Shown here: piece after piece, positions 1 through 64,000 of the stretch | Position numbering within the stretch: position 1 is the stretch's first letter | Layout: each line of letters begins with the position of its first letter | Source of the DNA: Sipunculus nudus | Taxonomy: Eukaryota; Annelida; Sipuncula; Golfingiida; Sipunculidae | Direction: 5' to 3' | Length of the DNA: 64,000 bases | NCBI GenBank assembly: GCA_026874595.1 | Contig: CM049318.1 | Coordinates: forward strand, 55,629,250-55,693,249 | The notes under the pieces: generated by a model | Databases searched by the model: none | What the model saw: only the letters and a program-made list of their open reading frames with translations | Told to the model about the DNA's origin: nothing | Position numbers and translations under genes: made by a program

Positions 1-767
1 AGGTTTTAACACAGCCCAACAGTAATTATGAATATTCTGTGGTTTGCAACATATTCATTGTAATCTATTTTCACATTTTCAGTTTTACACTTATTATAGT
101 GTTTCATGAGGATTCCATTTTCACAATCTCATCATACAATTAACAGAGTATATCCATCATTATAGAGAAGATAAGTATGTGCACAAAATCTTAAAATTTG
201 ACAAGGGATGACCTAGCTAAGGGAATAAACAAACAGTAGAAATTCTTGTTCATTATCAGATAATGTAAAGGATATTATCATATTTTTAGTTTATGGCTAG
301 CATAAAAGATCTGTAATAATTTATAAAATCAATCCATTGCTTTTTGCCATTTGAAGCTACAGGCATACAAAACATACATGATATGTAAGTGAAACTACAG
401 TATAAAGGACTATTCATCAGTGTAAATGGAACAAAATTTTAAATTCGGGAAAACTTCTTTTGCATTTATCACAAAATTTAATCCCTTGTGATCAAAAAGC
501 CAATAAAAGTATCTGGTTATAAGCTTAAAGTAAGAGCATTCTTTTATAAATTGGCAGTAATGGAGGTAGGAGAGTCAGAGAACTGTGTTCATAAGGAAAT
601 CCTGAAGTAGTGTTGTATTCATTTGTTGCTTTTTTTTATATCATGGTTTAATTTGTTTAGTTTGAATAAAGTGATCCTAAATTTTTAATTTGTTGAGCAT
701 ATTTCTTTAATGCATTTAGTTGTTTATCAATAAAACATAGTTACTACAAGTCATAGGTGAGGGTAAA
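1..767. other. AT-rich non-coding stretch, nothing recognised
   Basis: No open frame of note, no repeat ends and no recognisable motif on either strand. The sequence is uniformly AT-rich with short A/T runs. Confidence 0.5.
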
Positions 768-890
768 TAAGGTTTTAGGCAGTTAAAGGCAGTTTTAGGC
801 AGGTTATAACCTATTTTAGGCAGTTAAAGGCAGGTTTTAGGCTCTGCCCTGCCGAAAACAGGTTTTGGGCAGCCTAAAACCCAACCCTGC
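768..890. repeat. Imperfect short tandem repeat (TTTTAGGCAG / TTAAAGGCAG words)
   Basis: The words TTTTAGGCAG and TTAAAGGCAG alternate about six times, followed by a diverged inverted stretch (GCCTAAAACCCAACCCTGCC). It looks like a degenerate minisatellite. No function is apparent. Confidence 0.55.
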
Positions 891-1149
891 CTTAATTTGT
901 TAATGGTATAAAGGGTATGCATTAAATATGGAAATATAGAAATTATAAAACATATAAAAATTGTATGTCAAATATGTGGTTTACTTAATATTGAAATTAT
1001 AAAACATATAAAAACTATGTCAAATTGTGGTTTACTTATTCGGCACTAAGACCAGAATTTAACGGGTTTAGAACATAATTATAAAAAAGGGCAGCGCGAG
1101 GATACCCCCATCAAAGTTAATTGATTATTAAATTATGGATTCTCTTCCT

Positions 1150-3863
1150 GGCGTGCCTTGGCTTTCAAGCAGGTGCTGGTGTGTACACAGTTATTACGGA
1201 CAAACCTCATTAACGATGTGGCTCACCCAGAGACATGGCCAATTTGCCTATTTAATAATAAACTAATTAAACTCATTAATTTCCGTTGCGCACCATTGAA
1301 GGCAAACAAATTCATTTATGGAGTAATATTGTTTATATGTTGGAGCCCGTTAGCGGATCTGGCCCATCTGCCGATAGGCTTGGCCCATATGAAGATTTGT
1401 TAGAAAGAACCTGACACAAATTGAAAGGACACAAGAAATAATCAATAACGGGAAAATAGAATTAGTTGCGAAATTTGGTACTTTCATTGTAGAGGGCAAC
1501 AATGACAATAAATATGCAGTAACTCTGTTCCCAAAAGAAAAATGTCAGTGCGCAGCAACAAATATTTGCTACCATATTCTTGTAGCCAGGAAATCTATAG
1601 GTATGGATGTAATCAATAAAAACCGCAAACTTAATGTTTCACTAATGTCTCGGCGTAGTAAGAAAAGGGTGGCTAGAAAAACGGGTAGAAAACAGCCGAG
1701 AAAATCAGATTTTGTGTATGAATTTGAAGCTGCTCCCGATACCGATGTTTCAATATGATAACCTCGCCTAGAGATAGAACTGCAATCTCCCGAGCTAGAT
1801 GACCCGGTTCCCGTTTCGAAACAAAACACTAAACAGGGTACTGTTGACAAAGTTAAGACACAAGCTACTCCGGCCAAAACACCATTAAATAATGTTACAG
1901 TTAAAAGAACACCGAAATCAATTTTGAAAAATTCAGAACGGAAACGAGTGAGAATTAGACTTGATTTTGGCGAGACAGTTCATCCTCACTTCCAACTCCT
2001 AATTGTAGTCCAGTAGGGATGCCGGAAAGCATTATCGATACACAATCTTTTGAAATAAGTGCATCCTATACACAAAAACAGACCACAAATAAAATAACCC
2101 AGGAAAATTGTGTGACCTCTGACGAACGTAATCGCCCGCTAAGCGATATTCATAAAGTATAATCCCCGAAGATAACACCAACAAAAACAAAAAAAAGAAA
2201 TCGACTCTCGCTAAAACGAAATAAATTGCCGACATAAGAAAACAAAGTTTCACTTAAAAAGAGAAAGGCAAATCAGATATTGCCAATTTTAGTACATAAT
2301 TCGCATAAAAAGAGACGTGCCGAACGAGGTATTGCCTGCATGAATTCGGACTAACAGTTCAAAACTAAAGAGAAATAGAAAACGATTCTTGGCTTTCTGA
2401 TAAGCATATCCGTGCTGCGCAAATAATTTAAAAAAACAATATCCAGAAATCATCTGATTCCAAGATACTACTCTAACACCTTGCTTCAATGATGAACAAA
2501 ACAAATGGATCGTGCCTGAAACAGGTTTTAAAAATATAGGTTCTGGAAAAGGCCCGTGTGTACAAATACATTTTATGTACAAATCTACAACTTGGAGCAA
2601 TCTAAATTAAATGTTTCGGTAGTGAATGCCGTGTTACAGAATAATAACTCAGATTGTGGGTATATGTGATCGCCAACGCGGTTGAATTTTCCAACAATAG
2701 GCTCAACAGTTGATTTAATGATTAAATTAGTGACTGGGTATATGATGAATATAGAATGAGAACCCATTTAAAAAACTGTTTAGAGCAAAAAAATCACACC
2801 GTTTCCAAAAATTCAGCGAAAACGTCCTGTCAAGGTTAGGGTTGGGACGGTTACCGGTATGCGGTATTATCACGATATCTGACAGCTACGGTTATCATAC
2901 CGTCAACTTTCCTATTATCGTGATACCACGATATCAATTTTGTCCACGATTTTGGTTCACAAGCAAGCCCTCGAGGTTCAAAATAAATTTATTTCAGAGA
3001 ATCACATTAATTTTCATAAACCACATGTATTTAAATACACTTGTGTGGGTGAAACTGTGTGCTTACAGACTTCGGGATTAGTCGGAAATGTCCGGAAGTA
3101 GCAGGATGAATCAGAGAGGACCTAAGCCTGAGAATTCCAGGACAAAATAACATTGTAATGAAAGAGCAATAAATTCATATATTTATGCTTTTATTGCATA
3201 GAACGAAAATGTCAAAATAAAAGTGTCACAACTGAATCGAACATTCCATATGGGTTGCATATTTTGCCATATAAAATTGGGATGGTATATTTAGCCATGA
3301 TTGGTATGACACACTCTCCGAAAATTCGCCAGGATACTCCGGCTTTTATGTAGCTATAGGAAACTGATGGAAAGTTCAGACAAGCGTGATTTGACGATGG
3401 GGGCAGGACTTCCCGCGCCTCAAGCTTGCACACCTGCAGGACCTTCATGCAACTTACATCACTTAATGAGGCATTCTGTGGTACTGGCACAATAGGTATA
3501 AATGATATTAATACTTAACCCCTTGTATAAGGTCAAGACAAAGGCGGTTGTTATAAATATCATTACTGAAGGCTTATTAATGCCATTATATATAATTAAA
3601 AATATCGCGATATCACTGTATATCGCGATAAAATTTGAACAATTATCATGATATCAAAAACCCATATCGTCCCAACACTAGTCAAGGTTAAACATATGCA
3701 CCATGAGATAGTATTCCACTGTCCATGCAAATATCCTGACTATTTTTATGGAAATATGATAACATGTTCAATGTGTGATATGAGGTGGCATAATATTTGT
3801 GCAAATGTACTTGAAGATATATCGGAGGATTACATCTTTGCATGTACCCTCTGCAAACAATGA
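1150..3863 (+). pseudogene. Decayed protein gene with SWIM and PHD zinc fingers, probably transposon-derived
   Basis: Two zinc-binding motifs lie in the same orientation. Around 1440-1620 the translation shows a SWIM motif: CQC, six residues, then CYH, preceded by a YAVTLFPKEKC-type strand. SWIM fingers (CxC...CxH) follow the catalytic domain in MULE-type and some other eukaryotic DNA transposases. At 3696-3863 a PHD finger ends the frame: CPC, then CSMC, HNIC and a final CTLC, the C4HC3 pattern, followed by a stop. Between them is a basic, low-complexity linker with many breaks and an 844-bp hAT insertion. I see no catalytic core upstream, so the superfamily is not assignable. A host gene relic with the same two domains is the alternative. 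The reading frame is clearly broken in several places. Confidence 0.55.
2837..3680. mobile_element. Short non-autonomous hAT element with 8-bp target duplication
   Basis: The left end is TAGGGTTGGGACGG and the right end reads CGTCCCAACACTA, so the terminal inverted repeats match at 12 of 13 positions. The element is flanked by a perfect direct repeat GTCAAGGT (2829-2836 and 3681-3688), the 8-bp duplication typical of hAT. The 844-bp interior has no transposase; its subterminal parts are rich in GATATC/TATCGCGATA words. It sits inside the SWIM/PHD relic between its two motifs. Superfamily assignment rests on TSD length and the TAGGG start; no search was possible. Confidence 0.85.
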
Positions 3864-3869
3864 ATATGC

Positions 3870-4310
3870 ATTACCATTTTCTAACTGGATACGCTGTTTT
3901 CCCAGAGCTGGAATGCAGCGGTCCGCTAAATAAACTGTAATGCAATTATTTTAAAGTGAACACAAATGACGCGGCTACGAGGCAGAAACCCTTTAGGTGC
4001 TCATGTGCCAATTAGCCAAAACATCATTTTCTAACTGGATACGCTGTTTTCCCAGAGCTGGAATACAGCGGTCCGCTAAATAAAATGTAATGCAATAAAT
4101 TAAAGTAAAAACAAATAACGCGGCTATGAGGCAGGTAAATGATAAATAAATAAATAAACATAAATAATAATACTTTATAATATTATTTTTTAATATTAAT
4201 GTAAAATGTAAATGTAATGCAATAAAGTAAAAACAAATAACGCGGCTATGAGGCAGGTAAATGATAAATAAGAAATAAACATAAATAATAATACTTAATA
4301 ATATTATTTT
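3870..4310. repeat. Direct repeats of about 150 bp behind the PHD motif
   Basis: A block beginning CATTTTCTAACTGGATACGC occurs at about 3874 and again at about 4024, both running through 'CAGCGGTCCGCTAAATAAA' to 'ACGCGGCTA(T/C)GAGGCAG'. The last third recurs near 4200-4262 together with a TAAATAAATAAAC-type tail. It may be the subterminal repeat region of the element that carried the SWIM/PHD gene, but no terminal inverted repeat was found. Confidence 0.6.
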
Positions 4311-4359
4311 TTATTATATACAGGTAAATATAATTAGTTTATTAAAACAGTTTATTATA

Positions 4360-4413
<54 letters not shown>
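4360..4413. repeat. (AT)n microsatellite
   Basis: Nearly uninterrupted TA dinucleotides with one TG interruption. Confidence 0.9.
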
Positions 4414-4984
4414 CGTATCAAATACATATCAATATTATCATTTTATTTAATATCGTTAACATCGGAAAATAAAATTTATATGAATTAACATTCAAGTTAG
4501 AAGCTATACATATTTTAGTGACAGTTCCAATCAATCAGACTCGTAAACGATATAACATATCAGAGCGGGGAAGTCGGACATGTATGTGGCGGCATCTGTT
4601 GTGGTGAATGGGAATCAGTGGGAAGCATTCATTGGCAGATCTCCGGGCAAGATGGCGGTCTCAGGACAACCTCTGGGTCGTCTCCGGGTGAGGTGCCCGT
4701 GGATAACTGAATAAATACTTTGTGCACTTGCAAATTAAGTATCATTTTCGATGTGGATGTCATTTAGAAGTGTCAAGGGGAAGGTTTAATACGAATTGCT
4801 GCCTTATTAATTAAGATATCGCGATCTCCGGGTTTTATTTTGATCTCCGGCCGGAGATCTCCGGGTTTTAGACACACCCCCTACCGGTTTAGGGACAAAA
4901 TGTACCTTAACATTTTCAACTTACTACTTCCCCTCATGCATTTCTCAGACTCATTTTGAATCTGTCTACCTGTCTTATATTTAT
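4414..4984. other. Intergenic stretch with GATCTCCGG palindromes
   Basis: Contains a perfect 18-bp palindrome, GATCTCCGGCCGGAGATC (4842-4859), with further ATCTCCGGG words at 4638 and 4823 and after the palindrome. A short open stretch with a good start context (ATG at 4652) runs 12 codons into a donor-like GTGAGG at 4688; this could be a first exon but has no support beyond that. Otherwise nothing is recognised. Confidence 0.4.
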
Positions 4985-5095
4985 TGGTAACACATGATAC
5001 ATGTGTCAACTGTCCTGGCACGACATGGGTTTGAACCTGCAAACTCATGATATCTGACACTGCACTGTTACTATCTGAGCTAACTTGCTTAGATA
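4985..5095 (-). mobile_element. tRNA-derived SINE-like segment (minus strand)
   Basis: Read on the minus strand, an A-box-like TTAGCTCAGATAGTAAC (5068-5084) is followed about 35 nt later by a B-box-like GCAGGTTCAAACCC (5027-5040), the internal RNA polymerase III promoter spacing of a tRNA. A tRNA-unrelated tail continues to about 4985. The cloverleaf is poor, so a SINE head or tRNA pseudogene fits better than a functional tRNA. Confidence 0.5.
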
Positions 5096-5179
5096 CTAGA
5101 CTGGGGTTTCCTGGTAATTATAACCCTGTGTTACAGTAGCGCCACCTGACGGTCAATTGTGAAAATAATGTTTTTGTCT

Positions 5180-5326
5180 TATATTTATTTATTTTAAATT
5201 GCGGGCTGCACCCCAAAACTCCCGCTTTGGTTAGTTACCCAGATTTAATTAATCAACATATTATTTATCTTAAATTGGGGGCTGCACCCTAAAACTCACG
5301 CTTTGGTTAGTAACCCAGATTTAATT
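5180..5326. repeat. Tandem repeat of about 90 bp, third copy split off by an insertion
   Basis: Units contain 'TTATTTATCTTAAATTG', a GGGCTGCACCC word and 'CTTTGGTTAGT(A/T)ACCCAG'. Two copies lie here; a third starts at 7509 ('TTAATCAACATATTATTTATC') immediately after the element at 5327-7508. The repeat supplies an internal empty-site reference for that insertion. Confidence 0.75.
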
Positions 5327-7508
5327 GTATCGCCAGACATAGTCTGGAGATACTATGGTTTAGGCACGGTTGCGCCGCCGCCGCCGCCGAGATTTCTTTT
5401 GGACACAATAACTCAAAAAATATTTCAAGGATCTTTTTCAAACTTGACACATTTATAGATATAGGTGAGAGGACGAAGCCTATTTAAAATGGGGTGATGA
5501 CCTCAACTAGGAGAGTGACCTTGACCTTGAATAGATCCATTTTTGGGGAAAATCACACAAATTCTTAAATATCTCAAGAAATCTTTCATTTTTTTACTAA
5601 AAAATCAAGTTGGACAAAGATATTGGATAGTGATGTCATGTACCGGAAACTGGTGGTGCCACCTAGTATCCTTTTTAGCCCTCAGCCCTTAGGCTGATGG
5701 GCTATTGTCGTCACCCAAGCTGTCCGTCCGTCCGTCCGGCGTCCGTTAACTTTTACCTTGTGAGCGGGATATCTTGAAAAGGATTCACCGTCAGAATTTT
5801 ATTTCCTCGGTAAAGATGTATATCGACAAAATCTCGGTCAAGTTCGAAGATGGGTGACCTTGACCCATTTTTCTACATTTTAGAGCTGATTATAGAAAAA
5901 CACTTAGATGCTTATTGCTCAGGAACCATTTGGTGGATTTTCACAAAACTTACTATGATTATTGGGACTGATAATCTGTACCTGCTAAACAAGTTTGGTG
6001 GCGCCACCTACAATTTCTGATTTTTAATGAATTTTTATCGGATTTTTCAACTTTGGGCTTGTGAGCGGGATATCTCTAAAAGGTTTCACCGTAGGAATTT
6101 TATTTTTTCGGTGAAGATGTATATTGACAAAATCTCGGTCAAGTTCGAAGATGGGTGACTTTGACCTGCTTTTCAAGGTCACAGAGCTGATTATAGAAAA
6201 AACATTTAGAAGCTTATTTCTCAGGAACCATTGGGTGGATTTTCACAAAACTTACTATGATCATAGGAACTGATGGTCTGTAACTGCTGCACAAATTTGG
6301 GGGCGCCACCTGCAATTTCTGATTTTTAATGAATTTTTCTTGGATTTTTCAATTGTGGCCTTTTTAGCAGGATATCTCTAAAAGGATTCACAATAGGAAT
6401 TTTATTTCTTTGGTGAAGATGCATATCAACAAAATCTCGGTCAAGTTCGAAGATGGTTGACCTTGACCTGCTTTTCAAGGTCACAGAGCTTACAATAGAA
6501 TAAAACTTAGAAGCTTATTTTCAGGAAGCATTTGATGGATTGTTATGAGTCATGGTACATACCTCTCCATTTTAAATTTATAACTGAGACATGTACAGAT
6601 ATACATCCATGTGAGAACAGATATTTAGTACTTTTCACTGTTACCACCTCTAAACACTGTTCTTTTGGCTGAGGGCTTTTGTCAGCTTCTGCTGATATTC
6701 TAGTCTTGTTTTTGTGCCGTTTAATACCCCCATCATTGCCACTTGACAGTACTTTTAGCATCACAAGTCAAAAACTGATTGACAGATTTCTTTAATATTA
6801 TGCATGTACATAGGTATGGGCTATGGGATGATGTATATTAAAATTGGGGTCATGACCTTTCCTTTGAGAGTGGCTTTGACCTTGAATATTACCATATATG
6901 GTGAAAATCACATAAAATCATGAATATCTTAAAAAGTGATGCATGGATTGGTCCAAAAATCAAGTTGACGGAAGATCTTGGATAGTTTTGTCTTTTGCAG
7001 AAGATAGGTGGCGCCACCTGTTGTCCTTTTCTTGTTTTTTGCGCCTTTGAATATCCCATCATTGCCACTTGACAGTATATACTGTGAGCATTATAAGTCA
7101 AACAGTAATGGACAGATTTCTTTCATGTTATGCATGTATATAGATATGGTTTATGGAATGAGGTATATTTAATTTAAAATTTAATTTTAAAATTTAATTT
7201 AATTTAATTTTTTTTAAAAAATTTAATTTTTTTTTTCAAATGTTGGATATTTTGGAATGCAGTTTATTTCTCAAACAAGTTACTCCAAACATACATATAC
7301 AACTCAATACATCATTAAATATATACTTCTATTTATACATAACCTTTTACATAACAATTGCCTTCACTTTAAATATTCCTATATTTTGTACAAATGTTTC
7401 TCACATTCATTGCTAAAATACAAATACATCACATTATATCAACAAAATATCACAAAACCTCATTTGTCTGGCGATACTATGGCACCAGCGGTGCCAAGAA
7501 ATGTCTAG
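5327..7508. mobile_element. Helentron-like non-autonomous element, family H1
   Basis: Starts with a stem-loop (GTATCgCCAGAC...GTCTGGaGATAC, 5327-5353), then TATGGTTT and a GCC triplet run. Near the other end the arm recurs inverted (GTCTGGCGATAC, about 7467-7478), followed by a second hairpin (TGGCACC...GGTGCCA) and a terminal CTAG at 7505-7508. Compared with the uninterrupted 90-bp repeat next door, the element sits between two T residues and little or nothing is duplicated. The terminal hairpin, asymmetric inverted repeat, subterminal 3' hairpin and T-T target match the described Helentron / Helitron2 non-autonomous type ('pearl'-like in bivalves). The interior has GGTGGCGCCACCT palindromes and no Rep/helicase coding. 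A second element (5676-6703) is nested inside. Confidence 0.75.
5676..6703. mobile_element. Helentron-like element, family H2, nested in H1
   Basis: Begins AGCCCTCAGCC with a hairpin partner GGCTGATGGGC (5677-5703), followed by a (TCCG)n run. The inverse GGCTGAGGGCT recurs at 6667-6677, then hairpin TCAGC-TTCT-GCTGA and TATTCTAG ending at 6703. The flanks CCTTTT and TCTTG rejoin to the CCTTTTCTTG of a neighbouring core repeat (about 7024), giving an empty site at a T run. The core consists of about 310-bp tandem repeats with GTGAGCGGGATATCTC and GGTGGCGCCACCTAC words. Sister copies lie at 31399-32343 and 61063-62009. Confidence 0.75.
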
Positions 7509-7588
7509 TTAATCAACATATTATTTATCTTAAATTGGAGGCCGTGCCCCGAACCCCTGCTTAGCCTAAAACCAAGGATGATATTTAA

Positions 7589-8047
7589 AGGTGCCCAATC
7601 ACCTATCTGACCTTAATAAACTAAAGGTAATCCCTTGGAGCTTTAATAAAAATAGGCCAGAAGACGTGGATATCACAACACAGGCTGCTTGTTTTGTTTA
7701 TATCAACGTGTTTACAATATGTGCAGGCCTGCCAAAATAATCAAATCAAATTCAACAAGGGCATCTGGCAACAAGTCAGATAAGCCAGAGCTTAGTAAGT
7801 AGCGTTTTGCAACAATTGATCTTTCTATCTCTGGATATATGCAACCTACAACTTCAGGGTACATGTTTTTTCCCATTTGTAAACATTGCTGTGTTTACAA
7901 ACAAGTTGTTGATAAACAAGTTCATATATCCTTGACGAAGGCATTATAAAATTTTTTCACAACCAGAATAACCCTCAGACGATTAATATATACACAGAAG
8001 AAGCCAGAAATCACATTGTTTTTCAAAAGGCAGATGAATGGGCACCT
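7589..8047. mobile_element. TTAA-flanked MITE
   Basis: The left end AGGTGCCCAATC and right end (GA)ATGGGCACCT form a short terminal inverted repeat, with TTAA directly outside both ends (7585-7588 and 8048-8051). The 459-bp interior is non-coding. TTAA duplication fits piggyBac or Kolobok superfamilies; the termini alone do not decide which. Confidence 0.6.
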
Positions 8048-8129
8048 TTAAGGAGAGGGAGGAAAAATCTGGGAAACAATATTTTATGCAACACCTCAAA
8101 AATGGATGACATTCTGTGAAATGTGTTAG

Positions 8130-8561
8130 AGGTTAGAGGGACCTATTTCCAGGTCCAGTCAAGGTTGGCCCATTTTGTGGCATGAAGAGTGAGCAGGCAC
8201 TAAATATTGTGGTTCCAGATGGGGGGAGACAGGAGACTTTTAATAATTTTTTTTCTCAGAGGTAGACATAATTTTTGGTGCTGTTTGAGGAGATTGAATG
8301 TGTCAGTGCTGGTGGTGTGGGCATGGCTCGGCAGGTGGCGACATCTGTGGTGCACTATAATGAACTTCAGAAGCTGGTCTCTAGCAGAAAAACGAGATAC
8401 AAAACCCCCTGTTTTCCTGGAATAAAATAAAATTTTAGGTGTTGATCTTGAGTTTTTTGGAGATGATTCCAAACACTCGATAGAAAAAACTTTTCCAGTG
8501 CACCCAACATGTGCACCTTATATGATAATATATAGGGCTTGGAAATGCGTCCCTCTAACCT
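8130..8561. mobile_element. MITE with 27-bp terminal inverted repeats
   Basis: The left end AGGTTAGAGGGAC..ATTTCCA (8130-8156) matches the reverse complement of 8535-8561 at about 23 of 27 positions. The target duplication is unclear (TAG/AG at both ends). Interior open frames on both strands (about 8200-8470) have no recognisable domain and are taken as chance. Confidence 0.55.
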
Positions 8562-8759
8562 AGATTCAGACAGTGTTAAAGATTGAAATATGGATATACC
8601 AGGGGCTTAGTCAATTATCCTGGTGTCAAGAAGGCTCAATGTACCATCCTTGGGGGTCTGTGGTGTGTGTTCTCCCCAGCTGGGTTGTTATAACGAGGAA
8701 CCTCTGAAAGGTGCACTCTTTTATGAGTAAAACATGTTGGGCACAGTCTCCCAATTATG

Positions 8760-8875
8760 CCTGCAAAAGGCTCACCTTGGGTGGGGGCCAACTGTGAAAA
8801 ATCTCACTGCCTCTGGTTAGATTGGAACTCATGATCTCCCGGCTTTGAGACCTGTGCTCTACCCCTGAGCCTCAA
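8760..8875 (-). mobile_element. tRNA-derived SINE-like segment (minus strand)
   Basis: On the minus strand an A box AGGCTCAGGGGTAGAGCA (8854-8872) is followed by a B box GAGTTCCAATC (8820-8830), with the spacing of a tRNA. Sequence with GGTGGGGGCC words continues further left, possibly as the tRNA-unrelated part to about 8640. Probably a SINE head; no target duplication was identified. Confidence 0.5.
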
Positions 8876-9410
8876 ACAAGTGTGTTAACTGCTGTTTGCT
8901 GAAGCAATAATACGACCTTCAAAAGTTCAAACAAAGTTCTGTAGCCTACAAGATGCTGTCTTGCTGTTGAAGCATAGATCTTGGTATTTTTAACTGCAGA
9001 ATTTTGGCAATTAAAGCTCATATTTGATATTATGATCTGCCTAAGTCAACAAAAGAGCAATGATTATGGGGTGTAATTTTCCTAAAACTAATTTGTCTGC
9101 CAAGCTGTAAAGCGCTGAAGAGAACATTTAATTTTCCTTATAAAATATATACCATAATGAACATATCAACATATTTAAGCAGGAATGCAAAGGTCTCAGT
9201 TAGTTAATGAACAATTCTATCATATGAACACAGGCTATTCAAATTTCTAAGCTAAAATACATGTATAGGAATTAGGGGTCATTGAAACCCTGTATGTATG
9301 TATATACATCTATATATTGTCAGTGTGTGTCTTGATTCATTGATAAATGATACAAGGTTTATTAATATGGATAAAAGAATGTAATTATGGTGTTTTCATT
9401 TGATTGACAG
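8876..9410. other. AT-rich stretch upstream of the candidate PRDM-like first exon
   Basis: No repeat ends or coding potential. The last 20 bases form a reasonable acceptor (pyrimidine-rich, ending TGACAG at 9410). Confidence 0.4.
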
Positions 9411-9517
9411 GATCACGATGGAGATCAAACCTGTATTGGTGAAGGGAGGCAAGTTCTTCTGGGTGAACATGGGGAGGGAAGGTACTTTCCATACTGCTGC
9501 GGGTGATGCCTCGCCAA
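9411..9517 (+). CDS. Candidate first coding exon of the PRDM-like gene
   Basis: A 107-nt segment bounded by an acceptor (…TTGACAG before 9411) and a donor (GTACGT at 9518). The ATG at 9418 opens 33 codons plus one base, beginning MEIKPVLVKGGKFFWVNMGR. Splicing to the acceptor at 16206 (TCTTTCAG) keeps the frame: the leftover A plus AC makes one codon, then ACC ATG ATG continues in the PRDM-like reading frame. This phase match is the main support. The segment could instead be a chance open frame. The intervening 6.7-kb intron would hold only repeats. Confidence 0.45.
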
Positions 9518-10479
9518 GTACGTATTGGTAGTTAAGTACAGTCTGTCAGATTGTATTTTATTGTAATCTCACACTGGAGATCCGGGATTCTAATTTCTGA
9601 TAAAATGTTTATTAAGGAATACAAGCCTCTGCCATGTAGGCATTCACTTATCTGGCCCATATTTCCAATTTCATTTGTACAATTGTGAATATTCCTTGAG
9701 GGCATTCCTGAATCTGAGTCATGTGCTGTATCTACATCAAAATCTAATCAATTCTTCATTCGCCTAGTCCTGAAATACCCTGAAAGTTAATATTATTCCA
9801 TTCATGATTGCTTCAGTTTATGTTGTTAACAAACACACACATAAACACACACATGAACGGGGATACATTCCCTCCTGGCAGAGGTAATAATGAGCAGATT
9901 TCTTTCAGATTTTGCATGTCCCTATTTATAGGTTCAAGGATGAAGCCAGAGGATAAGGAGAAAGGGGACAGCAGTTATAGTAATAAATGGTACAGTAAAC
10001 TGTATTCACTTTCTGGTGGATGGTGTTGGTGAATTGTGTTTGTAATCATAGATAAACTGAATATTTTACTTGTGTTGCATGCAAATTAAATATCCTTCTG
10101 GGTTCTTCACACAACAAACATAAATATACAAAGAAAGACTCAAAATATAAAAAAAGACCATAACTTATTTTCGAGAGTTACTAAGACATACGGGTTGTGT
10201 TAAGAAAGTATAGTTTCACAGATAATTGCATATTTCTTTGTATTTGTCTGAACTGATTAATAATCGATCATCGATCGGTTTTCTCAAACCGATGATCGAT
10301 TATGAAAAAGGAACTGACTCCCACCTCTAGTAATGACCCTGCACTTGTATACGAGCACCATAACACATGTATCAAAGCTACAGTTTAGCTTTGCTGCCAC
10401 TCTATACTTTTAAGTGAACCTGTGAGCTTATGTGATAGTGTTGCATTGGCCTTGTCCATCGTCTGTACGTTAACCCATT
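9518..10479. other. Intronic stretch with a 43-bp imperfect palindrome
   Basis: Mostly featureless. At 10260-10302 arms TAATCGATCATCG and CGATGATCGATTA flank a short GGTTT-TCTC-AAACC core, a strong hairpin with a four-base bulge. The CCCACCTCTAG shortly after resembles some hAT ends, but no partner end or target duplication was found. Confidence 0.45.
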
Positions 10480-11290
10480 CTATTTAAAAAACGGCAGGAG
10501 CTAAATTTTATGCAAAAAATCAGTCTTTTAAAAAACTATCAGATTTTGAATATTTTTTTTGCTATCTGCGTTTACTTAGATTTAATAGAGAAAATGCTAC
10601 AAAAAACTTTAAAAATCTTCTCAGAAATTTTTTCCAGCTGTATTGTTCAATATTTCAAGTTTGGTGAATTTTGGTCAAGTTACAGGAAGCTGAACTTAGT
10701 CATTTGGCAAAAAAAGGATACTAAAATTACAATTTCAAAAATGGCTGGAGCTATCATCACCAAATTTTTTGCAAATGTTGGTCACATGACTCATATTAGA
10801 AATTGTGGTATAGGTGGTGCCACCTGCATTGACCTTTATTGTACGGGGGTCATCGTTCATCAGTACATTAACCCATAATTTCTAAGGAATAGTGGGACCT
10901 AGCATCCCCAAATTTTATGCAAAAATCTGTCGCATATCAAATGTTGTGGTTTTTAGCTTTTTATGGTTCCACCTGCATTAACTTACATTTTACATAGAAA
11001 AACGTAAAAAAAACTTTGCAAATTGGCTTCTCTGAATAATCATTCAGCCAAATTGTGTAATATTTCACAAAATTGATCCTAAAGAGGAGCTCTCTCAGGT
11101 ATGTTCAAATGGTTTTGGTTTGATGAATTTTGGCCGAGTTACAGAAATCTGAACTTAGTCATTTGGCCAAGTTAGCATACTGACATAACAATCTCAGAAT
11201 CGACAGGAGCTAGCATTACCAAGTTTTGTGCAATTGTTGGTCACATGACTCATATTTGAAAATACAGTTTTTGTGGCGCAACCTACATCA
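10480..11290. repeat. Tandem repeat core of a decayed Helentron/pearl-like element
   Basis: Two units of about 460 bp share CTGAACTTAGTCATTTGGC (about 10693 and 11152), GGTCACATGACTCATATT and then a GTGGTGCCACCTGCATT or GTGGCGCAACCTACATC palindrome remnant. This is the same core style as the H1/H2 elements, but no terminal hairpin or CTAG end is visible. The open frame at 10510-10878 lies within the repeat and is not considered a gene. Confidence 0.55.
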
Positions 11291-12649
11291 ACCTGTTTTT
11301 TAAGGGCAAAAACCTCATAATTTTAGCCTCTTTCAGCTTAAAAATGTTTTATGATGTAATTGTCAAGCTGAATCATTTAATTTTTCACAATAATTATCCG
11401 AGGGTAGGGTTCTTTAAGTTGTATAAGAATATCTTGGGTTCATTGATCTTTGGTAAAGTCATAGAAGCTGAAGTTGGTTTGTGGTCATTAGTAAGCCTGT
11501 CCAAACTACGGGCTGCAGTTGTCTTCTTCTGTGAAATTGTTGTTTCAATTTCTGTAACATTGCACAAAAATGATTCTTAGGACTAACATGATTTATGACA
11601 GGATTGTTGGCCCTTTAACAATAATCCTAAGTATAATATGCCCACTGTTTGGGTCTAAATCATGGAGGAAGTACATGTATATTGTATATCTGATAGTTCT
11701 GGAGAAAGTATATTGTGTTTCCTATAGTCTGTGGGAAAATTAACTGGTTCTGTGGCGGTGAACTTTTGAGAATTCATGACAGTCCGACTGACTTAGAGAA
11801 GTTTCTTAGATCTAGCACAGCTATCAGATTGTTAAAGTTGTAATCATGGCAAATAGTCCATTCTCCTTAAGTTGTAAACTGTTAAAGAAATGTGTCAAAT
11901 CAGGCTGAAACAGAATTGTTTTATGTAAGATACAAGTTAATGCTGCAGGGTGCAGAGAGAACACAGACAGCGGTGCGGCCCGCCAGCATCACCTGTACCT
12001 ATTTCAAGGCAGGGCCTGACTGCATTTGTGTTGCTTGCGTAATCAAGGATCCTGTATGGAGAACCTATTTGAGTCAGAGCCAGACGCAGCTGTAATCACA
12101 TAACTGATCAATCTGAACATGATGCTATCACCAGTCTTTAAAGCCAAGGAAGTAATCACATTCAGACCAGTATTCTTCACTTGGGTGAACTTGATTTGAA
12201 AGTAATTAGTGTGTCATGGGTGTTTTACCCGCCGAAGAAATCCCATGGCCATTACGGTGCCAAATGCTAGTGCAAATGGGGCCATCTGCCAACTCAAAAT
12301 GCTATCAAATGATGTCAACAAGCAGCATAGTCATGCATATTTAAGTTGGCATATCATTAGTTATCTGAATTGCAAGCCATATTAAAGGTATATATGAAGT
12401 ATTTTGAAATGAAAGCAACAAGTCAGATCAAACTTTATGTTTACTACTTGAAAATACTGTTCATTAACTTAAAAATTCCTTTATTATCACTCAACACCGG
12501 CTGATATTTTGGCTGATATTGTGGCCTTCCAAAAAATGTCCAGTGCAGTAGAAAAAAGTTTGGAAATTATGCCTCTGTGTATAATAGCACAAAAGTTTAA
12601 AGTTTATATTTTATGAAGGGAAAAAAATGTGGATTATCTTAGGGGGAAG
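11291..12649. other. Intronic stretch, nothing recognised
   Basis: No repeat ends, no domain-bearing frame and no RNA gene seen. Short frames at 11344-11580 and 11892-12095 have no recognisable features. Confidence 0.4.
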
Positions 12650-13140
12650 ACAGTATACATATTGGATAGCTTCATCATATACAAGACACCATGGTGGGAC
12701 TATTTACAATAATTTTGTACAGTGTATTTCTCTGCTTATTTCTCAGGAGGGATTTGGTATATCAGCATGAAATTGGGTTAAGTATACATCTTGGGTAGCT
12801 TATTCATATACAAGACTACATTTATTTTTTGCACAGTGTATGCTCCTGCTTATTTCTCAGGAGTGATTAGATATATATCAGCCTGAAATTATGCATGTCC
12901 ACACATCTTGAATAGTTTTGTTGTATACATCACTTTTGGTGCCACCTACAATTGTTTTTGGGTTTCATGCATCTGTTCACATAGCCCAAGAGGGATTGCC
13001 TGAAATTTTGCATGTCCAAAATCTTCTATGGCTTTCTTGTACACAAGACTGGTGGCACTACCTACAATTACTTTGTGTTGTGTACATTGCGAGTGATGTT
13101 TGTGTAATTGGTGCTTATACTCAGGTTCAAAATGTGTAGT
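12650..13140. repeat. Degenerate tandem repeats of about 130 bp, pearl-like core
   Basis: Units share 'CTGCTTATTTCTCAGGAG', CCTGAAATT(T/A)TGCATGTCC, TTGTATAC(A)A and a decayed palindrome (TTGGTGCCACCTACAATT at 12939, GGTGGCACTACCTACAATT at 13051). No element ends were found. Confidence 0.5.
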
Positions 13141-13292
13141 ACTTGCATTGTACATATACATGGCACAAGTGTACTTGAAAAGTAATGGTCCAGCATGGAA
13201 GCATTATACCAGATGTATATCACATTGCACAGGTTTGCATTAGGCCAGTAGGCCTTGTTTCATAATTTTTTTCAAGCAATTTTATACTTTTT

Positions 13293-15041
13293 AGCTCAGC
13301 TGACTATAAGTCATCTGGGCTATAGTGATGGTCCTTTGTCGGTTGGCTGTCCATCTCTCCTTCCGTCTGTTAATCTGGCACATTTTGAAACCATTGAACC
13401 GAATTGGAAATTCAGCATACAGTTAGATGTCCCCTAAATCTCCTACCAAACCAAAAGTTGGGTCCATACAACTTTGTTTCCTCGAGATATCAAGGAAAAT
13501 CCTCAATTTTTCATTAAAACCCAATTTTTACATTTCAAGACTGCATAATGTCAAAACCACTGATCTGATATTGATAATATTTAATGTAACCATTCCTCAA
13601 TCTATTTCCTATGTACATACCAGAAATTGGGTCAGTATTGTGTAATTTCTTGAAGTTTTGCACCCAAAAATAATGCATTTTGTCAAATCTAAGGTAATGT
13701 ATTTACTCGCCTCATATGATAAATATTTAAACTAGAGAGCTTATTTCAAGCATATCAGTATATTGAACTTAGTTTTACTTGTAAACCAGAAATTAGATAA
13801 AAATTTTGTAAATTTTCAAAGTTATTAGCATAACTGAAAAATAAATACCTTAAATTTTGCCCAAATTTGACCATGACTCATTTTCCTCCTGTAAGCACTG
13901 TTGTGTAATTTTCACAACTTGTACACATACAGTTTTAATATTTTTATAATCTGAAATTTGAAACTAATTAATTAAAAACTTGAGATTTTATTCAAGTTTT
14001 AAAGCACCATGTCAAGTATTGTTTATGTCAAGCCAGTCCAGAACAATTGTATGCAGTGTGCTAGGCCTAGCCCTCAGCTCCCCAGGCTGTTATGTAATCC
14101 GTTCACTCCTGGCCAGCTCCCTCTTCTGGGTTACGGGTAACTGGGTCAGGCTGTCTGCAGTAACTACTACAGAGAGCCTTTCTCTCTCTCTCCCCTCCCC
14201 ACCTACCCCTTCAATACACAGGACTAATTAATAAGACAAATCTTATAATTTTAATGTTAAATAAATTCTTTTTGTTGAGACTTGGACAATTTTGATTTTT
14301 TAAAGAAAAAAATGTTCAGGAATTTAATTCTAATATTCAAATGTGATAAAATATAAGGATCTAATGTAAGTGCTAACTGACAAGATTTCAAGATTTAAGA
14401 AGATATAAATACTTTGTAGCATTTCATTCATATCTCTTAAAGTTTGCCGAGCCAGGGTGTGAATGACACTGTTTAACTTAGTTTTAAAATCAGGAATATT
14501 CGTCAAACTTTGTAGGATTAATTTTTAACTCATATGGCCATATATTATACTTTTGAAAACTTAATTACCTTCACACATTTTATTAATCAAATGTAACTTT
14601 TATATAACACTTACCATAAGCCCATTTTTTCCCTTGGTGCTTCACTAAATGGTTTTAGGCCAAAGGTTTCATTTATTACACAGTGCACATGCTTTAGCTC
14701 GTGTCCATTATTCTATAATTTTCAGAGTTTCATTTTAACAGGGCCATTTTCTCTAAGCTTTTCAAATGGTTATATACATGAAAAACCAAAAGAATTAAAA
14801 ATATTTTTCAGTTAAAAATATTTTCCAAATTTCAGCTGAGGGATGTGACCCATGGGTCCTTTGTTTTATACTTTGGCTCATATCCATTATTCTATAATTT
14901 ACAAGGTCCATTTTAACAGGGCCATTTCGTCTTAGATTTTCAAATGCTAATATATATATAAACCAAAAGAATTAAGTATATTTTGCTTTTGCTAACATTT
15001 TCCAAAAATTCAGCTGAGAGACGTGACCTATGTGTCCCTTG
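13293..15041. mobile_element. Helentron-like element, family H4, with duplicated 3' end
   Basis: The 5' hairpin AGCTCAGCTGACT-ATA-AGTCATCTGGGCT starts at 13293, followed by GGTCCTTTGTCGGT and a short pyrimidine run. The 3' end has the inverse arm (CAGCTGAG, 15011), a GACCYAT...GGTC-like hairpin and CTTG at 15038-15041 before a T run. An almost identical 3' end (CAGCTGAGGGATGTGACCCATGGGTC) lies at 14833-14863, about 177 bp upstream, so the terminal segment is present twice. Related copies are at 28027, 28297, 43782 and 59754. Confidence 0.65.
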
Positions 15042-16184
15042 TTTTCTGGTAAGTTTTTACTTTTCCATTAAATTCCAAGTTGCAGCACTGGTTTGTTTAT
15101 GTTTTCCAGATACCTTCTTTTTAGATAAAGATTTTTAAAAGATTGTATATGCCAATGGAAATAAACCCTGTGATCTCACATGATAGTGCTGGCATCTCGT
15201 GACAGTGAAATAAGTAAGAATTTGTAGATGGTGCCTGTAACATTATGGTAAACAAACAAGTTGAGGGAGTATTTAAGCCTCCAGGTGTTGATCCATATGG
15301 ATTTTCCTCATCTTCTTTCTTAGTTTGAATCAACCTTTAAAACAAGGGATAAAGATGGATGAATATTAATGTTAAAGTGTGTAATAAAAAACACTTAAAT
15401 AGTGTTGTATGTTGTACTCTATATACACAATTTATCTGTATTATGTTTCTGCAGTAGTGTTTGATATGATGTTTGATGCTTTTATACTGATACATTTTGA
15501 ATTGCATAAATGTCAGCAAACATAGATATGACAGATAAAGGTATTTAAATTAAATTTTAATAAACTTACAGTTATCAGTCTTCTCATTTAAATTCAATCC
15601 ATTTAAAATCCATTCTTAACTAAATATTTTATTTAGGATTATTCATGTGAAAATGCTACAAGTAGTGAAATCTTTGTTTAGCCAGTAAAGAACGAGTGCT
15701 TCCATTGACTGATATTTTCTGTATTTTTATACATTTTCCTATTTAAAATTTTCCAGTATTTAGACCATTATCTTCTATGTTTTCCTATAATTTTTTTCAT
15801 TGCCCAATCGTGTTTCTGATATAAATGTTTTTACTGAATGATTATTGTTATTTAGACCAATTATTATTGAACACATCGAGCTCTTGTGTTTAATTGCCCA
15901 GGTAAGTCTTGCTTGTAACGCCCCCTTTAAACTAATTGACCTTGACCTGCTGCTTTGAGAACTGATGGTTATGGTGAGTAGCTGAGTGAAACAGTTGTGC
16001 AGTGAAAACACACGTTTCCTTTATTATAAACTGAAAACTCTTAGAGACTCCTTAATTTTGTCTCAGGTGCTCATATAAATGGTATGTTCGCCTGGTGGGA
16101 GCCCTGCAGTAGTTTCCCTGGTGATCTTGTGGTATGCATTATTTTCCACAGTGGTTTGTACTGTGTAACTTATAGGTTATACAG
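15042..16184. other. Intronic stretch before the PRDM-like main exon
   Basis: No element ends or coding potential recognised. The acceptor that would open the main exon is TCTTTCAG ending at 16206. Confidence 0.4.
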
Positions 16185-18500
16185 ATGTGTGTCATTGGTC
16201 TTTCAGACACCATGATGGCTTTGGGGATGGACCTAGTGCCAGATGTTCTCTACCCAGCCCAGCTGTTCAGTCCCTCGTTTGTGCAAAAAGAGTCTTCTCA
16301 GCTTACAAATATTAAGTTTAATCTTCATCAGTCACTGGCAGAGAATGTCTCATTGCATCTCATGAATACGCTTTCACCTGGCATAAACAACAGCATTGAT
16401 ATTTTTGAATGTAAAGCAGTTACTGCTGTGTATATTTGTGATATAACGGTGCCAATACATAGAAGTTTAAAATCTATGAAACTCTTGCTCACAAGTAAGT
16501 GTGGCATTCAAGTGTTTTGTGCACTTACTCTAAAACTGTATATACAGGAATCTCAAACGGAATCGGGATATGGGTGTGCAAAGCAGATCATCAGGACATT
16601 TGAAGTATGCTGTTCTGCTAATGGCAGTACATGTCGTCAAAATGATTTGAAACCTGATTATCTAAAATTAGAAAGATCTGATACCCAATATTTACATGTG
16701 ACAGGCAGTACCCCTGGTCTGTCACTTCCAATAAATGTTGGTACAAAACTTGAGTCAGCTGATGATACATGTCACAGTACTTGTAGAATAGAAAAACCGT
16801 TGAGTAAAAATGTTGTTATAGAAACCTTTACAGGAGCTAAGGTCCCGTTAACCATAGGAAACAACTTAAAGGGTGAACTTGAGTCCCTTGAATGTCACAT
16901 TGGTGGTATCACAAGCAGTATCACCTCAGATCAGTCGGATGTTGGTGACATAAGATCATGGCTTGACTTAAAGCCATGTAGTGAGGACAATAGATCTACC
17001 CTGGAATCAAGTGAAACATGTGAAAATATGGTTCAGGCTAAAGCTTTTGACATAAATTCGTATGTCAAGATTGAAAAGTGTGAAGAGAAAGTCATAGCTA
17101 TCTCCTCAAGTGATAATGCTCTGAGAGATTGTGTTGAGACAACCCTTGCCAGTGATGAAAAGGTGGCTGAAGAAGCTGGGAACCAAGGTGCTGTCAGTGA
17201 ATACCAGTTACCTAACTCGCCACAAGACGAGTCAGATTTCTTCATTAGCTCAGAAGAAGGTGAGGAGGAAGAGGAGGAAGTGATAGTAAAAGAAAGAGCA
17301 AGGGGATTGCCACCGAGAAGGGCAGCCAGAGAAGCTACCAAGCTTGTCCGGAACAAATGGAGAACTATGTTTGAGGAGGATTCTGCAGCAGGTGAAACCA
17401 AAAAGAAGAAACTGAAACAACGTGAAGATGGTGAGTTCATGCCAGATGATGATTATGGTTCCAATAGTACTTCGAGTCCATCTGATATTAGTGAATATGA
17501 GGCATCTGAAGAGAACAAAGAAACACAATATGTAGTTCCAAAACATGGGAGGTGTTCAGAGTGCTTTTATCTTCATGCGGAACCATTGCAAGAAAATTCA
17601 TGTTTTATTTGCAATCCACTTCATATAATTCCGAATCCGGACCCTTCACTGAAAAGACATTCTAAGGAAGAGAGCTGTCCGGATCTGCCAAAGGGGCTTA
17701 CATATGTGAGATCAAGTGCAGATGGAAATTCAAAAACTGTGGTTGTTTCAAACAAACTCATTCTTAAAGGCACTCAGTTTGGGCCAGTTGTAGGATGTAC
17801 TGTACCATATAAGGAGCTAGATTGTACAGCCTGCAATGAGGAGTACTATTGGCCTTACTTTAATTTGGAGAGCAGGACAGCCACAGTAGTAGATACCAGT
17901 GATCTCTCCAAAAGTAACTGGTTCCATTTTCTGGGGGGCAGTAATACAGATGGCAATATGTTCCAGGTTCTGAAAGAAGATTCCATTTACCTAGTCGCAT
18001 GCATTGATATAGCAGCAAACCAAGAAATCACCATTAAGCCCTACAGCAAGATATTCAAAGACAATGTCAGAGCATTTTATACCAGCTACCAGGAATCGCT
18101 CAATAGACTTTATTGTCATTTGTGTAACATTCAGTACCACTGCAGGTTGAGCTTGTCAAGGCATCTGCTAGTATTTCACACCAAGAATAACAGGTTCAAA
18201 ACTTTAAATTGTGCCACCTGTGGTTTGCTCATATGTACTCGCCAACAATTTCAGGAACACAAAGTCAGACATGGTGGCAATGTCAACAAATGTGATTTGT
18301 GTGGAGCAAAATTTAGATCTCCTCAAACACTGGCTAAACACAAGACAATGCAGCATATGCCTGGGTGCAAGGACAAAAATCTTTGTGACCTGTGTGGTAA
18401 AACTTTTGCATCACGAGCCGGGGTGAATGCTCACAAAAGAAAAGTTCACCAAGATATTAAATATGCATGTCCAAAGTGTCCGAAAGTGTTCAATATCTGA
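16185..18500 (+). CDS. PRDM-like protein: PR/SET domain plus C2H2 zinc fingers
   Basis: An uninterrupted 771-codon frame. An N-terminal half without known domains leads to an acidic run (about residues 355-366, SSEEGEEEEEEV) and basic patches, then a CxxC pair (about 456-476, CSEC...CFIC), as found before the PR domain of several PRDM proteins. A PR/SET domain follows at about 500-620: LPKGL start, KGTQFGPVVG, NWFHFLGG and DIAANQEITIKPYS correspond to the usual LPxGL, GxxFGPYxG, NWMRY and GEELxVWY blocks. Four good C2H2 fingers follow (about 642-755, C-x2-C-x12-H-x3/4-H). A fifth is cut by TGA. PRDM proteins are nuclear transcription regulators, some with histone methyltransferase activity. 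The methionine at 16185 is only the frame's first ATG; the TCTTTCAG acceptor at 16206 suggests that coding begins at 16207 after splicing. The exact PRDM type is not assigned. Confidence 0.8.
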   Translation: MCVIGLSDTMMALGMDLVPDVLYPAQLFSPSFVQKESSQLTNIKFNLHQSLAENVSLHLMNTLSPGINNSIDIFECKAVTAVYICDITVPIHRSLKSMKLLLTSKCGIQVFCALTLKLYIQESQTESGYGCAKQIIRTFEVCCSANGSTCRQNDLKPDYLKLERSDTQYLHVTGSTPGLSLPINVGTKLESADDTCHSTCRIEKPLSKNVVIETFTGAKVPLTIGNNLKGELESLECHIGGITSSITSDQSDVGDIRSWLDLKPCSEDNRSTLESSETCENMVQAKAFDINSYVKIEKCEEKVIAISSSDNALRDCVETTLASDEKVAEEAGNQGAVSEYQLPNSPQDESDFFISSEEGEEEEEEVIVKERARGLPPRRAAREATKLVRNKWRTMFEEDSAAGETKKKKLKQREDGEFMPDDDYGSNSTSSPSDISEYEASEENKETQYVVPKHGRCSECFYLHAEPLQENSCFICNPLHIIPNPDPSLKRHSKEESCPDLPKGLTYVRSSADGNSKTVVVSNKLILKGTQFGPVVGCTVPYKELDCTACNEEYYWPYFNLESRTATVVDTSDLSKSNWFHFLGGSNTDGNMFQVLKEDSIYLVACIDIAANQEITIKPYSKIFKDNVRAFYTSYQESLNRLYCHLCNIQYHCRLSLSRHLLVFHTKNNRFKTLNCATCGLLICTRQQFQEHKVRHGGNVNKCDLCGAKFRSPQTLAKHKTMQHMPGCKDKNLCDLCGKTFASRAGVNAHKRKVHQDIKYACPKCPKVFNI

Positions 18501-18777
18501 CATCTGAATTACCACAATAAAGCATACTCTTTTACATGTGACCGCTGTGGTAAGCCTTTTGTTGACAAGACATCTAGACGTGCACATGCTGACACATTCT
18601 GGGAGAAAACCATTTAAATGTGTGGAATGTTCTCACGGATTTACAACAAAACAAAGTCTCCAGATCCATTACAAAAATAAACATGGGCACACAGGGGAAA
18701 GTATGCCTGAAATAAAGCGATTAGTTCCGTTAAAGGAGAACAACATTAATAAGAGAGAGATGGACTGATCCAAACAT
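18501..18777 (+). pseudogene. Continuation of the PRDM-like finger array beyond the stop
   Basis: Directly after the TGA the same frame resumes with finger-like coding (HLNYH, then FTCDRCGKPF). After about 18575 a one-base shift is needed to continue LDVHMLTHSGRKPFKC and a finger ending HYKNKH, closing at a TGA (18768). The fifth finger is also abnormal: one residue is missing between F and L, and a tyrosine stands where the last histidine should be. So the array is decayed here, or the assembly has errors. If the stop is real, the protein loses at least two or three fingers. Confidence 0.6.
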
Positions 18778-20199
18778 AGACTCAGGACAATACCTTTCTT
18801 AAGAAAGTGTATTGGCATTGTACATAATCTTACTCCAGCAAGGTGCTAGGTCTGAGACACAACATGGTGACCAAATCATAAAATCATCAGCTTCTTGAGG
18901 ATAACTTTTAAACAGATCTATAATTTGTAATATTTGATTTTCTCAGGAATTAAATCTGAGTTGTAAAATGCAATATCCATTAACTATCAAGCTGCTACAG
19001 GCCTTTTTAAAGACTTTTTCATGAAATTTATCATGACTTTAATGATGTGTGTCGACAAAACGGGAAGTGATACTGCAGAATTGACATTTAACATGTTTCA
19101 TCATTTGCAAAGAAACTAATCTTCCAAAACTCGCCCAGAGTTCACATTTACCACAAATGGAATCGGTCGAGTTTAAAGATAAACCATTGTTTCTGATTTT
19201 CTGCATTTTATGTGATTAGGACAGACTTATTGCAGATGCAGTTTTCTGACAATCCAAATTGACAGTTTTACCTTAATGCACTCAGTTGAACCACGCTACT
19301 TGACATCAGCTGTGGTCCTGAAGATGGTCCTTTGTAGGCTGCCTTGGATACATCTTGATTATACATCCACGTTCTCTCATGCGTTGCACATAGTGTCCCC
19401 ACAAAACCCACCGCAGACTCTTCATTACATTCAAAGGATATTTATCCAAAGTGTCCTCATACTTAGTCTCTTGAGCTTTGGCCTCCAGAGGAGATTTGGG
19501 TTCTCTTGTACTGAATGTTGGCTCTTCTATGTATGTTTGACACAGTTTGATGTTTGATATCTTTTGATATAAAAAAGAAAAGGGTTTTTATTTAAGATTT
19601 AGAATTTTACGTCCTACTTCTATACAGATACCATAAATTGTAAATTATTGTGTGAATATTAGTATTGCTATTTTATATGTAAATGTATATTTATGTAAAA
19701 TTTACCTGAGGAATTGAGATTTAAAGTTTAATCTTGATTTTATATTGTTCATGGTACCACCATCTCCTTTTTCGTAGCTTATTGTATGTGAATGGTGCTA
19801 ATCACAAGGTCACAGTTACAGATCTTAGAATAAGATCATATATTCATTTGCCTCGATATGCCACGGAATAATTTCATGCCTTAGGAAACCAAGTTTAGTC
19901 TTGCAAAGCTCTGGCGGATGGTCCCTGTGTTGTGTGATGCTGTGTGCTCGGGGGACTGATACAAGATTTTGAGAATGGGGATGTCCTCCTCACAGTGTAG
20001 AAACATTTGGAAAAAAAAGTTTGAATCGGCGCAAAGTGGGGTAGTTTAAAATCCAGCATGATGTGTAAACTGGTTCTGTTTTCGATGTTGACCTATTTCA
20101 AAGATTGTTTAGGTTGTAAGGGGGTTGGGAAGGGGCCTCCATATTAATTCACCCAAGACTTTTATAGCACGCACACTTTTAATAATATAATGATGATTA
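18778..20199. other. 3' flank of the PRDM-like gene, nothing else recognised
   Basis: AT-rich. A short frame at 19276-19557 shows no domain. The right edge is where similarity to the following segmental repeats begins to be visible (about 20200). Confidence 0.4.
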
Positions 20200-20471
20200 A
20201 GAAATTTATATAATACATGATTCAAATTGGATTGCTGGTTTAATCATTACCTAAACACGTCTCCTCTCAAATGACAAATTTATAATATCCAATTAACAAA
20301 AGCACGGATCTTTGGTCATTAAAAAAGCTTTCTCCCAAAGTATAGTCGCCTGAGCATAATGCCATAATTTTTTTAATGCGACATATTACGAAATCGTAGC
20401 ATTCACCTGAAATCCAGCTAAATTTACAATCTTACCAGCGTCTAGATTGATAATTTTGATAACATTTTATA

Positions 20472-21515
20472 TCAGATTTGTTTTTGGTTTAACATTTTCC
20501 ATGCTTCTCTCATATCGTCGATGTTCTTTGTATGGCCTACAATAAAATTTTTACCTTCTCTTAAACGTTGCAAAGTATTTTCTGTAATACCGGAAAGAAA
20601 ACTACCACCGAGATTTACGAATGTCTTATCGAGCATTTCCACGAGGATGCCGGTCATGTATATATCATCCACGGGGTGAAGAGGTAAATGAAATGACGCT
20701 GTGTACATATCCGCGACCATGTCATACGTGTACGCAAATCCCATACCATGCATATACGGAGGGTTGTACGTTTTGTTGTACACCTCTTGGGTAACACACC
20801 ATCTGTGCCACGGAGTGCATCGTATTGGTTTTGATTTCTTGCGAACGGATCCCAGAATAAACCGTTTATTATGCCTCATGTCGTTGAATAGGATTCCTAA
20901 CAATGTCTTCATATCAACAATTGTATCATCATCAACTTTGATGACAAACCTTGCATTGTTGCACCAATGATGCATAAAATTCAAAGCCGTCAGACCTTTT
21001 CGGGCCAGATTCCTATATGCCTCAATGAAATCCCCAACGACAAGGTCTTGATTACGGTTCTGTTCCGATACGATTTCAGGACTTATGGTCCCTTCAGTGC
21101 CTTGTTTTCCTAGCACGAAAATCGTCCTCAGATGGTGCTTAGCAAATAAAGTTTCATTGCCATATGCCTGCCTGATAAACTCTCTTTGTAAAACATTCTC
21201 CGGTGAAGTATACACATAAAGGAGCGTGATTTGATCTTCAGAATTGGCAATACATTTAGATCTATTAAACATCAGCAGTTTCGGTTCACCATACTTATTG
21301 TACTCCGGAACGCCTGGCTCTATATAACCTGTACTTTTCAGCCGCCCTCCTCCCTTGGTAGCTTTCAGTTTATCGTCAGACTGTAATTTCTTGAGGTCGT
21401 TCTGCAAATCTGAAGTGTTAAATTGTCCAATGTAACTTGGAAGACAAACCAAAGCTAAACACCCAGTGATAAGCAGGAAGATCAGTAGTCGTCCCCTGAT
21501 TCTTGTTGGGATCAT
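20472..21515 (-). CDS. Beta-1,3-galactosyltransferase-like (GT31), intact copy
   Basis: A complete 347-aa single-exon frame. A type II signal anchor lies at residues 9-28 (LLIFLLITGCLALVCLPSYI) after a short basic tail, as in Golgi glycosyltransferases. The GT31 (Galactosyl_T) blocks appear in order: REFIRQAYGN (111-120), TIFVLG (131-136), VSEQNRNQDLVVGDFIEAY (149-167), the DxD motif VIKVDDDTIVD (191-201), PPYMHGMGFAYTYD (252-265) and PVDDIYMTG (281-289). The family transfers Gal or GlcNAc from UDP-sugar in beta-1,3 linkage onto glycans in the Golgi lumen, using a metal held by DDD; the exact donor and acceptor cannot be told from sequence. The length is normal for the family. A minus-strand ATTAAA about 95 nt past the stop (20372-20377) may be the poly(A) signal. 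The two downstream paralogues are broken, so this is the only intact copy here. Confidence 0.9.
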   Translation of the reverse strand: MIPTRIRGRLLIFLLITGCLALVCLPSYIGQFNTSDLQNDLKKLQSDDKLKATKGGGRLKSTGYIEPGVPEYNKYGEPKLLMFNRSKCIANSEDQITLLYVYTSPENVLQREFIRQAYGNETLFAKHHLRTIFVLGKQGTEGTISPEIVSEQNRNQDLVVGDFIEAYRNLARKGLTALNFMHHWCNNARFVIKVDDDTIVDMKTLLGILFNDMRHNKRFILGSVRKKSKPIRCTPWHRWCVTQEVYNKTYNPPYMHGMGFAYTYDMVADMYTASFHLPLHPVDDIYMTGILVEMLDKTFVNLGGSFLSGITENTLQRLREGKNFIVGHTKNIDDMREAWKMLNQKQI

Positions 21516-21676
21516 CGTGTTATCTGATGCAGTCGGCCTTCACCTCACAGCTCTGCTTTTACCAGCTTTATGTTTGCCGCATATTTAGTAGGTAACCTTA
21601 CAATGAGAAAAGTATATGTTAAGCAACTAGCAAGAATTTATGCAATTATACGCATAATGATCACGCACTGTTCCTT

Positions 21677-21725
<49 letters not shown>

Positions 21726-22088
21726 GGACGTCCGATTATCGATAAAGCAGTGATTTAATAGACAGGAATAAGCAAATTTTTGGCACTGGATACAACCACA
21801 ACTTTCGGTATATTTATGTGGTTTCACTCACAGATAAGCTATGAATAAAAGTTTAATTTCAATAGTGACCGCACGTGATTCTAAATTTCTTCAAAAAGAT
21901 ATTTGTATTAATATATAGAGTGATATATATATTTAAATATAAATTTTATGTTAGAAGTGATTAGTGAATATTCTTAACGTCATTTTGTTTCAAAACGTTA
22001 TCAACTAAACTAAGAAAATCTCTTGCATCATTTGATATATTTTTTTCGATAAGGTAACAAGCTTTTGGTCATCAGTATATATCTATGT
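21516..22088. promoter_or_regulatory. Upstream region of the intact galactosyltransferase gene
   Basis: The 5' flank of the minus-strand gene is shared with unit 3 (about 52306-52880) and missing in unit 2. It carries the CT microsatellite and AT-rich runs. Possible acceptors ahead of the ATG are …GCATCAG (21526 side) and …AAAAGCAG (about 21555), so part may be intron. No core promoter could be fixed. Confidence 0.3.
21676..21720. repeat. (CT)n microsatellite
   Basis: About 20 CT dinucleotides upstream of the intact galactosyltransferase. The same repeat sits at the same place in unit 3 (52468-52503), slightly shorter. Confidence 0.95.
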
Positions 22089-22227
22089 GTATCCATCAAA
22101 AGACAGTTGCGTATACTCTATTTTCAGTTTTTAGTTCCCGAAAAGGGGTGGCGCCACCTGTATTTTTTACTTTAATTAATTTTTTTCATTTTTTTTACGA
22201 TAAAATGATAACAATCATGTCAGTTTC

Positions 22228-23366
22228 TCAGCTGTGATTACATATCGATTCCCAAAACCTGGCGTGTTTATTGATCACAAGTGGATGCCCTATAGTAATC
22301 ACCCCGTCTGTCTGTTTTTCTGTCTGTTCATTCGTCCATCCACACAAATTTGTTTCCAGATGATAACTCCAGATTGGATTGACACATGGATTTCAAACCT
22401 AACCTTGCATAAGGCCAATCACTAAAGCAAGAACCTGTATGATTTTGGGGTCACAAGGTCAAATGTCAAAGTCATAGTAGGACTAATTTAATAAAATTAT
22501 GGCTGCATTATAAGCCAAGCTTTTCATCCAAAACTTTCCATCCTGCACATTTTGCTGACAGGCCAGTATTGGCAGAGCATAAATGAATTTTGGGTCACAA
22601 GGTCAAAGTTCAAGGTCACAGGGGCATCTGTTCACCAATTAGTGTTTAGATGGTGACTCAAGTTTAATTTGACATAGTGGTTCAAACCCAAACTTATATA
22701 TTGCTCACCGCATCACTAAAAACCGTGTGGATTTTTGGGTACAACGGTCAAAGGTCAAGGTCGCAGGAACTATTTCTTTAAAATAATGCATATGCATTTG
22801 AATCAAACTTCATCGCAAACCTTCCATCTTCAAGACATTGCTAACCTGCCAATAGATGGGGGAAGATTCTGTTCGATTTTAGGGTCAAAGTTCAAGGTCA
22901 CAGGGCCCATCCATTCACTAATTAATTTATGGATGATAATTCTGCTTTGGATTGATAGATTGGCTTCAACCTTGATTTATTAATGACCCATTACTTAAAT
23001 AAATTCATTTTGACTTTCAGGGTCCAAAGATCAAAGTTGAAGGTCACAGGAGCCACATCTTTAAAAAGAATATGGATGCACTGTAAATCAAAGTTTTCAT
23101 CCCAAACTTTCCATCTTTCATACATGGCTTACTTGCCCAAAGTGAGGAAATCTGTAGATTTTTAGGTTACCTATTCAGTGGTCAAGGTCACTTTTTTGAA
23201 AGATTGTAACAATAATCTAAATGCTGCAAGTTCAAGGATAATAAGTTCTAAGATATTTTTGGTCACAAGGTCATTGGTGAAGCACAGGACTGTCATTCTA
23301 AATAATTTCTTAAAAAATATTCTTATAGACAAATTTAGCTGAGCGTCGAGACCAATGGGTCCCTAG
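22228..23366. mobile_element. Helentron-like element, family H5 (AGGTCA-rich core)
   Basis: The 3' end is clear: AGCTGAGC, hairpin GACC-AAT-GGGTC, CTAG at 23363-23366 and then TT. The 5' end is degenerate (AGCTGTGATTACAT near 22230) and is followed by a GTCTGTCTGTTTTTCTGTCTG run. The core has about 145-bp units, each with a strip such as GGTCACAAGGTCAAAGTTCA and AAGGTCACAGG. Short open frames in these units recur in all three segmental units only because the DNA is duplicated. Confidence 0.6.
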
Positions 23367-23741
23367 TTAATACCCAATTTTGTACACAAGCCAGTCGTTT
23401 TCATATACCATAGATCCATCATTGACGAGACGTGGTGCAAACTGTTTTTTCGTAGAATTTTTTTTTCTCCGGTTGGTTTGAAGTATTCACCTGAAAGTTT
23501 GCATGTCCATTGATCTTGGAATTATTTATCTTGTATACAAGACTGCTTGGGCCACCTACAATTAACTTTATCTTGTATCCACCTGTTTTTCGTGAAAAGT
23601 GCACATATTCGAGGATTTTATTGGCATCTCTGATGCCACAAATTTGGATTCATGTAATGTCAGGTACATTCAATGTCTTATTTTAGTCATGCCTCTATGA
23701 TTTGGCTTATACATGGAGACGCTTGTTGACTGCCCGTTTTT

Positions 23742-26143
23742 AGCTCGGCTGACTTTCAGTAATGCTGTGATATAACGATGGGTCTTTGTCCGTCGTCCTT
23801 CTGTCTGTCCGTCCGGCCGTTAGCAGGAGTTCAAGGCGTAACCGTAAGGGCTATGATCACGAACCCTATGTAGTCTTAGAGATTCTAAAAAGATCTCCTT
23901 GAAAACCTGAAATTAGGTCATTGAGACCTATATTCTCCGAGTTACGGGGTGTTTGCACCCAAAAAAGTTCTTATAGCTAAAATTATCATCCCACACCTTC
24001 ATTCTGTCACATACGGCTCACCTACCAACATTGGAAGAATCATAATTATTTTGAGGTCACAAGGTCAAAGGTCAAGGCCACAGGACCCAATTCTTTAAAA
24101 AGCTCGAAGATACATTTAATGCCAAACCTTTCATCCTAAACCTTGAATCATTCACATATGGCTCACCTACTAAGTGGAAGAAGAATCTTATAGGTTTTGA
24201 GTCGCAAGGTCAAGGTCACAGGGTCCACTTCTTTAAAAAGGCTGTGGACACATTTCAAGCTAGACCTATCATTCCAAACCTTCTAGCATTGACATCGCTT
24301 CTCTGCCAACAGGAGAAAAGACCTGTTGATTTTGAGGTCAAAGGTTAAGTTAACTCACTTACTTCTTGCGAGGAGCCATTTTAAGGCAAACTTTTCAACC
24401 TGTATCTTACATCTGTCTTATATGGCCTACCAATATGGGAAGAACCCGATTGATGTTGAGTTCAAAAGGTCAGAGGTCAATGTCACAGTACTTTATTGTC
24501 CCAAATGCTTAAGAACATCTTGCAAGCTGAACTTGGGATCCCAAACCTCGTCTTTCACATGTGCCACCTCTATGCACCACTCATTTTGATTCATACTTCA
24601 TATTTATGGGTCTTTTTACTTTAAGAAATAAATAATGGTTTTATGGTCAGCTGGTCAGGAGGTTAAAGGTTGGAGGTCAAAGTTATTCACACATTGGTTG
24701 CCAGGTGATTACTCCAGTTTTAAGTGGTCAGTAGTTTAAGTGGTTTGTAGTTACCCATCACTGTAAAAAGGATGCTATTGATATGTGGGCAAAAGGCCAA
24801 GGTCATAGGTCAGGGATTTTCCCAATTAAAACTTACTTTGTAGATCATCTATATTTTACTTGCATATACCATTGCACTCCAACTAGTACATCTTACTGTG
24901 TGGCCGTAATTGTGAGCGACACTTGTGATATATGATTCCCTTTGTATCAGCCCTTGAAAGATAAGAACATCGTCAGTGCATAACAAAAACACTGTTGCCC
25001 GAGGTAGGCTTAAGACTTAGAGTATTGTATAATTTTTTAGCTACTGATTCATAAGATGATGGGAACATTTTGCAGTTTATTTTATGGAATCATAGCAATA
25101 AACTTAGTTTCCTAGATATCTACATTTTTTTATATAAATCATCAGATAAACCAGCATGTGTTTGTTCTGATAATTTGTGGGTCTGTACCTGGATTTAGGA
25201 TGGCTTTATTTGTTTTACAAGAGTTTTAGTAATGCTTCCTGCCTTTCTTTTCTTTGAGGTTTTGCAGTTTACCTACCCTGCCGATCCGACTAAAAAAGCA
25301 AGGCGATAATTAGAAAGAAATGGTCTTAAACTATTTTCATTTGCATGTCGAAAGATATGATATAAGAGCTCTCCAACCTGATCATGCCTTTTGAATTGTT
25401 TTTGACATTCATTAATGTAACATTCTTTTGAGAAATTATCACAAGTTTGGTCTCTTATTAGGGGATATGTGATATCAAATATCAGGCTTGTTAGAAATCC
25501 AATATGTCTGCTAGGTAGCCATCTTAGAAACCTTTTGTCAGTGCAGTTTCTGTGATTTTTTGTTAATATATGGTCCCTGTTAGAGGATATTTGTTGTCGG
25601 ATTTTAGACCTGACAGAAATCTAAATGTGGCCACCAGGTAGCCATTTAAATTCCTTTTGAACATTTTATCTCAAGAACTGTTAAGGTGAATGCAGTGGGA
25701 CATATATTAATGTAATCTAGCAAAGGATTGGGTCAAAGGTTTCATTAAAACTATGACCATCTTTTATGGAAGTTGGTTTGTATTGCATTAAAATTCATAT
25801 AAAAGCATCCGTTTCTCAATATTTCTTGCATGGATTTTAAAATTTTTGGCGATATATGTTGTCCCTATATTTGGCCTTTGTGGTGTTCTTATTTAGACTG
25901 ATGGGTATCAATTAAGCTATTAGATCAGTTCCTGTTAGCACAACAAGCATACATTTTGCTTCTGACCATTAAGTCATCGTGTTATAACTAGATATATGTG
26001 ATCAATATTTCTGTTATCATAGAAAATTTTCAACATATTTGGCAAATAGGTTCTTCAGAATTTTGACTGCAGGTTGTGAATCTTAGCCCATGATGTTGCA
26101 GGTCATGCTTGGCAGCTGAGCGTCATGATCCATGGGTCACTTG
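23742..26143. mobile_element. Helentron-like element, family H6
   Basis: Starts AGCTCGGCTGACTTTCAGT (23742), then GGTCTTTGTCCGTCG and a (GTCC)n run. Ends with GGCAGCTGAGCGTCATG, a near-palindromic ATCCATGGGT and CACTTG at 26138-26143 before TTT. The left half of the core has about 135-bp units with AGGTCA strips (for example AGGTCAAAGGTCAAGG at about 24060). Related to H4 and H5 by its ends. Copies: 39513-41877 and 55562-57856. Confidence 0.65.
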
Positions 26144-26292
26144 TTTCTAAATATTCCCACATCAGGAGGGGGACAAACTAGATCCGTTCATTAGATCAAA
26201 TTTCCCTTATTATTATTATTAAAGCTTCGTGACAACAGTCATAAATGCTTAAAACAACCTTTAATCTTGTAAAGTTTAATATAAACACTCAC

Positions 26293-26418
26293 CCTTTAGA
26301 CGACACTGTACAAGATGTGGACTTGGCTAATCCTCGTTGTGACTGGTAGCCGAGAGCAGCCAGAGAATATGTCGGGACACGGCAGGGTTTTAATACTTTC
26401 TTCTGAAGCCGATTCAAT
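26293..26418 (-). other. Candidate non-coding (5' UTR) exon of the galactosyltransferase
   Basis: On the minus strand a pyrimidine-rich acceptor (…TTCTTAATTTGTAG) opens a 126-nt segment ending in a strong donor (GTGAGTG). It lies upstream of, and in the same orientation as, the galactosyltransferase, and recurs in units 2 and 3 with both splice sites kept. It has stops in frame, so it would be untranslated. Splice-site inspection only. Confidence 0.3.
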
Positions 26419-27499
26419 CTACAAATTAAGAAATATTAGTTTATTCTGTTTAAAGTTAAATCTAAAAGCATATAAGTATGGACATGGATAAATGAACTTC
26501 CTATGAATGTAAAATTTATAAGGTATATAAATGTCTCTCAATATGTATGAAACGAATCATATCAATCATGCTCTTGATATGACAGAACAAGTTCAAATTA
26601 TGAAAAAATACTTACTGATCATAAAATGACATACCAACTGAATAAGAAGTCTATGTTGCTTTATGTTTGCTTTTCTATACTTAACTGTTACTTCAACCTA
26701 ATAATAATGAAACCTTTACAGATTTAGTATAAATACTAGTTACTCTGACCAACGTGCAGCAGTAAAGAAGCAAACATCACATTTAAATCATTATTTCTGA
26801 TAACACAAACATATGGAGTCATCATTAAGCTACTCTAACACAGCCATGCATGGGTGGCTTTGTCCTGTTATTAGGGCTAAGCTCAGGTCATGTAATTGGT
26901 GACATACTGTAGCCAAGACTATCTAACAACACCGAAAAAATAAAATTATCCGAGCATGTCCGTACATTGGAACAAGCACTGTACAACATGTATTAGGTAT
27001 ATACACGAACTTTATCTGTTCCAAAAAGCTACAAAATGAAGAAATGCTAATGACTCCAGTATTTAGACTACTTAATGAACCTTTTACATAATTATCAGTT
27101 GATAAATGAAAGTAAATGTGTGATTACTTATGACATTTCGGCATATTGTCGAGCAACATGCTTCTCGCCTTACGGGTTCAGGCTGATCTGATCACCAAAG
27201 AATGCACGAACTGTTTCATTAGTCTTAGCTGAAAAGCTTGATATTTAAGCACGTATTTTTATTAAAACGAATAAATACATTTGACGCTTCAACTTAAAAA
27301 TACGTGAAAGTATTTGGTATACAGGTTGTTTTTCCGTAGCTGGTAGAGTAAATATGTGAACCTCTCATTGACATTCCTGTTTGTCTACAAAGCGGCAGAC
27401 CTATAAATGACAATTTAAAACGTGACAATCTTTTAGATGCATTTCATTGACACATGTAATGATGCACAAATTCTGTAACAGACCCAGTGATTAACCAAC

Positions 27500-27576
27500 C
27501 TGTCCGATGCTCACAGTGATCCTCAGGACACCGATTAGAGGCACCAGTGTCTTTCGTTGAATGTATCGCGGCTGAC
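27500..27576 (-). other. Second candidate non-coding exon, further upstream
   Basis: A minus-strand acceptor (…GTTCATTTTGCAG) and donor (ACAG then GTTGGT) bound 77 nt, which recur near 43256 and 59240. It may belong to the same transcript as the candidate exon at 26293-26418. The donor is weaker. Confidence 0.22.
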
Positions 27577-28296
27577 CTGCAAAATGAACTTATCAAAGAC
27601 AAGAACGGGGGCTTTTAATGAGTGCGTGTGAAGATGATTTTTCAATACCGTTCAGATTGGTACTAAAATCTATTCCAATATATTTTCAATTTAATTCAAA
27701 TTTACACCTGGCTTGCATAGCGGGGATTGTACTTTAAAACATAAAATAAATATAATGTTACAGAGTTCAAACCTTTCTGCATACATACAGTGTGATCCTT
27801 TCGTGCATCTGCTGTAATGATCATCAGCATGTTGTTTTCTGTAAAACGTCGGGATTTATGCGTGTCAATCGGGTGAGGAGGACGTTAGGGTTCCTTGCCA
27901 TACATGCAGGATGATGTTCGTGCAAATAGGTCGCTTTCATATGTGCGGGTCCCTCATGCGGATAATCAGTTATTTAATCCTTCAGTCACATTTTCTGATA
28001 ATTTGCAATTTAAGTTTATTAATTTTAGCTCAGCTGACTAGAAGTCATCTGAGCTGTAGTAATGGTCCATTGTCTGTCTTCCGTCTGTCCTGCTGTCCGT
28101 CGGTCCGTTAGAGTGGCACGTTTTGTAACCGTTAGACCTAAGAATCCAAAATTATGCATTCTTTTAGAGGTCCCAAACACTTCCTACCAAACCGAAAACC
28201 GGGTTACTGCGACTTCGTTCCTTTGAGAAATTAAGGAAAACCCTCAAATGTTCATTAAAATCTATTATCACACCACAGGACTGCCTTATATTCAAT

Positions 28297-30151
28297 GACT
28301 CAAGTCAGCTGAGCTATAGTCGTGGTCCGTCGTCCGTCCGTCTGTCCGTCCGTCCGTCCGTCCGTAGATGTGGCACGTTTTGAAACCGTAAGACCTAGGA
28401 ATCCAAAATTCAGCATAATGTTAGATGTCCCCAAGATCTCCTACCAAGCCGAAAACTGGGTCTGTGCGATTTCATTCCTTTGAGAAATTAAGGAAAAACC
28501 TCAATTTTTTATTAAAATCATATTTTCACACTTCAGGACTGCCTAATATCAAAACCACTCATCTGTTTTTCCTCATATTTACTATAAATATTCCTCTATA
28601 TAGTTCCTATGTACATGCCAGAAATTAAGTCTGTAAAGTATAAATTCTTTAAGTTATGGGCCCAAACATAATGGACTTTGTAAAAAATCAGGAAAAATTA
28701 ATAACTCACTTAACATGAAAAATTTTGAAACTAGAGTCTATTTTATCAAGTATATAACTATGTTTTATTAAGATACAATTGTTTTCTCAAAAAATTAGAT
28801 CTGAATTTTGTAAATTTTTAAAGTTATTAGCATAAAAAATCAGTACCTTAAATTTTGCCCAACTTTGACCATGGCACGTTTTTTCCCTGTAAGCACCATT
28901 GATTTAATTTTCACAGCATGTAATCATAAATATTTAGTTTGTCTAAATCTGAAATTTGAAAATAAAAGCTTGAAAATTAAGCTAGTTATTGATTTTTTTC
29001 TGTAGTCACGTGCTTTGATTACAGATGCAGGGTCCCACTCCAGGTCATTGGGAGTCAGCTATGCCAGGGTTTCTGATTTGTTACAGTCACTGGGGGAGAT
29101 CCCCTGCTGTGACAGGTGTACAGTTATTCTCATATCACCACCCCAATCACACAACACCCCCCCCCCCCCGCAAACCCAACCCACCAAGTGTTATGCAGTA
29201 ATTGTTATTGTTTTCACTGTATCTCCTTAATTGTAATGCTGTTTCCACTCCAATATGCACAAACATTCCTTGAAAAAATAATTCAAGGTGTAATCAAGAA
29301 GATGCAATGTTGTGTAATGTAGCATTTTTGAAGAAATCAATTTTCTTTTAAATGATTTTAACAAATATAATTGAACCCATCAGTATGCTTAAATTATTAT
29401 AAAATATGAAGCACATTATGGATAAATAAAGACACAATTAAAAATTGTGAAATCTAAATCAAGTATTATTTTTAGATATTTATTGTTTTGCAGATTTAAA
29501 AGATAAATAAACATTTGTATGCATGATGTGGTGTTATCTGACAAGATTGAGATTTATGATGATGCAGTTGAGAATTATGAATCAACTTTTATATTCAGAT
29601 ATATATGTTAAATTGGAAATGTATAGAAATATAAACTTAAATTAGAAAATAATTGATGTGATAAAAAAAATGAGGATTTAATACAAACATTTGTTCATTA
29701 TTTTCCTGCCTCAGCAGAATTTGAGATCAGGCTTTGTTTGCCCCGTTTTATGTTGTTTATTAGCTCTATTTCAACTGTATACATATCATTAAAAAAATAC
29801 ATATATATTTAATAATATATATTATACAAAAAAATAGATCCAATTGAACAAATGTGTAAACTACTGAAATGTCTACAGTAAATCGAAAAACCAACTAATG
29901 ATCATGGTAATAGTACAGATCATTTGTTCACAAACTGCTCACATGCTTTAGTTTTAACATTAGGAAACACATGGTCAGGTCACAAAATATTTTTTGCAAC
30001 AATTTCTTGCTCATCAATACAAACCAATCATATTAACCAACCATGGCCTTTATTACCTCTTCCTCTTACACTTTATCTCCATTTGATATTATTTTCGATT
30101 TTTACCTTCCAGGTTAACGTCAGCTGAGCACAGTGACCCATAGGTCCCTTG
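28297..30151. mobile_element. Second H4 copy nested in the first, unit 1 only
   Basis: Starts near 28297 with the inner part of the 5' hairpin (GACT-CA-AGTCAGCTGAGCT), so the outermost left bases are missing. (GTCC)n follows. Ends GTCAGCTGAGCACAGTGACCCATAGGTCC and CTTG (30148-30151). Units 2 and 3 show the same flank uninterrupted (…CAAATGATTTTTCTTAATATTATCC at about 44046 and 60023), i.e. an empty site at a T run. A C10-12 run lies at about 29155-29169. Confidence 0.65.
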
Positions 30152-30591
30152 TTTCTTAATATTATCCTACATACCTCCTACATATTTCCTTTATTATTGC
30201 CAGACAGTAAGACCGTATTGTCTAATTTCTTGAAGTTATGGGCCAAAACATGATGGATTTTGTAAAAAAATCAGGAAAGATATTTACTTACTTAACATGA
30301 TATTTATTGAAGCTATAAACGTATATACAGACTTTGCTTTCCGGTATATAACTTTGTGTAACCAGGATTCAATTGTAAACCCAAAATTAGATATGGATTT
30401 TGTAATTTTCAAGTTATTAGCATAAAAATGAGATCAGTACCTTTAATTTTTCCCAATTGTGACCAGGGCACGTTTTTTTCCTGTAAGTACTATTGATTTA
30501 ATTTCCACAGTATGTAAACGTAAGTATTTAATCTATTTAAATCTGCAATTTGATAATAAAAGCTAAAAAAATAGGATAGTTTTTATTTTTT

Positions 30592-32739
30592 ATGCCCCCG
30601 CCACTAAGTGGCCGGGGCATATAGTTTTACCCATGTCCGTCCTTCCGTCATTCCGAAATAAAACAGTTGTACGGACTTTTTTCGCAATGCCTGCAGATAT
30701 TGGCTTGATTTTTGGTGTGTGGACAGATAATGACCAGTTACAGATCGAGTTCGTGTTTCGTCCCGGTTACCCTACTTTTGACTGTTTTACGGCTCCTAAA
30801 CTTAGAAAATTTCATGGAAAAAAAAAATTTCTATGACAAATACACATGAACGGACTTTTTCGCAATGCCTGCAGATTTTGGCCTGATTTTTGGTGTGTGG
30901 GCAGATAATAACCAGTTACAGATCGAGTTTGCGCCTCGTTCCGGTTGACCTACTTTTGACCGTTTTACGGCTCCTAAACTTAAAAAATATCATGAAAAAT
31001 AGAAATTTTCATGACAAATACACATGTACGGACTTTTTTTCGCAATGCTTGCAGATATTGGCCTGATTTTGTGTGTGTAGGAAGATAACGACCAGATATA
31101 GTTCGAGTTCGCGTTTCGTCACCATTGATCTACTTTTGACCATTTAACGGCTCCTTAACTTTGAAAATTTCATGAAAAATAGAAATTTTCATTACAAATA
31201 CACATGTACGGACTTTTTTTCGCAATGCCTGCAGATATTGGCCTGTTTTTTGGTGTGTTGGCAGATAAAGACCAGATACAGATCGAGTTCGCGTTTCGTC
31301 ACCATTGACCTACTTTTCATTGTTTTACGGCTCCTAAACATAGAAAATTTCATGAAAAATATAAATTTCCATGACAAATGAAAATGTACAGCCGTTTTAA
31401 ACCCTCAGCTCATAAGCTGATGGGCAATTGTCGTCATCCAAGCTGTCCGTCTGTCTTGCCGTCAGTCTGTCCATCCGTCTGTCTGTCCGTCTGACATCCA
31501 TCCGTCCGCGTCTATTAACTTTTACCTTGTGAACAGGATTTCTCTATAAGGTTTCACTGTTGGAATTTTATTTCATCAGTGAAGATGTATATTGATAAAA
31601 TCTCAGTCAAGTTCGAAGATGGGTGATCTTGACCCATTTTTCTACATTTTAGAGCTGATTATAGAAAAACACTCAGAAGCTTATATCTCAGGAACCATTG
31701 TGTGGATTTTCACAAAACTTACTATGATCATTGGGACTGATGGTCTGTACGTGCTGCACAATTTTGGTGGCGCCACCTGCAATTTCTAATTTTTTCATCA
31801 ATTTTTATCGGATTTTTCAATTTTGGCTTTGTGAGCGGGATATCTCTAAAAGGATTCACCATTGGAATTTTATTTCATCAGTGAAGATGTATATCAACAA
31901 AATTTTGGTCAAGTGCAAAGATGGGTGACCTTGACCTATTTTTCTTTGTTTTAGAGCTGATTTTTGTGTGTGGATTTTCACAAAACTTACTATGATCATT
32001 TGGAATCATGGTCTGTGCGTGCTGCACAATTTAGGTGGCACCACCTACAATTTCTGATTATTTAATGAATTTTTATAAGAATTTTCAATTTTGGCCTGTT
32101 GTGCAGGATATCTCCAAAAGTATTCAACACAGGAACTACAGTGCCAATGCATGACATTTACAAAATTTTGGTCAAGTTCAAAGGTGGGTGATCTTGACCT
32201 ACTTTTCAAGGTCACAGAACTTGGTATAGAAAAAAACTTAGGAGCTTATTTCTCAGGAAGCATTTGGTGGATTGTTATGAAACATGATACATACCTCTCC
32301 AATTAAATTTATAACTGATTATCAGCTTTTGCTAATATTCTAGTTTTGCAATGCAATGCTTACAGATACCAGCCTAATGTTTGGTCTGTTGGCACATAAT
32401 GACCACTTACAGATCTGATAATTTAGTTCGCGTTTCGTCCCAGTTGACTTATTTTTGACCATATGACAGATCCAGAACATAGAAATTTCATGAAAGACAG
32501 AAATTTTTTTTATGAAAATGCACGTATCGACTTTTTTTTCACAATGCCTGAGAGATACTGGCCTGATTTTTTGTGTGTTGCTTGATAATGACCCGTTACA
32601 GATCTAGTTTGCATTTTGCCCTTGTTGACCTACTTTTGACCATATGACACCTCCTGAACTTAAAATTTTTTTACAAAATTTAACAAATGTTTCTAATTTG
32701 CCCCAGGCGAGGGCATTCGTGTCGTTCCGACACATCTAG
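30592..32739. mobile_element. Helentron-like element, family H3 (unit 1)
   Basis: Starts ATGCCCCCGCCAC with hairpin partner GTGGCCGGGGCAT, followed by ATAGTTTTACCC. The core is about 178-bp tandem repeats (TGTACGGACTTTTTTCGC, GCCTGCAGATATTGGCC, TTGACCTACTTTTGACC) starting about 30669, 30849, 31026 and 31206. The inverse arm GGCGAGGGCATT is near 32706, then hairpin GTGTCG-TTC-CGACAC, AT and CTAG (32736-32739). Unit 2 has the site empty at 46072-46086 (a T run). An H2 element is nested at 31399-32343. Confidence 0.75.
31399..32343. mobile_element. H2 element nested in H3 (unit 1)
   Basis: Begins AAACCCTCAGCTCATAAGCTG and a (GTCC/GTCT)n run; the core has GTGAGCGGGATATCTC and GGTGGCGCCACCTGC; ends GCTAATATTCTAG. 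It interrupts an H3 core repeat between GTACAGCCGTTTT and TTGCAATGC. The ends are more worn than in the copy at 5676-6703. The same nested arrangement is in unit 3, so the nesting predates that duplication or exchange. Confidence 0.7.
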
Positions 32740-33339
32740 TTTAAAGGCTCATATTGTAATAACTTGCTTTGTCCAGATTCAGGCAGGCCACTGGAGGTCA
32801 TCTTTGCCAGGGTACCTGTTATGTAATGGGTCACTGAGGAGATCCCCTGCTGTAACGGGTGTACAGATGTTCTCATATCAACCCCCCCCCACCCCCATTG
32901 GAAATGAAAAGGAAATAAAACTTTGTTTGTCCTGTATGTATATGCAGAGGTGTTGTTATTGCCACCATTCCCCCTCCCCTGCCATTGAGTCTATATTGAA
33001 AATGTGTAAAATTTATTAAATTAAAAACAAAATAGCATTAGAAAAACATCATGATCTAATTTAAACATATTCGTGTCTCAGGAGAATGGGACATAAAGTG
33101 ATCAGCTCTGTCATTCTAGGCCCAAAGATAAGGAGAAATTCAGAGGAGACCTGGATGAAAAACTAAGGTCTGAAAATAGATAAGGTCTATAAATACTTAA
33201 CTGGGTATGAGGTAAGATCAAGGTGATTTGAAAAGACTACTTGCTTAGTGGATGTGATAATTTTGGCTATAGAGCGGGTACATTGTTTATTAAGGTGTGT
33301 AGCTGTCTCTAGTTTAGGCCCGTCCTTCTAATAGCAAAC

Positions 33340-34860
33340 AGCCTTTCGAGCATTAATCCTGATCTACTTTCGTTGACTGATATGCTCTATGTGTGGGCGC
33401 CATACTAGCCTTTTTTCTGTAAAAAAATAACACCCAAGAATCTGGCGGCGGCGGAATCTTTTAAATTCTCTCCTATCAATTATAAGGGTTCAAAATATTT
33501 TGGTTTGTACGCATTACTAAACAAAACCGCCATACTAGCCTTTTTTCTGTAAAAAAATAACACCCAAGAATCTGGCGGCGGCGGAATCTTTTAAATTCTC
33601 TCCTATCAATTATAAGGGTTCAAAATATTTTGGTTTGTACGCATTACTAAACAAAACCGTTTGTGTTTCTGTTGGATTTTATTTGATTCTCAAGGTGTGG
33701 CACCAGTTGCTAATGCGGTCGAGCTTGGCTTGGACTGCGTTGCGTCTGTTGGTAGCGCCTGACTAGTCGCCTTAAGCTACCACCTTTTTCATTTCTTTGG
33801 TGAAGTTCCACCAGTTTCTTCCACCAACTTCTCTCTCTGAAGCGACGGCATTGACGACCAGAATGATACTTCGTGTTATGTCTGTTGCGATTCAATCTAA
33901 CTGTAAATATGTGATTACGTCCAATTTAGAATTTGACATAATTTATAGCCTCACCTGGTGTCAGTTTAGTTTCAGATATTTAAGCTATATCGATTTTATT
34001 TTTATCATGATATTTTAATAATTCAAGTTTACCCGCGTTTAAGCCGTTGGTGTTTACTGTGCAATATTAATACTAATGAACATATTTACACTATTTTTCA
34101 GGGTGTTTTGATAGTTCCTGTTCAGACTAAGGTTGGCCAGTGGTCATCACTGGCCAATGCTTCCAACCTGTCAATGTCCGATCGAATGGCTGTGTGGTCG
34201 ACCTTCTTGCGGAAATACCTCCAGACCAATCCAGCAGCTGTCTCGCAGATCTGATCAAGTTGAACACCGGGGTTGAAGTTGTACACAAGATCGGTGAAGA
34301 GCAACAAGGTGTTCAAGTCAAAATGTGCTTTTTGTCGGAGTAGCCGAGAGTTTCGGCAGTGTCCGAGTGTTCGTCTGTCGGACTGGTGCAAGCTGTACAT
34401 GTACCTGCTTTGCCATATTGACTGTGCTGGTGCTGGTTTGTGCTCTCTTGTGTAAACTTTTGATTTACCTCTTGAATTGCAGGGCAACTGCGATAGGATG
34501 CGATAGGTGCATTTGAACAATTTGCGCATCTCGCGTGGGCTTTGTTCATGGAACAGGCACATATTCCTCCCACAGGTTCTTTGTGGAGAATTGGTCCCGG
34601 TACCTCGGCGAAGACGGGGCAATATAGTCCTTAGGACTTTCATGTTGCGCTTCAATGTCTATAAATAATTTATTTTCAACAGAAAACAATACTAGTGATG
34701 TTCCGCAGATGGCATCCGCATATGGGCCCCGCGAAAAAACAAACTGCACGCGGGACCTGCGCGAGGACCGGGCGTATAGGCGTATGGGAAAATGATAAAA
34801 CAATCGTTGAACTTTTTTCCGCACAAGAGGCTCGCGTATATTGAATGGCACTCTTGATCA
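33340..34860 (-). mobile_element. Jockey/I-type LINE remnant, unit 1 (core deleted)
   Basis: On the minus strand, 34313-34660 encodes an ORF1-type zinc-knuckle end (CANCSNAPIASYRSCPA preceded by CACSMNKAHARC). After it comes a shifted frame with ICETAAGLVWRYFRKK. Further along, 33710-33895 carries WWKKLVELHQRNEKGG, the segment after the endonuclease of such LINEs, joined directly to the end of the reverse transcriptase (ISNWCHTL...VLFSK, about 33600-33715). About 850 bp present in unit 2, including YADD, are missing here. No complete endonuclease. Several frameshifts. Confidence 0.6.
33401..33660. repeat. Exact 130-bp tandem duplication
   Basis: 33401-33530 and 33531-33660 are the same sequence apart from the last base by eye, beginning CATACTAGCC. 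The segment falls in the 3' part of the LINE reverse-transcriptase remnant; units 2 and 3 have it once. Confidence 0.9.
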
Positions 34861-35756
34861 TCTTGCATGAAAACGTGTGAATGTATACGCCTTTTTAAAA
34901 TGTAAATGAAGCAAGTTGAAAGTTTGAAGCCAGCGAAACAAATAATGTGCATATATATATACATGAATGGAAAATATACTAAACATGTAATTATACCACC
35001 TACGCTAAATTCCAAGGAATTGAAATTAATAAACAGCTTTGTCCGAGAGCACGTCTCTATTTTGCCATTCATTAGATAAACCAATTTTTGGCATCTGTTG
35101 AAAGGATTAGTGGTCTCCACGGTAGTATATTTTCAAGCACAAAGCATACAGCACGGCTAGTTAGTACACCTGTAACTGCTAAATCGATCTCTAAATGGCA
35201 CAAGCAGGTAAAACTGAATATTTAGTTACAGTGAGCGCACGCTTTCAGGGGTCGCTGTAGAGATATAAAAGGGTGTGCTTTATTAACATCATCACATTAC
35301 ATGAAATGGCATTTAGAATAAAAGTGGCTTTTGACATTGACGCAAAGCATTTTAAACATGCATCATGTTTGTTATAGGTACATCCAGTTTTATGGTTGAC
35401 GGGTCTAGTTAAGCCTCTGTGGATCACCGTACTTAAGCACTGCTCGTGTAAAGACTTGGGTTACCATTATTTTTTTTCCGCCTACTAATCTGGCCTATTA
35501 CCCCTGGAGGTAGGCTGAAGATAATTCCAGGTTACACCGGGTTTAGTATGAACTGTAGTCTGGGTAACCCTGGGTTTAGTCTAAACTTAAATTAAGTATA
35601 CTCGGGGTAGTCGGCATGTTTTAAACATTTTTATATGACATATTTCAGATGTGTTTGCTGGTTAAATCAATATTCCAGAGCGAAACTCCACCAAAGTTAC
35701 AAATCACCTAATATCCAACAACAGTACAAATCTTTGGCCAATAAAACAGCTTTCTC
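34861..35756. other. Non-coding block shared by units 1/2 and 2/3 junctions
   Basis: No domain-bearing frame. At about 35470-35640 short words such as CTGGGTAACCCTGGGTTTAGT and TTACCCCTGGAGGTAG give local inverted similarity, possibly a worn small element. The same block lies at 48939-49855. Confidence 0.4.
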
Positions 35757-37020
35757 CCCAATAGACCTTATCCAGAACTCTCTGTAAGCTGACCATAGGC
35801 CTGCAGGTGGTACACACAGTGTCTAGTAGCCAGAGACTGTGACGCACAGCAGTAGGCTGGAGATAGGGCTGTGTGTATAATCTAGGGTCCTTATCTCTTA
35901 GATTTATCTGTAAATGACCAAGGATAATTAGAATTAAATACTGACAGAAGGATAACAAGGCAGCTACTGAAGCCACACATGGAAGGACTGAGATTGATTA
36001 AAAACCGAAATTAAGATTACAGGAGAAATAGATCAGACTTGATACATGTGCCAATCATCTCTTAAATAAAAACAAGACAGAGACAGTGTTTATATCATAC
36101 CTAATTTTTAACTCAAATTTTTTATCTATCAATTAGGGTGTTATTTGGATGAATTACAGTATTTTGGAAAATATCAATAAAATCTTTCAAGCATAATGAC
36201 TTGGAATATTTGCCCAACACATATAGAGCTTTTATCACTGGATCGTGAACCACTAGTTGTAGAAGAATGGCAAACAATCAAGGGATTAAGAGAATAAGAT
36301 AAGGCATAAGCATAAATTAAGATGAAAAGTAATAGTCCACATGATGAAGTACTTAATATTAATAAATTGTGTCACTAAGTCATAGTGAAAAATAAATTTA
36401 ACATTTACTGAAGATTTCAACATTTATGAAACAGCTTAGTTCTATTTCCTACTTATTGACAATGACCAAAAATATTAATTAGGACTATACACCAGTGATT
36501 TCTTAGGGTCACATGATGGCACTAAATGAAAAATATATTTCATATGTAAAATATTCAAACTGACTCAATCTCAGATGGGGTGGTTCCTTATGTGTTGGCT
36601 CCTCTCACCCTGAGGTTAGACCTCACCCTATGGTTAAAGAAATATCTGGTTTATGTCAACCTGATTGGCATATTTGGTTTTGTAGCTTAAGGGTCACTAG
36701 CCATGGAAACATGACTCACAGACCTTTATTTGAATAAAAAGACTGGGCATGTAGTTATCCTCTAGTATGATCTGCTGCTTTTCCAACAAACAAAATCAAT
36801 CCATCTGCTTACAGATAATCCAGGAATTCTTTCAATCATTCTGTTGAAAAAAAAAGGAAAAAGAGGCCATTATACAGAATGTAGCTGGCTTTTATACATT
36901 GAGTAAATGCTATATAATATGACCAGGGGGTGCTGGAGCAAGCACTGTTTGTACCACTAACAGGCAGGACTTGCGAGGTGGCCTTCATAAGTGGACAGTC
37001 CTAGATTAGATCTTTTAAAG
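35757..37020. other. 1.26-kb block present in units 2 and 3 but not beside the unit-1 gene
   Basis: In unit 1 the words CTTTCTCCCAAAG and TCGCCTGAGCATAATG are adjacent (about 20330-20357). Here they are separated by this block, and by 49851-51134 in unit 3. No element ends, inverted repeats or coding were seen, so either an insertion before units 2/3 split or a deletion in unit 1 is possible. Confidence 0.5.
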
Positions 37021-37155
37021 TCGCCTGAGCATTGCGCTGCTTAAATTATTTTTTATTCAACATATTACGAAAGTATAGCATTCAATAAGAATCCAGCTAA
37101 AGTTACAGCTTTACAAACGTCCAGAAGGACTGAGTGTTTGATAATATTTTTTTGA

Positions 37156-38198
37156 TCAGCTTTGTTTTCGGTTCAACATTTTCCATGCTTCTCTCATGTC
37201 GTCGATGTTTTTTGTATGGCCTACAAAGAACTTTTTGTCTTCTCTTAAACGTTGTATAGTTTTTCCTTTGTGACCGGAAAGGAAACAACGACCGAGATTT
37301 ACGAATGTTTTATTAAGATTTTCTACAAGGATGCCGGTCATAAACATATCATCCACAGGGTACAGTGGCACATGAAAAGACGCGGTGTACATATCCGCGA
37401 CCATGTCATATGTGTACGCAAATCCTATACCGATCATATATGGAGGAGTATACGTTTTGTTGTAAACATCTTGGATTACACACCATCTATGCCACGGAGT
37501 GCATCTCCTTGTTTTTTTTTCCTGCCCACGGAACCAAAGAAGAACCGCTCTTTATGCTTCAAGTCGCTGAATAGGGTTCCTAACAATTTCCTCATATCAA
37601 AAATTGCATCATCATCAGCTTTTATGACAAACCTGGCATTTTTGCACCAGTGATGCATAAAATTCAAGGCCGTCAGACCTTTTCGGGCCAGATTCCTGTA
37701 TGCTTCAATAAAATCCCCAATGACAAGGTCTTGATTACGGTTCTGTTCCGATACGATTTCAGGACTTATGGTCCCTTCTGTGCCTTGTTTTCCTAGCACG
37801 AAAATCGTCCTCAGATGGTGCTTAGCAAATAAAGTTTCATTGCCATATGCCTGCCTGATAAACTCTCTTTGTAAAACATTCTCCGGTGAAGTATACACAT
37901 AAAGGAGCGTGATTTGATCTTCAGAATTGGCAATACATTTAGATCTATTAAACATCAGCAGTTTCGGTTCACCATACTTATTGTACTCTGGAACGCCTGG
38001 CTCTAAATAACCTGTACTTTTCAGCCGCCATCCTCCCTTGGTAGCTTTCAGTTTATCGTCAGACTGTAATTCCTTGAGGTCGTTCTGCAAATCTGAAGTG
38101 TTAAATTGTCCAATGTAACTTGGAAGACAAACCAAAGCTAAACACCCAGTGATAAGCAGGAAGTTAAGTAGTGGTCCCCTGATTCTTGTTGGGATCAT
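37156..38198 (-). pseudogene. Beta-1,3-galactosyltransferase-like, unit 2 copy, frameshifted
   Basis: Full-length relative of the intact copy (1043 nt against 1044). Codons 1 to about 230 are open: signal anchor, REFIRQAYGN and KADDDAIFD all present. A one-base loss in a run of nine T (37511-37519; unit 3 reads GGTTTTCTTTT here) shifts the frame to an early stop. The remainder (PPYMIGIGFAYTYD, PVDDMFMTG, to the end) is open in the next frame. A homopolymer error in the assembly is possible. The DNA upstream of the ATG is also replaced 8 bases away by H5 sequence, so the ancestral 5' flank is gone. The 5' half matches unit 1 and the 3' half unit 3. Confidence 0.85.
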
Positions 38199-38206
38199 CG
38201 TGTTAT

Positions 38207-39111
38207 GTCAAATGTCAAAGTCATAGGATTAATTTAATAAGATTATGGCTGCATTATGAGCCAAGCTTTTCATCCAAAACTTTCCATCCTGCGCATTTTG
38301 CTGACAGGCCAGTATGGGCAGAGCATAAATGAATTTTGGGTCACAAGGTCAAAGTTCAAGGTCACGGGCCATCTGTTCACCAATTAGTTTTCAGATGGTA
38401 ACTCCAGTTTAGTTTGACCTAGTGGTTTAAACCTTAACTTATATATGGCTCGCCACATCACTAAAAACCGTGTTGATTTTTGGGTCCAACGGTCAAAGGT
38501 CAAGGTCGCAGGAACTATTTCTTAAAAAGTAATGCATATGCATTTGAATCAAACTTCATCGCAAACCTTCCATCTTCAAGACATTGCTAACCTACCAATA
38601 GATAGGGGAAGATTCTGTTCGATTTTGGGGTCAAAGTTCAAGGTCACAGGGCCAAGCCATTCACTAATTAATTTATGGATGATAATTCAGCTTTGGATTG
38701 ATAGATTGGCTTCAACCTTGATTTATTAATGACCCATTACTTAAATAAATTCTTTTTGACATTCAGGGTCCAAAGATCAAAGTTGAAGGTCACAGGAGCC
38801 ACATCTTTAAAAAGAATATGGATGCACTGTAAATCAAAGTTTTCATCCCAAACTTTCCATCTTTCAAACATGGCTTACTTGCCCAAAGTGAGGAAATCTG
38901 AAGATTTTTAGGTTACCTATTCAGAGGTCAAAGTCACTTTTTTGAAAGATTGTTACAATAAACTAAATGATGCAAGTTCAAGGATAATAAGTTCTAAAAT
39001 TTTTTTGGTCACAAGGTCATTGGTGAAGCACATGACTGTCATTCTAAATAGTTTCTATTAAATATTCTTATAGACAAATTCAGCTGAGCGTCGAGACCAA
39101 TGGGTCCCTAG
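38207..39111. mobile_element. H5 element of unit 2, left end lost by deletion
   Basis: Begins abruptly at GTCAAATGTCAAAGTC (position 22459 of unit 1), 8 bp from the galactosyltransferase ATG. The 3' end has the same hairpin and CTAG (39108-39111). The core keeps the AGGTCA-strip units. Confidence 0.6.
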
Positions 39112-39512
39112 ATAATACCCCATTTTGTACACAAGCCTGGTTGTGCAACCTACAGTCGTTTTCATATACCATAGATCCATCATTGACGAGACAAGTGGTG
39201 CAAATTATTTTTTTGTTTTCGTAGAATATGTTTTCTTCTCCGGTTGGTTTGAAGTATTCACCTGAAAGTTTGCATGTCCATAGATCTTGGAATGATTTAT
39301 CTTGTATACAAGACTGCTTGGGCCACCTACAATCAACTTTATCTTGTATCCACCTGTTTTTCGTGAAAAGTGCACATATTCGAGGATTTTATTGGCATCT
39401 CTGATGCCACAAATTTGGATTCATGTAATGTCAGGAACATTCAATGTCTTATTTTAGTCATGCCTCTATGATTTGGCATATACATGGAGACGCTTGTTGA
39501 CTGCCCGTTTTT
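39112..39512. mobile_element. 3' part of the H1-like element, unit 2
   Basis: Corresponds to 23367-23741 of unit 1, with GGGCCACCTACAATC and the H1-type 3' end (GCTTGTTGACTGCCCG). Its left part was removed by the upstream deletion. Confidence 0.5.
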
Positions 39513-41877
39513 AGCTTAGCTGACTTTCAGTCATGCTGTGGTATAGCGATGGGTCTTTGTCCGTCGTCCTTCTGTCTGTCCGTCCGGCCGTTAGCAGGAG
39601 TACAAGGCGTAACCGTAAGGGCTATGATCATGAACCCTATGTAGTCTTAGAGGTTCTAAAAAGATCCCCTTGAAAACCTGAAATTAGGTCATTGAGACCT
39701 ATATTCTCCGAGTTACGGGGTGTGTTTGCACCCCAAAAAATTCCTATAGCTAAAATTATCATCCACACCTTCCATCTGTCACATACGGCTCACTGCCAAC
39801 ATTGGAAGAATCATAATTATTTTGAGGTCACAAGGTCAAAGGTCAAGGCCACAGGACTCAATTCTCTAAAAAGCTCGAAGATACATTTAATGCCAAACTT
39901 TCATCCTAAACCTTGAATCATTCACATATGGCTCACCTACTAAGTGGAAGAAGAATCTTATAGGTTTTGAGTCGCAAGGTCAAGGTCACAGGGTCCACTT
40001 CTTTAAAAAGGTTGTTGACACATTTCAAGCTAGACCTATCATTCCAAACCTAGCATTGACATCGCTTCTCTGCCAACAGGAGAAAAGACCTGTTGATTTT
40101 GAGGTCAAAGGTTAAGTTAACTCACTGACTTCTTGCGTTGAGTCATTTTTAGGCAAACTTTTCAACCTGTATCTTACATCTGTCTTAAATGGCCTACCAA
40201 TATGGGAAGAACCCGATTGATGTTGAGTTCAAAAGGTCAGAGGTCAAGGTCACAGTACTTTATTGTCCCAAATGCTTTTGAATATATTTCAAGCTGAACT
40301 TGGTATCCCAAACCTCGTCTTTCACATGTGCCCCCTCTATGCACCACTCATTTTGATTCATACTTCATATTTATGGGTCTTTTTACTTTAAGAAATAAAT
40401 AATTGGTTTTAGGGTCAGCTGGTCAGGAGGTTAAAGGTTGGAGGTCAAAGTTATTCACACATTGGTTGCCAAGTGATTAATCCAGTTTTAAGTGGTCAGT
40501 AGTTTAAGTGGTTTGTAGTTACCCATCACTGTAAAAAGGATGCTATTGATATGTGGGCAAAAGGCCAAGGTCATAGGCCAGGGATTTTCCCAATTAAAAC
40601 TTACTTTGTAGATCATCTATATTTTTCTTGTGGCCGTAATTGTGAGCGACACTTGTGATATATGATTCCCTTTGTATCAGCCCTTGAAAGATAAGAACAT
40701 CGTCAGTGCATAACAAAAACACTGTTGCCCGAGGTAGGTTTAAGACTTAGAGTATTGTATAATGGTTTAGCTACTGATTTATAAGATGATGGGAACATTT
40801 TGCAGTTTATTTTATGGAATCATAGCAATAAACTTAGTTTCCCAGATATCTAAATATTTTTTTTATATAAATCATCAGATAAACCAGCAAGTGTTTGTTC
40901 TGATAATATGTGGGTCTGTACCTGGATTTAGGATGGCTTTATTTGTTTTACAAGAGTTTTAGTAATGCTTCCTGCATTTCTTTTCTTTGAGGTTTTGCAG
41001 TTTACCTACCCTGCTGATCCGACTAAAAAAGCAAGGCGATAATTAGAAAAAAAGGTCTTAAACCTTTTTCATTTGCATGTCGAAAGATATGATATAAGAG
41101 CTCTCCAACCTGATCATGTCTTTTGGATTGTTTTTGACATTCATTAATGTAACATTCTTTTGAGAAATTATCACAAGTTTGGTCTCTTATTGGGGGATAT
41201 GTGATATCAAATATCAGGCTTGTCAGAAATCCAATATGTCTGCTAGGTAGCCACCTTAGAAATCCTTTTGCCAGTGCAGTTTCTGTGATTTTTTGTTAAT
41301 ATATGGTCCCTGTTAGAGGATGTTTGTTGTCGGATTTCAGACTTGACAGAAATCTAAATGTGGCCACCAGGTAGCCATTTGAATTCCTATTGAACATATT
41401 CTCTCAAGAACTGTTAAGGTGAATGCTGTGGGACATAAATTAATGTAATCTAGCAAAGGATTGGGTCAAAGGTTTCTTTACAACTATGACCATCTTTTAT
41501 GAAAGTTGGTTTGTATTGCATTAAAATTCACACAAAAACATCCGTTTCTCAATAATTCTTAAATGGATTTTAATTTTTTTTTGCTATATATGTTGTCCTT
41601 ATATTTGGCCTTTGTGGTGTTCTTATTTAGACTGATGGGTATCAATTAAGCTATGGGATCAGTTCCTGTTAGCACAACAAGCATACATTTTGCTTCAGAC
41701 CATTAAGTCATCGTGTTATAACTAGATATATTTGATCAATATTTCTGTTATCATAGAAAATTTTCAACATAATTGGCAAATAGGTTCTTCAGAATTTTGA
41801 CTTTAAGTTGTGAATCTTAGCCCATGATGTTGCAGGTCATGCTTGGCAGCTGAGCGTCATGATCCATGGGTCACTTG
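39513..41877. mobile_element. H6 element, unit 2
   Basis: The same ends as the unit-1 copy (AGCTTAGCTGACTTTCAGT start; ATCCATGGGTCACTTG end), with a few small indels in the core. AGGTCA strips are at about 39830-40570. Confidence 0.65.
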
Positions 41878-43781
41878 TTTCTAAATATTCCCATAATCAG
41901 GAGGGGGACAAACTAGATCCGTTCCATACGTCAAATTTCCCTTGTTATTATTATTATTATTAAAGCTTCGTGCCAACAATCATAAATGCTTACAACAACC
42001 TTTAATCTTGTAAAGTTAAATATAAACACTCACCCTCTAGACGACACTGTACAAGATGTGGACTTGGCTAATCCTCGTTGTGACTGGTAGCCGAGAGCAG
42101 CCAGAGAATATGTCGGGACACGGCAGTGTTTAAATGCTTTATTCTGAAGCCGATTCAATCTACAAATTAACAAATATTAGTTTACTCTGTTTAAAGTTAA
42201 ATCTAAAAGCATATAAGTATGGACATGGATAAATGAACTTCCTATGAATGTAACATTTATAAGGTATATAAATGACTCAATATGTATGAAACAATTCATA
42301 TGAATCATGCTCCTGATATGACAGAACAAGTTCAAATTATGAAAAAATACTTACTGATCATAAAATGACGTACTGACTTAATAAGAGGTCTATGTTGCTT
42401 TATGTTTGCTTTTCTATACTGAACTGTTACTTCAACCTAATAATGAAACCTTTACAGATTTAGTATAAATACTAGTTACTAGCAGTAAATAAGCAAACAT
42501 CACATTTAAATCATTATTTCTAGATAACACAAACATATGGAGTCATCATTAAGCTACTCCTACACAGCAACACAGCCATGCATGGATGACTTTGTCCTGT
42601 TATGAGGGCTAAGCTCAGGTCATGTAATTGGTGACATACTGTAGCCAAGACTATCTAACAACACCGAAAAAATTATCCGAGCATGTCCGTACATTGGAAC
42701 AAGCACTGTAACACATGTATTAGGTATATACACGAACTTTATCTGTTCCAAAAACACTACAAAATGAAGAAATGCTAATGACTCCAGTATTTAGACTACT
42801 TAATGAACCTTTTACATAATTATCAGTTGATAATTGAAAGTAAATGTGTGATTACTTTTGACATTTCGGCATATTGTCGAGCAACATGCTTCTCGCCTTA
42901 CGGGTTCAGGCTGATCTGATCACCAAAAAATGCACGAACTGTTTCATTAGTCTTAGCTGAAAAGCTTGATATTTAAGCACGTATTTTTATTAAAACGAAT
43001 ATATACATTTGACGCTTCAACTTGAAATAAGTGAAAGTATTTGGTATACAGGTTGTTTTTCCGTAGCTGGTAGAGTAAATATGTGAACCTCTCGGGTTAC
43101 AACTGTATCTCCAAAATGGTTATTGACATTCCTGTTTGTCTACCAAGCGGCAGACCTATAAATGACAATTTAAAACGTAACAATCTTTTAGATGCATTTC
43201 ATTGGCACATGAAATGATGCACAAATTTCTGTAACAGACCCAGTGATTAACCAACCTGTCCGATGCTCACAGTGGTCCTTAGGACACCGATTAGAGGCAC
43301 CAGTGTCTTTCGTTAAATGTATCGCGGCTGACCTGCAAAATGAACTATCAAAGACAAGAACGGGGGCTTTTAATGAGTGCGTGTGAAGATGATTTTGCAA
43401 TACCGTTCAGATTGGTACTAAATTCTATTCCAATATATATCCAATTTAATTCAAATTTACCCCGGGCTTGCATAGCCGGGATTGTACTGTAAAACATAAT
43501 ATAAATATAATGTTACAGAGTTCAAACCTTTCTGCATACATACAGTGTCATCCTTTCGTGCATCTGCTGTAATGATCATCAGCATGTTGTTTTCTGTAAA
43601 ACGTCGGGATTTATGCGTGTCAATCAGGTGAGGAGGACGTTAGGGTTCCTTGCCATACATGCAGGATGATGTTCGTGCAAATAGGTCGCTTTCATATGTG
43701 CGGGTCCCTCATGCGGATAATCAGTTATTTAATCCTTCAGTCACATTTTCTGATAATTTGTAATTTTAGTTTATTATTTTT
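41878..43781. other. Conserved element-free block, unit 2
   Basis: Counterpart of 26150-28026 with both candidate minus-strand exons (about 42034-42158 and 43256-43332). It contains a 30-bp insertion relative to unit 1 (TTACAACTGTATCTCCAAAA, about 43096), shared with unit 3. Confidence 0.45.
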
Positions 43782-44134
43782 AGCTCAGCTGACTAGAAGT
43801 CATCTGAGCTGTAGTAATGGTCCATTGTCTGTCTTCCGTCTGTCGTGCTGTCCGTCGGTCCGTTAGACTGGCACGTTTTGTAACCGTTAGACCTAAGAAT
43901 CCGAAATTCGGCATTCTTTTAGAGGTCCCGAACATCTCCTACCAAACCGAAAACCGGGTTGCTCCGACTTCGTTCCTTTCAGAAATTAAGGAAAACCCTC
44001 AAATTTTCATTAAAACCTATTATCACACCACAGGACTGCCTTATATCAAATGATTTTTCTTCTTAATATTATCCTACATATCTCCTACATGTTTCCTTTA
44101 TTCTTGCCAGACAGTAAGACCGTATTGTGTAATT

Positions 44135-45718
44135 GTATCCGCCAAAACTTGCGGATACTATGTTTTTGACCGGGTTCCGCCGCCGCCGCCGCGTTCGTTT
44201 CCGGAGAACTCCTCTGAGACTACTGGACAGATTTTTCCGAAACTTACACAAATTATCGGGTCACATGTGAACTGGTGCCTAACCAAGTGACCTTGACCTC
44301 TGACCTTTCGTCTCTGCCCAGCGTCCGTTTGTGCGTCTGTTTCCACACATAAACCCATATATCTCGGGAACCGTTTGACCGATCCGGAAAAAAATTTTAC
44401 ACAAATGTAGCCCTGGGAAAGCTTTATAACATACACAACAAAAGGTGGCGCCACCTGCAACCATGTTTGAACAGTGTCCATCTTTTCATCTGCCTGGGGT
44501 TAAAATCACTCATATCTCTGCAGTGATTTGACTAATTCACCTAAAATTCGGCATGCATATACATCCTAGATAGCTTTCTCGATTTTGTGACAGGTGGCGC
44601 CACCTACATTCACGTTAACGCTCCACACATAATCCCATATATCTCGGGAACCATTTGACCGATCCGGAAAATTTTTTTACACAAATGTAGCCCTGGGATA
44701 GCTTTATAACATACACAACAAAAGGTGGCGCCACCTGCAACCATGTTTGCACAGTGTCCATCTGTTCATCTGCCTGGGGTTATATCACTCATATCTCTGC
44801 AGTGGTTTGACTAATTCACCTAAAATTCGGCATGCATATACATCCTAGATAGCTTTCTCGATTTTGTGACAGGTGGCGCCACCTACATTCACGTTAACGC
44901 TCCACACATAATCCCATATATCTCGGGAACCGTTTGACCGATCCGGAAAAAAAATTTACACAAATGTAGCCCTGGGATAGCTTTATAACATACACAACAA
45001 AAGGTGGCGCCACCTGCAACCATGTTTGCACAGTGTCCATTTGTTCATCTGCCTGGGGTTAAAATCACTCATATCTCTGCAGTGGTTTGACTAATTCACT
45101 TAAAAATCAGCATGCATATACATCCTAGATAGCTTTCTTGATTTAATGACAGGTGGCGCCACCTACATTCACGTTAACACTCCACACATAAATCCATATA
45201 TCTCAGGAACCGTTTGACCGATCCGGAAAAATTTTTTACACAAATGTAGCCCTGGGATAGCTTTATAACATACACAACAAAAGGTGGCGCCACCTGCAAC
45301 CATGTTTGCACAGTGTCCATTTGTTAATCTGCCTGGGGTTAAAATCACTCATATCTCTGCAGTGGTTTGACTAATTCACCTAAAATTCGGCATGTGTATA
45401 CATCCTAGATAGCTTTCTTGATTTTATGACAGGTGGCGCCACCTAAATTCAAGTTTATGCTGCAGACATCCAAGCTCATATCTCGGGAACCGTTTGACCA
45501 ATCAGGAAAAAAATTTTACACAAATGTAGCCCTTGGATAGTTTCTCGTTCAAATAACAGGTGGCGCCACCTACAATCATGTTTATGTGGCAGAGATCCAT
45601 TCTAATATTTAACACGTAACTCTATATCCCCTTGCCACTCAATCAATGCCTTACTTCACCCGTCCTTCTCTGATTTTGGCGGATACACGTAGTCGCTTGT
45701 CGACTACCCGTATTCTAG
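44135..45718. mobile_element. H1 Helentron-like element carrying a 280-bp satellite (unit 2 only)
   Basis: Starts with hairpin GTATCCGC-CAAAACT-TGCGGATAC, then TATGTTTTTGACC and GCC triplets. The 3' end carries the inverse arm TTTTGGCGGATAC (45674-45686), hairpin GTAGTCG-CTTGT-CGACTAC and TATTCTAG ending at 45718. The target GTGTAAT/TTCTTG is intact at the matching place in unit 3 (60099) and unit 1 (30209), showing an insertion at T-T. The core is four copies of about 280 bp starting at CCACACATAA (44343, 44623, 44902, 45182) plus a partial fifth. Confidence 0.8.
44343..45600. repeat. 280-bp satellite with two GGTGGCGCCACC palindromes per unit
   Basis: Each unit has TCTCGGGAACCGTTTGACCG, then AAAGGTGGCGCCACCTGC, then TCATATCTCTGCAGTG, then GACAGGTGGCGCCACCTAC. 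Perfect palindromes start near 44443, 44591, 44723, 44871, 45002, 45151, 45282, 45431 and 45558, alternately about 148 and 132 bp apart. The two half-units share only the palindrome and its flanks, a dimeric organisation. Confidence 0.9.
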
Positions 45719-46639
45719 TTTCTTGAAGTTATGGGCCAAAATATAATGAATTTTGTAAAAAATCAGGAAAGATATTTACTCACTTAACATGATATTTATT
45801 GAAGCTATAAACGTATATACAGACTTTGCTTTCCGGTATATAACTTTGTGTAATCATGATTCAATTGTATACCCAAAATTAGATATGGATTTTGTAATTT
45901 TCAAGTTATTAGCATAAAAATGAGATCAGTACCTTTAATTTTTCCCAATTGGGATCAGGTCACTTTTTTTACTGTAAGTACTGTTGATTTAATTTCCACA
46001 GTATATAAACATAAGTATTTATTCTATTTAAATCTGCAATTTGATAATAAAAGCTTAAAAATAGGCTAGTTTTTATTTTTTTTTAAAGGGTCATATTGTA
46101 TTAACTTGCCTTGTCCAGATTCTGGCAGGCCACTGGAGGTCAGCTTTGCCAGGGAACCTGTTATGTAATGGGTCACTGGGGAGATCCCCTGCTGTAACGG
46201 GTGTACAGATGTTCTCATATCAACCCCCCCACCCCCATGGAAATGAAAAGGAAATAAAACTTTGTTTGTCCTGTATGTATATGCAGAGGTGTTGTTATTG
46301 CCACCATTCCCCCTCCCCTGCCATTGAGTCTATATTGAAAATGTGTAAAATTTATTAAATTAAAAAACAAAATAGCATTAGAAAAACATCATGATTTAAT
46401 TTAAACATATTCGTGTCTCAGGAAAATGGGACAAAAAGTGATCAGCTCTGTCATTCTAGGCCCAAAGATAAGGAGAAATTCAGAGGAGACCTGGATGAAA
46501 AACTAAGGTCTGAAAATAGATAAGGTCTATAAATACTTAACTGGGTATGAGGTAAGATCAAGGTGACTTGAAAAGACTACTTGCTTAGTGGATGTGATAT
46601 TTTTGGCTATAGAGCGGGTACATTGTTTATTAAGGTGTG

Positions 46640-48940
46640 TAGCTGTCTCTAGTTTAGCCCCGTCCTTCTAATAGCAAACAGCCTTTCGAGCATTAATCCT
46701 TCTCTACTTTCGTTGACTGATATGCTCTATGTGTGGGCGCCATGTGGCCTTTTTTTGTAAAAAAATAACACCCAAGAATCTGGCGGCGGCGGAATCTTTT
46801 AAATTCTCCCCTATCAATTATAAGGGTTCAAAATATTTTGGTTTGTACGCTTTACTAAACAAAACCGTTTGTGTTTCTGTTGGATTTTGTTTGATTCTCA
46901 AGGTGTGGCACCAGTTGCTAATGCGGTCGAGCTTGGCTTGGACTGCGTTGCGTAAATAGCAAACGTTTGAACAAGAGGCCCAGACGGATATGTCGTCAGC
47001 GTATTATGAAACGCTGACCATTTGTCCCGTCTTTAGAAGGTCGTTAACATACATAATAAAGAGTTAAGGGCTCAGCACTGAGCCCTGGGGAGTCCCAGCT
47101 TCAAGCCTAATCTCCTAAGATTATGTACCTTTATGATTAACCTTAAGGAATCTATCTGTAAGGAATGAGAAGATTACTAGTTTATGTGGCAGATGGGATC
47201 TCACAACTTTAATGCGGAGACCGCCAGACCATACTACATCAAAGGCCTTTTTTACGTCGAGAAATGTGGGATTATGGATTAATGCCCCTTTCCATTAAAT
47301 CGGAAAATATTCCCATGAAATGCACAGTAGGTTTGCAATTCCCCCAAGACAGGGTCTGGCATTTTCTGTAGCATTTTGTGAGTTTGTCCAGACCAGGAGC
47401 CGATATGCCTTTGGATTTGGCAAGAGCTTACTGCTGCGTTGTCGTCACCGTCTTCCGTGGTCGGGTTTTCTAGATGATAAAACAATGTTTTATTTTTATC
47501 AATTATTTGTTTAGCTGTGTTTAAAAATTCATTCTTGAAGTCAGGGTATGTCGGGATGTGGTGTTTTTGCAAATAGATCTGCACGAGAATATGTTGAGCA
47601 GCAGCCGTGCCGTCAGGGCGTATTAGGGGTTTAGCCTGACCTGTATTTGGGTTTAATTTAGAGTTATACAAACATTTGAATTGTTTCAAGAATTCACATA
47701 TGTTTGTTTTATGATCTAGAATGTTAATATAATCTGACCGTTGTTTCGTTAAGATAGCTCGGTCTTCTAACCTATTTACTCTATTAAACAAAGCTTAGGC
47801 TTCCGTGGTACGCGTGCGTTGTTGGTAGCGCCTGACTAGTCGCCTTAAGGCTACCACCTTTTTCATTTCTTTGGTGAAGTTCCACCAGTTTCTTTTTTTT
47901 AACTTCTCTCTCTGAAGCGACGACATTGACGACCAGAATGATACTTCGTGTTATGTATGTTGCGTTTAAATCTAACTGTAAATATGTGATTACGTCCAAT
48001 TTAGAAGGATTTGACATAATTTATAGCCTCACCTGGTGTCAGTTTAGTTTCAGATATTTAAGCTATATCGATTTTATTTTTATCTAGATATTTTAATAAT
48101 TCAAGTTTACCCGCGTTTAAGCAGTTGGTGTTTACTGTGCAATATTAATACTAATGAACATATTTACACTATTTTTCAGGGTGTTTTGATAGTTCCTGTT
48201 CAGACTAAGGTTGGCCAGTGGTCATCACTGGCCAATGCTTCCAACCTGTTAATATCCGATCGAATGGCTGTGTGGTCGACCTTCTTGCGGAAATACCTCC
48301 AGACCAATCCAGCAGCTGTCTCGCAGATCTGATCAAGTTGAACACCGGGGTTGAAGTTGTACACAAGATCGGTGAAGAGCAACAAGGTGTTCAAGTCAAA
48401 ATGTGCTTTTTGTCGGAGTAGTCGAGAGTTTCGGCAGTGTCCGAGCGTTCGTCTGTGGGACTGGTGCAAGCTGCACATGTACCTGCTTTGCCATATTGGC
48501 TGTGCTGGTGCTGGTTTGTGCTCTCTTGTGTAAACTTTTGATTTACCTCTTGAATTGCAGGGCAACTGCGATATGATGCGATAGGTGCATTTGAACAATT
48601 TGCGCATCTCGCGTGGGCTTTGTTCATGGAACAAGCACATATTCCTCCAACAGGTTCTTTGTGGAGAATTGGTCCCGGTACCTCGGCGAAGACGGGGCAA
48701 TATAGTCCTTAGGACTTTCATGTTGCGCTACAATGTCTAAAAATTATTTATTTTCAACAGTAAACAACACTAGTGATGTTCCGCAGATGGCATACGCATA
48801 CGGGCCCCGCGAAAAAAACAAACTGCACGCGGGACCTGCGCGAGGACCGGGCGTATAGACTGGGAAAATGATAAAACAATAGTTGAACTTTTTTTCCGCG
48901 CAAGAGGCTCGGGTATATTGAATGGCACTCTTGATCATCT
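46640..48940 (-). mobile_element. Jockey/I-type LINE remnant, unit 2
   Basis: Minus strand, 5' to 3': an ORF1-type zinc-knuckle end (about 48390-48740, CANCSNAPIASYRSCPA), a shifted frame to 48200, then ORF2 parts: KKLVELHQRNEKGG (about 47870), LEDRAILTKQRSDYINILDHK (47700s), and a reverse transcriptase with LDVKKAFDVVW (about 47230-47262), GTPQGSVLSP (about 47075), YADDI (46989-47003) and ISNWCHTLRIKQNP. Most of the endonuclease is missing and several frameshifts and stops break the reading. Clade assignment rests on the zinc knuckle plus RT motifs. Confidence 0.75.
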
Positions 48941-49850
48941 TGCATGAAAACGTGTGAATGTATACGCCTTTTTAAAATGTAAATGAAGCAAGTTAAAAGT
49001 TTGAAGCCAGCGAAACAAATAATGTGCATATATATATACATGAATGATAAATATACTAAACATGTAAATATACCACCTACGCTAAATTCCCAGGAATTGA
49101 AATTAATAAACAGCTTTGTCCGAGAGCACGTCTCTATTTTGCCATTCATTAGATTAACCATTTTTTGGCATCTGTTGACAGGATTAGTGGTCTCCACGTT
49201 AGTATATTTTCAAGCACAAAGCGTACAGCACGGCTGGTTAGTACACATGTAACTGCAAAATCGATCTCTAAATGGCACAAGCAGGTGAAACTGAATATTT
49301 AGTTACAGTGAGCGCACGCTTTCTGGAGTCGCTGTAGAGATATAAAAGGGAGTGCTTTATTAACATCATCACATTACATGAAATGGCATTTGGAATAAAA
49401 GTGGCTTTTGACATTGACGCAAAGCATTTTAAACATGCATCATGTTTGTTATAGGTACATCCAGTTTTATGGTTGACGGGTCTAGTTAAGCCTCTGTGGA
49501 TCACCGTACTTAAGCACTGCTCGTGTAAAGACTTGGGTTACCCCTATTTTATTTCCGCCTACTAATCTGGCCTATTACCCCTGGAGGTAGGCTGAAGGTA
49601 ATTCCAGGTTACACCGGGTTTAGTATGAACTGAAGTCTAGGTAACCCTGGGTTTAGTCTAAACGTAATTTAAGTATACTCGGGGTAGTCGGCATGTTTTA
49701 AACATTTTTATATGACATATTTAAGATGTTTTTGCTGGTTAAATCAATATTCCTGAACAAAACTCCACCAAAGTCACAAATCACCTAATATCCAACAACA
49801 GTACACATCTTTGGCCAATAAAACAGCTTTCTCCCCAAAAGACCTTATCC
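48941..49850. other. Non-coding block between LINE remnant and unit 3 gene region
   Basis: Counterpart of 34861-35756. No coding signal. Confidence 0.4.
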
Positions 49851-51134
49851 AGAACTCCCTGTAAGCTGACCATAGGCCTGCAGGTGGTACACACAGTGTC
49901 TAGTAGCCAGAGACTGTGACGCACAGCAGTAGGCTGGAGATAGGGCTGTGTGTATAATCTAGGGTCCTTATCTCTTAGATTTATCTGTAAATGACCAAGG
50001 ATAATTAGAATTAAATACTGACAGATGGATAAAAAGGCAGCTCCTAAAGCCACACATGGAAGCGCTGAGATTGATTAAAATCCGAAATTAAGTTTACAGG
50101 AGAAATAGATCAGACTTGATACATGTGCCAATCATCTCTTAAATAAAAACAAGACAGAGACAGTGTTTATATCATACCTAATTTTAAACTCAAATTTTTT
50201 ATCTATCAATTAGGGTGTTATTTGGATGAATTACAGTATTTTGGAAAATATCAATTATGTCTTTCAAGCATAATGACTTGGAATATTTTCCCAACACATA
50301 TAGAGCTTTTATCACTGGATCGTGAACCACTAGTTGTAAGAGAATGGCAAACAATCAAGGGATTAGGAGAATAAGATAAGGCATAAGCATAAATTAAGAT
50401 GAAAAGTAATAGTCCACATGATGAAGTAATATCAATAAATTTTGTCACTAAGTCATAGTGAAAAATAAATTTAACATTTACTGAAGATTTCAACATTTAT
50501 GAAACAGCTTAGTTCTATTTCCTACTGATTGACAATGACCAAAAATGTTAATTAGGACTTTACACCAGTGATTACTTAGGGTCACATGATGGCACCAAAT
50601 GAAAAATATATTTCATATGTAAAATATTCAAATTAACTCAATCTCAGATGGGGTGGTTCCTTATGTGTTGGCTCCTCTCACCCTGAGGTTAGACCTCACC
50701 CTATGATTAAAGAAATATCTGGTTATGTCAACCAGATTGGCATATTTAAAATATAAATTGTAATTTTAAAGAGGTTTCAACATGGTTTAGACAGGTTTTG
50801 TAGCTTAAGGGTCACTAGCCATGGAAACATGACTCACAGACCTTTATTTGAATAAACAGACTGGGCATGTAGTAATCCTCTAGTTTGATCTGCTGCTTTT
50901 CCAACAAACAAAATCAATCTATCTGCTTAAAGATAATCCAGGAATTCTTTCAATCATTCTGTTGAAAAAAAAGAAAAAAGAGGCCATTATACAGAATGTA
51001 GCTGGCTTTTATACATTGAGTAAATGCTATAAAATATGACCAGGGAGTGCTTGAGCAAGCACTGTTTGTACCACTAACAGGCAGGACTTGCGAGGTGGCC
51101 TTCATAAGTGGACAGTTCCAGAGTAGATCTATTA
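49851..51134. other. Unit-3 counterpart of the 35757-37020 block
   Basis: The same non-coding block, with a small insertion (about 50750-50800, TTTAAAATATAAATTG) relative to unit 2. Nothing coding was recognised. Confidence 0.45.
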
Positions 51135-51272
51135 AAGTCGCCTGAGCATTGCGCTGCTTAAATTATTTTTTTATGCAACATATTACGAAAGTATAGCATT
51201 CAATAAGAATCCAGCTAAAGTTACAGCTTTACAAGCGTCTAGAAGGACTGAGTGATTGATAATATTTTTTTA

Positions 51273-52305
51273 TTAGCTTTGTTTTCGGTTCAACATTTTC
51301 CATGCTTCTCTCATGTCGTCGATGTTTTTTGTATGGCCTACAAAGAACTTTCTGTCTTCTCTTAAACGTTGCATGGTTTTTCCTTTGTGACCGGAAAGGA
51401 AACGACGACCCAGATTTACGAATGTCTTATTAAGATTTTCTACAAGGATGCCGGTCATAAACATATCATCCACAGGGTACAGTGGCACATGAAAAGACGC
51501 GGTGTACATATCCGCGACCATGTCATATGTGTACGCAAATCCTATACCGATCATGTATGGAGGAGTATACGTTTTGTTGTAAACCTCTTGGATTACACAC
51601 CATCTATGCCACGGAGTGCATCTCCTTGGTTTTCTTTTCCTGCCCACGGAACCAAAGAAGAACCGCTCTTTATGCTTCAAGTCGCTGAATAGGGTTCCTA
51701 ACAATTTCCTCATATCAAAAATTGCATCATCATCAGCTTTGATGACAAACCTGGCATTTTTGCACCAGTGATGCATAAAATTCAAGGCCGTCAGACCTTT
51801 TCGGGCCAGATTTCTGTATGCTTCAATAAAATCCCCAATGATTACGGTTCTGTTCCGATACGATTTTAGGACTTATGGTCCCTTCTGTGCCTTGTTTTCC
51901 TAGCACGAAAATCGTCCTCAGATGGTGCTTAGCAAATAAAGTTTCATTGCCATACGCCTGCCTGATAAATTCTCTTTGTACCACATTGTCTGGTGAAGTA
52001 TATACGTAAAGGAGCGTGATTTGCTCTCCAGAATTAGCAATACATTTAGATCTGTTAAACATCAGCAGTTTTGGTTCGCCATACTTATTGTACTCTGGAA
52101 GGCCAGGCTCTATGTAACCAGTACTTTTTATCCTTCCTCCTTTCTTCGTAGCTTTCAATTTGTTGTTAGTCTGTAAGTTCTTGAGGTTTTTCAGCAAATC
52201 TGAAGTGTTAAATTGTCCAATGTAACTTAGAAGACAAACCAAAGCTAAACACCCAGTGATAAGCAGGAAGATAAGTAGTGGTCCCCTGATTCTTGTTGGG
52301 ATCAT
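51273..52305 (-). pseudogene. Beta-1,3-galactosyltransferase-like, unit 3 copy, 11-nt deletion
   Basis: 1033 nt against 1044 in the intact copy. The first 155 codons encode the signal anchor and VVQREFIRQAYGN. Then 11 bases present in units 1 and 2 (ACAAGGTCTTG) are missing at about 51840, in a context of short TGA repeats, and the frame runs to a stop. The C-terminal part (KADDDAIFD, PPYMIGIGFAYTYD, PVDDMFMTG) is open in another frame from 51785. The N-terminal stem is the most diverged of the three copies (LLKNLKNLQTNNKLKATKK). The upstream region with the CT repeat is retained. Confidence 0.85.
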
Positions 52306-52467
52306 CGTGTTTTCTGATGCAGTCGGCCTTCACCTCACAGCTCTGCTTTTACCAGCTTATGTTTGCCGCATATTTAATAGGTAACCTTACAATGAGAAAA
52401 GTTTATGTTAAGCAACTAGCAAGAATTTAAACAATTATACGCATAATGATCACGCACTGTTCCTTTG

Positions 52468-52503
<36 letters not shown>
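52468..52503. repeat. (CT)n microsatellite, unit 3
   Basis: Same place as the CT repeat at 21676-21720. Confidence 0.9.
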
Positions 52504-52732
52504 CCATTTGGACGTCCGATTATCGATAAAGCAGTGATTTAATAGACAGGAATAAGCAACTGTTTGGCACTGGATACAACCACGACTTTCGGTATATTTA
52601 TGTGGTTTCACTCACAGATAAGCTGTGAATAAAAGTTTAATTTCATCACAGGACCGCACGTGATTCTAAATTTCTTCAAAAAGATATTGTTATAAATATA
52701 TAGAGTGATATATATATATATTTAAATATAAA

Positions 52733-54750
52733 TTATATGTTAGAAGTGATTAGTGAATATTCTTAACGTCATTTTACATCAAAACGTTATCGCTTTCAAC
52801 TTAACTAAGAAAATCTCTGGCATCATTTGATATCATTTTTTTCGATACGTTACAAGCTTTTGGTAGTCAGTATATATCTATGTGTCTATTTTCAGTTTTT
52901 AGTTCCCGAAAAGGGGTGGCGCCACCTGTATTTTTTACTTTAATTAATTTTTTTTCTATTTTTTACGATAAAATGATAACAATCATGTCAGTTTCTCAGC
53001 TGTGATTACATATCGATTCCCAAAACCTGGTGTGTTTATTGATCACAAGTGGATTCCCTATAGTAATCACCCCGTCTGTCTGTCTGTTTTTCTGTCTGTT
53101 CATCCGTCCATCCACACAAATTTGTTTCCAGATGATAACTCCAGATTGGAATGACACATGCATTTCAAACTTGACTTGCATAATGCCAACCACTAAAGCA
53201 AGAACCTATATGATTTTGGGGTCACAAGGTCAAATGTCAAAGTCAAAGGACTAATTTAATAAGATTATGGCTGCATTATGAGCCAAGCTTTTCTTCCAAA
53301 ACTTTCCATCCTGCGCATTTTGCTGACAGGCCAGTATGGGCAGAGCATAAATGAATTTTGGTTCACAAGGTCAAAGTTCAAGGTCACGGGCCATCTGTTC
53401 ACCAATTAGTTTTCAGATGGTAACTCCAGTTTAGTTTGACATAGTGGTTTAAACCTAAACTTATATATGGCTCACCACATCACTAAAAACCGTGTTGATT
53501 TTTGGGTCCAACGGTCAAAGGTCAAGGTCGCAGGAACTATTTCTTAAAAATAATGCATATGCATTTGAATCAAACTTCATCGCAAACCTTCCATCTTCAA
53601 GACATTGCTAACCTGCCAATAGATAGGGGAAGATTCTGTTCGATTTTGGGGTCAAAGTTCAAGGTCACAGGGCCCAGCCATTCACTAATTAATTTATGGA
53701 TGATATTTCAGCTTTGGATTGATATATTTGTTATGTTATATGTTAGAAGTGATTAGTGAATATTCTTAACGTCATTTTACATCAAAACGTTATCGCTTTC
53801 AACTTAACTAAGAAAATCTCTGGCATCATTTGATATCATTTTTTTCGATACGTTACAAGCTTTTGGTAGTCAGTATATATCTATGTGTATCCATCAAAAA
53901 AAGATTCGTATAGTCTATTTTCAGTTTTTAGTTCCCGAAAAGGGGTGGCGCCACCTGTATTTTTTACTTTAATTAATTTTTTTTCTATTTTTTACGATAA
54001 AATGATAACAATCATGTCAGTTTCTCAGCTGTGATTACATATCGATTCCCAAAACCTGGTGTGTTTATTGATCACAAGTGGATTCCCTATAGTAATCACC
54101 CCGTCTGTCTGTCTGTTTTTCTGTCTGTTCATCCGTCCATCCACACAAATTTGTTTCCAGATGATAACTCCAGATTGGAATGACACATGCATTTCAAACT
54201 TGACTTGCATAATGCCAACCACTAAAGCAAGAACCTATATGATTTTGGGGTCACAAGGTCAAATGTCAAAGTCAAAGGACTAATTTAATAAGATTATGGC
54301 TGCATTATGAGCCAAGCTTTTCTTCCAAAACTTTCCATCCTGCGCATTTTGCTGACAGGCCAGTATGGGCAGAGCATAAATGAATTTTGGTTCACAAGGT
54401 CAAAGTTCAAGGTCACGGGCCATCTGTTCACCAATTAGTTTTCAGATGGTTACTCCAGTTTAGTTTGACATAGTGGTTTAAACCTAAACTTATATATGGC
54501 TCACCACATCACTAAAAACCGTGTTGATTTTTGGGTCCAACGGTCAAAGGTCAAGGTCGCAGGAACTATTTCTTAAAAATAATGCATATGCATTTGAATC
54601 AAACTTCATCGCAAACCTTCCATCTTCAAGACATTGCTAACCTGCCAATAGATAGGGGAAGATTCTGTTCGATTTTGGGGTCAAAGTTCAAGGTCACAGG
54701 GCCCAGCCATTCACTAATTAATTTATGGATGATATTTCAGCTTTGGATTG
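52733..54750. repeat. Local tandem duplication of about 1.0 kb
   Basis: The stretch from TATATGTTAGAAGTG through H1-like and H5 sequence to CTTTGGATTGATA occurs at about 52733-53724 and again at 53736-54750. The offset is 1003 bp at the left and 1029 bp after a 26-bp indel near 52884, where the first copy has lost the H1 5' hairpin. The copies are nearly identical by eye, so the event is recent. Confidence 0.85.
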
Positions 54751-57700
54751 ATAGATTGGCTTCAACCTTGATTTATTAATGACCCATTACTTAAATAAAT
54801 TCATTTTGACATTCAGGGTCCAAAGATCAAAGTTGAAGGTCACAGGAGCCACATCTTTAAAAAGAATATGGATGCACTGTAAATCAAAGTTTTCATCCCA
54901 AACTTTCCATCTTTCAAACATGGCTTACTTGCCCAAAGTGAGGAAATCTGTAGATTTTTAGGTTACCTATTCAGAGGTCAAAGTCACATTTTGAAAGATT
55001 GTTACAATAATCTAAATGCTGCAAGTTCAAGGATAATAAGTTCTAAAATTTTTTTGGTCACAAGGTCATTGGTGAAGCACATGACTGTCATTCTAAATAA
55101 TTTCTATTAAATATTCTTATAGACAAATTGAGCTGAGCGTCGAGACCAATGGGTCCCTAGTTAATACCCCATTTTGTACACAAGCCTGGTTGTGCAACCT
55201 ACAGTCGTTTTCATATACCATAGATCCATCACTGACGAGACGAGTGGTGCAAACTATTTTTTTGTTGTCGTAGAATATGTTTTTTTCTCCGGTTGGTTTG
55301 AAGTATACACCTGAAGGTTTGCATGTCCATAAATCTTGGAATGATTTATCTTGTATACAAGACTGCTTGGGCCACCTACAATCAACTTTATCTTGTATCC
55401 ATCTGTATTTCGTGAAAAGTGCACATATTCGAGGATTTTATTGGCATCTCTGATGCCACAAATTTGGATTCATGTAATGTCAGGAACATTCAATGTCTTA
55501 TTTTAGTCATGCCACTATGATTTGGCATATACATGGAGACGCTTGTTGACTGCCCGTTTTTAGCTCGGCTGACTTTCAGTCATGCTGTGGTATAGCGATG
55601 GGTCTTTGTCCGTCGTCCTTCTGTCTGTCCGTCCGGCCGTTAGCAGGAGTACAAGGCGTAACCGTAAGGGCTATGATCATGAACCCAATGTAGTCTTAGA
55701 GGTTCTACAAAGATCCCCTTGAAAACCTGAAATTAGGTCATTGAGACCTATATTCTCCGAGTTACGGGGTGTGTTTGCACCCCAAAAAAATCCTATAGCT
55801 AAAATTATCATCCCACACCTTCCATCTGTCACATACGGCTCACTACCAACATTGGAAGAATCATAATTATTTTGAGGTTACAAGGTCAAAGGTCAAGGCC
55901 ACAGGACCCAATTCTCTAAAAAGCTCGAAGATACATTTAATGCCAAACCTTTCATCCTAAACCTTGAATCATTCACATATGGCTCACCTACTAAGTGGAA
56001 GAAGAATCTTATAGGTTTTGAGTGGCAAGGTCAAGGTCACAGGGTCCACTTCTTTAAAAAGGTTGTGGACACGTTTCAAGCTAGACCTATCATTCCAAAC
56101 CTGGCATTGACATCGCTTCTCTGCCAACAGGAGAAAAGACCTGTTGATTTTGAGGTCAAAGGTTAAGTTAACTCACTGACTTCTTGCGTGGAGTCATTTT
56201 AAGGCAAACTTTTCAACCTGTATCTTACATCTGTCTTATATGGCCTACCGATATGGGAAGAATCCGATTGATGTTGAGTTCAAAAGGTCAGAGGTCAAGG
56301 TCACAGTACTTTATTGTCCCAAATGCTTTTGAATATATTTCAAGCTGAACTTGGTATCCCAAACCTCGTCTTTTCTATATGCCCCCTCTATGCACCACTC
56401 AATTTGATTCTTACTTCATATTTATGGGTCTTTTTACTTTAAGAAATAAATAATTGGTTTTAGGGTCAGCTGGTCAGGAGGTTAAAGGTTGGAGGTCAAA
56501 GTTATTCACACATTGGTTGCCAAGTGATTACTCCAGTTTTAAGTGGTCAGTAGTTTAAGTGGTTTGTAGTTACCCATCACTGTAAAAAGGATGCTATTGA
56601 TATGTGGGCAAAAGGCCAAGGTCATAGGCCAGGGATTTTCCCAATTAAAACTTACTTTGTAGATCATCTATATTTTTCTTGTATATACCATTGCACTCCA
56701 ACTAGTACATCTTACTGTGTGGCCGTAAAAGTGAGCGACACTTGTGATATATGATTCTCTTTGTATCAGCCCTTGAAAGATAAGAACATCGTCAGTGCAT
56801 AACAAAAACACTGTTGCCCGAGGTAGGTTTAAGACTTAGAGTATTGTATAATGGTTTAGCTACTGATTTATAAGATGATGGGAACATTTTGCAGTTTATT
56901 TTATGGAATCATAGCAATAAACTTAGTTTCCCAGATATCTAAATATTTTTTTTATATAAATCATCAGATAAACCAGCATGTGTTTCTTCTGATAATTTGT
57001 GGGTCTGTACCTGGATTTAGGATGGCTTTATTTGTTTTACAAGAGTTTAAGTAATGCTTCCTGAAAGATATGATATAAGAGCTCTCCAACCTGATCATGC
57101 CTTTTGAATTGTTTTTGACATTCATTAATGTAACATTCTTTTAGATTATCACAAGTTTGGTCTTTTATTGGGGGATATGTGATATCAAATATCAGGCTTG
57201 TCAGAAATCCAGTATGTCTGCTAGGTAGCCACCTTAGAAATCCTTTTGTCAGTGCAGTTTCTGTGATTTTTTGTTAATATATGGTCCCTGTTAGAGGATG
57301 TTTGTTGTCGGATTTCAGACCTGACAGAAATCTAAATGTGGCCACCAGGTAGCCATTTGAATTCCTTTCGAACATATTATCTCAAGAACTGTTAAGGTGA
57401 ATGCAGTGGGACATATATTAATGTGATCTAGCAAAGGATTGGGTCAAAGGTTTCTTTACAACTATGACCATCTTTTATGAAAGTTGGTTTGTATTGCATT
57501 AAAATTCACACAAAAGCATCCGTTTCTCAATAATTCTTCCATGGATTTTAAGTTTTTTTTTGCTATATATGTTGTCCTTATATTTGGCCTTTGTGGTGTT
57601 CTTATTAAGACTGATGGGTATCAATTAAGCTATGGGATCAGTTCCTGTTAGCACAACAAGCATACATTTTGCTTCAGACCATTAAGTCATCGTGTTATAA

Positions 57701-57863
57701 CTAGATATATTTGATCAATATTTCTGTTATCATAGAAAATTTTCAATATAATTGGCAAATAGGTTCTTTAGAATTTTGACTGCAAGTTGTGAATCTTAGC
57801 CCATGATGTTGCAGGTCATGCTTGGCAGCTGAGCGTCATGATCCATGGGTCACTTGTTTCTAA
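53887..57863. mobile_element. H1-like element with nested H5 and H6, unit 3
   Basis: The start GTATCCATCAAAAA is at 53887, the palindrome GGGTGGCGCCACCTG at about 53945, H5 at about 54024-55160 (CTAG 55157-55160) and the H1 3' portion at about 55510-55561. H6 follows, with the terminal TTTCTAA after it. Counterpart of 22089-26149. Confidence 0.55.
55562..57856. mobile_element. H6 element, unit 3
   Basis: The ends are as in units 1 and 2. About 100 bp of the core are missing near 57062 relative to 41000 in unit 2 (the 'TTTGAGGTTTTGCAG' segment is gone). Confidence 0.65.
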
Positions 57864-59753
57864 ATATTCCCACATCAGGAGGGGGACAAACTAGATCCGT
57901 TCCATACGTAAAATTTCCCTTGTTATTATTATTATTATTAAAGCTTCGTGCCAACAGTCATAAATGCTTACAACAACCTTTAATCTTGTAAAGTTAAATA
58001 TAAACACTCACCCTCTATACGACACTGTACAAGATGTGGACTTGGCTTATCCTCGTTGTGGCTGGTAGCCGAGAGCAGCCAGAGAATATGTCGGGACACG
58101 GCAGGGTTTAAATGCTTTATTCTGAAGCCGATTCAATCTACAAATTAACAAATATTAGTTTACTCTGTTTAGAGTTAAATCTAAAAGCATATAAGTATGG
58201 ACATGGATAAATGAACTTCCTATGAATGTAAAATTTATAAGGTATATAAATGACTCAATATGTATGAAACAATTCATATGAATCATGCTCCTGATATGAC
58301 AGAACAAGTTCAAATTATGAAAAAATACTTACTGATCATAAAATGACGTACTGACTTAATAAGAGGTCTATGTTGCTTTATGTTTGCTTTTCTATACCGA
58401 ACTGTTACTTCAACCTAATAATGAAACCTTTACAGATTTAGTATAAATACTAGTTACTCGCAGCAGTAAATAAGCAAACATCACATTTAAATCATTATTT
58501 CTAGATAACACAAACATATGGAGTCATCATTAAGCTACTCCTACACAGCAACACAGCCATGCATGGGTGGCTTTGTCCTGTTATGAGGGCTAAGCTCAGT
58601 TCATGTAATTGGTGACATACTGTAGCCAAGACTATCTAACAACACCATAAAAATTATCCGAGCATGTCCGTACATTGGAACAAACACTGTAACACATGTA
58701 TTAGGTATATACACGTACTTTATCTGTTCCAAAAAAACTACAAAATGAAGAAATGCTAATGATTCCAGTATGTAGACTACTTAATGAACCTTTTACATAA
58801 TTATCAGTTGATAAATGAAAGTAAATGTGTGATTACTTATGACATTTCGACAAATTGTCCAGCAACATGCTTCTCGCCTTACGGGTTCAGGCTGATCTGA
58901 TCACCAAAAAATGCACGAACTGTTTCATTAGTCTTAGCTGAAAAGCTTGATATTTAAGCACGGATTTTTATTATAACGAATATATACATTTGACGCTTCA
59001 ACTTGAAATACGTAAAAAAGTATTTGGTATACAGGTTGTTTTTCCGTAGCTGGTAGAGTAAAAATGTGAACCTCTCGGGTTACAACTGTATCTCCAAAAT
59101 GGTTATTGACATTCCTGTTTGTCTACAAAGCGGCAGACCTATAAATGACAATTTAAAACATTACAATCTTTTAGATGCATTTCATTGGCACATGCAATGA
59201 TGCACAAATTTCTGTAACAGACCCAGTGATTAACCAACCTGTCCGATGCTCACAGTGGTCCTTAGGACACCGATTAGAGGCACCAGTGTCTTTCGTTAAA
59301 TGTATCGCGGCTGACCTGCAAAATGAACTTATCAAAGACAAGAACGGGGGCTTTTAATGAGTGCGTTTAAAGATGATTTTGCAACACCGTTCAGATTGGT
59401 ACTAAATTCTATTCCAATATATTTCCAATTTAATTCAAATTTACCCCGGGCTTGCATAGCGGGGATTGTACTTTAAAACATAATATAAATATAATGTTAC
59501 AGAGTTCAAACCTTTCTGCATACATACAGTGTGATCCTTTCGTGCATCTGCTGTAATGATCATCAGCATGTTGTTTTCTGTAAAACGTCGGGATTTATGC
59601 GTGTCAATCAGGTGAGGAGGACGTTAGGGTTCCTTGCCATACATGCAGGATGATGTTCGTGCAAATAGGTCGCTTTCATATGTGCGGGTCCCTCATGCGG
59701 ATAATCTTTGAGTCACATTTTCTGATAATTTGTAATTTTAGTTTATTATTTTT
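57864..59753. other. Conserved element-free block, unit 3
   Basis: Counterpart of 26150-28026 and 41885-43781, including both exon-like minus-strand segments (about 58012-58140 and 59240-59316). The open frame at 59175-59357 is the complement of one of these and is not treated as a gene. Confidence 0.45.
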
Positions 59754-60464
59754 AGCTCAGCTGACTAGAAGTCATCTGAGCTGTAGTAATGGTCCATTGT
59801 CTGTCTTCCGTTTGTCGTGCTGTTTGATGGTCCGTTAGACTGGCACGTTTTGTAACCGTTAGACCTAAGAATTACAAAATTAGGCATTCTTTTAGAGGTC
59901 CCCAACATCTTCTACCAAACCGAAAACCGGGTTACTGCGACTTCGTTCCTTTGAGAAATCAAGGAAAACCCTCAAATTTTCATTAAAATTTATTATCACA
60001 CCACAGGACTGCCTTATATCAAATGATTTTTTCTTAATATTATCCTACATATCTCCTACATATTTCCTTTATTCTTGCCAGACAGTAAGACCGTATTGTG
60101 TAATTTCTTGAAGTTATGGGCCAAAACATGATGGACTTTGTAACAAATCAGGAAAGATATTTACTCACTTAACATGATATTTATTGAAGCTATAAACGTA
60201 TATACAGACTTTGCTTTCCGGTATATAACTTTGTGTAATCAGGATTCAATTGTATACCCAAAATTAGATATGGATTTAGTAATTTTCAAATTATTAGCAT
60301 AAAAATGAGATCAGTACCTTTTTTCCCAATTGTGACCAGGGCACGTTTTTTTCCCTGTAAGTACTATTGATTTAATTTCCACAGTATGTAAACGTAAGTA
60401 TTTAATCTATTTAAATCTGCAATTTGATAATAAAAGCTTAAAAAAAGGCTAGTTTTTATTTTTA

Positions 60465-62403
60465 ATGCCCCCGCCACAAAGTGGCCGGGGGATATAGTTT
60501 TACCCATGACCGTCCTTCCTTTTTTTCGCAATGCCTGCAGATAATGGCCTGATTTTTGGTGTGTGGGCAGATAATGACCAGTTACAGATCGAGTTCGCGC
60601 TTCGTTCCGGTTGACCTACTTTTGACCGTTTTACGGCTCCTAAACTTAAAAAATTTCATGAAAATAGAAATTTTCATGACAAATACACATGTGCGGACTT
60701 TTTTCGCAAAGCCTGCAGAAATTGGCCTGATTTTTTTGGTGTAGGTAGATAATGACCAGATATAGATCGAGTTTGCGTTTCGTCACCATTGACCTACTTT
60801 TGACCATTTAACGGCTCCTTAACTTAGAAAATTTCATGAAAAATAGAAATTTTCATGACAAATACACATGTACGGACTTTTTTCGCAATGCCTGCAGATA
60901 TTGGCCTGATTTTTGGTGTGTTGGCAGATAATGACCAGGTACAGATCAAGTTCGCGTTTCGTCACCATTGACCTACTTTTCATTGTTTTACGGCTCCTAA
61001 ACATAGAAAATTTCATGAAAAATATAAATTTCCATGACAAATGAAAATGTACAGCCGTTTTAAGCCCTCAGCTCATAGGCTGATGGGCTATTGTCGTCAT
61101 CCAAGCTGTCCGTCTGTCCGTCTGTCTTGCCGTCAGTCTGTCCGTCCGTCTGTCTGTCCGTCTGACATCCATCCGTCCGCGTCTATTAATTTTTACCTTG
61201 TGAGCAGGATTTCTCTAAAACGTTTCACGGTTGGAATTTTATTTAATCAGTGAAGATGTATATTGATAAAATCTCAGTCAAGTTCGAAGATGGGTGACCT
61301 TGACCCATTTTTCTACATTTTAGAGCTGATTATAGAAAAACACTCAGAAGCTTATATCTCAGGAACCATTGTGTGGATTTTCACAAAACTTACTATGATC
61401 ATTGGGACTGATGGTCTGTACGTGCTGCACAACTTTGGTGGCGCCACCTGCAATTTCTAATTTTTTAATCAATTTTTATCGGATTTTTCAATTTTAGCCT
61501 TGTGAGCGGGATATCTCTAAAAGGATTCACCATTGGAATTTTATTTCATCAGTGAAGATGTATATCAACAAAATTTTGGTCAAGTGCAAAGATGGGTGAC
61601 CTTGACCTATTTTTCTTTGTTTTAGAGCTGATTTTTTGTGTGGATTTTCACAAAACTTACTTTGATCATTTGGAATGATGGTCTGTGCATGCTGCACAAT
61701 TTAGGTGGCACCACCTACAATTTCAGATTTTTTAATGAATTTTTATAAGAATTTTCAATTTTGACCTGTTGTGCAGGATATCTCCAAAAGTATTCAACAC
61801 AGGAACTACAGTGCCAATGCATGACATTTACAAAATTTTGGTCAAGTTCAAAGCTGGGTGATCTTGACCTACTTTTCAAGGTCACAGAACTTGGTATAGA
61901 AAAAAAGGAGCTTATTTCTCAGGAAGCATTTGGTGGATTGTTATGGAACATGGTACATACCTCTCTAATTAAATTTATAACTGATTATTAGCTTTTGCTA
62001 ATATTCTAGTTTTGCAATGCAATGCTCACAGATACCAGCCTAATGTTTGGTCTGTTGGCGCATAATGACCACTTACAGATCTGATCATTTAGTTCGCGTT
62101 TCGTCCCAGTTGACTTATTTTTGACCATATAACAGATCCGGAACATAGAAATTTCATGAAAGACAGAAATTTTTATGAAAATGCACGTATGGACTTTTTT
62201 TTCACAATGCCTGAGAGATACTAGCCTGATTTTTTGTGTGTTGCTTGATAATGACCCGTTACAGATCGAGTTTGCATTTTGCCCTTGTTGACCTACTTTT
62301 GACCATATGACACCTCCTGAACTTAAAATTTTTTTTACAAAATTTAACAAATGTTTCTAATTTGCCCCAGGCGGGGGCATTCGTGTCGTTCCGACACATA
62401 TAG
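60465..62403. mobile_element. H3 element, unit 3
   Basis: Starts AATGCCCCCGCCAC. The inverse arm GGCGGGGGCATT (about 62370) is a perfect match to the start. Then hairpin GTGTCG-TTC-CGACAC and ATATAG, the usual CTAG changed by one base. The core has one 178-bp unit fewer than unit 1. An H2 element is nested at 61063-62009. Confidence 0.75.
61063..62009. mobile_element. H2 element nested in H3, unit 3
   Basis: Begins AAGCCCTCAGCTCATAGGCTG and a (GTCC/GTCT)n run; ends GCTAATATTCTAG (62006-62009). At the same H3 position as in unit 1. Confidence 0.7.
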
Positions 62404-62959
62404 TTTAAAGGCTCATATTGTATTAACTTGCTTGGTCCAGATTCAGGCAGGCCACTGGAGGTCAGCTTTGCCAGGGTACCTGTTATGTAATGGGTCACTG
62501 GGGAGATCCCCTGCTGTAACGGGTGTACAGATGTTCTCATATCAACCCCCCCACCCCCATGGAAATGAAAAGGAAATAAAACTTTGTTTGTCCTGTATGT
62601 ATATGCAGAGGTGTTGTTATTGCCACCATTCCCCCTCCCCTGCCATTGAGTCTATATTGTAAATGTGTAAAATGTTAAATTAAAAAACAAAATAGTATTA
62701 GAAAAACATCATGATTTAATTTAAACATATTCGTGTCTCAGGAAAATGGGACAAAAAGTGATCAGCTCTGTCATTCTAGGCCCAAAGATAAGGAGAAATT
62801 CAGAGGAGACCTGGATGAAAAACTAAGGTCTGAAAATAGATAAGGTCTATAAATACTTAACTGGGTATGAGGTAAGATCAAGGTGACTTGAAAAGACTAC
62901 ATGCTTAGTGGATGTGATATTTTTGGCTATAGAGCGGGTACATTGTTTATTAAGGTGTG

Positions 62960-64000
62960 TAGCTGTCTCTAGTTTAGGCCCGTCCTTCTAATAGCAAACA
63001 GCCTTTTCGAGCATTAATCCTACTCTACTTTCGTTGACTGATATGCTCTATGTGTGGGCGCCATGTGGCCTTTTTTTTGTAAAAAAATAACACCCAAGAA
63101 TCTGGCAGCGGCGGAATCTTTTAAATTCTCCCATATCAATTATAAGGGTTCAAAATATTTTGGTTTGTACGCTTTACTAAACAAAACCGTTTGTGTTTCT
63201 GTTGGATTTTGTTTGATTCTCAAGGTGTGGCACCAGTTGCTAATGCGGTCGAGCTTGGCTTGGACTGCGTTGCGTAAATAGCAAACGTTTGAACAAGAGG
63301 CCCAGACGGCTATGTCGTCAGCGTATTATGAAACGCTGACCATTTGTCCCGTCTTTAGAAGGTCGTTAACATACATAATAAAGAGTTAAGGGCTCAGCAC
63401 TGAGCCCTGGGGAGTCCCAGCTTCAAGCCTAATCTCCTAAGATTATGTACCTTTATGATTAACCTTAAGGAATCTATCTGTAAGGAATGAGAAGATTACT
63501 AGTTTATGTGGCAGATGGGATCTCACAACTTTAATGCGGAGACCGCCAGACCATACTACATCAAAGGCCTTTTTTACGTCGAGAAATGTGGGATTATGGA
63601 TTAATGCCCCTTTCCATTAAATCGGAAAATATTCCCATGAAATGCACAGTAGGTTTGCAATTCCCCCAAGACAGGGTCTGGCATTTTCTGTAGCATTTTG
63701 TGAGTTTGTCCAGACCAGGAGCCGATATGCCTTTGGATTTGGCAAGAGCTTACTGCTGCGTTGTCGTCACCGTCTTCCGTGGTCGGGTTTTCTAGATGAT
63801 AAAACAATGTTTTATTTTTATCAATTATTTGTTTAGCTGTGTTTAAAAATTCATTCTTGAAGTCAGGGTATGTCGGGATGTGGTGTTTTTGCAAATAGAT
63901 CTGCACGAGAATATGTTGAGCAGCAGCCGTGCCGTCAGGGCGTATTAGGGGTTTAGCCTGACCTGTATTTGGGTTTAATTTAGAGTTATACAAACATTTG
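62960..64000 (-). mobile_element. Jockey/I-type LINE remnant, unit 3 (cut by window end)
   Basis: Reverse-transcriptase part as in unit 2, with YADDI at 63311-63325, the GTPQGSVLSP block near 63400 and LDVKKAFDVVW near 63560. The upstream frame (63601-63993) is open to the window edge. Nearly identical to unit 2 by eye. Confidence 0.75.

Follow-up and report, generated by a model that had tools for sequence, protein, structure and literature searches.

The repeats that we analysed in a 64,000-nucleotide stretch of Sipunculus nudus DNA (the window) are, on the evidence of their sequence, real HINEs, that is, short, gene-less, non-autonomous Helentron derivatives. The families are new members of an already known kind of element. 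Very probably they are deletion derivatives of Helentrons, moved by a Rep/helicase/endonuclease that would act in trans and recognise their ends. An earlier sequence-only reading of this DNA had assigned them to the Helentron/Helitron2 group, and this assignment was supported, with the ends of two families (B and D) recurring at helicase and endonuclease coding loci that adjoin a Rep match. Its other observations, and its interpretation, held in part.

That reading counted six families (H1 to H6) with unrelated interiors and gave no coordinates for them; the mapping onto H1, A, B, C and D was made here. We find five arm types at most rather than six unrelated families, since H1 and A look related: both have GATACTATG, a GCC tract and a TNATT flank. 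The elements are distributed in the window as follows (+, forward strand).

5327..7508, +, H1 element with C1 nested inside; 12-bp arms exact inverses, empty site, copy elsewhere
5327..5353, +, H1 5' hairpin; DNA fold -9.1 kcal/mol, z -6.6
5374..5388, +, H1 (GCC)5 microsatellite
7466..7508, +, H1 3' end; arm 7466-7477, palindrome 7480-7496, CTAG 7505-7508
5677..6703, +, C1 element, nested in H1; hairpin, 302-bp core, palindrome, CTAG; GTCC tract 5722-5737, 3' arm 6667-6677
28026..30151, +, D1 element; hairpin 28027-28055 (one C.T mismatch), interrupted GTCY tract, 3' arm 30119-30129, CTTG 30148-30151
29882..30004, +, remnant of a Helentron endonuclease C-terminus in D1, by DNA and amino-acid similarity
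30592..32739, +, B1 element with C2 nested; arms 10/11, absent from the sister segmental copy
30668..31379, +, B1 core of ~180-bp tandem repeats; the repeat is also inside the 5' end of the B locus on contig C5
31400..32343, +, C2, nested in B1, without 3' arm; left flank recurrent in genome copies
44135..45718, +, A element; hairpin 44135-44158, (GCC)4 44179-44190, 280-bp core 44342-45583, 3' arm 45674-45686, palindrome 45689-45707, CTAG 45715-45718
46060..46095, +, paralogous empty site of B
60465..62403, +, B2 element; arms 11/11, copy of B1 in the segmental duplicate
61063-62009, C3, nested in B2

The 5' terminal stem-loops described for these repeats were confirmed: as single-stranded DNA all five fold better than 200 of 200 shuffles (z of -6.6 for H1, -6.3 for A, -5.3 for B1, -4.7 for C1 and -4.8 for D1). 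A microsatellite does lie just inside the 5' arm, as GTCC/GTCT in C, an interrupted GTCY tract in D1 and a GTCC/TTCC-like tract in B1; GCC triplets, noted earlier for H1, also occur in A. Cores of tandem repeats are present as well, with units of 302, 180 and 280 bp. An inverted 5' arm near the 3' end was found in H1, A, B1, B2, C1 and D1 but not in C2 and C3, where the best candidate had 4 of 10 positions mismatched, the same as shuffled arms. The inversion is exact in H1 (12/12), A (13/13), D1 (11/11), B2 (11/11) and C1, whereas the B1 arms match at 10/11; in most intact copies the two arms match exactly. None of 500 shuffled arms matched equally well (one of 500 for B1) in a test that placed the end of the A element 7 bp short. 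The 3' arm stands 22-32 bp before the 3' end and is thus subterminal, while the 5' arm is terminal or nearly so. The small second hairpin folds in H1, A, B1 and C1 (z -2.8 to -3.7) and has decayed in D1, whose 3' palindrome is weak (z -1.6, with 11 of 200 shuffles equally good). The 3' fragment of the autonomous D element, clipped by one base, has a palindromic sequence yet did not outperform shuffles when folded. As had been noted for CTAG/CTTG, a T directly follows CTAG in 100/100 A and 99/100 B copies among the matches listed; B2 departs from this, ending in ATAG.

The search for autonomous partners succeeded for B and D. The partner of D is a ~15-kb locus, C17:35630192 (contig and position), with both D ends and a 2,342-aa open frame that includes a Rep match; the C-terminal part of the frame contains PIF1 and an endonuclease domain just below the Pfam cut-off. 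When a query across the 3' side of this locus was searched against the genome, 6 of 39 other scored places passed query position 2000, and all six stopped at 2022-2029, coinciding with the D 3' end (CTTG at query 2020-2023). A seventh match, C5:68166154, stops at query 1698, and a D-type end was found there. Most related coding loci stop at or before 1172 in this search, so that their 3' ends lie outside the match. On the 5' side, the match between the C17 and C10 copies starts a single base ahead of the T-run in the D 5' arm. Downstream of coding loci, D-type 3' ends occurred on the coding strand in 10 of 36 stretches and on the other strand in 0 of 36; the ends sought by pattern were absent from 20 of the 36 (9/16 and 11/20). 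D copies are very abundant, so a single D end near a gene means little and the weight rests on the shared boundaries. D1 itself retains an endonuclease remnant; over 116 bp its DNA is 82% identical to the end of the coding region at C7:70980080. At the protein level the similarity is 59% over 68 residues and extends past 30004, with an E-value that comes from a tiny database. The D and X proteins gave no tblastn match in the window, the remnant being seen only with the nearer lineage.

For B, the partner is a ~12-kb locus on contig C5 with both B ends, ~180-bp core repeats and coding regions for PIF1 and Exo_endo_phos; its frame is broken, and 3 kb (20306301-20309325) are unread. An exact B 3' end follows the end of the endonuclease at both C5:20308942 and C3:41770464, two places with 99% identity across the 409 bp that lead to the B 3' end, after which they diverge. 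The B 5' hairpin lies ~8 kb upstream of the Rep match on contig C5, and an exact search of the 5.5 kb read found no B 3' end motif there. Its ~181-bp repeats are 86-89% identical to the window B core over ~0.9 kb and 79-81% beyond. With this satellite-like core just inside the 5' end of a coding locus, its presence in the short derivative need not reflect a capture. In a third lineage, X, the downstream end is the reversed 5' end of another family, E. Each of the three Helentron lineages has its own arm set (D, B and E); where their proteins align, identity is 27-46%. This correlation suggests that the arm sequence may assign ends to their replicase.

Among the coding loci checked, none was found to be a partner of A, H1 or C. 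The only A 3' end in the 36 downstream stretches sits inside a Helentron coding region. A was considered as the end of a D Helentron and rejected: it is an insert, occupying the same position inside two D copies, and in a further locus (L089) it lies within the endonuclease frame.

For H1, A and B the window also contains paralogous empty sites. The sister segmental copy lacks B at 46081/46082, a site without target duplication that fits the T-T target proposed earlier. The empty sites of H1 (5239-5270, a tandem copy of the H1 left flank) and A (near 30220 and 60105) can be read as TNAT^T with the T's belonging to the element, or as a 2-bp TT duplication; C and D 5' ends carry T-runs. Of 65 A 5' ends among the matches listed, 60 have T at -5, 58 have A at -3, 57 have T at -2 and all have T at -1; these come from 100 listed matches per pattern, of which 35 of the 100 for A were reversed 3' ends and were excluded, and the 65 that remain may include some false 5' ends. 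A and H1 favour TNAT^T. Fusarium FoHeli1/2, which are Helitron2-like, also insert between TNAT and T (PMC5148889), and no A or H1 end was seen bounding an endonuclease-bearing locus. It is quite conceivable, if somewhat short of probable, that a Helitron2-type Rep/helicase lacking an endonuclease moves A and H1, which would then have only the general plan in common with B, C and D. Against this, A arms were not found at any Helitron2-type locus, and the two strongest Rep matches contain in-frame stops. The B, D and X coding loci include an endonuclease domain, unlike Helitron2. Canonical Helitrons (Helitron1), defined by a 5' TC, a 3' CTRR and an A^T target, also differ: the 3' CTAG does fit CTRR, but there is no 5' TC and A is flanked by TNATT.

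As in Helentrons and HINEs, an inverted repeat complementary to the 5' subTIR is present, but with one defect. The 5' arms had been called always self-complementary; in seven families the hairpin is imperfect, with a single mismatch or 1-nt bulge each. In A, B and D the defect separates 7-8 outer pairs from 5 inner pairs that carry a triloop, and in H1 one G.A mismatch separates 5 outer from 6 inner pairs, again with a triloop; for E the folding program pairs its G.T. The defect was repaired in 0 of 200 D, B and A copies among the matches listed (first places on contig C1, tallied by eye). IS200/IS605 elements have imperfect end hairpins, recognised as single strands, in which an unpaired mid-stem base is a recognition feature. 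The families here are similar in this respect, by analogy only, the transposase being unrelated.

From established Helitron/HUH biology, Rep would nick at the 5' end, one strand would be displaced in rolling-circle fashion, termination would occur at the 3' palindrome and CTAG/CTTG|T, and the freed strand would join a T-containing target. We infer that each lineage would read its own arm sequence, displayed at the 5' end by a hairpin that has a single defect in mid-stem, the 3' arm being the exact complement of the arm so displayed. Tentatively, the Helentron-type 5' end may be a hairpin with an obligatory unpaired position, retained despite sequence turnover. The defect would block local pairing and leave the own-family 3' arm as the perfect partner, with arm sequence serving as an address code and the GTCY-type tract as part of the same origin. 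Such a code would stop co-resident Helentron lineages from using one another's ends. A single promiscuous replicase for which any 5' hairpin plus 3' palindrome would suffice, with arms lacking specificity, would account for a common plan with free sequence. We consider it unlikely, given that each lineage keeps its own arms (the B 3' end at 2 loci, the D 3' end in 7 copies, E at 3 loci) and that none of the window elements tested combines arms of two families. As statements on how rolling-circle elements recognise ends and targets, the single hairpin defect and the TNAT^T flanks of A and H1 are simple and testable.

Non-autonomous HINE/DINE-1 elements, for which Helentron partners are already known in mite, Culex and Drosophila families, have in common with our families the subTIRs, an inverted repeat beside the 5' subTIR, a GTCY microsatellite, central repeats, a 3' stem-loop and a T-rich target (PMC4067079; PMC2374699). 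They differ in that the arms here have other sequences and the inverted repeat departs from the arm at one mid-stem position, a mismatch or a bulge. The available part of the DINE-1 description calls the inverted repeat partial and/or interrupted and gives no one-defect rule (PMC2374699), nor did any title or abstract among the papers listed on bulged Helitron hairpins or Helentron subTIR mismatches state one. A literature search on HELIANO together with Helentron returned no paper. Cg_HINE elements of the Pacific oyster have an 11-12 bp subTIR, an inverted repeat, a satellite-like core and a 3' palindrome, several with GTCY/GTCC/GTCK microsatellites as here, and their authors could not relate them to ten autonomous C. 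gigas elements (PMC7492417). In contrast, two of the families here can be tied to coding loci that share their ends, and the B core repeat also occurs at its coding locus. The Fusarium Helitron2 elements FoHeli1/2 likewise have asymmetric inverted repeats, hairpins at both ends and multiple 5' termini; their TNAT^T target resembles A and H1 only, and they differ from the endonuclease-bearing B, D and X (E-armed) loci and in ending in ATTTT rather than CTAG/CTTG (PMC5148889).

MITE-like cut-and-paste transposons or foldback repeats, with a TIR transposase and target duplication, would explain the inverted arms and the TT reading of the A and H1 empty sites. This is highly improbable, as the 3' arm stops 22-32 bp short of the 3' end, the B empty site has no duplication and the B and D arms bound Rep/helicase/endonuclease loci. 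Multiplication by segmental duplication alone would fit the ~16-kb tandem copies in the window, which make B1/B2 and C2/C3 duplicates, but is refuted as a general account by many dispersed copies with varied flanks.

Genome-wide, exact patterns for A, B, C and D occur 1,400 to 25,821 times per family (controls 0-12). The D hairpin was found at 25,821 places and the D 3' end at 6,273, the A 3' end at 2,801, the C 5' end at 1,949 and the B 3' end at 1,400, with a reversed-pattern control of 0 in each case. A further H1 copy has different flanks (L002), and five more C copies share the same ends in different flanks (L004-L008). Nested elements (C in B, C in H1) would be copied as cargo of the host element. 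The C2 left flank recurs among genome copies, and by its sequence the C inside B, which has no 3' arm, is one that has spread as B cargo.

Sequence reading and end matching upheld the repeat families themselves, but resolved five arm types (H1 and A to D) where the sequence-only reading had claimed six families. The window is part of contig 13 of a 1.43-Gb genome and contains ~16-kb tandem segmental copies, as a result of which B and the C inside it (B1/B2 and C2/C3) are each present twice and empty sites can be read.

Elements in the window (sequence reading and end matching unless stated)
5327-7508: H1
44135-45718: A (end coordinate from direct sequence reading)
30592-32739 and 60465-62403: B
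5677-6703: C, inside H1
31400-32343 and 61063-62009: C, both inside B
28026-30151: D (D1)
13290, 23739, 39510, 43779, 55559 and 59751: further D-type 5' ends (end matching)

The expected inverted 3' copy of the 5' arm was exact in H1, A, B2, C1 and D1, lying 22-32 bp before the element end; the two arms of B1 differ by one mismatch, and arm matching at the ends of C2 and C3 found no 3' arm. The D-type element at 13290-15045 has two successive 3' ends, as though one termination had been read through: its 178-bp tandem repeat (14692-15045) carries an arm, a palindrome and a CTTTG/CTTG end in each unit. Exact patterns counted on both strands of the genome, each with a reversed-pattern control, gave 6,273 matches for the D 3' end, 2,801 for the A 3' end, 1,949 for the C 5' end and 1,400 for the B 3' end (all controls 0), and 8,843 for the 13-base A arm with both ends counted together (control 12).

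A search for autonomous partners sharing the arms had been suggested for these families, and coding relatives were found for two, D and B. Pfam Helitron_like_N gave 143 matches in the 150 of 195 candidates scored, seven with open frames of >2,200 aa. The frame at C17:35630192 (contig:position) spans 2342 aa, with PIF1 in its C-terminal part and an endonuclease domain there scoring just below the Pfam cut-off. A 3-kb query spanning the 3' side of this locus scored at 40 places, itself included. Six other places extend past query position 2000 and all end at 2022-2029, around position 2023, the last base of the CTTG that follows the D 3' arm and palindrome; the flanks beyond differ between matching copies. 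The C5:68166154 match breaks off at 1698, the position of a D-type end (L060), and the remaining places end at or before 1172, their ends lying outside what this search shows. In the C17 and C10 copies the match begins one base before the T-run of the D 5' arm, which is followed by GTCC/GTCT repeats. The autonomous D element is ~15 kb, counting an A element at the identical place in both copies. Both copies have another D 5' end 0.7-1.1 kb inside the first (L045, L046 reverse strand), resembling the multiple 5' termini reported elsewhere (excerpts of PMC5148889).

Among 36 downstream stretches, D-type 3' ends occurred on the coding strand in 10 and on the other strand in none; with thresholds of 7 and 8 mismatches the weakest of these, L072 and L084, are uncertain. 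A B end occurred in two stretches, an A end in one, within coding sequence, and a C end in none; in 20 of the 36, no pattern used for these ends matched. The D-type 3' palindromes vary with compensation, TGACCC/GGGTCA versus TGGCCC/GGGCCA (L058, L060, L071, L073, L076). D1 itself contains an in-frame stretch, 29882-30004, resembling the C7:70980080 locus where its coding sequence ends (82% DNA identity over 116 bp; 59% aa over 68 residues) and weakly matching the endonuclease end of X, a third coding lineage (38% over 26). The other D-type elements tested had no endonuclease remnant.

For B, an exact 3' end lies ~340 bp past the endonuclease frame at C5:20308942 and another at C3:41770464; the two loci share 99% identity along 409 bp, then diverge at the B 3' end. 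C5 also has the B hairpin with a TCCGTCAT tract and repeats of ~181 bp, some 8 kb upstream of its Rep hit. These repeats are 86-89% identical to the window B core across ~0.9 kb, falling to 79-81% outside that stretch. PIF1 and Exo_endo_phos lie at 20309326-20312899 in a frame with two or more breaks. The locus was read in parts, leaving out 20306301-20309325, and exact short B 3'-end motifs were absent from the 5.5 kb read. The X lineage (C8, C14, C2) has helicase, endonuclease and OTU domains and terminates downstream of the frame in a reversed hairpin of a further family, E. D and X proteins share 28-30% identity over long aligned stretches and 41% over one of 71; B shares 27-46% with both. 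Family E (L053, L054, L055, L070) has a GCTTGCCGGAATC... hairpin followed by a GTCTGTTTG tract, reversed relative to the X frame. Family F (L066 reverse strand, tract at 1972) has a GTCCCCCGC...GCGGGGGAC hairpin followed by GTCTGT repeats. At L089, the coding end of the endonuclease in a D-like Helentron contains an A 3' end and has an H1 5' end close by.

The 5' arm, described as always self-complementary, does form a hairpin in each family, but with one defect per hairpin.

5' hairpins by family
H1: 5 outer pairs, G.A, 6 inner, triloop
A (genome form; shortened in the window copy): 8 outer pairs, bulged C, 5 inner, triloop
B: 8 outer pairs, C.C, 5 inner, triloop
C: 6 outer pairs, bulged T on the 3' side, 6 inner, loop of 4
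D: 7-8 outer pairs, C.T, 5 inner, triloop
E: 9 outer pairs, G.T (able to pair weakly), 4 inner, triloop; bulged G in another copy
F (L066): 10 outer pairs, T.T, 2 inner, triloop

The ends of the autonomous elements, D at C10 and B at C5, give like folds, and the C17 D end has C.A in place of C.T. When the defect position was left free in genome searches (the patterns being self-complementary, both strands list the same places), no repaired hairpin appeared among the matches listed: 0/100 of 25,821 for D (97 C.T, 2 C.A, 1 C.C), 0/50 of 3,039 for B (42 C.C, 4 T.C, 2 C.T, 1 T.T, 1 A.C) and 0/50 of 5,553 for A (49 bulged C, 1 C.T). A scan of 357 kb, made up of the window and fetched DNA, found 79 GTCY-like tracts, 20 of them preceded by a hairpin with 11 or more pairs (0-2 defects allowed); 18 had one defect, two had two and none had zero, C copies making up 10 of the 20. 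Since copies within a family are not independent, the comparison spans about seven families, two pairs of which are possibly related, and the one-defect pattern is suggestive rather than proven.

Empty sites bear on the proposed T-T target. Two sister copies (sites near 30220 and 60105) lack A, the left flank of H1 has a tandem copy at 5239-5270 that lacks H1, and B is missing at 46081/46082. B1 is consistent with insertion into a T-run with nothing gained, and the B2 T-run is one shorter. Relative to the empty sites, A and H1 gained two T's, through either insertion of an element ending T...T at TNAT^T or a TT duplication; the same ambiguity is described for DINE-1 (excerpts of PMC2374699). 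CTAG does abut T as described: among the matches listed, T follows at +1 in 99/100 B and 100/100 A copies, and at +2 in 92/100 and 98/100. Upstream of the A 5' arm (65 of 100 listed rows, the other 35 being reversed 3' ends), T occupies -5 in 60, A -3 in 58, T -2 in 57 and T -1 in 65; for the 51 distinct flanks these counts are 46, 44, 43 and 51. The H1 arm is preceded by T-A/C-A-T-T in the window, L002 and L089. These flanks resemble TNAT^T, the target reported for Fusarium FoHeli1/2 (excerpts of PMC5148889).

The overall plan, including the GTCY tract, arthropod Helentron partners and reversed gene orientation, has already been described in DINE-1, in the HINEs of mite and Culex and in oyster Cg_HINE (excerpts of PMC4067079, PMC2374699, PMC7492417). 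As far as the literature was searched, in such excerpts, the coding relatives for two HINE families in this genome, the B core repeat at a B coding locus, the one-defect 5' hairpin and the TNAT^T flank in a HINE group appear new.

The TCA loop that C shows within B recurs in half of the 100 C 5' ends listed. Of these 50, 29 share an identical 9-base left flank and most others are near it; the commonest left flank among the other 50 occurs five times. This shared flank, together with the lost 3' arm, indicates that C inside B has spread as cargo of B. H1 carries C in the same setting at both other H1 loci read (L002, L003).

The window also holds an exact 130-bp tandem duplication (33398-33659), a 774-aa PRDM-like open frame at 16176-18765 (+) in which a PR/SET domain and, weakly, C2H2 zinc fingers matched, and a galactosyltransferase-like gene at 20475-21539 (-), where PF01762 matched; similar frames at 37159-38207 and 51276-52329 (-) lie in the other two ~16-kb segmental copies.
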